Shown here: piece by piece, positions 1 to 64,000 of the stretch
Layout of the letters: the number at the start of each line of letters is the position of its first letter
Position numbering within the stretch: position 1 is the stretch's first letter
NCBI GenBank assembly: GCA_039619475.1
Contig: CM077115.1
Span: forward strand, 140,504,172 to 140,568,171
Source: Icerya purchasi
Taxonomy: Eukaryota > Arthropoda > Insecta > Hemiptera > Monophlebidae
Direction of reading: 5' to 3'
Length of the DNA stretch: 64,000 nt
Position numbers and translations under genes: made by a program
The notes under the pieces: generated by a model
The model's input: the letters and a program-made list of their open reading frames with translations, nothing else
The model's database searches: none
What the model was told of the DNA's origin: nothing

Positions 1-1516
1 TGACGATTGTTAAACTTAATATTAAACTATAATAATAGAGTAACAATAATTCTATAATAATTATAAGTAATTAGCTGAAGCATAAATAACGCTTAAATGC
101 CGCTCTGCTATGTTTGTGTTATCGAAGTTAATGTTTATTTATATAAAACCGGCAAATAACAGATCAGAATTAATTATTTTATTACAAGCTGTGTTACTTT
201 GCTTTTGTTGCATTTGAAATGTTTCATTATTATAATTTTACGTAATACGTTTTTGATTATTAAAATATAGCAGCGATTCTTATTTATTCGTTAAGTTGTT
301 TTAGATTAAAAATTTTAAAAAATTTGCGAATTATCTTCAAATGCTGTGTGATAATAGAAACTATCGAGTAAAACTTTTGCAAATTACACCAAATTGGTGT
401 TGTGTATTTTGAATAAAGATTGATATTTTTTAGTGCAAATCAGGTACATATAATAGTTTAGTGTAATATAATGTAATGTAAATGTACCATTATTTCTCAA
501 ATTTGTTAAACTGTAATGTAATCAAATAATATTTTCGCTTGTTGTTGTCGTCAATTTTTTTCCCCTTCTTGTTTTCGACATAACTATCTCTTTCCGCTTT
601 TCGCTTTCGTTTCCCTGTAACCGTTCTTTTATTTTTCTTAATACCTTTTCTTATTTTCCTCCGTATTGAATTATTAAAATTAAATATCGCTGCATTGTAT
701 CTTTAATTTTCTTATCGAGGGGCCCTTTGGTATCTAATAATTATTTTTATTTCTTTTTTTTTTTCGTCCGCCAGTAATATTTATATATTTTTATTTTGTT
801 AATTATATGCTAGCGACTAGATCGCCATATTGTAAGGATAGCGTCGGTTTTTTTTTTTTTATTTGAGGACAGCATGGCTGTCGCGGTCCGCAAGAGGTAG
901 TTTTGGAAACGTGTATGTATCAGATTGGCTTGGACCATTGTGTGTTTTGTTTGCGGGAGAAACGTGTCTGTTTAGGTGTACAAAAATATAAAAGTTTATT
1001 TATATATATTTTTTGTTGATCGTAAAAGTCGTATTCCGTTAATTCGTGTGTAAAATTAATAATGAGGAGAATTCAGTAAGTTTGTTTGTTTTTTTTTCTT
1101 CGATCATCTGTTGTGGTTTTTTTTGTGTAAACTATAAATGCGTTAGTTTAAAATTTCGGTCGACAACACTTGTATTTAAAGTTTCGAAGTTCGTTTTAAG
1201 TGTTTCTGATAATGAATTATACAATGTGACACCCATATATCTTGCCTGCATTCTGACGTGATATTTATTAAAACGAGGTATGGTAGCTTTCTCTTGCATA
1301 GACGTTCTAGTAATTCCCGTTCGCACTTTTATATCATATTTATCTTTATTTTTAAATACGTATAGCAATAAATGCAAGTAATATAAATTTCTAACACCTG
1401 AAACGTTTTGAATATCTGTACTTCGCTAAACTGGACAAATTTTTTTACATATAGATTTCTGCAAATAATTTATTGGAAAAAGATAATCTTTTCTGCTGTT
1501 TGTTGTAGAATAAAAT
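1..1516. other. AT-rich sequence with no recognisable gene
   Basis: I see no convincing gene here. The stretch is AT-rich with homopolymer runs, for example T-runs near 755 and 848. Several short open frames have low-complexity translations on both strands. It may contain the 5' part of the hAT element that follows, because the matching left terminal inverted repeat was not found and may lie upstream of the window. Confidence 0.5.
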
Positions 1517-3995
1517 ATGGGGGGAAATAAAAGAAAAGTTACTGATGAAAAGTCTATGGTGTTTTGGAAGAAACGGTGCAGACCATCTAACGAAACACAA
1601 ATAGACACAAATGCAAGGAACCTGACGATGACGCTGCTCCAATTATATCCGCTTTGGCGACATCCGCTGCTGCTCCGGTGACAACTGCTCCAGTTATGAC
1701 TGCTGTAGCAAGTGTTCTGACAACTACTGTACCTTCAGTAACTGATGCGAGTATTTCAGTTGAACTAGACATTGGAAACTATTGCGACTTAGGCTTAGGG
1801 TCTACGGTCATGAACGAATCCATTAAAGAAAAATTGTTAAAAGAGCCCTGGACTCCGCCCAGAAACTATCAGTTTTCTACTTCTTCCATCCGTAATTTGA
1901 GTTTTCAGCACAAATGGCTACACAGTTTCCATGGCTGACGTATTCAGAAGCTAAACAGGGAGCATTCTGCCGAATATGTCTGGTGATGGGTTATAGTGCT
2001 GAAGGCGAAGGCAAAGGACGACATCAACAGTTGGGTAAACTTGTTATTCAACCTTTTTGTAACTGGAAGAAAGCAACTGAAACTTTCAGAAACCATTCGC
2101 AAACTGGCTACCACAAGCAATATAGCCAAATGGCTGACAATTTCTTAAGAGTAATGTCTGGAAAGTCCTCCAATGTAATAGAAATGTTGTCATCCGAAAA
2201 TAAGAAGCAGAAGCATGAAAGCAAGATTGAAGTCAATAGTAAGTGCGATAATTTTTTGTGGAAAACAAGCTATTGCATTACGAGGGAAACTAGACTCCGG
2301 CCGTGTGGAGATCAACAATAGTAATGCTGATGATAAAGATGTCAAGAACGAAGGGAATTTTCGCGCTCTTTTGCGAAATGCTGTTGAGTCGGCTAATGAA
2401 TTTTTAAAGAACCATTTAAGTAATGCCCGACAAAATGCTTCATATTCAAGTCGAAAGATTCAAAATCAGTTAATAGAGATATCTGCGGAGACATCATAGA
2501 ACAAACAATTATAAAAGATGTATTACAAGCCCGTTATTGCGCTGTCTCGGCTGATGAAACCACAGACATTGCCCACATGGAGCAAGTGTCCTTTTGCCTT
2601 CGCTACTTGAATATTAATGATTCAAACAAGTACGTAATCACAGAAGCATGTTTGGAGTTTATGCCAACTACTGACATGACAGGGAAAGGTTTGTCTAATC
2701 TTATTGTTAGTGCTTTAAAGAAGAATGGAATAGACTGCCGCTATGTAGTTGGTCAAGGATACGACGGGGCTGCAGCAATGAGCGGACTATTTCATGGTGT
2801 TCAAGTGTATGTACGCGAAGAATGTCCATTAGCTCTCTATGTGCACTGCAGTGCACATTCACTGAATCTGGCGATAGCAGATTACTGTTCTCAAGCCAAC
2901 ATCCGTAATTGTGTTGGTGTAGTGCAATCTATCGGTGCTTTCTTTCACACGTCAGCTCATCGTATAAACGTTTTGAAAAAACAAATACGAGAACTTCTTC
3001 CAAGTGACCACCAAAAAACACTTCTGGTAATGTGTGAAACTCGGTGGGTACATAAACATGATGCAGTAATTCGATTTAAAGAAATTTATACTGCTATTGT
3101 GGCAGCATTGGAGAAGTTACAAGAAAGCCGTAATAATGATACAGCGCAAAAAGCATATCAAATATTGTGTACATTACGATCGACAAATTTTATAATAGCC
3201 TTGTTTATCTTCGAGAAAATCATGAGCTATATTATAATGCTTTGCAAACAGCTTCAGGCAGTCAACTGTGACTTGATAAAAGCGTTTTGCTACATTGATG
3301 TCGTAATTGCTACCTTGCAACGTATCAGAAATGACGCCGATGAGGAGTTTAAAACGATTTTCGAAACAGCTTCTGACACGTTGTTACAAAATGGAGGTAT
3401 AATACAACTGCCTCGCATTGCAAGAAGGCGAGTGAATTGCATGAATGCTCCAGCCTCTGATGTTCAAGACCACTATAGAGTCAACTGTTTTATACCATTT
3501 GTGGATCATGTCATAAGCCATCTGACTGCTCGTTTTTCCAATCATCGAAAAAACATTACTGCTTTATGCAGCATTTTACCCCAAAACTGTGTATCTTGTA
3601 CTAACACAGAAATTGACGAATGTATTGCAACATATAGGGCAGTTCTACCAGAAACGAACGCAGCAGTTGTAAAAGCAGAGTTTGAAATCTGGAAAGAAGT
3701 GTGCCGCTCTGACAGCAGTACTAAGAGTGCTTTGGAAGCACTGGACCACTGCGACGCGGAATTATATCCTAACATACACTGTCTTTTACAAATCTTAGCA
3801 ACTCTTCCCGTTTCTACGGCAACTCCAGAGAGGACGTTTTCTAGTTTGAGATGGTTAAAGTCCTATCTGCGGAACACCATATCTCAGGAGAGATTGAACG
3901 GATTGGCCCTAATGAATGTCCACTATAACATTCCTATAAATCCAGAAGAAGTCGTTATTGAATTTTCTAAAAAAAATAGGAGAATTCTCCTATAA
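1517..3995 (+). pseudogene. hAT transposase (Tip100/ZMYM-like), frameshifted
   Basis: This is a DNA transposase relic of the hAT superfamily, in the group with an N-terminal TTF-type zinc finger and a DUF4371-like core. The ATG at 1517 opens GGNKRKVTDEKS; a shift near 1620 moves into a frame with LLKEPWTPPRNYQF. The next frame (1914) gives QFPWLTYSEAKQGAFCRICL, the zinc-finger entry. Another frame follows with SIVSAIIFCGKQAIALRG (about 2230-2290). The main frame (2500-3995) carries SADETTDIAHMEQV (a conserved core motif) and VGQGYDGAAAMSG. It ends in the hATC dimerisation block TPERTFSSLRWLKSYLR. Four frameshifts (about 1620, 1920, 2225, 2487) break the gene, so it cannot make transposase as it stands. 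The last 470 codons are open, so decay is moderate. Confidence 0.85.
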
Positions 3996-4469
3996 GAAGG
4001 GTTAAATATACAGGGTTTATACCATTAATCATAGTTGTTTGCATTACTTGTATCATTATTATTTCTACACCTGTATTCCTATCTCAATATTGTTATTCCA
4101 GTATTGTTATCTTTTTATTGTTAGTATTTATTTTTATTGGGATTAAACCAAATGTAACAGCTTCAGGTTAAAGATTAAGTTGGTGTGGTTGAATGGAGAT
4201 GTCTATATGTCTACTTGTGATACTGGATGAATTTTTTGATTGTATGTGTGTACTAGAGGTTAGTTATGTTTATATACATTTTTTGATATATATTCCGCTC
4301 TTTGCATTAATTTGATTACAATTTTTATATTTTAATTTATATGTAAATAAAAATGAATGGAATTGAATTGAATCTTTATGCATTTAGAAGTACTGTACAA
4401 GAGATTATTAATAAAATATAATTACTAGGTAAAATCCTATTTTCTGTCAGGTGTTTTTTTTTAATGAAT

Positions 4470-4510
4470 CCCCCCCCCCCCCCCGAAAAACTGGTCTGGG
4501 TACGCCCATG
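4470..4510. repeat. Probable right terminal inverted repeat of a hAT element
   Basis: A run of 15 C is followed by GAAAAACTGGTCTGGGTACG and then CCCATG. Read on the other strand it begins CATGGGCGTACCCAG and runs into a G-run. This closely resembles the CAGTGGCGTACCCAG...GGGG ends common in insect hAT elements. It lies 0.5 kb downstream of the transposase and is probably its right end. The left partner was not found in the window, so the assignment and any 8-bp target duplication are unproven. Confidence 0.5.
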
Positions 4511-4613
4511 CATACTATTAAAGGAGCCCGTCGAAACCTGACGAATGACACAGAATTTACAACCGCGATCTAAATAACGCATACTGGAATAATTTCTTTA
4601 CTGTGGCGCTATC

Positions 4614-4845
4614 TGTTGGGAATGTTGGTAATCGGTGTATTGGCGCTAGTTGGCCACACTTTCGATCAATTTTTATTAATTTTATAATTTATTTATTTAT
4701 TTGTTTTGACTTTTAAGTAGCCTACACTGTTTCCCCCAACCTTATAAATAAATTGTCCAAAATTTAAAGAAATCAGATGGATAGTTTCGGAGTCCATAGA
4801 AGACATACAGACATACATACATTCATTTTTATATATATAGATTAT
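4614..4845 (+). repeat. Interspersed-repeat tail
   Basis: This short stretch ends in GACATACAGACATACATACA, then ATTCATTTTTATATATATAG. Such 3' ends occur on many interspersed arthropod repeats (SINE- or RTE-type tails). I cannot name the family. Confidence 0.35.
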
Positions 4846-5638
4846 ATAGACAGTATTTGTAGTTGTTTTATTTTTAAAAGATGTGAAATATTTTGTATAT
4901 ACTTACTACTAACTTTAACTCGAAATCATTTAAAATAAATACGTGCAGAATAAAAATTATAAAAATAAAACTAGTTTATTATAATTATGTGAAAAAAGCG
5001 AAGGTTATAAAAAAGATGGGAAGTGGAGGGAAAAGCAAAGCTATAATTTCAACCGAAGTAAACATAAATTTAATAATTATTTTTGAAAGAAAATGAATTT
5101 AAAAAATTTATTTACATGAACAATTTCAGCGGAGATTAACCGTCAGAACTCACATAACATTTTATTAAAATCATCAATGCTTTGCGAGTTTTTATTTACT
5201 TATTTATTCCTTTTATAAAAAAGCACGTATTCCTTATCATAATTGTACATCAACTTACATTTTCATCATTCTGTTCTTATATTTGCATATTTGAATATTT
5301 ATTTAATGATAATGGTTAAATAGACATCTTTCAACTGAATGTAATTGTAAAAATTATGCAAAGATCATTTACCATTAAAATTTTTTTAAAGCACCTTAAT
5401 TACTTCAGAAATCCTGTGTCTCAGTTCATAATGCATTTTTTGATGTACTATACAAAAAATAAGTTCACAAATAGTAGACAACATTTTTTCTATGTTCGAG
5501 AGTGTAATTATGGTCTCTGAGATTGTTGTTAGTTGAATAATTTGTTGTATTGCTGTAAGATTTCTTCTAAAATTTATTTCCCTTTAATTCTTTATTTCAT
5601 TTATTACCATTATTTTCCATCATTATTATTATTACAAA
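4846..5638. other. AT-rich, no gene seen
   Basis: This is AT-rich sequence without a recognisable coding region or structured repeat. A 67-codon open frame (4893-5096) is lysine/isoleucine-rich and looks like chance. Confidence 0.5.
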
Positions 5639-5985
5639 ATGCCTCTTAAAAAAATTTCTAACCATATATGTAGACATGGGCGTGGCCGTTTCATAGACAG
5701 ATTCTCCTCCCAGTGTCTCTATCCACTCTCTTATCGTTTTCACCGTGACTTTTGGACTGATCTTTATCCGTCTCTTTTCTCCAATCCTAACTCATTTTAC
5801 CTTGCTATACAACCTTCTCCACCCACTTCTTCCTGGTCTAATAATTTTCCCTGCATCAGCCGTTCTGTTATTTCTTCCATAATTCGCCTCCGCTTTAATC
5901 ACAATCTGCTTCCTGCTTCCCTCTTTCGTTTTAATATTGTTCAGTCTCCCTTGTGTCCCTTCCATCCTCCTATCTTAAATTTGAC
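5639..5985 (+). pseudogene. LINE 3' fragment (RNase H-type family), C-terminal region
   Basis: The translation SLFSNPNSFYLAIQPSPP followed by IIRLRFNHNLLPASLFRF matches the region after the RNase H domain in two larger copies in this window: 57,810-58,463 (FYLSVQPLPS...ICRLRFGHTFLPSSLHRF) and 48,040-48,300. It is therefore a 5'-truncated piece of the same LINE family. Similarity stops near 5,985, where minus-strand pogo sequence starts, so the open frame that runs on to 6,085 is chimeric. Confidence 0.7.
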
Positions 5986-6390
5986 TACTGGTGCGTATGA
6001 ATCGATGTCGTTTCTAAAGTTACTCTGGTCAACATTAAACTGTCCAATCCATGTTGAAAGAGGCAATTCGTCATCTTCGTCATAATCTCCAAGTGGGACT
6101 GTAGATTTCAACTGTGCTTTGTGAAAGCACTTGGAAATCGTCATCGATGCTAAATTCCCCCAGGCATTGTCTAGGAACTCTATGACATCCAAGATTGAGA
6201 TGTTTACAAGTTGTGCAGTGTCTATGCAGAAAATTATTTTGTTCAAAAGGAACTTCCGGTAGTGACACTTCAAACTTTTTATGATGCCTTGATCCATGGG
6301 TTGAAAAAAACTTGTGCAGTTGGCCGGAAAAAAAACAAGATCGATGTTTCGGTATGACGGGACTAAGCAAATAATAGGTTCAACGTCCGG
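5986..6390 (-). pseudogene. pogo/Tigger-type DDE transposase fragment
   Basis: The minus-strand translation has SFFQPMDQGIIKSLKC, the hallmark C-terminal part of the DDE_1 catalytic domain in pogo/Tigger/jerky-like transposases. It continues with NKIIFCID and SILDVIEFLDNAWGN. A one-base shift near 6,295 separates the upstream FFSGQL/FFRPTAQ part. Only the end of the catalytic domain is present. The N-terminal DNA-binding domains and the earlier catalytic aspartates are absent. Confidence 0.8.
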
Positions 6391-7619
6391 CTAGTTACTT
6401 TTCGGTTTTGCTGTTCCTAGACAAGGATTTTGAATGAACCTGGGGGGAGCATTACTCAAGCATAATTTCACTTTTGTAAATTGAGCATTACAAACTTTTT
6501 GACGCTACAGCCGAGGAGCAATATTACATAAGAGACTAAAGCAATGGGAGAAAATCCGTTAAATGACAAAATAATTAAATTACATGAGGATACTATTAAA
6601 CATGATTCTGAAACTAGGATTATGCTGCACGAAGTAATAAATAATACATATAATATCACTAATTAGGATAAAATAAAACAACCTTATAATAAAGTTAAAA
6701 ACTTATTACCATGGTCATCATCTATAATAGAAAAAGATATATTAAATAAAAGAACATCACATACTGAAAGTATTTTTTCCAAATTACCAGTAAAAAAAAA
6801 AAACAATGAAACCTAATAGATATAATTATGTAGTTACTTTTCCTTTTACTCATTACTGTATTATGCTCACAAGTAAAAATATCTGAAAGAGGAAATAATA
6901 ATAAGAACCTAAAAAGATTCATGGTGATTTATAATTCAAAAGCAAATAATGCTACCATCATTATAATTTACATTATAATTTCTCTATTTTACATTTTATA
7001 AAATTTTGTATATTTTAAATTTTGTTTTGCAATGACTAGTTAAAGTATAGCGCAGTTATTAATAATTTATGTACTTATTATTAATGAATAACCTGCATTT
7101 AACATTCACATTCTAATTATTAAATGATTAATTTACTGGTAGTAATAAATTACATTCACTAATTATGTATATAGGTGTATGTGTATATATATTTAAAAAG
7201 CTTTTAGAAAGTTTTTTGTAAATAAATAATATATTCAATATATTTTAATTATATACATTTATAATAAATAATTTTCGGAAACAACTTTGTTTTAAAAGAT
7301 ATTTATTATGAGTAATCACTGTGAAAGCTTTAAATATTTTATATACATTTATTTTCACTATAATGTTCAAGAAAGGGTGTAGTCTATTATTTATAATTCC
7401 TACAAAATTTTAATATCAACACTCGTTTTATATGTATTTATAAACTTATGTAGTTATTTTACTGATTTGGTTTAGTCCCCCATATTTTACTAGATTAGAA
7501 ATGCATATGATATTACTCGGAATTTTAAAAAAAATCCTATAGTACAAAAAAAAAGACGTCAATATTTTTAATGTTAATCACAATAGTGTAAAATGTATAT
7601 AATTCAGACAAGAAATGTA
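6391..7619. other. AT-rich; one unrecognised coding-like stretch
   Basis: Mostly AT-rich filler. Between about 6,520 and 6,800 (+) the translation KAMGENPLNDKIIKL... LLPWSSSIIEKDILNKR reads like decayed coding sequence. It has stops, and I do not recognise a family. Confidence 0.35.
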
Positions 7620-8168
7620 TAATATAAGTAATAGAAGAAAAAATTTTAGACAAAAAAAAGTTACGAAAACAGATCAATAAAATTAATTCAAGTAGTATAC
7701 GACTTTGGCAACTCAGATGTGATAAATCAAAAACTGGAAAAGCAACACGGGAAATAGTTCCAAACTTAGAAGAAAGACTACAAATGAAACATTTTTATAC
7801 CGATTACAACTTCACTCAACTTTTAACCGGACATGGAAATAATGGTGTCTATATGAAACGATTTAAAATCGCTGAAACAGACATCTGTATAGACTGTAAA
7901 GAGGAAACAGACGATTGCTTTCATTCGATTTTCGAATGCAATAAGTTTAAAAACGAAAGAGAAAAACGGAAAATAATAAAAAAACCAATAACCGAAATAC
8001 ATAAAAAAAACTTTTTTAATTTGATTAACTTTGTCAACCATGTAATGAATAACAAAACAAAATACATCAACAACAAATAATAACAGTAACAATCAGAAAC
8101 TCTGGCTGAATAACCGCAATGTACAGCGGAGTAAATAAATAAATAATAAAAATAAATAAATAAAAAAA
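7620..8168 (+). pseudogene. LINE C-terminal fragment with simple-repeat tail
   Basis: The frame from about 7,690 to 8,080 reads SSIRLWQLRCDKS... TQLLTGHGNNGVYMKRFKI. It ends in a zinc-knuckle-like ICIDCKEETDDCFHSIFECNKF (C-x2-C-x7-H-x4-C). This is the usual C-terminus of Jockey/R1/I-group non-LTR retrotransposon polyproteins (LTGHG...Y..RF, C..C..D..H..FEC). The stop at 8,080 is followed by a short 3'UTR and an AATA-rich tail (8,135-8,168), as expected for a LINE 3' end. The reverse transcriptase is missing, so it is a 5'-truncated insertion. Confidence 0.75.
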
Positions 8169-8949
8169 AAGTAATGTTTTAGTTAATTATATTACACACT
8201 ATATCTTTTATAATTAATTAATTATATTAGGGGACTACTAATATGGAGAACAATAAAAATTTATGATGCCAGTAAATTATCGTGAACATTATTTAATAAT
8301 GAAATATATTGTAAAAATTCTACAACTACTATATTACACTAATTCCATAAAATAATAAATACTGTTGACATTGTAGTCTCTGTTTTTGTCGATGTAAAAA
8401 TATTTATTACTTTAACTGTTTTAATATATTAATTTTGCAGATGATAAAAATCGACCGTTAATTAAATTTTTGAATGAAGCATTAGGTTAGTGATCGAAAA
8501 CTCAGTACTACCAAATATAAAACGACGATCGATGTGGTTTTTAAAAGATATTTACATGAATTTAAATCAAACAAAGATAGGCCTATTGTATCATTTTTAA
8601 AATATAATGAAAAAATATTTAAAGTACAAATAATTTAAGTATATTGTTGAAATTAATGATGTGATAATGATGAAAACAATGAAAATCATGTTGAAAATTA
8701 AGTTCATTTAAATTTATGTAAATATAAATACCATGTATAAATAAAATAAATGTACAATAATTATTGTTTTAATTAAATTGTATTTATGGTTTTTATTATG
8801 CTTGTGCAGTCCATCATGTTTTGATTAATAAACAAACCATATAAAAATAAAACCAGACTAATGTTAATAATTGCAAGTTACAAATTATGAAATTTTAATT
8901 TTTGATACAACAATTATTAATCTAGAAATTCAAAAAGGAACACTGCTAT
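8169..8949. other. AT-rich, little recognisable
   Basis: AT-rich sequence. Around 8,500-8,640 (+) a reading VVFKRYLHEFKSNKDRPIVS resembles decayed coding sequence, but I cannot assign it. Nothing else is supported. Confidence 0.35.
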
Positions 8950-11262
8950 TTCATAGTTTTAAGTTTTCACTTCTGTCGGCAGTCCCCGTGACTGCACCAT
9001 TTTTTTTTCTTTCTTTCTCCGATAGGTGTCGTTTTCCTCTTCGCTGCGATATATAAAATTTAGAATAATTTTAGTGACTTCAGTTACTTTTCCTTTACAC
9101 ACTTCAATCTTTTTAACCGAGTTCTTTGCAATTCCATATAACCTTGCTGTTTCCATATATCTTTTTTTTTTCTTCGATTTCAGCCTCTATAGACTATGCT
9201 AAACAACTAAGTTTTCATTTTACATCTTTTCCTTCTTCCTTTCTTAACACCTTTCCAGTATTTCTTGAGACCCTCCATCAAGGCATTTTTATGGCTTATC
9301 GAAAGCGACCTCTTCCGGTTAACTTGTTGTATTTTAAAGATTGACGTCGCAACTGTTTTATGAAACCATTCCTTATTAAACATCTGTGTTTCAATAACAT
9401 CCATTAAATTCATATCCATTTCACATTCATTCATGCAAGTCTTATTTTCTTCGTTTTCATGAATTCATAAATTCCCTTGGTTAACCTGTCCTCTTGCAAT
9501 CTGGTAATATGCCCGTAAAATAATAATCTTCTTTTTCTTATTGATATGGACAATGGTTCAATTTTGCTATATAGTTTATCGTTCGAAACCCATTTAAACT
9601 GTCCATCATTCCATTTAACTCCTATAATCTTTCTCAAGATTCTCCGTTCCCTTATTTCTAATTTATTTGTTAATATTTTTTTGTTTAGATTTAACGTTTC
9701 TGATGTATATAACCCTTCTGGTTTTACAACTGTAGCATAGTGTCTTAGTTTTTCTCCTATGCTCATTGCTTTTTTATCGTAGACATTCTTCACCAAGTGA
9801 TATACCCGACCTAATTTACATATTCTACTATTCATTGTTTCTTCTTCTAGTCCATTTTGTTGTATAAATCCCCTAGATATTTAAACTTTTTAATTCGCGT
9901 TATTTTTCCAGCACATGTATTAAAATAATCTGTGCTGTTTTTAATATTTGTCATGTACTTGGTTTTTTCAACAGATATTTTAAGGCCTACACATTCTGAG
10001 ACTTTTATTAGTTAGTTAATCTTATTCGTTGCTGACGTTAAATCATTACCAAAGATAGTTAAATCATCTGCGAACGCCAGTCGACATATACTCCTTTATT
10101 CTTAGTACCAAGTCTGAAATTATGTTTATTATCCTCTTCATCCATCAGAATTCTCCATTCTCTGATAATTTTTTCCAAAATACAATTAAAAAGGATTGGT
10201 GATAAGCTATCTCCTTGTCCTACACCCGTAACAACCTCAAATGGATCTGAGATTTCTCCTCTAAATTTAACCCTGCACCTTATGTGGATCAAAGTTTGCT
10301 TTATTATATTTCTGGAAGTATCGTCTAACCTAAATTCTTCTAAAACGTCAAACACCATATTCCTATCGATTGAATCATATGCCTTATTGAAATCGATAAA
10401 TACGGCTACATAATCATTATTTCTAATTGATTTAAACCTAATGATATTCTTCAAATTAAGAATTTGTTCCGGGCATGATCTTCCTTTCCTAAAACCGGCC
10501 TGGTATTCCCCTAAATTTTCGTTTAAGATGTTTTCGACTCTTTTTAGGATTGCTTGTGAAAGAATTTTATAAGCTACAGGGATATTCCTCTATAGAGTTG
10601 TTTACATCCCTCTTGTTGCCTTTTTTGTGAATTGGATATATTAATGCAGATTTCCATTTTATTGGTATAACTTGTTTCTTCCAAATTTCTTCGAAGAGCT
10701 CAGCTAATACACCTCTGCAATTCTTCCGTCGGCCAACTTGAAAAGTTCCGGAATAATCGAATCTTCTCCTGGTGCCTTATTGTCTTTTAGTCCCTTAATA
10801 AGTACTGCCACCTCTTCCTTGGACGGTAGCGTGGTGTCTTATTGCTTATATGTTGGTTAACGCTTGGGCAATTTTTTAACTGGTTTGTCACAGTTTAGCA
10901 ACCTTTTGAAATAACTCGCCAGAACGTCACAATTTTCTTTATCCGTTAATCCCAATCTCTTTCCATCTTCGAAGCAAATACCAGACTCTGATATCCTACC
11001 ATGTAGGATTTGAACACTTTGTAGAAATCTCTAACGTTATTTTTCTTGAAATCCTCTTCTATTTGTTCTATTTGTGTTTGTTTATAAAAACGTTTCGCTC
11101 GTCTAAACGTCTTATTTGCCTCCTTTCTAGCCCTCCTGAATTGTTCTAGATCTTCAATTTCTTTATTAGAGTTCCATATCCTCCACGTACTTGTTCTGTG
11201 TGCCAATATCTCATCGCATGTATCTTATTTGCAATATCAGGCCACCACCTGGATTCAAGAGA
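8950..11262 (-). pseudogene. Non-LTR retrotransposon, EN/RT type, minus strand
   Basis: This is a 5'-truncated and decayed LINE. Reading leftward on the minus strand: the linker after the endonuclease (11,250-10,946: RWWPDIANKI, then RRARKEANKTFRRAKRFYK), then the reverse transcriptase (10,454-10,059) with AVFIDFNKAYDSI and GVGQGDSLSPILFNCILEKI. After a one-base shift comes the catalytic AFADDLTIFGND (about 10,075-10,050). The C-terminal part follows at 9,835-9,431 (RERRILRKIIGVKWND, RKRRLLFYGHITRLQED), with a last piece at 9,434-9,207 (FNKEWFHKTVATSIF). It resembles the insect 'endonuclease-reverse transcriptase' family whose other copy is scattered through 49.9-64 kb. Frameshifts and stops make it non-functional. 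Confidence 0.85.
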
Positions 11263-11272
11263 TCAACTAGAG

Positions 11273-13165
11273 CAGCGGTTCCCATACTTTTATGATCGCG
11301 GAACCCATATAAAATCATATTATTTTATGGAACCCTCAGTACGGAATGAAAACTTAACAAATAATGGTTAATATGTAAACAAAATTTTATTGTTTTCTTC
11401 TTAACTACAACTTTCACTATGGTTTCACATTCTATTAACTTATGATAAAAAGTATCGAAATTTCAATTATGTAAATAAAAGTTGTTTAATAAAAATTTTT
11501 AAACAAATTAATGTGAAGAATGAAATTATTGCACTGTTTTACTTTTTAAAATTTGGTTTAATATCTGGCAGTTCTATGCGTACATCCAGAATAGCATCCA
11601 ATTTGCTCTTGAATTTAAATAAAAGGGAGCAAAGTTAAAATAGCCTTCATGGCTACTTGAGGGTATTCATTTTTAATACTAACCCAAAACTCGCTGAGTG
11701 ACACTGATTTAAATGTGTATTTTAAAGCGGTTAAACTCTGAATTTGATAAAGTTTCAGATTTATCTTTATTGATAAATGGATTTTGTACCCAGTCGATAA
11801 TCAGGAAGTATTCTGACAAAGATTTTAACAGGTTCGCCAAATGTTAACTAATGATGTTTAGAATTTCAATTAATAATTCTATCGTGTTTCCTTGTAGAAT
11901 TTCATTTAAAAATGCAAAACATTGAACATTGTTTTTTTCCATGCAAGAAATCCAGAAATTTAATTTCCTTTTTAGAGTTCGCAGTAAATATGGTTGTTGC
12001 TTTTCCTTGTAAAGATGCAGTCACCTCGTTTCTAAAGATTTCGGTAAAATAAGTTAATTTCATAAGCCATTGCTCATCATGCAAACATCGAAAATTTTCA
12101 CCGATTCCGACACATTTTGCCTCATTTGAAAAACCTTCAGCTCGTCTCGACATTCATATAAGCTAACTAAAACTTTACCTCTGGAAAGCCATTGGACGTC
12201 TGTATGATGGATGACCGATTCACGCTGACTACCCATTTTTCCACACATTGTTTTGAACAATCTTGACTGAAGAAGAGGGCGAGATTTAATGTAATTTACA
12301 ATCTTTACAGCTTCATCCAAAACTTTCTTTAATGATAATGCTATTTTCTTCATTACAAGAACATGTCGATGCAAAATGCAATGACTGCTGCTACATTTTG
12401 GTGCAACATTTTTAATTCTTGATACGGTGCCTTTTATTTTTCCTACCATTGCAGCAGCCCCATCGCTGCATACATAAACGCATTTATTTCAACCAGTGTT
12501 GTATTTCCTCATATAACAATCTATTACGCTGCACATTTCGTCTTCAGTTGTGTTGGTTTTGGAAGGAGTGCAGGGAAGCAAATCTTCTTCAATAAATGGG
12601 ACAAAAGTATACCTCACAAATACAAGTAATATTGACAGCCCAGCAAAATCTGTTCTTTCATTAAGGTTGAACTGCAAACATATCACAATGATTCAATCTG
12701 TCTATCAATTCTCACCTTCGATATGATCAGATATTTTACGAATCCGGTCAGAGACAGTATTGTTGGAACATTGCACTGCTACAACTTTCTTTACTGCTTC
12801 TTCTCCAAGTACGCAGCCAACTTTGTCTAACATGCACATGGTTTAATTAAATTCTAGGCTATCGTGTGTGGTTTTCCAGATCGAGCAATCTTATAGCTTA
12901 AGAGGAATGATGCTTCAGTGGCATGTTCATTATCGGTTTTTACAAATTTATTAGAATTGCAGGCTACGGCTTGATGCGATTCTTTTTGTTTTCGAAAAAA
13001 AGTGATGTCTTTTTCATTTAGATTTGAATGGTTTGTGTGAAAATATTGTTTTAACTTTACTGGGCACCAGTGAACTGTTTAGTAGAATTTTTTTGCAAAT
13101 AAGGCATTGCCTCCATCCGGTTCCTCTGCGTTTCCTGCAGGTATAAATCGAAAGATAAATATGAT
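11273..13165 (-). pseudogene. ZBED-type hAT transposase, C-terminal part (interrupted gene)
   Basis: This is the larger half of a hAT transposase of the ZBED/Charlie group. The minus strand gives the BED zinc finger start QCLICKKILLNSSLVPSK (about 13,100-13,040). Then come catalytic-core pieces: MVGKIKGTVSRIKNVAP (12,449 leftward), HCILHRHVLVMKK, and HTDVQWLSRGKVLVSLYECR. DEQWLMKLTYFTEIF (12,060) and ASLQGKATTIFTANSKKEI follow. The C-terminal RIELPDIKPNFKK lies near 11,560. The element end CAGCGGTTCCCATACTTTT begins at 11,273, a typical ZBED-hAT terminal repeat. The adjoining AACTAGAG (11,265-11,272) fits a hAT 8-bp target-site type. Frameshifts are frequent. The N-terminus continues beyond the 19.8 kb palindrome, at 32,950. 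Confidence 0.85.
13160..13165. repeat. 6-bp target-site duplication, left copy (TATGAT)
   Basis: TATGAT directly precedes the first base of the palindromic element. The identical TATGAT follows its last base at 32,950-32,955. A 6-bp duplication is the size produced by Polinton/Maverick integrases. Confidence 0.85.
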
Positions 13166-13196
13166 AGTAGTTAATAAATCTGCGTTCTGGCAGCTC

Positions 13197-13204
13197 TGAC
13201 GTCA
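13197..13204. promoter_or_regulatory. CRE/ATF-type palindrome TGACGTCA near left terminus
   Basis: TGACGTCA, the perfect consensus for CREB/ATF bZIP factors, lies 31 bp inside the element end, and again symmetrically at 32,911-32,918. Terminal bZIP sites are known in the inverted terminal repeats of protein-primed replicons such as adenoviruses. A role here is inference. Confidence 0.35.
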
Positions 13205-13399
13205 CAACCCCTAAACGCGTGCAGAGGGCTGAAAGTAACGTAAGTATTTCATCAGGGAGGCAAAAACTAACCCAATTTTTTTATTCCGACGCCGAAAATT
13301 CACCCAAGTTTCCCCCAATTTCCCCAAAAATTCCCCCCGTGCGTTCCCCTGCACATTTCCGATAAACTGATCCGATTATTAATTAACATAAGTAAATTA

Positions 13400-15420
13400 A
13401 TTAATGTCTGAATGTAACCCAAGTCCCCGCCCGTCCCTCCCGCCGAAAGCGTTACCGCGATTTTTCAAAATTCCAGGCTTAAGTATGAAAATTCCAAAAT
13501 GTAACCCAAGTATGGTATTTAAAGCTAAAATTTAACCCAACACCCCCGTTCGCCCCTCACACATGTATATTACGATCCCGCGCACGCTCCGGTCGCCACC
13601 GCGAAAGCGCACGCGCCGTTCCCACGCATATTCCGATCTCCGCCGCGATATCACATCCGCACAAGCATTCCGTTCACGATACCACAATTTTTTATAAAAT
13701 TAACTTAACTATATTTTTTTATTTACCGGATTCCCCGATCGTACAGACAAATGCGAAAGCACACGCACTGTTCCCGCGCATATATCTAACATAACGTTCT
13801 CCACTGCAAAAGCGCACACGCCGTTCCTCCGCATGCCTCCCACGTTCACGATACCGAGATTATTTTTAATATTTCAAAGTCTAAGTATGGAAATTTCAAA
13901 ATTAGCCTAAATATGTTTTTTATTTTTCCGATTCCCTGATCTTACTGCCATATGCCATGGCGCACGTCCCGATCCCGCGCATATATCTAACATACCGTTA
14001 GCCTCCGCGAAAGCGCACGCGCCGATCCCGCGCACTCATTGTTTGCTTGCGGATACCGCATTTTTAAAAATATTTCAAAGCCTAAGTATATATTATTATT
14101 CATACACTGATCAATTTTTTAAGGATCTTTCGTATTTTTACAAGTATAGACGCACCCGCGACGAAAAATTCTCCGATCATAGCATTGCATGCAATCATCA
14201 CCGCGTTATAGTATTTTTTTTAATTATTTTTTTTTTTTCACATAACAACCCAATCCCTGCTCTGTTGGCTAAACCTACAAGGTTATCCAAAACATTTACA
14301 AATTAACAAATCAATTATTTCTATACTCAAAAACTATCCTTAGTCTCCTTTACCCTTTCCACCCTCTTTTCCAATCGATTATAATATACATTATTTATTT
14401 TTTCTTATCCTTCCATCATCTTACACACTATGGTAGCTTAACATCCAATCCTGCACATACCGCTGCCGCTGTTTTAATATCTAATATATAGCATTCTATT
14501 TACTTTTACTACGACCATTAAACCCCCGATCGACGCTCCCGACGCTTCCGTCATTTCATATTGAGAGGTAATTATTTTTTTATGTGACCGCTATGAATGC
14601 CCACCGTCCATTCCCACACACTCATCTGTTGTCGTTAGTTCCCATATCGTTCATAATAACTTTTTTCAATTCCAAATATTATGGAATTATTCCAATTATT
14701 TTTTTTTTATGCTTCCGATCATTTCTTCCGACTGTTGATAAATTTTTATTTTTTCTCCGATTCTAAAAATAAATCTCTCGATACCTTCACTGCCATGAAT
14801 GTGCACACACCCTCTGCAGTTAGTTTCCATATCGATCATAATAATTTTTTTTCAAATCTAACTATTATAGAATTAACCAAAGTATATTTTCTTTACTTCA
14901 AATCATTTCTTCCGACTGTCCATAATTTTTTTATATTTTTTTCTACGGTTCAAAAAATAAATCCGACGAAGTCTTCATCAATATGTTTGTACACAACATA
15001 TTCCCTCGCACTCAAATGCTACCGTTAGTTCTCACATCATTCATAATAATTTTTCATGTCTAAGTATTACTGAATTATTCTGAGTATATTTTTTCACCTC
15101 CAAAAATTTTTTCCAAACATGGGTAATAAAATTAATTCAAGTATATTTTTTTATTTAACACAGTTTCAAAATTTCTCCCTCCCCTATCCATCCTACACAA
15201 ATTACAAATCTTTCGTATTATTTTTCATGACTACATCCATCCGAAGCTACAGTGAAACCTAACCAACCATTCCCACGTTCACATATGCTAGAGCTGGTTT
15301 CCATATCATTCATATTAATTTTTTTCCGAGTCTATTAGTTTAAGAATATTTTTATTTATTTCAATCTCTAAATTTTTTTTTCTGAGTATTTTGTATTATA
15401 CATATTTTTTCCCCTCTCTA
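13400..15420. repeat. Degenerate ~190-bp satellite-like units (left arm, outer block)
   Basis: Loosely conserved units recur at about 180-265 bp spacing. The phrase CACGATACC/GCGGATACC recurs at about 13,668, 13,848 and 14,050. The phrase GTTAGTTCCCATATCGTTCA with ATAATAATTTTTT recurs at about 14,635, 14,818, 15,025 and 15,292. GCGCATATATCTAACATA occurs at about 13,775 and 13,978. Most units contain a version of AAATTAACCCAAGTATATTT followed by T-runs. The outermost kilobase is GC-rich, with GCGAAAGCGCACGCGCCG phrases. The block is mirrored at 30,695-32,715. Hydrophobic open frames within it (14,043-15,028) come from T-runs and I do not call them genes. Confidence 0.65.
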
Positions 15421-15740
15421 TTATGTCTGCACACAGTCGTAACGAAAAAATGCGCTGCTCATATCCTTACATGCATGTTGTCATGACCTTGAATTCTTTT
15501 GTGTGACAATCAATATTATGTCTGCTGGGATCTTCCCCTTCATATCTTTCGTCGAAACCTGTTCACATGTACACACATACACACAAACACATATATCCAA
15601 AAGAACATTTGCAAACTTCGACCGTGCACACCTACAACCAACTTTCACCAAAGGAATGTGGGTTTTCTGTTTTCTGGTGCAGCCCTCCCTTTTCAAAGGC
15701 AAGCATCGAGCTAGATTGTCGAACGGATCTGATCGTGCAG

Positions 15741-15745
15741 TCAGT
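15741..15745 (+). promoter_or_regulatory. Possible arthropod initiator (TCAGT) for the 334-codon gene
   Basis: TCAGT matches the arthropod Inr consensus. It lies 130 bp upstream of the ATG at 15,875, downstream of a more GC-balanced stretch. The intervening leader contains short upstream AUGs (15,754 and 15,763). The mirrored copy is at 30,370-30,374. This is weak evidence by itself. Confidence 0.25.
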
Positions 15746-15874
15746 ATTAGTGTTATGTCAAACATGTGCATTTTGTAGAATCTGTGTTCTTCACGCGTTA
15801 TTAAAGATTTGCCTTAACTTTAGAAGTAATAATTTTCTACGTTTTTAGTAAAAAGTTAAAAATATTATTCAAAC

Positions 15875-16879
15875 ATGAATAACAATGCCGATCCGATTGA
15901 TATTAAAACTGCTGAATTTATTCAGAATTCATTTTCGAGTGATAGCGGCTCGCATTCGTCTTCCTCACCTCCAACACCACAATGTGATGATGGTTATACA
16001 TCAGAAGAATCAACATCTTTTGTACGTAAAATCGTTGATCCCGTATTATTATCAGAACAAGTGGATGTAGCGGAATATTTTGTAGATATCAGCATCCATA
16101 TAGATTGTAATTATAGTTTCCAAGTAACCGAACTAGCAATGATTGATATGTCTGGCGGGAAGTGTTTGCATACGCTGTATAAACCAAGCAGAGCATGGCA
16201 TGCATCAAAAATGCCGCATTTACAATGTTCTTCAGTGAGTTATTACTTGAAAAACCCTTCATTATTTCCCTGTCGGGAAGAAATATTCATGGCACGCGAT
16301 ATATTCACGATATTGTCCCAAAAACCGAGAGCTCGCGTATATATTTTAACAGTATATGCTAAACTTACACTAATGGAACTTAACGAAAAGTCTGAATTGT
16401 TGCGTTACTTAGACTACGAAATCGTTAATATGGATCATGTCTTTCGAATGCCTAGTATTGAGGTTCTACATGAAGAGTATTTTGGTATAAGCAATTTGGT
16501 AACTTGTAAACACCATAATGAAAATGATAGTTTTCATTGTGCAGTGAAAAACGTTATGGTGATAAAGACCTGGTATGATCATGTTATCCATCCGCTGAAG
16601 CTTATGAATAATCTCAATATAAATGATTTAAGTCAGTTGTTCATTACAGTCACCAAAGAAATGATAATTACATTATTTCCGAGTTGTGTTGGAGACATTT
16701 ATATATTTTTACCAGATAGATTAAAACAGGATGATACGATAAAATCACTTCTACCATGTTTTGAACATGAGAATGATGAAGAATATTATTTCGATGACGA
16801 TACATTACGACATAGTACTCGAAATTGTATGAAAGTAAAAGATTGTATCGATTGTCAACGTACAATTCGCGCGGATTAA
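15875..16879 (+). CDS. DEDDh-exonuclease-like protein with degraded active site (left copy)
   Basis: A complete 334-codon frame from ATG to TAA, preceded by ATTCAAAC and followed by AT-rich sequence. Residues 20-50 are a Ser/Pro-rich acidic linker. From about residue 68 the fold resembles a DnaQ/RNase T (DEDDh) exonuclease. EYFVDIS (68-73) sits where DxE motif I should be, followed by FQVTELAMID (82-91). RVYILTVYAKLTLMEL (154-169) fits the middle strand. CKHHNENDSFHCAVKNV (211-227) fits the motif III region, with H221 kept but the following Asp replaced by Asn226. The DxE is DIS, so catalysis is probably lost. The tail is acidic (299-309, EYYFDDD) and ends in a C-x-C-rich segment (318-327). 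Role unknown: an inactive nuclease fold that binds nucleic acid or protein is my inference. An identical gene faces it in the other arm. Confidence 0.7.
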   Translation: MNNNADPIDIKTAEFIQNSFSSDSGSHSSSSPPTPQCDDGYTSEESTSFVRKIVDPVLLSEQVDVAEYFVDISIHIDCNYSFQVTELAMIDMSGGKCLHTLYKPSRAWHASKMPHLQCSSVSYYLKNPSLFPCREEIFMARDIFTILSQKPRARVYILTVYAKLTLMELNEKSELLRYLDYEIVNMDHVFRMPSIEVLHEEYFGISNLVTCKHHNENDSFHCAVKNVMVIKTWYDHVIHPLKLMNNLNINDLSQLFITVTKEMIITLFPSCVGDIYIFLPDRLKQDDTIKSLLPCFEHENDEEYYFDDDTLRHSTRNCMKVKDCIDCQRTIRAD

Positions 16880-17196
16880 AAATTCATTAATTCATTCGTT
16901 TTAACAATTTTGTAAATATTTATATGTATATATTTGTATATATTTTTCCCTCGATACATTCATTCTCCTATTGTATATATTTTTTCCTTTTCCCTCGATA
17001 TCCGTTCGTTCGTTCATTCTATTGTATATATTTTTTTCCTACATATTTTTCGTCTTTTTCCGATCTTTTTCGATTTACGTTTATTTAATTTATTTCTCTA
17101 TCTACCTCTGTCTTCCCCTCTTAACTTGAAGTACTGGTAATGATGAACTTTTTTCAAAAATCTGAACCAGTTGTGTAAAATGTATATAATTATTGT

Positions 17197-17361
17197 TTAA
17201 TTTTCGAATATAATCTTGCTTAATTTGTTCATATCTTTATAGATTAAAAAATTATATTTTTGCCTGTAATATTCCATCTTTTTTCTTTCTGTAACACACG
17301 AATCTAACTGTTCAACTTTTTCATGTACATCACATATTTCCGCAGCTGTGAGAGATTTCAT
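17197..17361 (-). CDS. Small coiled-coil-like ORF, ~54 codons from ATG (left copy)
   Basis: Minus-strand frame MKSLTAAEICDVHEKVEQLD... ending KLSKIIFEN, rich in heptad-like charged and hydrophobic residues, and predicted helical by eye. The open frame continues about 17 codons upstream of this ATG (...REPSESEVVSYKQ) without another ATG. It could therefore be the last exon of a spliced gene rather than a stand-alone gene. It is convergent with the 334-codon gene and identical in the other arm. I do not recognise the family. Confidence 0.4.
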   Translation of the reverse strand: MKSLTAAEICDVHEKVEQLDSCVTERKKMEYYRQKYNFLIYKDMNKLSKIIFEN

Positions 17362-17899
17362 CTGTTTGTAGGATACAACCTCGGACTCTGATGGTTCTCT
17401 CAAAAATTTTTAAAATCTTTCGTAATCGCATTAAAAAAAAAAAAATACATATATGGTTTAATATTTTATATTTTGTAAATACTTTTTCGCGATATATACG
17501 AAATCATTCTAAGATTCATTGATGTTAAATGTATAGAAAGAGACAGGTAGAAGAAACCTGGTAGTTTACGAGACATAGAATGTTCGAAGAAAAAACGCGC
17601 TAGCACGAGCAGATCAGGATTGCAACGTGCGAGCGAGAGACTGCATGCATGTATGTGTGTGCGATAAAGGGAGATAATCTCCAGAACAACAACTTGATTG
17701 TAAAAAAAAAAACGTCGAAATCGTCTCTAGCCACCCCCCGAACAAGAGACGTATCGAAAACAAAAAAATAAAGGCAGTCTAAAAAAAAACTTCTTTTTTT
17801 CATTCATAGTATTTTGTTGTTAGAATACTTATGGTCGTTGCCGTTCTCGATCGCGCTCCACTGTAAAGACCTCTGAACACGCAATACTAACGTTGCCAA

Positions 17900-19300
17900 C
17901 ACTAAGTTCCATATCGAATATAAGATTTTTTCCTGTGTTATAAAATTATCCCAAGTATATTTTTATTCTTTTGTTACGCTAAAAGTTTTTCAAATCTTTT
18001 TTAATATATATCGTGCACACAAATGTACGCCGCAGACACTTCTCGCTTCATTACCACTAATATATCTATACGTTCATTGTCTCTATTCTTATCATAATAT
18101 AGTTTTTTCAGGAAAATCGTAGAAAATGGCTCTTCGCTCCGTTCATACTATGTAATCTATTTCCAAAATTTAAATCATGCCTAATTACTTTAAAATCAGC
18201 TTAAATATATTTTATCATTTCCAAAATTAATAATCTCATTACAGATCATTATCTCATTTCCCGATCGTACATAATATATATATTTTTTTTTGTTATTATT
18301 TTATTTGTTTCCGTAAGAATTCTGGATATAATTCATATCAAACATTTGACCTTCACATTGTACCTATATACTCATCTGTTTCAAAATTTTCAAAATAAGT
18401 ATTATAAATAAATCCAAGTATACTATCCCAATATAAAAAAAAAAACTCACATTGCATCTTCCATCAAACAATTAATTTTTTAGTATATCATACATATTAT
18501 TTTTTTATCGTTTAAATTTTTCTTCAATTTGCAACTGTCATAATCTATAGAAAACGTCTTGTTGACTAGATGCATGACGAATACACTTTATAATTACATC
18601 ATGAAATCATTTTTTCTTTAATTATTTTTTAACATCATGAAATTATAGTAGTATTTTTTAATTTTTTATTTTTCATACATGACAAAGATATTGAATTCAT
18701 CACATCTATAAATGCATTCACTGTACGTCTCCATTAAACTATCATGAATTTTTAAAATTAGCCCAAACATACTATTTTTCACTATAAATTACGGTCGCTC
18801 CTGTAATTTTTTCTATATAATCACTAACCTACGAAATCACTTCGATCGTTTCACTCATACCGAAGCAATCACTCCTTTTCCTTCATACTATCTATCTTCA
18901 AAGTCTAATAATATAACATGAAATTAGTCTAAATATAAAAATCCTGCAACATGTTTTAAAATTAGTCGAAGTGGACTATTTTTTCACTATCAAATCCGAT
19001 CATACATCATTTTTTTTCTATATTATCATTATTGCAAGACCCTACAAAATCGTTTCGCTCATTTTACTTATAGCAATGCAATCAATCCTTTTTTCCTAGT
19101 GCTAGCGATCTTTAAAATTTAATACTATAATACGAAATTATTCTAAATATACGTTCATGCTAGCAAAATTATTACATCACCCCTTTTTTCTACTCAATTG
19201 TATGTATGTTTCCGAGAAATCTCATTATATATTTTCAAAATTAACTCCAGCCCACGTACTATTTTTATATTTCACTTATTTATAATTGTTTTAATCATAT
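17900..19300. repeat. Degenerate satellite-like units (left arm, middle block)
   Basis: This continues the motif family of the outer block. Versions of AAATTATCCCAAGTATATTT occur at about 17,943, 18,193, 18,758, 18,926, 18,964 and 19,135, next to phrases such as CACTTCGATCGTTTCACTCA and TTTTTTTCTATATTATC. I see no credible gene. The block is mirrored at 26,815-28,215. Confidence 0.55.
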
Positions 19301-19915
19301 CTGATGCAAGACCCTGTAAAAGAATACAAGCAATTCCCACACATATAATTATTGTTCAGAGGTGTTGTGGGCATACTTTATCATATACTTTTGTAAGCTC
19401 ATACCGAACGGACTTCATAACCTTTTATCATTCATTTAGATGCGGAGACACACAACTTTTAGCGGAGCAATCTATTCTTTGCTAAACTGATGATTGAAGG
19501 CATCCTTTTTTTTTTTCTCCAAAAAAGCATGGAATAGCGAGGATTTTTTTACACGCTCAAAATAAATGAGATAATTATTTCTCTATATTTAATACATTAC
19601 CAAGAATGTATATATCACTCGATTGACTCTTTCACTCATTCGTCGATTTCAAATGCGAAGGAAATTTTCATACCATGCTTTATTCATACATTTTATTTCT
19701 AAAACCCTATCACTTGAATAGAATGTTATAGGGCTGTTGTAAATGTATGAGTCTTATTATTTGAAATATAAAATTTGAAGGAAATTTATATATCTTGCAT
19801 CGTTTTAAGATGTTTTATTTTTACATTTTTTTTTAATCTCCCTCTTACTATTATTTTTGAAATGGAGGTTGATGACTATGATTAGTATTTGTGATTATAG
19901 AGGGAGAGGTAAACG

Positions 19916-20075
19916 TTTTCCTCACTTTTGACTAATTGTAACCAATTTTCCAATGATTTTTTCACCATTTTTCATACATCTTACTACTTTTATGTTTGTT
20001 TTAATCAATTTTTCGCTATTTCACATCATTTTCCAGTGTTTTTTAGTACTTTTTACAAAATTTTCCTTGATCTTT
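19916..20075. repeat. Phased T-tract array 2 (left arm)
   Basis: This is the reverse complement of the A-tract array at 26,040-26,199. T-runs of 3-6 bases recur about every 10-11 bp for roughly 16 helical turns. It ends at GTAAACGTT (19,909-19,917). Confidence 0.75.
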
Positions 20076-20206
20076 CAACATGTTTGACAAGTTTTTTTCT
20101 TTTCTTTCTTACATCTCATTACTATTTCATTAATCGTCAATGATAACAGTACATATTTATGTTTTCAAACCTTACACTTCATCTGTACACATCTATGGCT
20201 TGTTGA

Positions 20207-20444
20207 TTATTGTAGGTCTACAATCACTATCTCCATTTGATTATTGGATTTAATATTCACATCTTTGAACGTTTGATTTAATGAATTGACATGGACTTTG
20301 TATTTCGCTCGCCCGCTCAATATCTTCATCAGTCTATTATACCATCGTTTAATAAGAGCATCCATAAGGTTCGAGACGATTACTGGATGTTTTCTCAACA
20401 CATTTACAGACCTACCCCCGTACACTAAGGAAATCTTTAAACAT
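20207..20444 (-). CDS. Small ORF with G-run frameshift (left copy)
   Basis: Minus strand: the ATG at 20,444 opens ten codons (MFKDFLSVRG) and then meets a stop just after a run of five G (20,415-20,419 on the plus strand as C). The +1 frame continues without a stop for about 70 codons: VLRKHPVIVSNLMDALIKRW, then a basic stretch, ending EIVIVDLQ at 20,207. It may be a sequencing/mutation indel, a spliced exon, or programmed +1 frameshifting. It is identical in the other arm. No family recognised. It sits between the two phased A-tract arrays. Confidence 0.4.
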
Positions 20445-20567
20445 CTCTGTAATCACTCCTTTTAAGCTAGAGGGGGCAAGGGACTCCTATAATCGTTTTG
20501 ACAATCAACACATCGTCGTCTATTGTCATGTCTTTACTCGCCGTTGCACAGACATGTAGTAAACGTT

Positions 20568-20788
20568 TTTTTCTTTTACAATTTTCTTATATTTCAACAC
20601 TATTACAACATTTTACATCATTTCTAACTAATTTTAATCAGTTTTACATTATTTCTTAACATGTTCTTATGTTTTAGGGTCTTTTTGCGCTATTTTTTTC
20701 ACCAATTGATGCTTTTTCTCAGAATTTTCTTGCGTTTTAGTGTCTTTCACACAATTTTACTCAATTTTCATCATCTTCGTCAGTTTTT
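20568..20788. repeat. Phased T-tract array 1 (left arm)
   Basis: This is the reverse complement of the array at 25,327-25,547: about 22 T-runs at about 10-bp spacing. GTAAACGTT at 20,559-20,567 bounds it. Confidence 0.8.
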
Positions 20789-21029
20789 CATTTATCTCAT
20801 ACATTATATGTCTAAATGTGTCGAATATCCATCCTTTTAACTACAAATATTTTATAATTTGATATGGTCATAGATAATAACAAAAGATTTAATTCAATAT
20901 TGTTTACAATTTATTCAATAATTTTTATGACATTCATCATAATCAATAAAAATAATCATTGCTTCATTGCTTCAATGTTAAATTCTAATATATCATTATC
21001 AGCTATTAATATTTTACACCATAAAACGT

Positions 21030-22007
21030 CTAATTTAACTGAATATATCCTTCTTCAGCCAACTTTTCTTCAATCATCCGAATTTCAGTATCTAAACCAT
21101 TATTTCCTGATTGTTTAGATTTGTGTAGTACCAATAATCGTTCAACCAATTCATTAGGATCGTCAGAATAATTGAAATGAGAGTCTTCAAGATTTACTTT
21201 GCGAACAGTTCTATATGCACGTTTCTTTTTCGTTTTACCTGGATAAACTTTTACATTTTTTATGATGGATTGAAACAGAGGACGTATTATTTTTCTGTAT
21301 TTAGGAAGCGGAGTACCCTTTAATACACCAGTAACACGTACGTGAGCTCCGGTAAATTCCAGTATTTGTTTATATAAAGCTAAATCATTATTTGTATATT
21401 TATTCTCATCAACATTTGTTTCCATCAGTAAATGAATCAGTCCTTGTGTGTAAGGAAATTTAGATAGTGTTCTTCCTTTTCCTAAATAAATTTCACCACA
21501 CTTTCGATTCCACGAAATTGGTGTTGAACCCATCATATACTCATGAGTGTTAGCATTATATTGTATTCCATACACAGGATCATTTGGTACAGGTTCACCG
21601 CCATCTATTTGAAATGGAGCCATTTCATGTATGTTAATAGCCTTATATCCAGACTTATTATCGCGATTTTCATATTCTTCTTCATTTTCAATATCAGTCT
21701 CATAATCACGTTTCCAGCTGTCATTATAAAGTTTGTGACGTTTCACCATTGATGTATCATCACTTATTCCATCAGAATCATTTTTCATCCTTTTAGGTAT
21801 TTGTAGTGTTTCCCGAATATCCAATAACTGTTTTGTAACAGGTTCAAGCATGATAGATGACATATTTGTAATAGATTTCCAGGTCTGTAATGCATTATAT
21901 TTTTTCATTATATCGCTGCGTATCCTTTCCAGTTCACTTTTAAGAATTGCTTCTTTATTTATTCCATTATTACCAACATTAACCATCACTTTACTCATTG
22001 ACATCAT
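21030..22007 (-). CDS. DUF8207-type protein, 325 codons (left copy)
   Basis: A complete frame from ATG (22,007) to TAA (21,030). Residues 15-70 look like an amphipathic helix or coiled coil (KEAILKSELERI). Residues 100-120 are acidic. The conserved part is 143-245: DPVYGIQYNANTHEYMMGST, then YTQGLIHLL, NNDLALYKQILEFTGAH and KYRKIIRPLF. I recall this signature (DPVYGIRY...MMG, a YTxGLxxLL-like strand, LxxYKxIL, KYRxII) as that of the arthropod family DUF8207. The C-terminus ELVERLLVLHKSKQSGNNG then EIRMIEEKLAEEGYI is also typical. Function is unknown. Such genes are abundant in insect and spider genomes as mobile-element cargo. It differs from the right-arm copy only at residue 30 (Arg here, His there). 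The frame reads away from the palindrome centre. Confidence 0.75.
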   Translation of the reverse strand: MMSMSKVMVNVGNNGINKEAILKSELERIRSDIMKKYNALQTWKSITNMSSIMLEPVTKQLLDIRETLQIPKRMKNDSDGISDDTSMVKRHKLYNDSWKRDYETDIENEEEYENRDNKSGYKAINIHEMAPFQIDGGEPVPNDPVYGIQYNANTHEYMMGSTPISWNRKCGEIYLGKGRTLSKFPYTQGLIHLLMETNVDENKYTNNDLALYKQILEFTGAHVRVTGVLKGTPLPKYRKIIRPLFQSIIKNVKVYPGKTKKKRAYRTVRKVNLEDSHFNYSDDPNELVERLLVLHKSKQSGNNGLDTEIRMIEEKLAEEGYIQLN

Positions 22008-22382
22008 TATTACAGATAATTAAAAATTCGTCAAAACACACATGTACAACTTCTCTATGTATACATTTCACAATCTATTTTGATCACAGAGAGTTAATGC
22101 ATATTCATCATCAGTAATTTATAGAATGTTTTTCAAGGCTTAAAGAAATATACAGTGCTAACATGCTTACTATATACATACTGTATTTCAATCTGTTCCC
22201 TAAATACACTATTTATGAAACAAATTCTTTATAAATAAATATAAACACCAAAAATGGGGTAAGAAATCTTAATGTAATTTAAGAATCATATTATTTATTT
22301 TTCAATATACTAATATCTCAAAATATGTGATAACACCTAAATTTTAACCAATGATATTACAAAATCTAGAGCAGTGTGATTC

Positions 22383-22620
22383 ACACACATATATATCTAC
22401 ATATATATCTACATATATACATACACATATATACATATATATCTACATATATACATACATATCTACATATATACATACATATCTACATATATACATACAT
22501 ATCTACCTATATACATATATACATGCATATATCTACATATATACATATATATCAACATATACACATATATATCTACATATATACATATATATCGACATGT
22601 ACTAATATATATCTACATAT
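22383..22620. repeat. (ATATATCTAC/ATACAT)n microsatellite, left arm
   Basis: A short-period array built of ATATATCTACATATATAC-type units. It is open in several frames, producing spurious Tyr/Ile/His-rich ORFs. The counterpart at 23,401-23,733 is 94 bp longer, which is the only sizeable difference between the arms. Confidence 0.9.
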
Positions 22621-22993
22621 GACATGCTATACTTTATGAGATGAGTATGTTACAGAATTCAATTATCAACTAACAATATTGTTATACAAACATAATTTAT
22701 AAAATGATATAAATTTCACAAATGTCACTAAAGGTACATGTTTTTCTTTTTGGGACATTCTACACAAAATTACTCAACAACACTACACTTTAAATAATTT
22801 TTAACAAAAATTATAATTTTTTTATATTATTTACTATTTTTTATTACTTAAATTATACTTCACGTTATATAAGTTATACGAATTTCAATATATCAAGCTA
22901 GGGTGGATTTGCTTGAAATGTAACATCGGCCTAAGCAGTTGATGGAATAAAAGTGAATTTGTCATATTTTATAGTTTTGAGGGGGCTTGTTTC

Positions 22994-23027
22994 AAATACC
23001 ACCATATGATCCATCTTCAATAATCTA
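22994..23027. other. 34-bp unique spacer at the palindrome centre
   Basis: This is the only unpaired sequence of the element, between GGGGGCTTGTTTC and GAAACAAGCCCCC. It would be the hairpin loop if the strand folded on itself. Confidence 0.9.
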
Positions 23028-23400
23028 GAAACAAGCCCCCTCAAAACTATAAAATATGACAAATTCACTTTTATTCCATCAACTGCTTAGGCCGATGTTA
23101 CATTTCAAGCAAATCCACCCTAGCTTGATATATTGAAATTTGTATAACTTATATAACGTGAAGTATAATTTAAGTAATAAAAAATAGTAAATAATATAAA
23201 AAAATTATAATTTTTGTTAAAAATTATTTAAAGTGTAGTGTTGTTGAGTAATTTTGTGTAGAATGTCCCAAAAAGAAAAACATGTACCTTTAGTGACATT
23301 TGTGAAATTTATATCATTTTATAAATTATGTTTGTATAACAATATTGTTAGTTGATAATTGAATTCTGTAACATACTCATCTCATAAAGTATAGCATGTC

Positions 23401-23733
23401 ATATGTAGATATATATTAGTACATGTCGATATATATGTATATATGTAGATATATATGTGTATATGTTGATATATATGTATATATGTAGATATATGCATGT
23501 ATATATGTATATAGGTAGATATGTATGTATATATGTAGATATGTATGTATATATGTAGATATATATGTATATATGTAGATATATATATATATATATATGT
23601 AGATATATATATATATATGTATATATGTAGATATATATATATATGTATATATGTAGATATATATATGTATATATGTAGATATGTATGTGTATATGTATAT
23701 ATGTACATATATATGTAGATATATATGTGTGTG
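23401..23733. repeat. (GTATATATGTAGATATATAT)n microsatellite, right arm
   Basis: Expanded counterpart of the left-arm microsatellite, with additional pure TA stretches around 23,581-23,650. Apparent ORFs across it are low-complexity artefacts. Confidence 0.9.
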
Positions 23734-24107
23734 AATCACACTGCTCTAGATTTTGTAATATCATTGGTTAAAATTTAGGTGTTATCACATATTTTGAGAT
23801 ATTAGTATATTGAAAAATAAATAATATGATTCTTAAATTACATTAAGATTTCTTACCCCATTTTTGGTGTTTATATTTATTTATAAAGAATTTGTTTCAT
23901 AAATAGTGTATTTAGGGAACAGATTGAAATACAGTATGTATATAGTAAGCATGTTAGCACTGTATATTTCTTTAAGCCTTGAAAAACATTCTATAAATTA
24001 CTGATGATGAATATGCATTAACTCTCTGTGATCAAAATAGATTGTGAAATGTATACATAGAGAAGTTGTACATGTGTGTTTTGACGAATTTTTAATTATC
24101 TGTAATA

Positions 24108-25085
24108 ATGATGTCAATGAGTAAAGTGATGGTTAATGTTGGTAATAATGGAATAAATAAAGAAGCAATTCTTAAAAGTGAACTGGAAAGGATACACAGC
24201 GATATAATGAAAAAATATAATGCATTACAGACCTGGAAATCTATTACAAATATGTCATCTATCATGCTTGAACCTGTTACAAAACAGTTATTGGATATTC
24301 GGGAAACATTACAAATACCTAAAAGGATGAAAAATGATTCTGATGGAATAAGTGATGATACATCAATGGTGAAACGTCACAAACTTTATAATGACAGCTG
24401 GAAACGTGATTATGAGACTGATATTGAAAATGAAGAAGAATATGAAAATCGCGATAATAAGTCTGGATATAAGGCTATTAACATACATGAAATGGCTCCA
24501 TTTCAAATAGATGGCGGTGAACCTGTACCAAATGATCCTGTGTATGGAATACAATATAATGCTAACACTCATGAGTATATGATGGGTTCAACACCAATTT
24601 CGTGGAATCGAAAGTGTGGTGAAATTTATTTAGGAAAAGGAAGAACACTATCTAAATTTCCTTACACACAAGGACTGATTCATTTACTGATGGAAACAAA
24701 TGTTGATGAGAATAAATATACAAATAATGATTTAGCTTTATATAAACAAATACTGGAATTTACCGGAGCTCACGTACGTGTTACTGGTGTATTAAAGGGT
24801 ACTCCGCTTCCTAAATACAGAAAAATAATACGTCCTCTGTTTCAATCCATCATAAAAAATGTAAAAGTTTATCCAGGTAAAACGAAAAAGAAACGTGCAT
24901 ATAGAACTGTTCGCAAAGTAAATCTTGAAGACTCTCATTTCAATTATTCTGACGATCCTAATGAATTGGTTGAACGATTATTGGTACTACACAAATCTAA
25001 ACAATCAGGAAATAATGGTTTAGATACTGAAATTCGGATGATTGAAGAAAAGTTGGCTGAAGAAGGATATATTCAGTTAAATTAG
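24108..25085 (+). CDS. DUF8207-type protein, 325 codons (right copy)
   Basis: Identical to the left-arm copy except codon 30, CAC (His) instead of CGC (Arg), a CpG transition. The ATG at 24,108 is followed in frame by further Met codons at positions 2 and 4. Upstream, 24,000-24,107 is AT-rich and without an obvious TATA at the usual distance. The frame remains fully open in both arms. With the near absence of divergence this says only that the element is recent or homogenised, not that the protein is under selection. The domain layout is as described for the left copy: helical N-terminus, acidic middle, conserved 143-245, conserved C-terminal helix. Confidence 0.75.
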   Translation: MMSMSKVMVNVGNNGINKEAILKSELERIHSDIMKKYNALQTWKSITNMSSIMLEPVTKQLLDIRETLQIPKRMKNDSDGISDDTSMVKRHKLYNDSWKRDYETDIENEEEYENRDNKSGYKAINIHEMAPFQIDGGEPVPNDPVYGIQYNANTHEYMMGSTPISWNRKCGEIYLGKGRTLSKFPYTQGLIHLLMETNVDENKYTNNDLALYKQILEFTGAHVRVTGVLKGTPLPKYRKIIRPLFQSIIKNVKVYPGKTKKKRAYRTVRKVNLEDSHFNYSDDPNELVERLLVLHKSKQSGNNGLDTEIRMIEEKLAEEGYIQLN

Positions 25086-25326
25086 ACGTTTTATGGTGTA
25101 AAATATTAATAGCTGATAATGATATATTAGAATTTAACATTGAAGCAATGAAGCAATGATTATTTTTATTGATTATGATGAATGTCATAAAAATTATTGA
25201 ATAAATTGTAAACAATATTGAATTAAATCTTTTGTTATTATCTATGACCATATCAAATTATAAAATATTTGTAGTTAAAAGGATGGATATTCGACACATT
25301 TAGACATATAATGTATGAGATAAATG

Positions 25327-25547
25327 AAAAACTGACGAAGATGATGAAAATTGAGTAAAATTGTGTGAAAGACACTAAAACGCAAGAAAATTCTGAGAAA
25401 AAGCATCAATTGGTGAAAAAAATAGCGCAAAAAGACCCTAAAACATAAGAACATGTTAAGAAATAATGTAAAACTGATTAAAATTAGTTAGAAATGATGT
25501 AAAATGTTGTAATAGTGTTGAAATATAAGAAAATTGTAAAAGAAAAA
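25327..25547 (+). repeat. Phased A-tract array 1: ~22 A-runs at ~10-bp period
   Basis: A-runs of 3-7 bases have centres near 25329, 25339, 25348, 25358, 25369, 25378, 25388, 25400, 25409, 25419, 25431 and 25441. They continue 25461, 25471, 25481, 25493, 25502, 25511, 25522, 25531 and 25540. Spacing averages close to one helical turn. All runs are on the same strand. Sequence between them is not conserved, so it is not a copied tandem repeat. Such arrays are intrinsically curved and resemble the periodic An/Tn clusters of nematode germline genes. The array ends in AACGTTTAC (25,548-25,556). Confidence 0.85.
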
Positions 25548-25670
25548 AACGTTTACTACATGTCTGTGCAACGGCGAGTAAAGACATGACAATAGACGAC
25601 GATGTGTTGATTGTCAAAACGATTATAGGAGTCCCTTGCCCCCTCTAGCTTAAAAGGAGTGATTACAGAG

Positions 25671-25908
25671 ATGTTTAAAGATTTCCTTAGTGTACGGGGG
25701 TAGGTCTGTAAATGTGTTGAGAAAACATCCAGTAATCGTCTCGAACCTTATGGATGCTCTTATTAAACGATGGTATAATAGACTGATGAAGATATTGAGC
25801 GGGCGAGCGAAATACAAAGTCCATGTCAATTCATTAAATCAAACGTTCAAAGATGTGAATATTAAATCCAATAATCAAATGGAGATAGTGATTGTAGACC
25901 TACAATAA
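25671..25908 (+). CDS. Small ORF with G-run frameshift (right copy)
   Basis: Same arrangement as in the left arm. ATG at 25,671, stop at 25,701 immediately after GGGGG (25,696-25,700), and the +1 frame open to TAA after 25,908. The body is basic (IKRWYNRLMKILSGRAKYK) and carries no motif I recognise. A second short frame just upstream (25,587, MTIDDDVLIVKTIIGVPCPL) also reads like coding sequence. The 25,560-25,975 block may therefore hold one spliced or frameshifted gene. It lies exactly between the two phased A-tract arrays. Confidence 0.4.
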
Positions 25909-26039
25909 TCAACAAGCCATAGATGTGTACAGATGAAGTGTAAGGTTTGAAAACATAAATATGTACTGTTATCATTGACGATTAATGAAATAGTAATGAG
26001 ATGTAAGAAAGAAAAGAAAAAAACTTGTCAAACATGTTG

Positions 26040-26199
26040 AAAGATCAAGGAAAATTTTGTAAAAAGTACTAAAAAACACTGGAAAATGATGTGAAATAGC
26101 GAAAAATTGATTAAAACAAACATAAAAGTAGTAAGATGTATGAAAAATGGTGAAAAAATCATTGGAAAATTGGTTACAATTAGTCAAAAGTGAGGAAAA
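26040..26199 (+). repeat. Phased A-tract array 2: ~16 A-runs at ~10.4-bp period
   Basis: A-run centres lie near 26041, 26052, 26063, 26073, 26084, 26095, 26104, 26114, 26125, 26134, 26145, 26155, 26167, 26178, 26187 and 26197. The array ends in the same AACGTTTAC (26,198-26,206) as array 1. Confidence 0.8.
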
Positions 26200-26814
26200 C
26201 GTTTACCTCTCCCTCTATAATCACAAATACTAATCATAGTCATCAACCTCCATTTCAAAAATAATAGTAAGAGGGAGATTAAAAAAAAATGTAAAAATAA
26301 AACATCTTAAAACGATGCAAGATATATAAATTTCCTTCAAATTTTATATTTCAAATAATAAGACTCATACATTTACAACAGCCCTATAACATTCTATTCA
26401 AGTGATAGGGTTTTAGAAATAAAATGTATGAATAAAGCATGGTATGAAAATTTCCTTCGCATTTGAAATCGACGAATGAGTGAAAGAGTCAATCGAGTGA
26501 TATATACATTCTTGGTAATGTATTAAATATAGAGAAATAATTATCTCATTTATTTTGAGCGTGTAAAAAAATCCTCGCTATTCCATGCTTTTTTGGAGAA
26601 AAAAAAAAAGGATGCCTTCAATCATCAGTTTAGCAAAGAATAGATTGCTCCGCTAAAAGTTGTGTGTCTCCGCATCTAAATGAATGATAAAAGGTTATGA
26701 AGTCCGTTCGGTATGAGCTTACAAAAGTATATGATAAAGTATGCCCACAACACCTCTGAACAATAATTATATGTGTGGGAATTGCTTGTATTCTTTTACA
26801 GGGTCTTGCATCAG

Positions 26815-28215
26815 ATATGATTAAAACAATTATAAATAAGTGAAATATAAAAATAGTACGTGGGCTGGAGTTAATTTTGAAAATATATAATGAGATTTCT
26901 CGGAAACATACATACAATTGAGTAGAAAAAAGGGGTGATGTAATAATTTTGCTAGCATGAACGTATATTTAGAATAATTTCGTATTATAGTATTAAATTT
27001 TAAAGATCGCTAGCACTAGGAAAAAAGGATTGATTGCATTGCTATAAGTAAAATGAGCGAAACGATTTTGTAGGGTCTTGCAATAATGATAATATAGAAA
27101 AAAAATGATGTATGATCGGATTTGATAGTGAAAAAATAGTCCACTTCGACTAATTTTAAAACATGTTGCAGGATTTTTATATTTAGACTAATTTCATGTT
27201 ATATTATTAGACTTTGAAGATAGATAGTATGAAGGAAAAGGAGTGATTGCTTCGGTATGAGTGAAACGATCGAAGTGATTTCGTAGGTTAGTGATTATAT
27301 AGAAAAAATTACAGGAGCGACCGTAATTTATAGTGAAAAATAGTATGTTTGGGCTAATTTTAAAAATTCATGATAGTTTAATGGAGACGTACAGTGAATG
27401 CATTTATAGATGTGATGAATTCAATATCTTTGTCATGTATGAAAAATAAAAAATTAAAAAATACTACTATAATTTCATGATGTTAAAAAATAATTAAAGA
27501 AAAAATGATTTCATGATGTAATTATAAAGTGTATTCGTCATGCATCTAGTCAACAAGACGTTTTCTATAGATTATGACAGTTGCAAATTGAAGAAAAATT
27601 TAAACGATAAAAAAATAATATGTATGATATACTAAAAAATTAATTGTTTGATGGAAGATGCAATGTGAGTTTTTTTTTTTATATTGGGATAGTATACTTG
27701 GATTTATTTATAATACTTATTTTGAAAATTTTGAAACAGATGAGTATATAGGTACAATGTGAAGGTCAAATGTTTGATATGAATTATATCCAGAATTCTT
27801 ACGGAAACAAATAAAATAATAACAAAAAAAAATATATATATTATGTACGATCGGGAAATGAGATAATGATCTGTAATGAGATTATTAATTTTGGAAATGA
27901 TAAAATATATTTAAGCTGATTTTAAAGTAATTAGGCATGATTTAAATTTTGGAAATAGATTACATAGTATGAACGGAGCGAAGAGCCATTTTCTACGATT
28001 TTCCTGAAAAAACTATATTATGATAAGAATAGAGACAATGAACGTATAGATATATTAGTGGTAATGAAGCGAGAAGTGTCTGCGGCGTACATTTGTGTGC
28101 ACGATATATATTAAAAAAGATTTGAAAAACTTTTAGCGTAACAAAAGAATAAAAATATACTTGGGATAATTTTATAACACAGGAAAAAATCTTATATTCG
28201 ATATGGAACTTAGTG
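26815..28215. repeat. Degenerate satellite-like units (right arm, middle block)
   Basis: Mirror image of 17,900-19,300, with recurring TATATTTAGACTAATTTC / ATATACTTGGGATAATTTTA phrases. No gene seen. Confidence 0.55.
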
Positions 28216-28753
28216 TTGGCAACGTTAGTATTGCGTGTTCAGAGGTCTTTACAGTGGAGCGCGATCGAGAACGGCAACGACCATAAGTATTCTAACAACA
28301 AAATACTATGAATGAAAAAAAGAAGTTTTTTTTTAGACTGCCTTTATTTTTTTGTTTTCGATACGTCTCTTGTTCGGGGGGTGGCTAGAGACGATTTCGA
28401 CGTTTTTTTTTTTACAATCAAGTTGTTGTTCTGGAGATTATCTCCCTTTATCGCACACACATACATGCATGCAGTCTCTCGCTCGCACGTTGCAATCCTG
28501 ATCTGCTCGTGCTAGCGCGTTTTTTCTTCGAACATTCTATGTCTCGTAAACTACCAGGTTTCTTCTACCTGTCTCTTTCTATACATTTAACATCAATGAA
28601 TCTTAGAATGATTTCGTATATATCGCGAAAAAGTATTTACAAAATATAAAATATTAAACCATATATGTATTTTTTTTTTTTTAATGCGATTACGAAAGAT
28701 TTTAAAAATTTTTGAGAGAACCATCAGAGTCCGAGGTTGTATCCTACAAACAG

Positions 28754-28918
28754 ATGAAATCTCTCACAGCTGCGGAAATATGTGATGTACATGAAAAAGT
28801 TGAACAGTTAGATTCGTGTGTTACAGAAAGAAAAAAGATGGAATATTACAGGCAAAAATATAATTTTTTAATCTATAAAGATATGAACAAATTAAGCAAG
28901 ATTATATTCGAAAATTAA
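28754..28918 (+). CDS. Small coiled-coil-like ORF, ~54 codons from ATG (right copy)
   Basis: Identical to the left-arm copy. The first in-frame ATG is at 28,754. The frame is open from about 28,700 without another ATG, which suggests either this start or a splice acceptor upstream. It ends 317 bp before the convergent 334-codon gene. Confidence 0.4.
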   Translation: MKSLTAAEICDVHEKVEQLDSCVTERKKMEYYRQKYNFLIYKDMNKLSKIIFEN

Positions 28919-29235
28919 ACAATAATTATATACATTTTACACAACTGGTTCAGATTTTTGAAAAAAGTTCATCATTACCAGTACTTCAAGTTAAGAGGGG
29001 AAGACAGAGGTAGATAGAGAAATAAATTAAATAAACGTAAATCGAAAAAGATCGGAAAAAGACGAAAAATATGTAGGAAAAAAATATATACAATAGAATG
29101 AACGAACGAACGGATATCGAGGGAAAAGGAAAAAATATATACAATAGGAGAATGAATGTATCGAGGGAAAAATATATACAAATATATACATATAAATATT
29201 TACAAAATTGTTAAAACGAATGAATTAATGAATTT

Positions 29236-30240
29236 TTAATCCGCGCGAATTGTACGTTGACAATCGATACAATCTTTTACTTTCATACAATTTCGAGTAC
29301 TATGTCGTAATGTATCGTCATCGAAATAATATTCTTCATCATTCTCATGTTCAAAACATGGTAGAAGTGATTTTATCGTATCATCCTGTTTTAATCTATC
29401 TGGTAAAAATATATAAATGTCTCCAACACAACTCGGAAATAATGTAATTATCATTTCTTTGGTGACTGTAATGAACAACTGACTTAAATCATTTATATTG
29501 AGATTATTCATAAGCTTCAGCGGATGGATAACATGATCATACCAGGTCTTTATCACCATAACGTTTTTCACTGCACAATGAAAACTATCATTTTCATTAT
29601 GGTGTTTACAAGTTACCAAATTGCTTATACCAAAATACTCTTCATGTAGAACCTCAATACTAGGCATTCGAAAGACATGATCCATATTAACGATTTCGTA
29701 GTCTAAGTAACGCAACAATTCAGACTTTTCGTTAAGTTCCATTAGTGTAAGTTTAGCATATACTGTTAAAATATATACGCGAGCTCTCGGTTTTTGGGAC
29801 AATATCGTGAATATATCGCGTGCCATGAATATTTCTTCCCGACAGGGAAATAATGAAGGGTTTTTCAAGTAATAACTCACTGAAGAACATTGTAAATGCG
29901 GCATTTTTGATGCATGCCATGCTCTGCTTGGTTTATACAGCGTATGCAAACACTTCCCGCCAGACATATCAATCATTGCTAGTTCGGTTACTTGGAAACT
30001 ATAATTACAATCTATATGGATGCTGATATCTACAAAATATTCCGCTACATCCACTTGTTCTGATAATAATACGGGATCAACGATTTTACGTACAAAAGAT
30101 GTTGATTCTTCTGATGTATAACCATCATCACATTGTGGTGTTGGAGGTGAGGAAGACGAATGCGAGCCGCTATCACTCGAAAATGAATTCTGAATAAATT
30201 CAGCAGTTTTAATATCAATCGGATCGGCATTGTTATTCAT
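29236..30240 (-). CDS. DEDDh-exonuclease-like protein with degraded active site (right copy)
   Basis: Translated identically to 15,875-16,879. In this arm it is convergent with the small coiled-coil ORF and the DUF8207-type gene, which read rightward. The possible leader contains the mirrored TCAGT initiator and the same upstream AUGs. The DxE of motif I (DIS) and the Asp of motif III (Asn226) are missing in both copies, so the loss predates the palindrome or is shared through conversion. Other interpretations (a divergent viral DNA-binding protein) remain open. Confidence 0.7.
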   Translation of the reverse strand: MNNNADPIDIKTAEFIQNSFSSDSGSHSSSSPPTPQCDDGYTSEESTSFVRKIVDPVLLSEQVDVAEYFVDISIHIDCNYSFQVTELAMIDMSGGKCLHTLYKPSRAWHASKMPHLQCSSVSYYLKNPSLFPCREEIFMARDIFTILSQKPRARVYILTVYAKLTLMELNEKSELLRYLDYEIVNMDHVFRMPSIEVLHEEYFGISNLVTCKHHNENDSFHCAVKNVMVIKTWYDHVIHPLKLMNNLNINDLSQLFITVTKEMIITLFPSCVGDIYIFLPDRLKQDDTIKSLLPCFEHENDEEYYFDDDTLRHSTRNCMKVKDCIDCQRTIRAD

Positions 30241-30694
30241 GTTTGAATAATATTTTTAACTTTTTACTAAAAACGTAGAAAATTATTACTTCTAAAGTTA
30301 AGGCAAATCTTTAATAACGCGTGAAGAACACAGATTCTACAAAATGCACATGTTTGACATAACACTAATACTGACTGCACGATCAGATCCGTTCGACAAT
30401 CTAGCTCGATGCTTGCCTTTGAAAAGGGAGGGCTGCACCAGAAAACAGAAAACCCACATTCCTTTGGTGAAAGTTGGTTGTAGGTGTGCACGGTCGAAGT
30501 TTGCAAATGTTCTTTTGGATATATGTGTTTGTGTGTATGTGTGTACATGTGAACAGGTTTCGACGAAAGATATGAAGGGGAAGATCCCAGCAGACATAAT
30601 ATTGATTGTCACACAAAAGAATTCAAGGTCATGACAACATGCATGTAAGGATATGAGCAGCGCATTTTTTCGTTACGACTGTGTGCAGACATAA

Positions 30695-32715
30695 TAGAGA
30701 GGGGAAAAAATATGTATAATACAAAATACTCAGAAAAAAAAATTTAGAGATTGAAATAAATAAAAATATTCTTAAACTAATAGACTCGGAAAAAAATTAA
30801 TATGAATGATATGGAAACCAGCTCTAGCATATGTGAACGTGGGAATGGTTGGTTAGGTTTCACTGTAGCTTCGGATGGATGTAGTCATGAAAAATAATAC
30901 GAAAGATTTGTAATTTGTGTAGGATGGATAGGGGAGGGAGAAATTTTGAAACTGTGTTAAATAAAAAAATATACTTGAATTAATTTTATTACCCATGTTT
31001 GGAAAAAATTTTTGGAGGTGAAAAAATATACTCAGAATAATTCAGTAATACTTAGACATGAAAAATTATTATGAATGATGTGAGAACTAACGGTAGCATT
31101 TGAGTGCGAGGGAATATGTTGTGTACAAACATATTGATGAAGACTTCGTCGGATTTATTTTTTGAACCGTAGAAAAAAATATAAAAAAATTATGGACAGT
31201 CGGAAGAAATGATTTGAAGTAAAGAAAATATACTTTGGTTAATTCTATAATAGTTAGATTTGAAAAAAAATTATTATGATCGATATGGAAACTAACTGCA
31301 GAGGGTGTGTGCACATTCATGGCAGTGAAGGTATCGAGAGATTTATTTTTAGAATCGGAGAAAAAATAAAAATTTATCAACAGTCGGAAGAAATGATCGG
31401 AAGCATAAAAAAAAAATAATTGGAATAATTCCATAATATTTGGAATTGAAAAAAGTTATTATGAACGATATGGGAACTAACGACAACAGATGAGTGTGTG
31501 GGAATGGACGGTGGGCATTCATAGCGGTCACATAAAAAAATAATTACCTCTCAATATGAAATGACGGAAGCGTCGGGAGCGTCGATCGGGGGTTTAATGG
31601 TCGTAGTAAAAGTAAATAGAATGCTATATATTAGATATTAAAACAGCGGCAGCGGTATGTGCAGGATTGGATGTTAAGCTACCATAGTGTGTAAGATGAT
31701 GGAAGGATAAGAAAAAATAAATAATGTATATTATAATCGATTGGAAAAGAGGGTGGAAAGGGTAAAGGAGACTAAGGATAGTTTTTGAGTATAGAAATAA
31801 TTGATTTGTTAATTTGTAAATGTTTTGGATAACCTTGTAGGTTTAGCCAACAGAGCAGGGATTGGGTTGTTATGTGAAAAAAAAAAAATAATTAAAAAAA
31901 ATACTATAACGCGGTGATGATTGCATGCAATGCTATGATCGGAGAATTTTTCGTCGCGGGTGCGTCTATACTTGTAAAAATACGAAAGATCCTTAAAAAA
32001 TTGATCAGTGTATGAATAATAATATATACTTAGGCTTTGAAATATTTTTAAAAATGCGGTATCCGCAAGCAAACAATGAGTGCGCGGGATCGGCGCGTGC
32101 GCTTTCGCGGAGGCTAACGGTATGTTAGATATATGCGCGGGATCGGGACGTGCGCCATGGCATATGGCAGTAAGATCAGGGAATCGGAAAAATAAAAAAC
32201 ATATTTAGGCTAATTTTGAAATTTCCATACTTAGACTTTGAAATATTAAAAATAATCTCGGTATCGTGAACGTGGGAGGCATGCGGAGGAACGGCGTGTG
32301 CGCTTTTGCAGTGGAGAACGTTATGTTAGATATATGCGCGGGAACAGTGCGTGTGCTTTCGCATTTGTCTGTACGATCGGGGAATCCGGTAAATAAAAAA
32401 ATATAGTTAAGTTAATTTTATAAAAAATTGTGGTATCGTGAACGGAATGCTTGTGCGGATGTGATATCGCGGCGGAGATCGGAATATGCGTGGGAACGGC
32501 GCGTGCGCTTTCGCGGTGGCGACCGGAGCGTGCGCGGGATCGTAATATACATGTGTGAGGGGCGAACGGGGGTGTTGGGTTAAATTTTAGCTTTAAATAC
32601 CATACTTGGGTTACATTTTGGAATTTTCATACTTAAGCCTGGAATTTTGAAAAATCGCGGTAACGCTTTCGGCGGGAGGGACGGGCGGGGACTTGGGTTA
32701 CATTCAGACATTAAT
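30695..32715. repeat. Degenerate ~190-bp satellite-like units (right arm, outer block)
   Basis: Mirror image of 13,400-15,420, including the GC-rich outer kilobase. Confidence 0.65.
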
Positions 32716-32910
32716 TAATTTACTTATGTTAATTAATAATCGGATCAGTTTATCGGAAATGTGCAGGGGAACGCACGGGGGGAATTTTTGGGGAAATTGG
32801 GGGAAACTTGGGTGAATTTTCGGCGTCGGAATAAAAAAATTGGGTTAGTTTTTGCCTCCCTGATGAAATACTTACGTTACTTTCAGCCCTCTGCACGCGT
32901 TTAGGGGTTG

Positions 32911-32918
32911 TGACGTCA
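32911..32918. promoter_or_regulatory. CRE/ATF-type palindrome TGACGTCA near right terminus
   Basis: Symmetric counterpart of 13,197-13,204, 31 bp inside the right end. Confidence 0.35.
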
Positions 32919-32949
32919 GAGCTGCCAGAACGCAGATTTATTAACTACT

Positions 32950-32955
32950 TATGAT
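32950..32955. repeat. 6-bp target-site duplication, right copy (TATGAT)
   Basis: Exact copy of 13,160-13,165, adjoining the last element base. Confidence 0.85.
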
Positions 32956-33060
32956 TCGTTGTATTTTCTTTTTTTTCAAAGGTTGTTGATGTTCGTTTCC
33001 GTCTCTTAGTTTCTTAATTGCAGTACAACATACCATGCTTTCCACATTTGCGTCCTATGT
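32950..33060 (-). pseudogene. ZBED-type hAT transposase, N-terminal part (interrupted gene)
   Basis: The minus strand reads EHQQPLKKKKIQRII into the target duplication. Across the palindromic insert, the sequence left of 13,160 resumes in the same frame as FIFRFIPAGNAEEPDG and then the BED finger. A lysine-rich stretch before a GNAEEP-like stretch and QCLICKK is the normal N-terminal layout of ZBED hAT transposases. This shows that one gene was split by the insertion. The 5' terminal repeat of this hAT was not found to the right. Confidence 0.75.
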
Positions 33061-33534
33061 AAATAATTAAACCATCTTTAATAGAATCAAAATAAAAAAA
33101 AAACAATCTATGAAATAACTAAAAATCTACCTCTTTGTAATTAATTTATAAATCATGTAAATCATACCAATCAACAACTACGCTTTCAGAAATAGTATTT
33201 CATTGTGCCCGCTCTCCTTATTAAATAAATCGTTTTTAGAAACTGCATTAGAGTTTGAATTTTTTTGTTTTAAAAAAGCCTGCCAGTTCTAAGGTCCATG
33301 ATAAACTAAAAAAAAGGTCAATCTGTAACTGCATATAATAGAAATTCACATACGAAAATCACGCGTAGATGAATGAACATATACAATGCCTTGCTTTAAT
33401 ATTCAAACATTAATAGAAAATCACATTCACCTTCTCGTAAATTTAACCAAATTAGACAAAGAGTGATCTATCATGTTACAAGTCCGTTGTTTAATTTTTT
33501 TATAATTACAAAACTGAATGATCAATTAATTTAA
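33061..33534. other. No gene seen
   Basis: AT-rich sequence between the hAT remnant and a Jockey LINE fragment. It probably includes the hAT 5' untranslated part. No terminal repeat is identifiable. Confidence 0.4.
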
Positions 33535-34360
33535 AAATCAGATCGGTATCAATTTTACTTGAAACGAAGTCCAAATTTAATCCAACACAATCTGGTACTC
33601 TACAGGGTAGTGCCTTAGGACCTACTTTGTATTTACCGTATACAGTTGATATTCCAGTAACAGCTGAGACGATGACTACTACTACCTTTGCAGATGATAC
33701 GAGTACAGCCATCTTGGCAGTTGACGATTAACCAGAATCAGCTACGCCTAACTTGCAATACGCAGTAGAAGAAATTAGCCAATGGGCATGTGATTGGAAG
33801 ATCAAGATTAATCAAGAAATATCGGTGCACGTTATGTTTACACTTGGTAAATCTAAGACCTGTCCTATATACCTTGATCGTCTTTCTATTCCGAGATCGG
33901 ACTCTGCTAAATACCCCGAGGTATATATTTAGATTCGAGGCTGAGTTGGAAGACACATGTCACGATGAAAAAAGAACAAACTATACATAAATTAAGACAG
34001 ATGTGTTGTTTGATTGTGCGTTAATCCAAGCTCAATCTGTCTAATAAGCGTATAATTTATTGTGAAATGATCGGGCCGATACGGTTGTATGGTATTGAAC
34101 TCTGGGGCTGTGCAAAGAAATCCAATTGGTTAATTATCGAGCGCGCTCGAAACAAGTGTCCCCGAAGCATCATTGGAGTTTTTTGGTACCAGCGCAACAA
34201 AGATATACATTCAGATTTACAGATTCCATGGATCGATAACGTTATATACCGTGTTGTGGAAGCGCATGAAAACCGACTTCACGGGCACCCGAATCTAGAG
34301 GACTTAGAATTACTACTTCCTAATGATGACTTAAGGCACCTTATAGTCAACTAATTTATT
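33535..34360 (+). pseudogene. Jockey-clade LINE, RT C-terminal half
   Basis: The plus strand gives TLQGSALGPTLYLPYTVDIP (RT motif, normally PQGSVLGP) and TTTFADDTSTAILAVDD (the catalytic FADD block). After a stop, YAVEEISQWACDWKIKIN follows, then shifts. The last frame (34,067-34,354) has RLYGIELWGCAKKSN and HSDLQIPWIDNVI, the standard C-terminus of Jockey-clade polyproteins. It is 5'-truncated and has several stops and shifts. The insertion postdates or abuts the hAT. Confidence 0.85.
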
Positions 34361-35410
34361 CTACATGTTGCGGTGAACCCCGAGTACCGAAATGTAGTTA
34401 GTGTGTAGACTGTATCTATTAACAAAAATATTTATTATTCAAATATTAAAATTATTTTAACGTAAATTAGAACTTATTTATACAAATTTATATATTATAT
34501 TGGCTTGGAAATTATTGTTTTTGTATGTTAACATAACTTAACCTTATTTACTTCTCGAATTAGATATTTGTTTGAACATGTAACGTAAATTTAATCAGTT
34601 GTTCTTTGCATTGGTATGTGGCAACAGTGATAAAGTTGAGTATATAGTCCGCGAGATCTGAGGGTCCAGAACTGCAACAGTTTTAGAAATGCTGATATTT
34701 TGTGACATTAGGTTATGTAGCGGTTGTATATCCATAACCTATCGTCAGTCAGCCAGTTTCACTAAGTAAGCAAAATATTGCAACGGTACACGTCACTAAT
34801 GTCACCAAAAGCTCTTTCTCTGTCCATGCAATTGTTTTATAAAATCTGAAATTTCGTATACAATTAGCAAATATCATTTAAAATATGAAAAACTTAGTCA
34901 GTCACTATTTTTACGCAACAAATGCCGTTAGCAGTCAATAGAAGAGTGCGCCTCGCGCTTAATTTATATAGCGCACTCGCCCATATAATGCTTGTATGTA
35001 ATTTTGAAATATATTGTAATATAATAAATATATTGAATTGGAGATGGCAGATGTTTTCGATGAGGAACAGTATAGGTAGCCTTGATTGAGAGCGTCGTTC
35101 GAGCTTATTAGGCTGATTATATATTATATATTAATAATAAAATAAATGGTTTCAAATTTTAAATAAGAAAAAAAAAACGATCATTAATTTTTGTTTAACG
35201 TATTTATATTAAAAAAATATGAAAAAAACTTTTCTAAATTGCTGCTACATTCGTATGCTTGATCAGATTCATCATAATTTTCTTCAATACCTGTAAGGTC
35301 GGACTCCATACCTAAAAATTAATAAACGTATAATATGTATTTAATTGGTTTATTAATACAAAAAAGGATAAAAAATTTTCTTGCAATTACGTATTACGTG
35401 ATTCATCATT
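34361..35410. other. AT-rich, no gene seen
   Basis: The first ~60 bp may be LINE 3'UTR. A small inverted repeat GAGTGCGC...GCGCACTC lies near 34,945-34,978. Otherwise nothing is supported. Confidence 0.4.
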
Positions 35411-35413
35411 TAG

Positions 35414-36411
35414 TTGACTCACGACATCTTTAACAAACGTAGAAATTTACTGTCCTTCAAACGAGTCCAATTCGTATCGTCCTTCCGATTCCCCAGCCAA
35501 CCATTTTCAACAGCTAACTTTGTGGTTGGTATTTTTTGGTGTCCAAAGATCAGAAATATATGCATTACGTTGGACGTGTTTATTCAGCTCAGCTCTACAT
35601 GGCGGGAGATTTGACGCATCGTACTTTTTAGTATGAACTTTGAAAGTGTCATCATTATTTTTGATTTTGTAACTTTTTGGAAATATTGCGAAATGAACTT
35701 CATTTAAATTTTTGATTTTTTTCTGACTACATAACCGACAGACAAATTCATCCATTCTTTCCATTATTACTAAACGATTATCGTCATTCATCGTACTTAA
35801 ATTTGTAAATGCTGTTTGAAAGTCCTCTGACTGCATTAACAAACTGTACGGTTTTTTTTCCTTTTCGGAAAAAGACAGAATTCTGACTGCAGCCAGTAAA
35901 GGCACGTAGAGCCAGAAAAGCAGCACAAAATAATTGTCCTAAGCGTTCATGTATTTCACTGACATTGGCGTATCATCGTAGTCAGTTTCCAACGCCAACT
36001 TCCATTCAGATCTTCACATCGCTTTCGAAACGACTCCTATTACCGAGCATAATTATGAGAATATGGGTATCGAAGCACTCGACGGATACGTTAGCATCAT
36101 GCGAGGGGCATGAAAAATTATCTTCAATGATCTTGATGACTAGTAGATCGTTTTCAACTTCATATTTTTAGCCAATAGTCGAAAATTATAAATACACCGT
36201 TTTATTACAAAAAAAAAGGAGCCAACTCTACCTTTTCCAAATCCTGTATTAGAAATGAAACTAGAGCTTCCTTGAACTTTAGGGGATATTGTTTTTTTTT
36301 ATAAAAGAAAGATTTCGACTGTATACAAGCTTTAAAGCGTTGATTATATTGATCTTTTGAATTTTTCCTTTTGTATAATATATGGCTTTCAGTTGCAAAA
36401 AAGAAAATCAA
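35414..36411 (-). pseudogene. Broken TE-associated gene (DTD-motif / LPPCR C-terminal family)
   Basis: Three minus-strand pieces fit one gene of a family common in arthropod genomes as mobile-element ORFs. In order: ILYKRKNSKDQYNQRFKACI and YPLKFKEALVSFLIQDLEKV (36,411-36,205), then VECFDTHILIIMLGN (about 36,090-36,040, where functional copies usually have SDTDxxIxLLxx), then MDEFVCRLCSQKKIKNLNEV and DASNLPPCRAELNKHVQRNA with YISDLWTPKN (35,926-35,507). The end is ENGWLGNRKDDTNWTRLKDS (about 35,500-35,440). Frameshifts and stops separate the pieces. The family's function is unknown to me. It is not a host housekeeping gene I recognise. Confidence 0.5.
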
Positions 36412-37085
36412 ATAAATTCGATTAACAATATAATGCTGTAATTATCTCGACGGTTTTGAATAGTGTCTGAACATTAATCCTGCTTAATTTTAACATAAAA
36501 CGTTGCACTTGTGTACTATAAATATCACGAATATCTTACATGTACTACGAGCGTGTATGTAACTGTAATATATTATCTCTCTTATTTAATGAATCCCGAA
36601 AAAATGTTTCTATCACATTAGCGCAATATATATTGTGTGACGAATTATTTTTGTAAAGGACAGTCAAAGGAACGTGTGAAATAAAACAGATTTTATAAGA
36701 AAATTTTCAATATCAAGTTTTAATCTTTTTGCATATTTTTATAATTTGGTTGTATTTATTTGCAATGGGAAACTATTATCGCTGTCTGTTTTCGAATTTT
36801 AACCTTTTTAAATTTTTACTCAAAAACGAAATTTTCTGTGAAAAAACCAAACGCAAATGTATTTCTCTTTAAATGCAAAACTTTAATCGGTCATATTGAA
36901 GGGAGGGGTACGCAGGAGACAGTATACTTTTTATAAACCGCTTCATTAATAAAAAAAAATCGGATGAAATTGTGCGGAATTAAAATTATAGTCGGGAAAA
37001 AATAATTTTTTTCTTCCAAAGAATTAACGAAAAATTATTAACCGTCTTCAAAAAAAGGAGTTCTCAATTCGACTGTATTTTTTTT
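36412..37085. other. AT-rich, no gene seen
   Basis: No recognisable coding sequence, repeat or RNA. Confidence 0.45.
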
Positions 37086-37320
37086 TTATTTATTTATTAT
37101 TATGTGTGTTACCTCAGAACTTCTTTCTAGGTGAACCGATTTTAATGATTCTTCTTTTATTTGAAAGTTGGCGCTTCTCGTGTAGTCCCAATTAAACTTG
37201 GTTAAGATCTGACCAGTAGTTTTTGAGTTATACTTAATAATGCGGGAGATTGAAGCTTTTAAAAGTTGTGGTCTTTTTGGATAATTTTTATTCATGATTG
37301 GTTTCAACGTCGGGTTAGAT
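37086..37320. repeat. Interspersed repeat fragment
   Basis: The phrases GTGAACCGATTTTAATGATT, TTTGAAAGTTGGCGCTTCTC and GACCAGTAGTTTTTGAGTTA occur as a widespread repeat in many insect genomes. Family unknown to me. The minus-strand open frame over it is unlikely to be a gene. Confidence 0.4.
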
Positions 37321-37750
37321 TTAGCTTCGTTTATTGTTTTTTATAATATCTATTTTTTTTAAACGTGCGTCGATCGAGATAAGATCGAGCCGCTATAAGC
37401 GACGTGCATTACCTCTGGCTTTGGTTTTATCTGCTAAGGTACTTGGTTGAATTAACGAAACAACAAAGCGTTGTAGATAAACGAATGATAAGAAATACAA
37501 TATTTGATAATAATAATTGAAAAATCTTACCATTACCGTTCTGCTGAATTATAAAAACGCGGAGGCGATTGACTTAAAATACTGTTAATTTGCCAAATTA
37601 CCATGGAAATGTAGCTTTTGATGTTTTTACCGTGGAAATGCAGTTCAAAATAAAGAAATCGATCTTTTTAAGTATAAAGTATGGAGAATAATGTGAAAAA
37701 AAATTGACTTTTAACAGGAGGAAAATTCAAGTATAACGCTAAAAATTGTA

Positions 37751-38236
37751 AAATAAAATGTTTTTTTACAAAAAATAAATACCGACTTCAAGGTATATTA
37801 TAAAAATTTAATAAAAATGTACTAGAAAGTAAAAAGTAATTGAATAAAAATGCATTAAAAAGTAAAAAATAATTACTCCCGATAAAAAATATATATCAGA
37901 GTGACATAACTTAAGGTGATATCGTAATTCTTATACAACACTGATACCTAAATTAGAGTCGGCATCAAATTCATATTAAAATAATAATTAAAAACTACAT
38001 TAAATGTTCAATAAATTGTTCCTAGATATTGTAATATGAATTTTATGTCGATTCTAATTAAGGTATGAATGTTGTATAAGAATTACGGTTCACCTTAAGT
38101 TATATCACTCAAATATATATTTTTTATCGGGAGTAATTATTTTTTCCTTTTTAGTGCATTTCTATTCAATTACATTTTACTTTCTAGTGAATTTTTATTA
38201 AATTTTTATAATAAACTGTAAAAAAACATTTTATTT
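37751..38236. mobile_element. Foldback MITE-like inverted repeat
   Basis: Two arms of about 200-240 bp are imperfect reverse complements. AAATAAAATGTTTTTTTACA at 37,751-37,770 pairs with 38,217-38,236. ATTACTCCCGATAAAAAATA near 37,873 pairs with 38,111-38,131. GTAATTCTTATACAACA near 37,925 pairs with TGTTGTATAAGAATTAC near 38,067. The centre is about 37,990-38,030. No protein is encoded. The target duplication is unclear, so the superfamily is not assigned. Confidence 0.8.
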
Positions 38237-38689
38237 GACCCGCGTCACATCAAGAAATGTATTCTGTTATTTAATATATTCTATATTTTTAAATTGTTAT
38301 TATTATTTTTATTAATTTAATATTTTTGCATCTCATTAATTATTTTAAACTGTTTTTTTTTTTTTTTTACTATTATTATTTTCATAACATTTAACGTTTT
38401 GATTGTACCGGGGGAATAGCATCTTTGACGAAATTATTTCAACGTCATAATAGATTTGTAAATGTATTATGATGCACAACAAGCGTTTGTTAGGTAGTCT
38501 GCAATTACTGAATTAAAAGATAGCTAATTAATAGCTGATAATATTTAACACATCGGTAACAAAGAAAAGTAATTAGAGATTCCGCGGTCTTTTTGAGGCG
38601 ATTAATAAGGTCGAAGTATGACTATTTCGCTTTTTTTTTTTTCATTTAATTCATCGTGAGATGGATACCTACTATATGTACATATAAAT
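38237..38689. other. AT-rich, no gene seen
   Basis: Contains a T15-type run near 38,350 and no recognisable feature. Confidence 0.4.
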
Positions 38690-40870
38690 ACAACATGATT
38701 TTTCTGGAGATTTTAATGCTGAACGTAGAATCTGGAATTATTATTACAACAACAAGATAGATAAGTAACAAGCTAGAGCTTATCTTCGCTGAATAAATCG
38801 TGTTTCAAATTCTTGCTTTGATTTCCCTACACACATTACCCCAGCAACCTTCAACTACATGCAAGCACTATCGATCTAGTCTTAAGTAAGAATATTAATA
38901 ATATAATTAAAGCGATGGTATCTCTAATCTTACTTTCAATTATAACGCAATCTATTTAAAAGTTATTTGCAGGCTGTCAGAAAGCCTGCTAATTAATAAT
39001 TACGAAAATGCGAACTGACTGGAATACCGTAGTAACTATATTGCAAACAACACAAACCTCTTTATATATCCAATAATATTAAAGTAATGTTCCTATTAGA
39101 CACTATCATGCCACACAATTTATGTGAGATTATAATAAAAGCTGCGAACCTTTATAGACCTAAAATCTAAATAAATTCTGGTAAAGAATTCTTATCAACT
39201 ACAAGTTAACCCCTATTAAAATTAAAAACTACTCTAGGAAAAACCTCCTTCTCCCCTTCGTCATATCATTTATAAACTCTTCGCTAAACTAGCTGAAAAC
39301 AAGCTATACAAACATCACAATACAACATGAAACAAAAAACTACTTAAACTTGGTGTCAAAAACCATTCGATTTGGAATATAACGAAAATTTTTAAAACAG
39401 CTATTCCATCGCTAATGCACGCGAATAAAACGGAATACGCAAATAGAGGCACGAAACTGAGCTCCTAACAAATCTAGTCCTAGATATACAAAAGCAAAAC
39501 AACAACGTTTCCACTGAGGCACAAGCTAACGAAATTCATAAGATCGGAACAGAAATTCTTGTCCACTTTACTGGATATAAGTAGTTATCCTAAATTGTTG
39601 GCGCCGGCTGATGATAATAAAGTTATTAAAAAATTAAAGAAGATATGATAACATCTCCATTGTCACGATCAAAAATTTACCTAATAGAGGAAAAATTAAT
39701 TTAACCATTCTAATAAGCTCCCTTTTCTTATCAGGCTACTTGCCTCCATGTTGTAAAGAGTCGATTATTATTCTCATACCAAAACAGGGCAACGATAATG
39801 GCTCTTAATTACAGAATCGAGGTTGCTTAAGCAGAATCGCGAAAAAATTAATTCTACCTAGAATGATCGAACAGTGTGATAAAAATCATTCGCCATTTCG
39901 TTTTTTTTTTTTACGTAAACTGTCTATCGTTATGCAATTAAATAGGCTAACCGAGTTTATAGCAGACAACTTTAACTTGAACGAACACGATGGACTGCTT
40001 TTGCTTGACATTGAAAAAACTTTCGACATCACATGTCATCAGGGCCTAATTTCCAAATTAATTAAATATCGATTCCTAAAACTTCGTATCATCATCATAA
40101 ATAATTATCTGGTAGGAAGGAGGTTTTCGATAAAAATCAGCAACACTACCTCTTCATCAAAAATTTTGGTGGCTGAGGTTCCCCCTAAAAGAATGTATAC
40201 TTGCCCTTTTCTTATTTATAATTAAACGATTTCCCTAAACTTCAATAGACTGAATTAGCATTGTTCGCAGATAACATAGTTTAAATCTTCATGAGAATAA
40301 ACAGGTACTTCCTCCTTGCGTTAAATAGAAAATCAAATTGAACGATACCAAAACGCAAGCTATACTTTTCACTAAACGAAGACCGACATGCATGCCAGAA
40401 TTAGAGCTGAAAAATCGAGTCTGCCCCGGTCAAAAATGAAATTAAATATTTAATTATCATACGAGACTAATAACTTTCAATAAACACATTTAATTATCAA
40501 TAAATCTCTCGCAAACAATTTCATGCTAAGACACATTTTCAATAAAAAATGCAAATTAACAACGGCAAATAACTCCCCTAATGCAAATATTCGCGGCCTA
40601 TCCTTTATGGTTCTCCAGTGTGGTATAATATCTCGAACCATTCAAAAAGTTCAGCGATTCCAAAATAATAAATGTCCTAGAATTACTCCAAGTCCCCCCT
40701 GTGTTTACTATAGTATAAATAATATGCATGCTGCATTGAAACTATCGAAAATGTAATTTACACACAAGCTAAAAAATTCTTTAAAGACTATTATCATATT
40801 TTTGTCAATAAAATCGGAGATTACACGAAACCTCTCTCCGGCTAAAATACAAAATATACGAACACAAACG
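38690..40870 (+). pseudogene. Jockey-clade LINE, heavily decayed
   Basis: Pieces of one element in plus orientation. The endonuclease region near 38,860 reads STIDLVLSKNINNIIK. The reverse transcriptase at about 39,930-40,225 reads LLLLDIEKTFDITCHQGLI, which in intact Jockey elements is a LLDIEKAFDTVWHxGL motif. It then has NNYLVGRRFSIKISNT and loses the PQGSxLGP motif to mutations. C-terminal remnants lie at 40,500-40,760. Many stops and shifts make it one of the oldest elements here. Confidence 0.7.
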
Positions 40871-41132
40871 AATTAAGAACTACTTTAGTCTAACTGTTCA
40901 CCGACTTTTCCGGATATATCAATGACGATTTAATAAGGTGTATTTTAACATTCCTCTCATGTAATACCTTATGTGTAGACATTGATATACTATTTGTTAT
41001 ATTATATATTTTTATTTTATTTTTGTTATTACTCCCGAAGCTGGATTTTTTCGTTGGTTATTTTTTCGTAATCTTGTAACTTAAAGTAATTTACTACCTT
41101 AACGTAAACGAAGCGTAGATTTGTAGACACTG

Positions 41133-42141
41133 TTGCACGTTGGAGAGAGCACTGATACGCGTATAATGTGTAAACTAAAAATGATAACGTGGGTAGAAAA
41201 AAGAGAGGAAATAGAAGCTGAAAAAGTATATAAATATATAAAGGAAAAATTCGAAAAAGCATATGAAGAATGTAGCCAAACAAAAAAAATGCAAGCAAGT
41301 GATAAAACACGTAGGAAAAAGGAATGGATGACACAGAAAATAATCGAAATGATAACGAACAGAGACAAATTGTATAAAAAAGTAAAAAAGAACAACCAAA
41401 TGCAGAAATAAGACGGCAAAAAGACATGTTTATATGAAAAAAAGTTTTGCGGGAGTACAAGGAGACAACAGGAAAACATGGTTAAATATAAATAAGATCA
41501 TAGGAAAAAAAAGGAATCTAGGAGTAGATGAGATGATCGAGAAACACTTTTCGAAGGGGCAAGAAGGAATTGAAATTGCGAACAGGTTCAGCAGAGAATT
41601 CAAAAATGGTATAAAAAAAAACTAGAACACAAATGTAACAAAGTATTATTAGGGGAGAGAAAAGAGAATGAACCGAAAGTAAATATGTACATACCTAAAG
41701 CAAACATAGAGCAAGTGGGAAAAATTATTGAGAGATTGAAAGAAACAAAGGCCACAGGACTAGATGGGATAAGAATAAAAGATATAAAGACAATAAAAAC
41801 ATATATAGTAAAAAAAATTACGAAACTGATAAATATGACTCTAAGTGAAGGAAGAATACCAGAGGGACTAAAGATATCGAAAACGAGGCCAGTATATAAA
41901 AAAGGCAAACACAGTGAATATGAAAATTATAGACCAATTGCAGTAAGTAATGTAATTGCAACAATCTTAGAAAAGTATATAGCTAATAGTTTAACGAAAT
42001 ATTTACAGGAAAATCAGATAATTGATAGAACACAATGCGGGCTTCAGAAAGGAAAATCAACATCGAAAGCGCTCGGTGAGTTTACAGAAAAAATAAGGGT
42101 AAATTTTGAACAAGGGAAGAAAGTACTGATAACATTCATAG
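41133..42141 (+). pseudogene. CR1/Jockey-group LINE fragment (linker and N-terminal RT)
   Basis: Three open pieces. At 41,133-41,411: EEIEAEKVYKYIKEKFEKAY, the endonuclease-RT linker. At 41,434-41,625: NRKTWLNINKIIGKKRN. At 41,685-42,140: KETKATGLDGIRIKDIK, EGLKISKTRPVYKKGKHSEY, NYRPIAVSNVIATILEKYI and RTQCGLQKGKSTSKALGEF, classical RT motifs 0-3. The frame stops making sense at 42,142, just before where the DLSKAFD-type motif should come, because another LINE tail is inserted there. The rest of the RT is not found downstream. Confidence 0.8.
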
Positions 42142-42350
42142 TTCTAACTAGACGTTATATTATGCGTCCAGAAATATTTATAGTGCTGCTGGGATTCTCT
42201 CATTTCCTTCTATTTCGGTTTATTCCTGCCCTTGAGGTATTTTTATCCTATGTCCTTAAATGCATAAAAATATAAATTTATTTCTCCTCCTTCCCATTTC
42301 TTAGGCTAGTGTTCTTGCTGACAAACCCAGTTAGGGGGGAAAGAAAAAAT
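42142..42350 (+). pseudogene. 3' end of the RNase H-type LINE family (short insertion)
   Basis: GILSFPSISV... and ILCP*MHKNI resemble the C-terminal LSFPSLSVVP...I of copies at 58.4 kb and 48.5 kb. They are followed by the family's 3' phrase TTCTTGCTGACAAACCCAG and an A-rich tail. Only about 200 bp are present. It interrupts the RT of the preceding LINE. Confidence 0.55.
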
Positions 42351-42770
42351 TATGTAAGCAAAGAGACCTTAAAGTAGCCCATTGGTAAAATCAAGTGCAA
42401 GTTCTGTATCACAGACATGCGGTATATCTAGAAAACCACACACAAAAAAATAAAAAATAAAATAAGTTGAAGATAGAATTATCCGAAATATTCACAAAGA
42501 ATTAGTAACGGAAATGCGTAAATACACACTATAACAGAAAGAAATCCTATAGTAAAACATGCGATAAAAAAGCTACCAAAAATGAGATATGAGTAACAAG
42601 CACAAATAATTATTAATATAGATGATAAATAAAATTCTCGATGGAATAAAATGTGGAAAAACCCACAAAAAGCGGGTAAGAAAATTAAAAAAATGAACGC
42701 AGAATGAAATAATCTTTAAGTAATAAATTACACAGAAATACAAAAGTACAAGTGTACAACCCTAGTTCGC
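42351..42770. other. A-rich, no gene seen
   Basis: A-rich sequence with no recognisable feature. Confidence 0.4.
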
Positions 42771-42772
42771 TG

Positions 42773-42773
<1 letters not shown>

Positions 42774-42819
<46 letters not shown>

Positions 42820-42822
42820 TAG
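42774..42822. repeat. (TA)n microsatellite
   Basis: Nearly pure TA run of about 45 bp. Confidence 0.95.
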
Positions 42823-42965
42823 TATATGGGTCTCGTATTCCTTCAGACTTTAAATTGTATTATGTTGTGGATTTTTATAAAGAATACAGCATTCACATAT
42901 ATTTATTTAAAAAAAAAGAAAAAAAAAAAAGAAATGTATCAATACGTCAATTTTTTTCATTTTTT

Positions 42966-43185
42966 TAAAATTTTTCTTGGGCTCGTCAGCCAAGGACCTT
43001 CAGCCAGAAACAAATAGTAAAAAAAGGAGTCGGTTATATTTTAATCCGATCAGAAATCTTTGCTACAAAGCAATCAATATAACAGGAATAATTAATCCGG
43101 GAAGGAAAGGACAGGATATAGGAAGCACAATAAGGAGCAGGAAGCCCAAGTCTCAACAAATAGGAATACAAAGTCAATAAAAAAG
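42966..43185 (-). pseudogene. 3' end of the RNase H-type LINE family, minus strand
   Basis: Reversed, it reads CTTCCTGCTCCTTATTGTGC, AATTTCTGATCGGATTAAAA and then the 3' phrase CTTGGCTGACGAGCCCAAG with an A-rich tail. This is nearly the same as 47,040-47,225 on the plus strand. It is a truncated insertion with its tail toward 42,905. Confidence 0.7.
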
Positions 43186-43270
43186 TGAAATTCAGATTAA
43201 AATATTAGACAAAAACTGAAACCACTATCAGGGTAATATATGTCAGTGGAATATATTACATTTAATTCTT

Positions 43271-44100
43271 TTTAGAGACGTTAGTATGCAGGTAAAAAAT
43301 AAAATCAATACTACGTAACTCACGTGGAACCGGTTGTAGAAGTTTTTAAAAAATGTTTGGCTAAAACTTGATTTTTACATTTTTCAAAATTTGGGCCCTT
43401 TGATTTTAAAATTTTGGGGGTCTCGTATTTTTTCCATATTGCCGTGATCGATATACATCATTTTAAAAAACGGTGACCCCCTACTACTGTGTAAAGGGCT
43501 GTAGACTTTTTTAAACTGCGTTAAGAGTATATTTTCCCAAATTTTTGTCCCTAAATATTGAAATTTTTCGAATTTTATTATTTTCTTGTATTCTAGAGAC
43601 CTTTGTATGCAGGTTAAAACAAAAATCAGTACCGTAACTCATATAGAACCGGCTGTGGGATTTTTTGGGAAAAAAATTCTTAAAACTTGATTTTCAAATT
43701 TTTCAAAATTTGGGCTCTTCGATTTTAAAATTTTGGAGGTCTCGTATTTTTCCTATATCGTAGTGATCCAGTCTTACTGCTTTAAGCGTGCATTTACTCA
43801 AATTTTGGTCCCTAAATATCAAAATTTTTCGAATTTCATATTTTTCCTGTATTCTCGAGACTTTCGTACACGCAGGTTAAAAAGAAAATTAAAACTGTAA
43901 CTCATATAGAACCGGCAGTGGGATTTTTTGAAAAAAAATTTCTTAAAACTTGATTTTCGTCTTTTTCAAAATTTGGGCTCTTTAACTTTAAAATTTCGAG
44001 GGTTTTATAATTTTCTTATAATTTCACGACGAAAATACGTCGATTAAAAAAAAAAAAAAAATAGTAACTCTCTAGTTACCATAGAACGGGATGTACGATT
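43271..44100. repeat. Three-unit degenerate tandem repeat (~260-320 bp units)
   Basis: Units start near 43,271, 43,591 and 43,853. Shared phrases include TAGAGAC...GTATGCAGGT, then GTAACTCATATAGAACCGGC, TTTTTCAAAATTTGGGCTCT and AAAATTTTGGAGGTCTCGTA. A partial fourth start (AGTAACTCTCTAGTTACCAT) lies near 44,064. No coding potential. Confidence 0.8.
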
Positions 44101-44351
44101 TTTTTTCTTGCAGCTTTATAAGATAGAGATATATAAGCTTTTGCGTATGTACTAATGCGAGCAACAATTTTAAAACCTTTGCGTATAAGTAAATTGTAAT
44201 TGTATCTAGTAATAAAAAGAAATTCAGTTTTTACGTGCACAGAGAATTGTAATATGGTCGACCAGCGTGAGCTTGCCTGAACATAAATTTTATGTGGAAA
44301 TTTGTAAATATACGATTTAAAACTAAAATACATGAGTAATATGTTCTTATA

Positions 44352-44357
44352 TTTATT
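44352..44357 (-). terminator. Polyadenylation signal AATAAA for the cathepsin gene
   Basis: AATAAA on the minus strand, about 70 bp after the stop codon of the protease gene, in CTAGGTAAATAAATATAAG. Confidence 0.55.
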
Positions 44358-44427
44358 TACCTAGTGCGCTGTCTGCTAATGAAATTGTGATTATAGCAAG
44401 TCGAAAAAAACTAGAAAAAAACAAACT

Positions 44428-45771
44428 TCAATTAACATAAGCGATGCACGAATAACTTTCGATGCCGCAATGGTTGAACCCTCGAATAATCCGGAAATAT
44501 CCGCTTTCTCCCCAAATTTTATCCCAACTATTTTTAACTATCCAAAAGGTCACATTATTTCCGGCAATATTTTCTTTTCCATAACCAACAATTAGAACTG
44601 CATGATCAACAGTAGATTCGCATGTGTTATGGATGATACCACCCGTGTATGACTTAAGTATCTTCATGTTTACTGCTGCTGCGATTGGGCCTTCATTAGC
44701 CACAAAAGTAGTCATTGAAGTTGTATCCAACGGTTTAATGAGCTCGTAACTCTTTATAGTAACTACGTGCTTTGTTTTGTCCACGGTGCAATTTTTCTGG
44801 CGACCTACGTACGGATAATCGGATGCTTTAACTAAGCCCTTCAGATCAGTTTTTATAGCTTCAAAAGCATCCATCATGATGCCTTTAGAGCAGCCGTTGT
44901 CTCTTTTGTCGCAATCAACTAATTCTTGTTCCGAAAATTCTACCAACTGTTTGTGTACTCTAGCGTACTGCGCTTCCAAAACGCCGGTGGTTGCGAACGC
45001 CCAACAAGACTCACATTGTCCTTGATTTTTCACGCGACTTACGACGCCTTTTGGCCTCCAGTCGAATTGTGCCGGCAACGGAGCGTTGTCGTATGCAGAC
45101 TCGTTTGGCTGATCGTCGTAATCGGGAATGGGAAGAAGTCCGCCGCGAGAACTAAATTCTTCATCGGTCAAATCGGAAAATTCATTAATTCCGTATGTGG
45201 CTGTTCCTTTTTCGCTTTGCTGCAGACGTTCCGCCTCGACCAGATTTTCTCGGAATATGCGAAATCTTTTTTCTTTAACCTCCTCGTTGTCATACTGTTT
45301 GTTATACTCGTTTACGAACTTTTCGAATCTATTCCGGAGTTCTAATTCGTTGTTGTCGCTGGTGTCATCATCGCAACCGTTATCCACCTCGTCTAAGATC
45401 TTGAACGGTTCTTTCTTGACAGTTACGGTCCGCTCGCAAGTCTGGCAATGAATTTTTTGTCCATCCTCTTGTTCTTTCTTCAAAAACGATAGTAGGACAC
45501 AATTCTTTCTACACAATTTTACTGTCACATCGTACGACATCAAATTATTGGACGATTCAGCTTCATTTCGCGTATAACTGATAACTTCTGTCACTATTCG
45601 CGGACACGATCTACGGACAGATGGTTCCTTTATTCTTCCGATAAGCTGTTTTACGAGCAATTCGCCGAACTCGTCATTATTCGCAGAGGTACCATAATTC
45701 ACTGCGAGCAAAAACGTTATTAAAAGTGTAAATTTTGAATACATTACCATCGTTCTCCGAGTGTCGTACAA
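44428..45771 (-). CDS. Cathepsin F/L-like cysteine protease with signal peptide, intact
   Basis: A 447-codon uninterrupted frame encoding a papain-family (C1A) lysosomal or secreted endopeptidase. Met1 at 45,771 is followed by Met8 and Met10; starting at Met8 or Met10 gives a cleaner signal peptide (YSKFTLLITFLLAVNYGTSA). Residues 35-125 form a Cys-rich, cystatin-like region, as in cathepsin F. The I29 inhibitor propeptide spans about 145-206, with ERFNIN-type KRFRIFRENL and YGINEFSDLTDEEF. The mature enzyme starts near LPAQFDW (232). The oxyanion Gln250 and catalytic Cys256 lie in NQGQCESCWAFA, His390 in DHAVLIVGYG and Asn414 in WIVKNSWDKIWGESGYF. GQCESCW replaces the usual GxCGSCW, and GCSKG replaces GCNGG. 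No intron interrupts the frame, which is unusual for this family and suggests a retrogene or compact paralogue. It is surrounded by repeats. Confidence 0.9.
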   Translation of the reverse strand: MYDTRRTMVMYSKFTLLITFLLAVNYGTSANNDEFGELLVKQLIGRIKEPSVRRSCPRIVTEVISYTRNEAESSNNLMSYDVTVKLCRKNCVLLSFLKKEQEDGQKIHCQTCERTVTVKKEPFKILDEVDNGCDDDTSDNNELELRNRFEKFVNEYNKQYDNEEVKEKRFRIFRENLVEAERLQQSEKGTATYGINEFSDLTDEEFSSRGGLLPIPDYDDQPNESAYDNAPLPAQFDWRPKGVVSRVKNQGQCESCWAFATTGVLEAQYARVHKQLVEFSEQELVDCDKRDNGCSKGIMMDAFEAIKTDLKGLVKASDYPYVGRQKNCTVDKTKHVVTIKSYELIKPLDTTSMTTFVANEGPIAAAVNMKILKSYTGGIIHNTCESTVDHAVLIVGYGKENIAGNNVTFWIVKNSWDKIWGESGYFRIIRGFNHCGIESYSCIAYVN

Positions 45772-46924
45772 GATAATCGGAAAATTATGGAAAGTTCCGA
45801 AAAATTAGATTATAATACGATGAACTTCCAACACGAAAAGTATACGAGTACGTCTCGTAGTTTATCGTTCAACTAATAAAGTTTGAATCGGTTTGATTTA
45901 GTTATATAATTTATTTTAATAGTTGATAAAAAACAACTTTTTTATGTTTTTTTTTTTTTTAATGTGCTTATTTAAAATTTGGGAGTTATTTTATTTTATT
46001 TTTTAATTCAAACGATAACAACACAATGCATAATTATAATTAATTAATTAGGCGCAGAAGTCGACTGCTGAATGACTAATCATTCGAAAAAAATCTCATC
46101 AGCGGCATTTTTAATTGAGGCTTTCGATTTTTTCTGCATTAGACAGGAAATGTAATGAGAAATATGCGGATCAGCGATGATGAAATGTTAAACGTAGTGA
46201 TCAAATTTCTCCCCTTTCTCCAGTCAATTCTACTGATAAAAACATTTTCGTGAACTATTTAAGGTCACTAGGTATGCAATAATAATAATAATGCAGAGAT
46301 TTATATAAGTTAATTTTTACAGTAAACAAATACAAACCTTTGAGCTCAGAATTGAAATGTATCCTTTTTTTTTTTTCTAAAACATGGCAACGATCTGTTA
46401 AAGGCAAAATACAAAAGTTTCTAAATTCAAATTTGTCATTATCCAGCGGGGTATCATGGGTAAAATAGAGGAGTTATTAAGTTTTGCATCATCCTTTTAG
46501 AAATTTTAAAATTGCACCATTATTCAGTTATTTAAAAAAAACAAAAAAAACATTTCGGAAACGTGTTTTTTTAAACAAGAAAATCGTGCATATTTAAACC
46601 TGATTTTTTAAACGGCACATTTAATTTCAAAAGAGCAAATTAAAGGACCTATTCTCGCATAGTATTTTCGATTGCACTGATCGTAACGACATAATGTGAA
46701 CCCGCTTCCATCTTTGAAGAAAAACTTACCGGGGAAAAATTACATTTCAGAATTAAATGTTAACAACGATCCGTTCAGCTATGAATCGGTAGAAATATAC
46801 TTTTCCACGCGGATTTCCCTTAAAAGCCAGCATTTAACGACTAATTAGTGGTCCCTTGAAGTTAAGCTTCCGGACCGCCCAGATAGAGTATCTTTTTGGG
46901 ACGTTTAAAGTGATTCCTCAAAAT
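45772..46924. other. Upstream of the protease; no gene seen
   Basis: This should contain the promoter of the minus-strand protease gene. I cannot point to a convincing TATA/Inr pair. The rest is AT-rich with T-runs (about 45,945 and 46,365). Confidence 0.4.
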
Positions 46925-47244
46925 GTTCGAAATTACAGAGCAAACGTTGTTTTCTACTGCTTCTTATATTTTTTTATATGTCACCGTCCTACTAGCGAAG
47001 CATAGAAGTATCTTAAACTATTCACGTTCTGCCTTATATTCTTATTTGCTGAAGCTTGGACTTCCTACTCCTTATTGTGCTTCCTATATCTTGTCCTTTC
47101 CTTCTTCATTAATTGCTCCTGCTATTTGTTCCTTTTTAGATAAAATTTCTGATCGGATTAAAATATAACTGACTTCTTTCCTTACCTTTTGTTTCTGGAT
47201 AAAAGTTCCTTGGTTGACAAGCCCAAAAAAAAAAAAAAAAAAAT
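46925..47244 (+). pseudogene. 3' end of the RNase H-type LINE family
   Basis: LLKLGLPTPYCASYILSFPS and SFLDKISDRIKI* match the C-terminus at 48,410-48,533 and 58,340-58,463. The 3' phrase GTTCCTTGGTTGACAAGCCC is followed by an A19 tail (47,226-47,244). It is 5'-truncated. The upstream part has lost similarity. Confidence 0.75.
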
Positions 47245-47481
47245 ATTCATTCCGAAAGAATAACGGAACTTTATTAGCGAAAAGTGAGTTTCTCAAAAAC
47301 TAGAGAAGTGAGGGATCTAAAACTTCTGTCACGAATGTTCCTCGGTGGTTCCTACTTACCACTCAAATATCAACCTGACAACTCTCCAGGGCAAATTTAC
47401 CATTCTTATCCACCTGTGGCTTTTATCACAAGTTGTGTGCGCAAATATGTATATATATTTATATATGTATATATTTATATA

Positions 47482-47522
<41 letters not shown>

Positions 47523-47590
47523 GTGTGTTTGTGTGTATTTACATATCCGGTACATGGTTCGGAGGACAATTATCCTTCGCAAGGTCGAAA
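47245..47590. repeat. AT microsatellite within unassigned sequence
   Basis: A TATATTTATATATATA-type run spans about 47,445-47,520, followed by a short GTGTGTTTGTGTG stretch. Open frames across it are low-complexity. Confidence 0.7.
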
Positions 47591-48620
47591 ATAATGTAGT
47601 ACTGTTAACTAGCATCATGGAATTTAATAATACAATAAATTCTCTATTCCGTGATCACTCTTTAATTTTTACTGACGGATCGAAGAGCCCGAGCGGAGTT
47701 GGGGCGGCATTCTTGTGCCCTCAGTTCTTTCATTCTCGGTCCTTTAGACTTCCGTCCCGTTGTTCTGTATTTACTGCAGAATCTGTTGCCATTCTACAAG
47801 CCATTATTTATATTTCCTCTTTGCAAGTCCTTCCAAATTCCTTATTGTTTCTGATTCTTTAACTATCTCCATCTTCCCTTTCTCCTTGCACTGATGCTAT
47901 TGTCCTTTCTATTCGTTTTCTTCTTCATGATCTATCCTCATCGACGTCTACCCAGATTGACTTTCTTTGGATTCCGGGACATTCAGGCATTGATGGAAAC
48001 ATAGCCGTCGTCCTCCTTGCTAAAGCTGGTGTTTCCAATGTGAATTTTATTAGTAGGGTTCCAGCACACAATATTCTTCTTCCAACTAAATCCTGCCATC
48101 TTAGACTTTGGCATTCTGTTTATGTATCTCTTTTCGCTAATCCTAATTCCTTTTATCTCTTGATTAATCCTGTTCCTCCTCCGCGTCCTGGTTCTATGAG
48201 TTTCCCAGTTTGCGTCGGTCCCTAATTACTAAATTATCTCGCCTCCGTTTCTCGCATAGTCTCCTTCCTTCTTCACTAAATCACTTTTCTTTGGCTGCAT
48301 CTCGTAATTATCCATTGGATCCTGAAGGTTCCCAGTATGTTTGTGATGCGAATCACGTGCTCTTCGAGTGTTCTGGTTTATCTCGCGAGCGTGAGTTACT
48401 TTATTATCATCTTTTAAAGCTTGGTCTCCCTGCTCCTTTCAGCGCCTCTTATGTTCTTTCTCTACCTATTCTCTCTGTTGTTCCTGTCCTAGGGGTGTTC
48501 CTTGATTCCATTGTCGACAGAATAAAAATATAATTTCTATTCTATTCCATGAATCTATTCCTTTTTGCTCTGGGCTAATGCTCTTTGGTAGCAAACCCAA
48601 GGGAAGTAAAAAAAAAAAAA
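47591..48620 (+). pseudogene. RNase H-type LINE, 3' third (RNase H and C-terminus)
   Basis: Starts inside the RNase H domain: FTDGSKSPSGVGAAFLCPQF (first catalytic Asp), FTAESVAILQAI (catalytic Glu), a shift, SDSLT (third Asp), then IDFLWIPGHSGIDGN and a mutated end. The following C-terminal region FANPNSFYLLINPVPP lies in one frame (48,040-48,225). The rest (SRLRFSHSLLPSSLNHFSLA ... ISVVPVLGVFLDSIVDRIKI) lies in another (48,210-48,533). The 3' phrase GCTCTTTGGTAGCAAACCCA is followed by an A-tail (about 48,610). At least two frameshifts. No RT. Confidence 0.85.
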
Positions 48621-49929
48621 AACTAGCATCAACCATATACTAGGATGAAAAAGGTCGGCCAACAATAATATTTGTTTTTGTTTGCTGACACTATTGTTCA
48701 ACTCAGGCAATTAAGGATATAAATATAAAAATTCAAATCATTTTTTTTATTTGCAGAAAGATGTCCTGTCCGTAAATAGACAGAACACAATGATAGTCAC
48801 ACGACCGACAAAGAGAAATCATTTTTTTCCCCTGGTTTCGTAAATAACTTGACAAAAAATAGAACAATAACACCTTGTTTTTTTTATTAAAGTTATAAAT
48901 TGCATGCTTTTTTTCCGACCTTATCGTGTTTGTGTGTATGTTTGTGATTATGTGAGTGTCTTCTTTACACGTAATTATTAAAAATTCGTAAAAACCCTTA
49001 AAATGTGCAAAATACGCACGAACGTCTAAAATATATAAATCTATATGCACTATTAAATTAGTGAATTTTGAATTTACAATTCTTGAAACGCTTATATATA
49101 CGAAATATCAAAACGTTAGCTACAAGCAAAAAAAATATGCATTATAAGTAAAATTCGAACCGTAATCATCACCGTAAAGTAAAGCTAAACTGAATTTACA
49201 GATCAGCGATCGCACTTGTCGACCACTTAATAAAGTACACACACGATATATTTTCGATAAATTAATATACACAAGTGCGTTTCAAACCGATGAGCCGGGA
49301 AAGGGGGAGGCAAGATGATAGAAAGAGGATATGAGTTATAGGAAAAATAAAATTTATAATTTGTAAAGGCTTAATATTTTATTAAACAAGAATAAAATCT
49401 TAATTGAAATATAATTTTCGTAGGTTTCGTGGCAAATTGTTCTACTACTTTATTATAAAAGTCTTCCAAATTGTCCGTGATGCGCCTATGAATACTCATC
49501 ATGGCCAGTTGATCAAAAAGTTTCTAAGCTCCAGGGGGCAATGCCCCCCCCCCCTTGGAGACGACCATGAATAGACACAATATACCTGCAAATATGTTTA
49601 TGCACAAAAGCATTACGGCCTTATTAAGCGCCAAAACACGGACAGCAGCTATTACGGCGTTCACTTCAAAGGCGCAGGCAATAGGCGATACACCTTGATG
49701 GGCACTGGCTTCCGCTTTAGTGATTGAAACAACGACATTGCCTTATCAACATATTTGCGCCCGTAGATCAACAGCTGTTTTGATATACTTCGATATTTTT
49801 GTAGTCCTCACCTAGAAAGACGGGTTAATTTAGAGTCAGTACAACATTCAATGATTCTTTAACCGTTCCTATACTTGATAGTAATAGTATAAATAAGTAA
49901 TAAAAGTGTTAAGATCAAATAATATATTT
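48621..49929. other. No gene seen; one hAT-like end fragment
   Basis: Mostly AT-rich. Around 49,525-49,560, CTCCAGGGGGCAATGCC followed by a C-run and TTGGAG resembles the G/C-run terminal parts of insect hAT elements. No transposase accompanies it. Confidence 0.4.
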
Positions 49930-50595
49930 AAAAAACAGTAAAGCTAAAGCCATTAATAAGAATAAATATCTAATAAAAATTGGTACAATAAATGTCAGAA
50001 CACTTAAAAGAAAGGAAAAACTTAGCAGAACTAGAAAAAGCTTTCCAGAAAGTGGATATTGAAATTCTGTCTGTCAGAAATTCGAAGGAAAGGCGAAAAA
50101 ATTATAATTACGCCAAAAGGAAATTCATTTTATTATATAGGGAATAATATGGGGCAGAGTTAATAAAGTCAAACTGAAGAAATAAATTAAGGGAATTTAG
50201 AGGAATTAACGATAAGATGGCCATTCTAAAAATCGATATAAATAATACTCAATTTAACTCAAGTATAAGCTCCGACTTCCTCACATCAGAAGAAAGAGAA
50301 ATAGAAGAATTCTATGGAATGTTAGAAAAAACAATTAACCAACTTGGAACAAAAGATAATAATTTAATATTAACGGGAGATTGTAACAGTCAAATTGGGC
50401 AAAAGAATAAGGGAAAAAAAGTATAATGGGTAATCATTTTGGTTATGGTAAACGAAATGAAAGAGCGCCGAGATTAATATGGTTTTGCCAGACCAATTTA
50501 ACTTCAAAATAATTAATAGTTTTATTTTAAAAAAAGAAAATGAAAACGCCGGACATGGATATCACCAAACCAAGAGTATGAATTATTAACTGAGT
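49930..50595 (+). pseudogene. EN/RT LINE, segment 1: endonuclease domain
   Basis: Plus-strand pieces of an apurinic-type endonuclease. The N-terminus is IGTINVRTLKRKEKL (about 49,976). The middle, in another frame, reads SEEREIEEFYGMLEKTINQL and NLILTGDCNSQIG (50,217-50,426; intact enzymes have GDFN). After it, GNHFGYGKRNERAPRLIWFC. The frame is cut at a T-run near 50,597 by other LINE insertions and resumes at 52,877. It is the same family type as the minus-strand LINE at 8.95-11.26 kb. Confidence 0.75.
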
Positions 50596-50795
50596 ATTTT
50601 TTTTTTTTTTTTTTTAAATGGGTTCGGTGCCAGCACTGACTCAACTACATGAGCTTAGATCACCTACTCAGATTCTGAGGCGATCGGAGATAGAGAGTGT
50701 AAAGGAGAGTAGGAGGGGAATAACGGCTAGAGATGTACTGGCCCCGGAAAGTAAAAACAATAAAATAACTGATTGCGAAGTTTACCGGCATGAAC
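50596..50795 (-). repeat. Short insertion with poly-A tail on the minus strand
   Basis: A T20 run (about 50,597-50,616) is the minus-strand tail of a ~180-bp piece. On the minus strand it reads CTCATGTAGTTGAGTCAGTG then CTGGCACCGAACCCATTT before the A-run. It looks like a LINE or SINE 3' end of unknown family. Confidence 0.45.
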
Positions 50796-50796
50796 T

Positions 50797-50829
<33 letters not shown>

Positions 50830-52876
50830 TACCGTTCATCTGCTGTGTGTAATTACCGGGATTATTACAGCACATGTATCAGTGCAAGATCAGAAGTGTT
50901 TTAATAGGTTAGCCGCTCTAATGTAGTGTAGCATATCTTGGACCTTTTTTGGTTCGTTTAATAACGCAACCGACGGTAAGTTGGAGGTGCCTGAAGACAG
51001 GCAATGTTCCAGAACGTGTTCAGCAGTTGGTGAAATTGGGGAATTGCATATGGAACAAGCAAAGGGAGAAGATGTTCCTTCCAGCAAATAGTTGTGGGAT
51101 ATTGCTGTGTGTTCTATGCGGAGTCTAGTCAGTGCTGCAAACTCTCTGCAGGACATATATCGGTGGCCCCCAAGGCTCAGTGCTCACCTTAATGGATCGC
51201 AGCCATGATGTGTGAACCGACCACATAGTTTCCCATGTCACTGCCTTATGTTGCTGAAAAAAATGGGGCCCCAGTTGAGGCGGAGAGGGGCTTTCGGGCA
51301 TTAAGCTATATGTTGCTGCGTGAGCAGCCATATTCACACGCTCGTTCTCCGGCACGCCAGCATGACCCGGGACCCACAAGAACGTTACCCGTGAGCCAGC
51401 CCGGAAAAGCACGTTAATAATGCACTTTATTTCTCGAGACAATGTGTGTAAAGTTTTTAGTGTCTGGAGTGTCCTAGGAATCTGTGATTAGAAATGCATT
51501 TTGACATTGGGCGTAAAACTGCAGATATTCCCTCAAGCAGAAAAGAATACCATACAGCTCCCCCTCCAACAATGAACAGAAGTCGTGGAGCCGAACCGCA
51601 TGAACAACGCCCTCCACCTCGTAGGCGCAAGCCACCAGCAAGGACCCCTTGAGGGGGTTTGCTTTGGCACCATCTGTGTACAGAGCTGACTGTAGCCGGG
51701 GAAAAGTTGCATTTTTTCTGCCACGTACTGGGATGGCAATGTGACATCCTGGTCCGAGCGATCGCTCAGCAAGGATTAGTCCGCAACAATCGGAGTATCC
51801 TCCCAGGGGAGTTCAACATACTGATGTGCAAGGTCAGAGTTCCAGTTAATTCCTCTTCCCTTAAGGAAGGATAGTACACTGGGGAGAGAATCGTTTGAAA
51901 AGGACGGTAGTGGGATTTCTAAATTATCGCCGTTGTGTAACTTAATTTGGTACCAGTAAAATAAATCTCTGAATTCATAGGAGTTTCGGATAACCGTTAA
52001 GGGTGGGATGCTCACTAGTGAACAGATTTCCAACGGTGGCGACGTTCTATGCGCTCCCAAGATAATGCGTATAGCAGTGTGATGGATTACGTCAAGCGAT
52101 TTAAGGAGTGGTTTGTTTGATGAGGAATAAACTTGGCACCCATAGATTAATTTACTTAAAGTGAAAGATTTGTACACAGTTAGCAGGAGCTTAGGATCTA
52201 TGTTGCATTTCGGATTTGACAGACATTTTAATATATTCAAAGATTTCATGCATTTATTCTTAAGATAGCGAATGTGATGTAACCAGAATAGTTTTTCATC
52301 AAACACAAGACCCAAGAATTTAATTGTGTGGAACGAGGGAGTAGTGAATTCCTTAGGAAAAGAGTTATGTCGGAATCGGGATGACATAGGCGTCTCTTGT
52401 GAAATTTCGCACATACGGATTTTGTCAGAGAGAATTCCAGACCATTGTTATCAGCCCATATTTCTAAGTTATTGATTGTTGATTGAAGGATTGATCTTGC
52501 ATAGGACGGAAGGTAGAAGAAAGTGATATATTAAGATCATCAATGTATAAGCGGGCTGTAACTGGCGGCCGTATACAATCTGCCATGTCATTTATATATA
52601 ATATAAACAATGTAACGCTCAGCGCTGAGCCTAGCAGTATAGCATTTTCGATAAGGAAGGAGGAAGATATTTTAGAGCCAATCCTTACTCGGATCGCCCT
52701 ATCAGAAAGAAAGTTAAGGATAAAATTGTCCATGTTTCCGCTGATTCCGGCGTTCTTCAGCTTAGTAATCACACCATATTGCCATACGCGGTCGAAAGCT
52801 TTTTCTGGGTCAAAAAAGACCGAATATAAATATTGCTTTCTATTTTGGGCTGTAAGTATCTACCTAATTTTTAAAC
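50796..52876 (-). pseudogene. RNase H-type LINE, third family, minus strand
   Basis: Reading leftward: RT with VFFDPEKAFDRVWQYGVITK (52,835), LFILYINDMADCI and LYIDDLNISLSS (YIDD in place of YADD). Then FHTIKFLGLVFDEKLFWLHH and the thumb region YKSFTLSKLIYGCQVYSSSN (52,414-51,776). The RNase H domain follows with YTDGAKANPLKGSLL (about 51,665), a conserved Glu region LLEGELYGILF and LITDS. Then VTFLWVPGHAGVPENERVNM and a C-terminal Cys/His motif CSICNSPISPTAEHVLEHC (50,890-51,156). Its A-tail is the T-run at 50,796-50,822. It lacks the endonuclease and has stops and shifts. It is less AT-rich than the neighbouring LINEs. Confidence 0.85.
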
Positions 52877-53085
52877 TGACCACAGACTACTCAATATTAC
52901 AATAAGTTTCAATAGACGATTAAATAATAAGATACATAATAAGGAAAGATACAATAAAATTAATCCTACAATATACAAAAATAAATTAGATGAACCACTC
53001 GGGAAAAAATGAACTGTTTAGATAACTATGACATTAACAGATCATGTAGCAACATATCAAAGTCAATAATAATCATATAGAGACT
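52877..53085 (+). pseudogene. EN/RT LINE, segment 2: end of endonuclease
   Basis: TDHRLLNITISFNRRLNNKI fits the SDHR motif that closes the endonuclease domain. It continues HNKERYNKINPTIYKNKLDE. The sequence therefore resumes the element cut at 50,597. It ends where the next LINE begins, at about 53,086. Confidence 0.7.
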
Positions 53086-56000
53086 TCCAACAGTGTTAAT
53101 GCGCAGGCACGCTGCTTTGAACAGACCACCGTAAGATGGAAACTTTCAAAGACAGACTGGGTCAAATTCCAAGATACGCTTGACTTGGGCCTAAATAATA
53201 TTTACTCTATCACTGACCCTATAGGCAAATATAATCTATTTCAGAGTGCTATTTCTTCAGCCCTACAGAAATCAGTACCTCGAGCAACTTTATATAGCGG
53301 GAAAAAAGAATCTAAGCTATGGTGGAACATCCAATGTGAGTTAAAAATTAAAGAACCTAACGAAGCCTTAAGAAAATTTTGTGCAGAAGGATCTATGTCG
53401 TCATATATAGAATATAAAAAAATGGCTGCAGAAACACGTAAACTGCTAAAATCTAGCAAAAGAGCTGCTTGGAAAAATTTCTGTGGTAAGTTTAATAGGA
53501 ATACACCATTAAAAGATAGTTGGTTATTAGCTAAGTGCTTCAAGAACAGGGATGTGCAGAACAACACCATAACGAATGATGATTGGTTTTGTGATTTCAT
53601 TTGCACAGCAGCTCCTCTATATGTGCCAGCAGCAGATGAATTAGGCGAATTTAATCAAGCCTCACAAGCAAGCACGGTTGATAAGCATTTTTTACTACAA
53701 CCGATCTCTTACTCCGAACTCTTTATACCATTGAGCAGGAAAAAGGATTCAGCTCCGGGCATAGATGGTATAACATTTTCAATAATTAAGAACATGTCGG
53801 AAAATGTTAAGGGTATGCTGATTAACATCTACAATGGCCTCCTACAACATTGTTTAGTTCCTGAGGATTGGAGACGATTTCTGGTGTATCTGGTCCCTAA
53901 GCCAAGAAACCCCTCTTCGCTATCACCTGCTTACAGGCCGATTTCCTTGGCATCCTATCTAAGGAAAGCATTCGAACTGGTCGTGAAGAACCGTCTAATT
54001 TGGTGGCTTGAGAATAATAAGGTATTTCCTTATAACATATTTGGATTTCGCCCGGATTTAGGTACCTTAGATTGTATAGCCGAATTTTTGAATGACACTT
54101 ATTAATCTATTATTGACAAGGAATTCCTTCTGGCATCCTTTTTAGATATAAAGGGGGCATTTGATAATGTTTCTATTCCTATCTTGTTTGAACAATTAAT
54201 TAGGATTAGAGTACCACACCCTTTAACTAATCTTTTATGTTATGTTATTTATAAGGAGATCACTCCACTTTATAAATCCGATTTCTAAAGAGACTGAGGT
54301 TCGGACAGCTTATAAGGGGGGCTTGCTCAGGGATCGGTGCTAAGCCCGTTATTATTCAATATCTATATTTTAACAATCTTTTCTACTCGCTTATCCACAA
54401 CATCATATATTTTATCATATGCTGATGACTTTGTTATATATACCAGACATAAGAATCTTTCCACATGTATTCAAGATAATCAATTTTCTGTTAACGCTTC
54501 TCAAGATGCTCTTCTAAAAATTGTTTTGGACCTGTTTCCATCTAAATCATGCGTAATTTTATTTACTCTGAGACCTTATTCTCAACAGAGCATTGATATT
54601 AAAATCTATAATCGAAAAATTACATTTTCCAAGCAGGTTAAATATTTGGGTATATATTTGGATTCCAGATTAACTTGGAAGTTCCATTTACAATCGTTAA
54701 TACAACTAGTAGCCAAGGCATTCAATCAGCTGAAAGCTATTAGCAATACCGTTTGGGGAGGGGATCCGGTAACTTTAAGTCTTCTTTATAAAACTTTCAT
54801 TAGGTCCAGACTTGATTATGGTGCAGTTTTTTATGGACTGGCCTCAAAATCGCTCTTGAGAAGAATAGATGTTTTGCACAACCTTGGACTGAGACTTATA
54901 ACGGGAAATAATTCTATAAGTCTCCAAATGGAGACTAAGATACCTCCTCTTCATATAAAAAAATCTCTTATGGCAGACAGATTTTTAAATAAATATCGCA
55001 ATTACCAACTTCCGTCAATATTAGAAAAGACAAGTAAAATATCCAATGAATGGAGGTTTGTTCAACAGAAAAAGCCGCTTTTACTCAAAAGAGCCAATGT
55101 CTACATTCAATATTGTGCAGATCTTATTCCTACGCTGCCATCTGGCTATTTTAGTCTACCGTATGGTATTAATCTATATGCAGCATTGATGTAAATATAA
55201 ATCTTTTCAACAACTTAAATATAGATCCTTTTCCAAACCAAGCAATCAACTCCTATTTTTTACAAACAACAGAATCTCAATATCCTTCCTTTTTAAAAAT
55301 ATTCACAGACGGAGCTAAGTTCCAGGGTGCTAACAGTAGAGTGGGTGCTGCATTCATTGTGGATAATAACTTAATATTTAAATTTAAACTCTCTCCTGAG
55401 GCGTCTATTTTTACAGCCGAGCCGCTTGCTATTGATAAAGCTTGTAACTTTATACTGGAGCCATTGGATATTGAGAGAAAAACCTTAATATACTCAGACA
55501 GCCTTAGCAGCCTCTTAGCGCTCAGTTATAGTAGTTTTTTAATTATCGCTGTCACCCACTGATCTACGATATTAAGTTTAAATACACACAAATTATAGAT
55601 AAAGGAGGTACCGTAAAGTTCTGTTGGATTCTTGATCACTGCGGAATCATTCTCAATGATTGTAGCTGATCAAGCGGCTAAGGAAGCGGCATTAAACGGG
55701 GTAGAATACCTCTCTTTATACCATCTACGTACCTTTTGGGCATGATTAAAAGGAACAACTGTACTGATTGGAAGAATTTCGTTAATAATTCGCGTAACTT
55801 AGGTAAAACATACGAAATTGCCCAATCGTCTCTACCAATTATGCCTTGGTATAATAATATTACTTCTATCCTGGCTAACTTAATTCGGCTTTTTGTCACT
55901 ACTATCTGCAAACTTCGTTCAGATCATACTAGAGGGCGGCTTAATTTTAATTTTTTCGATGGAAACCATTTTCATTCAAATTGTAGCGATCATGTAAGCA

Positions 56001-56240
56001 CAGCGTATCGTGAGGATATCAACCACTTGTTATTCAGTTGTGAGGCCCTATCCACGGATAGTGTTCTCCTTTTTGAACAGCTGATGTCCTGTGGTTTATA
56101 TCCTCCATTCTGCATTTTTCAACTACTTGTTTCTGGTGATCACACGTTGTTTATCCTTTTTTCATTTATCAAAAGAAATGGAATTGTAATTTAAAAATCC
56201 AATCAATGTCCAGATTAATGGATCTTTTTTTTTTTTATTT
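53086..56240 (+). pseudogene. RNase H-type LINE (I/LOA-like), nearly full RT
   Basis: The first frame (53,185-54,105) has RWKLSKTDWVKFQDTLDLGL just upstream, then KDSAPGIDGITFSIIKNM and PAYRPISLASYLRKAFELVV, cut by an in-frame stop at 54,105. RT continues with LLASFLDIKGAFDNVSIPIL, a shift, AQGSVLSPLLFNIYI and SYADDFVIYTRHKNL (catalytic YADD; 54,337-55,194), then thumb. RNase H follows: FTDGAKFQGAN, SIFTAEPLAIDKAC and YSDSLSSLLALS (to 55,562). After further shifts comes a C-terminal region (55,736-56,194) with EDINHLLFSCEAL. It is 5'-truncated (no endonuclease) with a few stops and shifts, and is relatively young. RNase H after RT is characteristic of the I/LOA/R1-type lineages. Confidence 0.85.
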
Positions 56241-58560
56241 GTCTACTCCAGGTGGAGTAATTACTCCCTGTATTGATTATCGAATTTGTTTCATCGAGCG
56301 TTGTGGGCGCTGCTCTGCAATTGCGGCCATATTGCAGGATGAAATTTCTTCCTTTATAAATACTATTAGTGTTTTCCTTTGACATTTATAATTCCTATAT
56401 AAACAAAAATTTTACTATCGCAGCCTTTATTGATGTTTCCAGTGCATTTGACACAATGTTCACCTCCCTACTCTCAGAAATATAATGCTGTCACTGCATC
56501 TTCCAGACTGTGTTGTTTCCCTTATTATTAATCTCTTCCAAAGCCAGACTGCACATCTATCCACTTCTTGTTATTCCACTTCAAGAAAAGTTTTTTGTGG
56601 TTTTCCTCAGGGTTCCTGTCTTAGTGCTACTCTATTCAACAACTATACTTCTCATATAGCTTCTCTTCCATTAAATTCATCGTCTCTATTCTATGCTGAT
56701 GATATCCTTTATTGCTCTTCTTCTCACAACATAACAGATGCTGTTTTAGATCTAAATAGGTCATTAGCCACTATAGAAAATGCTCTTTTCAATGTTCATC
56801 TTTTTGTCTCTCCTCATAAATCCACGGCCATGATTTCTACTTTCCGTTCATATAATCCTTCCTCAATCAATCTAACCTTAAGTCATTATCCTGTCCCTCT
56901 TGTGGAGAGCTTCTGTTATTTGGGTGTGCTTCTTAACGGCCGTCTTTCCTTTCGGGAACATATTAGTCGCCTTTATACTTCTTGTTTTAAAAGGATTAAT
57001 CTTTTAAAATCGTTCGCATCGTACAGGTGGGGTGGTGATCCTTACATTCTTTCCTTATTGTATAAGTCTCTCATTCTTTCTAAGTTGGACTACTGTTCCT
57101 ATATATACGGTAACGCTTCCAAGTCTCTTCTGTTAAAACTTGACCGCATTCTAAATTCCTGTCTTCGTTTTTGTCTGGGTGCACGAAAATCTACTCCAAT
57201 TCCTGCCATCCTCTCCGAATCAAAATCACTCCCTTTGTTCATCCGCAGATCCTATCTAGGCTATCGTTTCCTAATCAAACGCCTTCCCTCTTTTTCCTCT
57301 CGGATTATAGCTGCCTACTGCTCTATTTTTCACAACTGGCGTTTTACTCCCAACAAAATTCCTATTTTATCTTTTATTTCTGCTCGTCTTGCCAATTTTT
57401 CTCCCTATATTTTCTCCTATGATAAATCACCGTGCTTTTCACCCTTAATTATTTCAGTCTCTTACATCCTCCTCATGTATTTCATTTGTCGAGTTCTGCC
57501 AAATTCCTTCCTCACTCTATAGTTAGATATGAATTTCACATGGTTTTAAGCTCTTTATATCCCAATCATTCCGTTATTTTTACTGATGGGTCTAAAAGGG
57601 CTGATGGAGTTGGTACCGCCTTTGTTTTTCCTTCTCACAACTACTCGGAATCCTTTAAACTTCCTTCCTGCTGCTCTATATTTACTGCTGAATCTGCTGC
57701 CATACTTCATGCAATTCTTTTTATCTCTTCCTCTTCTATCCTCTCGGATAAATTTTTTTTAATAGCTGACTCTGAAAGTATCTTGCAGACGGTTTCTTTT
57801 CCCTAACCGTTGCCCTCTTTTGATCCTTTCATTCTCCTTATTCGCAATCTAATTCACGAATTATTCCTGTTCCGTTCGATCCAAATTGATTTATTATGGA
57901 TTTCTAGCCATGCTGGAATTGAGGGTAATGAGGTGGCTAATTCCTTGGCTCGCTCAGGACCTTCCAACGGACATCCTCTTCATAAATTTCCTGCTCGCAA
58001 TATTAATTGTATTTCCAGACAGTTCCATATTACATTATGGAATGATATTTATTTTTCTTTTTTCTCAAATTCGAAATTCTTTTATCTTTCCGTTCAGCCC
58101 TTACCTTCTTTGACCAGATGGTTCGACATGTTTCCTTCCCTTTGTCGTCCCCTGATCACCGCTATATGTCGTCTTCGTTTCGGTCATACCTTTCTCCCTT
58201 CGTCACTTCATCGTTTTTCCCTCGTCTCTTCTCCGCGGTGCCCTCTTCACCCAGAGGACTCCTTTTTTCTGTGTGATATCAATCACGTCTTCTTCGAATG
58301 TTCCTCACTCTCTTTAGAACGTTCTCTCTTTTATTCTCGGCTTTTGGATCTTCGTCTTCCTACTCCATACAATGATTCTTATGTTCTCTCATTTCCTTCC
58401 TTGTCAGTTGTTCCTATTCTAGCTTCTTTCATTCATTCAATCTCGCACCAGATTGAAATCTAATATGTTATTCTCCTTTTGAACAATTACTTAGATTTCT
58501 TGGCTGATTGGGCTGTTGCTCTTCGTTGGCGTACCCATAAAAAAAAACAAAAAAAAAAAC
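56241..58560 (+). pseudogene. RNase H-type LINE, longest copy of the dispersed family
   Basis: Starts inside RT: SAIAAILQDEISSFINTISV, then FTIAAFIDVSSAFDT. After one shift the main frame (56,485-57,522) has FCGFPQGSCLSATLFNNYTS, LFYADDILYCSSS and VESFCYLGVLLNGRLSFREH, then the thumb. The RNase H frame (57,432-57,806) has FTDGSKRADGVGTAFVF, SIFTAESAAILHAIL and LIADSESIL. After a stop, 57,810-58,463 gives IDLLWISSHAGIEGNEVANS and the C-terminus ending SISHQIEI*. The 3' phrase TGCTCTTCGTTGGCGTACCC then an A-rich tail ends it at about 58,560. Shorter copies at 5.6, 42.2, 43.1, 47.0 and 47.6 kb belong to this family. Confidence 0.85.
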
Positions 58561-58564
58561 ATTA

Positions 58565-59414
58565 GAGGCGGGTAAAAATATCAAAAAACTGAACAAACAA
58601 CTAAGTGTAGAGGTACCCCATGGAATTTATACTTCGTTAATTCAACAGGTCAAAAAATACACATGATAGAAACGAGATAAATTAATTAATAACTGACTAT
58701 TAGCAAGAATTATATAAGGGCGAAAATAATTGCGAGAACATAATGTGGTAAGCTTCGAGCCAGAGCTCGAGTTCCTAATTAACCCATGATAACGGTATAG
58801 TTAACGAATATATTGAAGCAGGAAGAGACTATCTAATTAAATTTCTTGCAATACTTTTCGGCAATATCTTAAGAACAAGTAATATACCGGAAGAATGAAA
58901 GTATTCAGATATAATAATACTATTTAAGAAAGGTGATCATCATATAATTACCGTCCTATTATTTTAAACTTAAGTATTTCGAAGCTATTTTCAAAATTAA
59001 TAGAAATAAGATTAAAATATTTTTTAGAAGCCCAGAAACCGACAAAATAAGCCGGCTTCCGAAATACATTTTCAACAACAGACCACCTTCATACGGTAAA
59101 CGAAATAATAGAAAAATAGCACGAATATCAGATAAAAATATATATTTAGCTGTAATTGATTACAAAAAAGCGTTCGACTCCTTAAAACATGAATATATAC
59201 TTAAAGCACTGCGCAAGCAAAGGGTCTCAGGAAATTTCGTAAAGTTAATTCAAGAAATATATAAAGGGAGCTATGCATAATGACGGATATAAAAGGGGAA
59301 TATTTTTCAGTTAATAAGGGAGTTAAGCAAGAAGACCCACTCTCTCCAATCTTATTTAATTGTACATTAGGGGACATTTTTAAGGAAATGGACTGGAAAA
59401 ATAAGGGAATAAAT
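58565..59414 (+). pseudogene. EN/RT LINE, segment 3: N-terminal RT
   Basis: Decayed RT in plus orientation: PEEWKYSDIIILFKKGD-like sequence across shifts, NYRPIILNLSISKLFSKL, AGFRNTFSTTDHLHTVNEII and AVIDYKKAFDSLKHEYI. Then KKTHSLQS in place of the QGDSLSP motif and EMDWKNKGINI. It continues the endonuclease segments at 49.9 and 52.9 kb and is cut again at about 59,415. Confidence 0.75.
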
Positions 59415-59515
59415 ATATGTAACGTTACCGTTTGTTATTTGTGCTCTCAGGGATGCTAACCACGAGATCTCTTTGAATTTGCGTATTTTATTTATTTATT
59501 TATTATTATTATTAA

Positions 59516-59546
<31 letters not shown>

Positions 59547-59657
59547 TTAATTGAGACAAATGATCAGTTTAAATTTTTAACTATATATTTACCGATACCC
59601 TATACAAATCTTTCGTTACTGGTCGGCCGCTGAAAATCAATTATTAATTATAATTAT
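59415..59657. repeat. Inserted sequence with (TTA)n microsatellite
   Basis: This is the left part of an unidentified insertion that itself received the hAT element. It contains TTTATTTATTTATTATTATT and a long ATT run (59,487-59,547). Confidence 0.6.
59650..59657. repeat. 8-bp target duplication of the hAT element, left (ATAATTAT)
   Basis: Identical to 62,707-62,714. Eight base pairs is the hAT duplication length. Confidence 0.8.
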
Positions 59658-62600
59658 CGGGGCCGCATTTACACATAGGCTATATAGACTGCAACCTATG
59701 GGCCCGCACCACAAAAAAAAAAAAAAGTCAAATATTTTAATTTTCAATAGATTAAAATAAAAATGTCTTTCTTTTAATACTGTGGCGAGGGCCCTCTTGT
59801 AATCTTAAAATACGTTGCCTCAGTTATATTTTGTGTGGGCTATTTCGGCTGAACTCTTCAGTGGACAGCTGATATGAGTTGAGTCAGTATTCAGGAATCT
59901 TGATCGCTAGGAACGTGGCGAATGGTGATGGTGTGGAAGGGCGGGAGGCTCTGATAAGTCGAACGCTGTCTAAAAATGGGACGTTCATGGCTCTGTTTTT
60001 CACCTAGCAATGGACATGTCTATTGCTATGTATGAAAATTTTTCTCCCGAATACGGTGGTTATTGTGATTGAAAAAATGCTGTTATACGCCTGGTTGAAT
60101 ACAAAACATCTAAGAACCACCTGAATGCTGTCATTGATTTTTCAGGACGCTCTAAAAAAGTGGGGCGTATTAATGAAGAACTGACACGGCAAGCAGAAGA
60201 TGTAGCAAAATACTGGCGAGAAGTTTTCAGGAGATTGATAAGTGCGATAGTTTTTATCAGCGAAAGAGGTCTAGCATTCAGAGGAGAAAATCAGACATTT
60301 GGGTCACCAAGAAACGGTAACTACCTAGGACTACTGGAGCTTATAGCACAATATGATGACTTTTTAAGCAATCACATAAAGAACCATGGAAACAAGGGAA
60401 GTGTTCACACCAACTATCTATCATCGATAATTTGCGACGAAGTTATGCAACTAATTGGCAAACGAGTTTTCAATAAAGTTATCCCTCGAATCAAGAAGTC
60501 AAAGTACTATTCAATATCAGTAGACTCAACAGCAGATGAAGGTCACGTTGATCAGCTTACTGCTACATATTCAGATATTTAGAGGAACACATCCCTGTTG
60601 AAAGATTTGTAACATTCATGCCAAACCAGAGGCACAAGGCTAAAGATATGTTTCAAGGTTTGGACAAGTTTTTGAAAGAGAATGACATAGACATTAAAAA
60701 TTGCCGTGGTCAGTCTTATGATAACGCTTCTGCAATGAGCGGAAAGTACAATGGCCTTCAAGCGCTGGTACGGGAAGAAAATAGTATGGGTACCTTGCGC
60801 TGGGCACTCACTCAGTCCTGTAGTGCAGGCTGCTGCTGAGTGCTGTAAGATTTTTTGACTTTTTGGAAGAACTTTATGTATATTTTACAGCCTCAACTAA
60901 TAGATATAAAGTTCTGACCGATTGCTTGAAAAAAGCAGAAACTGACAAACGTATTCTCGTACCAAAAAGGACAACAACACAACACGTTGGTCATGCTGAG
61001 CAGATGCTACTAAAGCCTTCTTGCGAGGCTATAAGGAAATAAATAACGCACTTTTTGAAATTTCAGAGGACAAAGAAGATTCAGGAAAATCACGCGTTAC
61101 TAAACTTGCATAACAAAATGTCAATATGGAAACGAGACTTACACACAGTATTTTGGGATGATATCTTGGGACAAGTAAACAAAACTAGTGAAACTCTGCA
61201 GAACCCTAGGGTGGATATGAACACAGCCGCCTCAGCACTGACATCGTTAACAATCTTCATCGGAACAAAACGGGATAGCTTTAAAGAATATAAGGTAAAA
61301 GCTTTTGAGTTAGCTGATTGCACTGTGCATGAGAGTGAAACACAGTGCAAGCGCAAAAGAAACGTGCGTTTGGCACCTCTTGACTGTGTCCAAGCCCCAG
61401 AAGTTGAGCTCACCCCATCAGAAAAATTTCGAACCCACAATTTCCTTCCTGTAATAGATCAATTTGGATCTTCATTGCGGCAGAGGTTTGAGGCATACAA
61501 AGTAGTTGATACCCGTTTTGGGTTTCTCAACAAGTTGGATACGCTTACCGATGAAGAGGTAATTGCAGCAGCTCAAAACTTAGTAGAAACATATAACAAT
61601 AACTTAGACGATCATTTGGGAAATGAACTGATTCAGTTTAAGGCTTTTTACTAGAAGTTTTAAGTAGATGATGAGAAAAATGAAAAAGAAATTAGTCAGG
61701 AGAGGTGGATATATAAACTCCTCCTAGAAAACAAAGTCAAAGAGATTGTTTTCCTAATATCGAGATCGCTCTAGCAATGTACTTGTCACTTATGGTCACA
61801 AACAGCAGTAGAGAAAGAACATTTTCAAAATTGAAGTTGATCAAAAACAGGCTTCGAACCTCCATGTTAGAAGACAGGCTCAACGTTTTGGTTTTGCTCA
61901 GCATTGAAAGTGATATTTTAAGACAACTAAGTTAAGAAGATCTTATAAGTAGCTTCGTTAGTTTGAAGTGTAGGCGCAAACCAATTAGTCACTGAGCCAT
62001 TTCCAAGTTATATGTAGTATTTAGCAGAGTAAATGTGTACACGCGGCTGTTTCAAAAAAATTTCGGTAAATGAGGTTTGAAATAACGTATAAGTCTACTG
62101 TACTAAATTTTTTATCAATGCATTTCTGTAGACATTTTATTTCAATTAATTTAACATTTCACTTACCTTTTAAGTCTGATTGTTTAGCAAAGTACTATAT
62201 TTTTAATTAAATATAAGTAAAATTTTCTATTTGTTGCATTCCATTTTTATGTATTTTTTGCATTCGCCTAACATGTTTACTTCAAATTACAATATGTTAT
62301 TATTAAAATTGAAATACTTTTTTTCGCATATTTGGCAACATAGACAGAAAGACATCGACATTAATCTTGACTTTTTGTTCTTTTTCTAATATAATTGGTC
62401 ATAGAAATGTTAATAAATCGCATTGAATACCTTAATGATTTTTAATTCTTTTCATTTTTATCTCATCAATTCATTAAATTCTAAATACCGTGTAGTAAAA
62501 TTTTCTACAATCAAGTTTAAATCATTTTTTTTAGGTTTTTAGTTAGAAAATTGCTCTAAAATACGATTTTTGCAGGTAAATTTTCAAAATATTTCCGGGG

Positions 62601-62706
62601 AAGGGCCCCCGGGCCACCCATTTTACTAAGAGGTATTTCCTACCCACCGATAGAGCCCGCACCACAGGTTCAGCCTAGGGGCCTACAGACCCTAAATTCG
62701 GCCCTG
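59658..62706 (+). mobile_element. hAT element, 3.05 kb, with target duplication
   Basis: Starts CGGGGCCGCATTTACA and ends, on the other strand, CAGGGCCGAATTTAGGG. These are short imperfect terminal repeats of the CAGGGCCG type common in hAT elements. A perfect 8-bp duplication ATAATTAT flanks it. Internal sequence encodes a frameshifted ZMYM-like hAT transposase in plus orientation. Confidence 0.85.
60060..61935 (+). pseudogene. hAT transposase (ZMYM1-like), frameshifted
   Basis: Consecutive pieces. KTSKNHLNAVIDFSGRSKKV and YWREVFRRLISAIVFISERG come first, with LAFRGENQTFGSPRNGNYLG (to 60,582). The core motif is SISVDSTADEGHVDQLTATY. Another frame has HKAKDMFQGLDKFLKENDID and NCRGQSYDNASAMSGKYNGL (60,618-60,839). 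At 61,055-61,654 comes the long insertion-domain frame ending HLGNELIQFKAFY*. Finally the hATC block MVTNSSRERTFSKLKLIKNR to the stop at 61,935. At least four frameshifts or stops. It is related to, but clearly different from, the hAT at 1.5-4 kb. Confidence 0.85.
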
Positions 62707-62714
62707 ATAATTAT
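62707..62714. repeat. 8-bp target duplication of the hAT element, right (ATAATTAT)
   Basis: Exact copy of 59,650-59,657. Confidence 0.8.
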
Positions 62715-63340
62715 TATACGTATATATAACAACGAAAACTGCGACGATTAACAAAAAAGAAATATAAAATGGTACGTATCACACTGTTGGTCAACAGCGA
62801 ATCCGATGGTGGGAAGATGCGATGGAATTCGTTTGCTGTTGCGACGTCCAGGACCTCGGTGGCGAAAAAGATACCTTTTATATTTTAATTTTAACCTCCG
62901 CGACCAATACGAACGATACTTTGACAAATCGCGCCTTAAAAAACTTGTTTTTGTACTCGACGATAACGTTGGAAAAAGGTTAATTTATACGGATGAAAAC
63001 AAATTCCGAAGCAAGACACAAAGAAGCGGCTTTCTCTTTCAAAATGAGAGATTTCTTGCTTGAAGGTAAAAACACGACCGGTATCTAAAGAGGAGTAGAG
63101 TGAAACGAGACTAATCTTCAACTACAAATCTTCCTTCGATATCTGGTCATTTCCTTTTTCCTTTCCGCACCGTGCCGCTGGCCTTTATTGAATCAGGTAC
63201 ACGCATCCTCTTGCGGTGGTTGATGATTGGTTAGCCCCGACCGACAACAGGATCTCACCTACCGCATCACCTTTTACAAATTTCTTAATTTTATTTTATC
63301 ATTTTTTAATTTTACTTTTAAACCATGTAATGATGGGCAC
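62715..63340. other. Right part of the unidentified insertion in the LINE
   Basis: An 85-codon frame at 62,806-63,063 (+) reads RWRKRYLLYFNFNLRDQYER and FVLDDNVGKRLIYTDENKFR. I do not recognise it. Together with 59,415-59,657 it forms the block that split the RT of the EN/RT LINE before the hAT landed in it. Confidence 0.4.
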
Positions 63341-64000
63341 ATTACATATAAATGAGAAGAAATGATCAAATTTGAGATTTACAGATGATATTATCCTTCT
63401 TTCCTCTTCCGTAGAAGAACTGAAGGATACGTTGTTAGAGCTAGACGCGGAAGAGTCAAAAGTTGCACTATACATTAACACCTGAAAAACTAAAATATTA
63501 ACTAAGACTAAACCCTAGAGAGAGAGAAATACAGATAAATAATAATCTAATAGAACTAGTGAGTGAAGCGACATACTCGAGTTAACAATTCCCATTTGAG
63601 AATAGGATGGAAAAAGAAGTAAACACGTGAATTACTAAGACACGGAGTAAGTATTAGACGCCAAAAATAATATTTAAAGGTTCTTTTAGTAATCACCATA
63701 AAAGTCAAATTATTAACACGTGTATATTACCTGTCTTAACTTATGGGTGCCAAATTTAGACACTGAACACAGTAATTATAAATAAACTAAGAATAACACA
63801 AAATGCACTAGAAAGATCCATGCTTAATATGAAGATAAGAGGCCGAATTAAAATAAAAGAAATAAAACGGTCTTTAGGCAATAATTTCGACGTGGTGAAC
63901 TATATTAGAAGGAGACAATGACAATGGGCGTTGGCTTTGTAATAAGATTAGCAGATGACCGTTGGACATATAAGTCCGTCCACTTTTTGGTACCTTTCAC
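63341..64000 (+). pseudogene. EN/RT LINE, segment 4: catalytic RT and C-terminal part
   Basis: Resumes with NLRFTDDIILLSSSVEELKD (FTDD in place of FADD), then LLELDAEESKVALYINT and KTKILTK. Further pieces read REIQINNNLIELVSEATY and INTCILPVLTYGC. Then LRITQNALERSMLNMKIRGR, IKEIKRSLGNNFDVVNYIRR and a shifted LADDRWTYKSV near the window end. This is the standard C-terminal order of the insect EN/RT LINE and directly continues 59,414. The element probably runs beyond the window. Confidence 0.8.

Follow-up and report, generated by a model that had tools for sequence, protein, structure and literature searches.

The window analysed here is a 64,000-nucleotide stretch of the Icerya purchasi genome (contig CM077115.1, positions 140,504,172 to 140,568,171). 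It contains a palindromic element whose features, in window coordinates, are as follows.

13160..13165, + strand: target site duplication (TSD) TATGAT, left
13166..32949, no strand: whole palindromic element, 19,784 bp
13166..13171, + strand: end motif (AGT)2, a motif given in an excerpt of PMC8097293
13166..22993, + strand: left arm, 9,828 bp
13166..21805, + strand: outermost 8,640 bp of this arm, with no difference from its mirror image at 24310-32949
15875..16879, + strand: P1 open reading frame, 334 aa, left arm
16911..17198, + strand: stretch 3' of P1, 75-87% like the centres of the PolB inverted-pair loci L114 and L116
21030..22007, - strand: P2 open reading frame, 325 aa, left arm
21806..24309, no strand: central zone with all arm-to-arm differences
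22387..22620, + strand: AT-rich tandem array, period about 20 bp, left arm
22994..23028, + strand: central loop, 35 nt, conserved among copies in either orientation
23029..32949, - strand: right arm, 9,921 bp
23401..23728, - strand: right-arm counterpart of the AT-rich tandem array at 22387-22620, longer by 94 bp
24108..25085, + strand: P2 open reading frame, right arm, 2 nt different from left-arm P2
29236..30240, - strand: P1 open reading frame, right arm, nucleotide sequence identical to left-arm P1
32944..32949, - strand: end motif, (ACT)2 as read on the + strand
32950..32955, + strand: TSD TATGAT, right

As a previous sequence-only reading had proposed, each arm carries two intact genes, P1 and P2. 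Neither matched Pfam, PHROG or NCBIfam above cut-off; a PDB sequence search gave no significant match for P1 and was likewise unhelpful for P2, and the AlphaFold2 model of P1 alone was unusable (mean pLDDT 34). P1, P2, an 81-aa frame and nine more left-arm frames (stop-to-stop, at least 80 aa, a few further overlapping frames lying outside the scan) had no Pfam match at the curated cut-off. The genes of an autonomous Polinton (protein-primed PolB, integrase, packaging ATPase and capsid) were not found, in agreement with the same reading, by Pfam in the scanned arm frames, where spliced or very divergent genes are possible. None of the 133 PolB matches in the genome (91 of 638 candidates scored) and none of the 136 packaging ATPase matches falls inside the element. 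Rfam and tRNA scans found nothing, nor were relatives of the element found among viral contigs. The likeness of 16911-17198 to the L114 and L116 centres could stem from a shared small repeat.

The arms have the lengths previously claimed (9.83 and 9.92 kb), while the loop between them is 35 nt and not 34. Self-BLAST of window positions 12501-33600 aligned 9,453 bp with the minus strand at 99.6%, with a further inner match of 1,242 bp. The outer 8,640 bp show no arm-to-arm differences, and all 8 difference events lie within the inner 1.19 kb, a clustering with p=5e-8 under uniform spread and p=0.002 when the count is restricted to the 3 events lying outside the microsatellite. Unlike Polintons/Mavericks, with their short inverted repeats flanking a unique core, the element is inverted repeat throughout, and sampled copies are alike. 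It is a self-complementary molecule with a loop, which is a snap-back feature. We conclude that the palindrome in the assembled sequence is real and far beyond chance.

The element ends in AGTAGTTAA and TTAACTACT, the termini claimed before, and the TATGAT duplication is present at both outer edges, beyond which the flanks are unlike each other. Across the family, a perfect 6-bp TSD was present in 14 of 14 end-pairs, two of which (CACACA and TATATA) fall in simple repeats and are weak cases; this count is without the subfamily copy C2:70.07M, whose fetched sequence stops short of the termini. At C2:77.55M the right terminus was found and the left end was absent from its expected place. The hexamer at 30 fetched ends was AGTAGT (21) or AGTAGG (9), and the window copy has AGTAGT/ACTACT. 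In an excerpt of PMC8097293 the commonest end motif of vertebrate Mavericks is 5'-(AGT)2//(ACT)2-3', the same as in the window element. The 6-bp TSDs and this repeat-type end motif support the proposal of one transposed unit with Polinton-type ends.

Many further copies with these ends were found in the assembly; one outcome named beforehand as fatal to the reading, a lack of other copies with these ends and 6-bp duplications, did not occur. Inverted pairs account for 110 of the 120 P1 copies scored, with equal scores in 50 of 55 pairs; P2 pairs, nearer the centre, had unequal scores in 14 of 54. A control with retroelement integrase (rve) matches gave one such inverted pair in 150 (one plus/minus and one minus/plus neighbour pair). 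All 40 scored centres (97 candidates) matched the loop region in both orientations. Divergence between copies averaged 12.2 per kb and reached 34 mismatches in 1.9 kb. Five pairs at an offset of 5-6 kb were identical within copies (999/999) and 99.1-99.8% identical to the window, and one copy of a subfamily differing from the window at 63 of 1,002 positions had 0/1,002 differences between its own arms. At 8.5-9.5 kb, two of four copies were only 97.2% alike within the copy, the differences lying in and near the microsatellite. Both central arms of L058 are 82-83% like the window, and two copies are located at the very start of scaffolds.

Some copies depart from this plan. The sister copy C1:279.8M has a different centre, 235 bp short of the loop, with a 6-bp inverted microhomology and a 27-nt loop, and may have arisen by folding again or by losing its central part; we rejected it as proof of a new fold, since a central deletion between 6-bp direct repeats yields the same product. 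A double palindrome makes up the 485-Mb copy and probably also the 540.04-Mb one. Because both loops of the 485-Mb copy face the same direction and its two ends come from different sub-lineages, we read it as a recombinant and not as a second snap-back.

Palindromes were also found among PolB-bearing elements. A 19.8-kb PolB palindrome (C1:475533444-475553252, TSD GGCGAG) is 97% palindromic with a 53-nt loop, and a full-length Polinton of 20,751 bp (C2:121154541-121175291, TSD CCATCA) lies in the same genome. Compared at two points, the two are 97% identical at the PolB end and 94-95% at the junction, so that the palindrome appears to derive from one end of a longer parent. Its fold, a single case, has a 5-bp inverted microhomology (p=0.003 for at least 5 bp per random fold). 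We read these matches as showing that the PolB palindrome arose de novo when a strand folded back. The search suggested earlier, for a full-length PolB relative behind the same ends, succeeded in that this palindrome and a Polinton share the hexamer, and failed in that no element was found to combine PolB with exactly the ends of the window element; past the hexamer, the termini of the two show no evident likeness to those of the window element. A packaging ATPase lies 6.2-12.9 kb downstream in 37 of 77 unpaired PolB loci versus 0 of 12 paired ones. In the rve search, retroelements swamped the matches and no Polinton integrase was picked out. Of two ATPase inverted pairs tested, C2:107.09M is palindromic at its midpoint (arms 98.6-99.3% over 430-439 bp). 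The other, C2:167.08M, was rejected as a right-end palindrome, its midpoint being colinear with the full-length Polinton (100% over 1,201 bp). The terminus of the PolB pair C1:540.6M was not reached by fetching sequence, and the palindromic PolB locus C1:427.2M contains a run of N.

It is extremely unlikely that the palindromes are false ones, made by hifiasm in joining perfect inverted repeats whose unique core went unseen. HiFi reads may be shorter than 20 kb, and the run of N and the scaffold-start copies suggest that such loci strain the assembler; wrong joins, however, would not produce the same 6-bp duplication on both outer flanks of all 14 end-pairs. Copy-specific variants present in both arms, the near absence of inverted neighbour pairs in the rve control, and a 97% palindrome tied to a sequenced full-length relative also speak against it. 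Assembly artefact and chance were rejected as main readings on the TSD pairing and the rve control.

To describe how the arms stay alike, we compared variants between and within copies. P1 in 14 copies carries 27 SNP variants (19 private, one of them a stop), a 1-bp deletion and a 9-bp deletion, all in both arms, with no one-arm difference in 14 x 1,005 bp. One-arm differences number 25 in 5,314 bp beside the loop (12 copies) versus 14 in 26,947 bp at the ends (14 copies; p 3e-11), and the latter count falls to 6 without a 35-kb recombinant (p 3e-14). The centre counts cover the 12 of 15 centres with a parsable loop, L051 (new centre), L053 (altered stem) and L057 (off-centre fetch) being left out; the P2 variant count leaves out c12 (off-target fetch) and c14 (deletion), and L058 pushes up the divergence between copies at the centre (53 per kb), a value not used as evidence. 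On the loop side, variants present in one arm at 10, 25 and 38 nt recur in 4, 2 and 3 copies, in the same arm relative to the loop. Such shared asymmetries at the centre were therefore passed through transposition, whereas the outer arms did not keep theirs. We conclude that the arms are homogenised copy by copy. Recombination is also at work, in the 35-kb copy (8 arm differences remaining in 1,934 bp) and perhaps in the damaged pair C2:77.55M (18 in 1,002), with arm alleles of different sub-lineages.

These counts bear on two other histories. An inverted duplication in a single founder, amplified later as a normal DNA transposon with arm identity reflecting very recent spread, would fit the loop conserved in most centres, which makes the palindrome ancestral to the family. 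This is very unlikely, as arm divergence should then equal copy divergence unless re-copying or conversion intervened, and copies differ up to the figure given above while arms within a copy do not; another Polinton family, moreover, formed its own palindrome. A serious rival, which we nevertheless consider improbable, is ordinary duplex transposition followed by in-chromosome gene conversion that keeps the arms identical after insertion and works poorly next to the centre, much as arm-to-arm conversion keeps the arms of Y-chromosome palindromes identical. It also predicts both-arm variants, stops and indels included, and a drop near the loop. Private both-arm P1 variants are near-neutral (14 N or stop to 5 S, versus 3 N to 5 S among shared ones; p 0.10, not significant), as if some arose after insertion, and C2:458.7M, with a stop in both arms, still differs between arms at only 1 of 1,005 positions. 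Conversion has not maintained identity in the 35-kb copy, however, nor in C2:77.55M (a weak point, given its missing left end), and the apparent de novo fold of the PolB palindrome and the centre asymmetries that copies have in common also count against it. The central gradient could also reflect in-place conversion failing near the centre, or higher mutation there.

Foldback (FB/Galileo) transposons resemble the window element in their long inverted repeats and non-autonomous spread, and differ in superfamily and target duplications; to our knowledge, near-perfect 10-kb arms with copy-by-copy homogenisation are not known among them. By an excerpt of PMC8097293, Polintons/Mavericks share the 6-bp TSD and the (AGT)2//(ACT)2 ends and span 12.7-24.6 kb, a range that includes our 19.8-kb element, but the inverted repeats of intact vertebrate Mavericks measure 46-1,447 bp against 9.8 kb here, and the element lacks detectable polB, integrase, ATPase and capsid genes. 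Snapback (defective interfering) genomes of AAV, as described in PMC8235507, are likewise self-complementary. They derive from one genome end, are symmetric or looped, rely on helper functions to replicate and are packaged parvovirus molecules, whereas here 20-kb Polinton-ended elements are integrated at many assembly sites. Fold-back inverted duplications, according to a portion of PMC3907307, turn round at 2-8 bp of inverted microhomology and leave a non-duplicated spacer (5 bp and 53 nt, respectively, in the PolB palindrome); they lie on broken human chromosomes, where the spacers span 766-70,466 bp, whereas the palindrome here is a mobile element that has ends of its own. No report of palindromic Polintons was found in the literature searched (subscription papers and bioRxiv-only preprints being outside its scope), and an excerpt of PMC12721341 contains nothing on head-to-head, inverted or palindromic Polintons of this kind.

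We consider it probable that the element is a non-autonomous, high-copy Polinton (Maverick) derivative that is mobilised in trans and has a snap-back palindrome genome, the second arm being synthesised anew from the first. The two identities previously offered as alternatives then both apply: it is a non-autonomous derivative of fold-back type, and it represents a class of palindromic elements that occurs in more than one Polinton family. Polinton PolB acting in trans would begin protein-primed synthesis at the (AGT)2 end (step 1). The nascent or displaced strand, self-complementary by origin, would fold at or near the central loop and prime on itself (step 2). The second arm would then be a fresh copy of the first, with mutations common to both, the exception being the loop-side stretch, whose annealed stem would retain old differences (step 3). 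Finally, Polinton integrase in trans would insert the completed 20-kb duplex with a 6-bp duplication (step 4). Which polymerase and integrase act, the existence of a hairpin intermediate and the moment at which the arms are copied are inferred from what is observed: the ends and TSDs, the palindromy of nearly all scored copies, the both-arm variants, the central gradient, a PolB palindrome matching half a Polinton at its end and turning point, and Polintons with PolB and ATPase in the same genome. Against this explanation, neither a non-palindromic parent of the P1/P2 family nor an autonomous element with exactly its ends was found in the genome. The rve search that yielded no Polinton integrase, the arms of mixed sub-lineage, the two copies at 97.2%, the unequal P2 pairs, the other centre of C1:279.8M, the ATPase pair C2:167.08M, the single-case PolB fold and the other possible causes of the central gradient weigh against it too.

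More tentatively, the family may form a self-perpetuating palindromic class, in which what replicates is effectively half a genome, 10 kb long and closed by a hairpin, that snap-back synthesis doubles in each transposition cycle. The ends of this insect's Polintons would continually give rise to such molecules, and the integrated copies would correspond, in heritable form, to defective interfering genomes. One lineage would have turned into a parasite of 20 kb carrying two genes that are its own.

Polinton replication has mostly been deduced from gene content. If the snap-back explanation is true, the copies are a record of that replication, and homogenisation with its central gradient shows, in a natural setting, how a protein-primed polymerase of an animal switches strands; since a palindrome matching half of a full-length Polinton is available, the fold point can be read to the base. 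Perfect 20-kb palindromes are normally unstable, and the same explanation would account for the success of one as a transposon. The family would also alert assemblers and repeat annotators to a difficult case, and its arms could be tested as a source of the long hairpin RNA that feeds small-RNA silencing. Defective-interfering-like molecules would become heritable, and the family reads as if folded-back defective virus genomes had turned into thriving genomic parasites.

The palindrome that the sequence-only reading had placed at window positions 13166-32949 was borne out, together with its Polinton-type ends (AGTAGT/ACTACT) and the TATGAT duplication at either edge, outside which the flanks are dissimilar. 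The two arms measure 9,828 and 9,921 bp, in agreement with the 9.83 and 9.92 kb reported; the loop between them is 35 nt rather than 34. The arms show no difference over their outer 8,640 bp, and the eight difference events are confined to the 1.19 kb next to the loop. Each arm carries two open reading frames, P1 (334 aa, outer) and P2 (325 aa, nearer the centre). The window also contains:

Other features of the window
2577-3995: hAT-type transposase-like frame of 472 aa, C-terminal dimerisation region present
44428-45771: cathepsin-like papain-family protease with I29 propeptide, 447-aa open frame
41184-42275 and 53185-58463: LINE-like reverse transcriptase pieces, some under the Pfam cut-off

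Further copies of the termini, which the same reading had proposed to look for, proved numerous in the 1,103,370,081 bp (41 contigs) searched, of which C1 (CM077115.1) accounts for 601,656,059 bp. The assembly is described in PMC11183206 as 1,103.38 Mb of PacBio HiFi data assembled with hifiasm (scaffold N50 601.66 Mb). The terminal 435 bp, used as a DNA query, matched all 40 loci scored (of 1,690 first-look candidates). Thirty were cut out, 21 starting with AGTAGT and nine with AGTAGG; 28 of these formed 14 end-pairs, all with perfect 6-bp target site duplications (TSDs), two of them weak, within simple repeats. Among 120 scored P1 matches (3,510 candidates), 110 formed 55 plus/minus pairs, typically spaced 13-14 kb apart and with equal bit scores in 50, and 10 were unpaired. 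P2 gave 123 scored matches (2,730 candidates), with 54 minus/plus pairs (equal bit scores in 40) and 15 unpaired, while a control search for the retroelement integrase yielded, from 150 scored matches, two opposed neighbour pairs (≤45 kb), one plus/minus and the other minus/plus. All 40 scored loop regions (97 candidates) matched in both orientations, which marks each as the centre of a palindrome; the loop occurs in both directions along the chromosome, the outcome expected of random insertion. Two copies stand at the extreme start of scaffolds (second chromosome scaffold C2:2372-17021; contig C17:982-15703, C17 being 188 kb or longer), as would happen if palindromes interrupted contigs.

Away from the loop, the arms evolve in concert, copy by copy. 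Over the first 1.9 kb, the two arms differed at 0-2 positions in 13 of 14 pairs and at 8 in a 35-kb span (C1:484998097-485033336), whereas between copies as many as 34 mismatches were seen, averaging 12.2 per kb. When the two arms of 14 copies were compared for P1, the gene carried 27 SNP variants, every one in both arms; 19 were private to a single copy and one was a premature stop. Its two deletions (1 bp and 9 bp) were likewise in both arms, and no one-arm difference was found in 14 × 1,005 bp. Even a subfamily copy departing from the window at 63 of 1,002 P1 positions had identical arms. P2 was identical between arms in six of eight copies, with two differences in the window and one in another copy. 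At arm offset 5-6 kb, five of five pairs compared were identical (999/999); at 8.5-9.5 kb, two of four pairs were 99.9-100% identical and two 97.2%, their differences lying in and near a microsatellite.

Beside the loop, 5,314 bp from 12 copies contained 25 one-arm differences; the element ends had 14 in 26,947 bp, or 6 once the 35-kb copy is left out. Three loop-side one-arm variants recur, in four, two and three copies, each time on the same arm with respect to the loop, which indicates that central asymmetry outlives transposition and outer asymmetry is lost. Outer homogeneity with loop-side asymmetry is predicted by self-primed synthesis: the annealed stem adjoining the loop would retain both old strands, and the remaining second arm would be copied from the first. 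In-place gene conversion predicts a similar pattern, and one aged pair (C2:458.7M) differs at just 1 of 1,005 positions between arms. We consider it a serious but less likely reading, as the 35-kb copy retains its arm differences and the two P1 genes of a damaged pair (C2:77.55M, whose left end was not found at the expected place and whose right arm is shortened) differ at 18 of 1,002.

Several copies depart from the standard layout. The 35-kb span (loci L017/L010) is flanked by a perfect TSD (CTCGGT) and contains four P2 genes plus two like-oriented loops. Since its ends come from different sub-lineages, it appears to be two palindromes joined via recombination. C1:540033707-540056548 is similar, with two P1 and four P2. 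Locus L051 (C1:279785675-279786874), a sister of the window element (2 differences over 1.9 kb of end), has a centre that falls 235 bp before the usual loop is reached, with 6-bp inverted microhomology and a 27-nt loop; this could reflect either another fold or a deletion at the centre. The central few hundred bp of L058 (C1:199539525-199540724) are 82-83% like the window in both arms, as if an entire divergent tract had been swapped in both.

Of 13 left-arm copies fetched in addition to the window copy, 10 had P1 open over all 334 aa and another over 331 aa; P2 was open over all 325 aa in 9 of 14 fetches, one of which was off target. Shared P1 changes lean toward synonymous (3 nonsynonymous : 5 synonymous), and those private to a copy are close to neutral (14 : 5), but the two ratios do not differ significantly (p 0.10). 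Neither protein matched a family, and the P1 structure model was of unusable quality. By eye, the second half of P1 (window 15875-16879) shows a C-x2-H-x7-C pattern, presumably reminiscent of the Maelstrom domain; searches gave this no support.

No Polinton enzyme gene was found in the window element despite its Polinton ends and duplications, and we therefore infer that replication and integration are supplied in trans, functions that full-length Polintons would provide. We counted at least 89 loci of the protein-primed polymerase (PolB) from 133 matches (91 scored of 638 candidates). In 37, a Pox_A32-type packaging ATPase is encoded on the same strand 6.2-12.9 kb downstream, the ordinary Polinton arrangement; no such gene follows any of the 12 loci arranged as six plus/minus pairs. 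Three of the six pair centres are palindromic throughout (97.0%, 99.1% and 99.1% over 1 kb); the two at 99.1%, near-identical neighbours separated by a run of N, may be one element doubled. This region (C1:427203115-427222515), with four PolB genes in alternating orientation, may hold a palindrome split or doubled by assembly. The other three centres have inverted arms of 186-401 bp (98.7-100%) around spacers of 165-533 bp. One of the six pairs was traced to both ends, and a Polinton of its family could be delimited as well:

PolB-bearing elements
C1:475533444-475553252: PolB palindrome, 19,809 bp, AGTAGT/ACTACT, duplication GGCGAG
C2:121154541-121175291: Polinton with PolB and ATPase, 20,751 bp, duplication CCATCA

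The sequence-only reading had proposed to look for a full-length relative carrying polB and integrase behind the same ends. A Polinton with PolB and ATPase exists in the genome, but an autonomous partner with exactly the ends of the window family was not found. The terminal repeats of the Polinton resemble each other over 380 bp or more, and the PolB palindrome matches it at 97% over 384 bp at the PolB end and at 94-95%, in both arms, at the junction 9,693 bp inside. There the palindrome passes a 53-nt loop and reverses; in each of the two full-length copies examined, 53 nt separate GATTT from its inverse AAATC. This turn bears the fold-back signature of human inverted duplications, described in PMC3907307 as a spacer with 2-8 bp of inverted microhomology. 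The palindrome is inserted in LINE-like sequence, to which window 41184-42275 is 78-81% similar.

Packaging-ATPase genes (136 matches) gave 11 minus/plus neighbour pairs 8-20 kb apart, on C1 and C2, and three plus/minus. One of two minus/plus pairs tested is palindromic (C2:107.09M, a related pair centred in the homologous inter-module region, 82% alike); the midpoint of the other (C2:167.08M) is not palindromic. Snap-back elements of the right-end kind may equal those of the PolB end in frequency.

The (AGT)2 ends fit protein-primed initiation and sliding back, by analogy with the phi29 paradigm. Snap-back synthesis, in which a strand folds on itself and self-primes, is known from AAV defective genomes (PMC8235507) and would account for palindrome origin and arm homogenisation alike. 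As known here from assembled sequence, the element probably represents a palindromic, non-autonomous class of Polinton whose arms are re-synthesised copy by copy.
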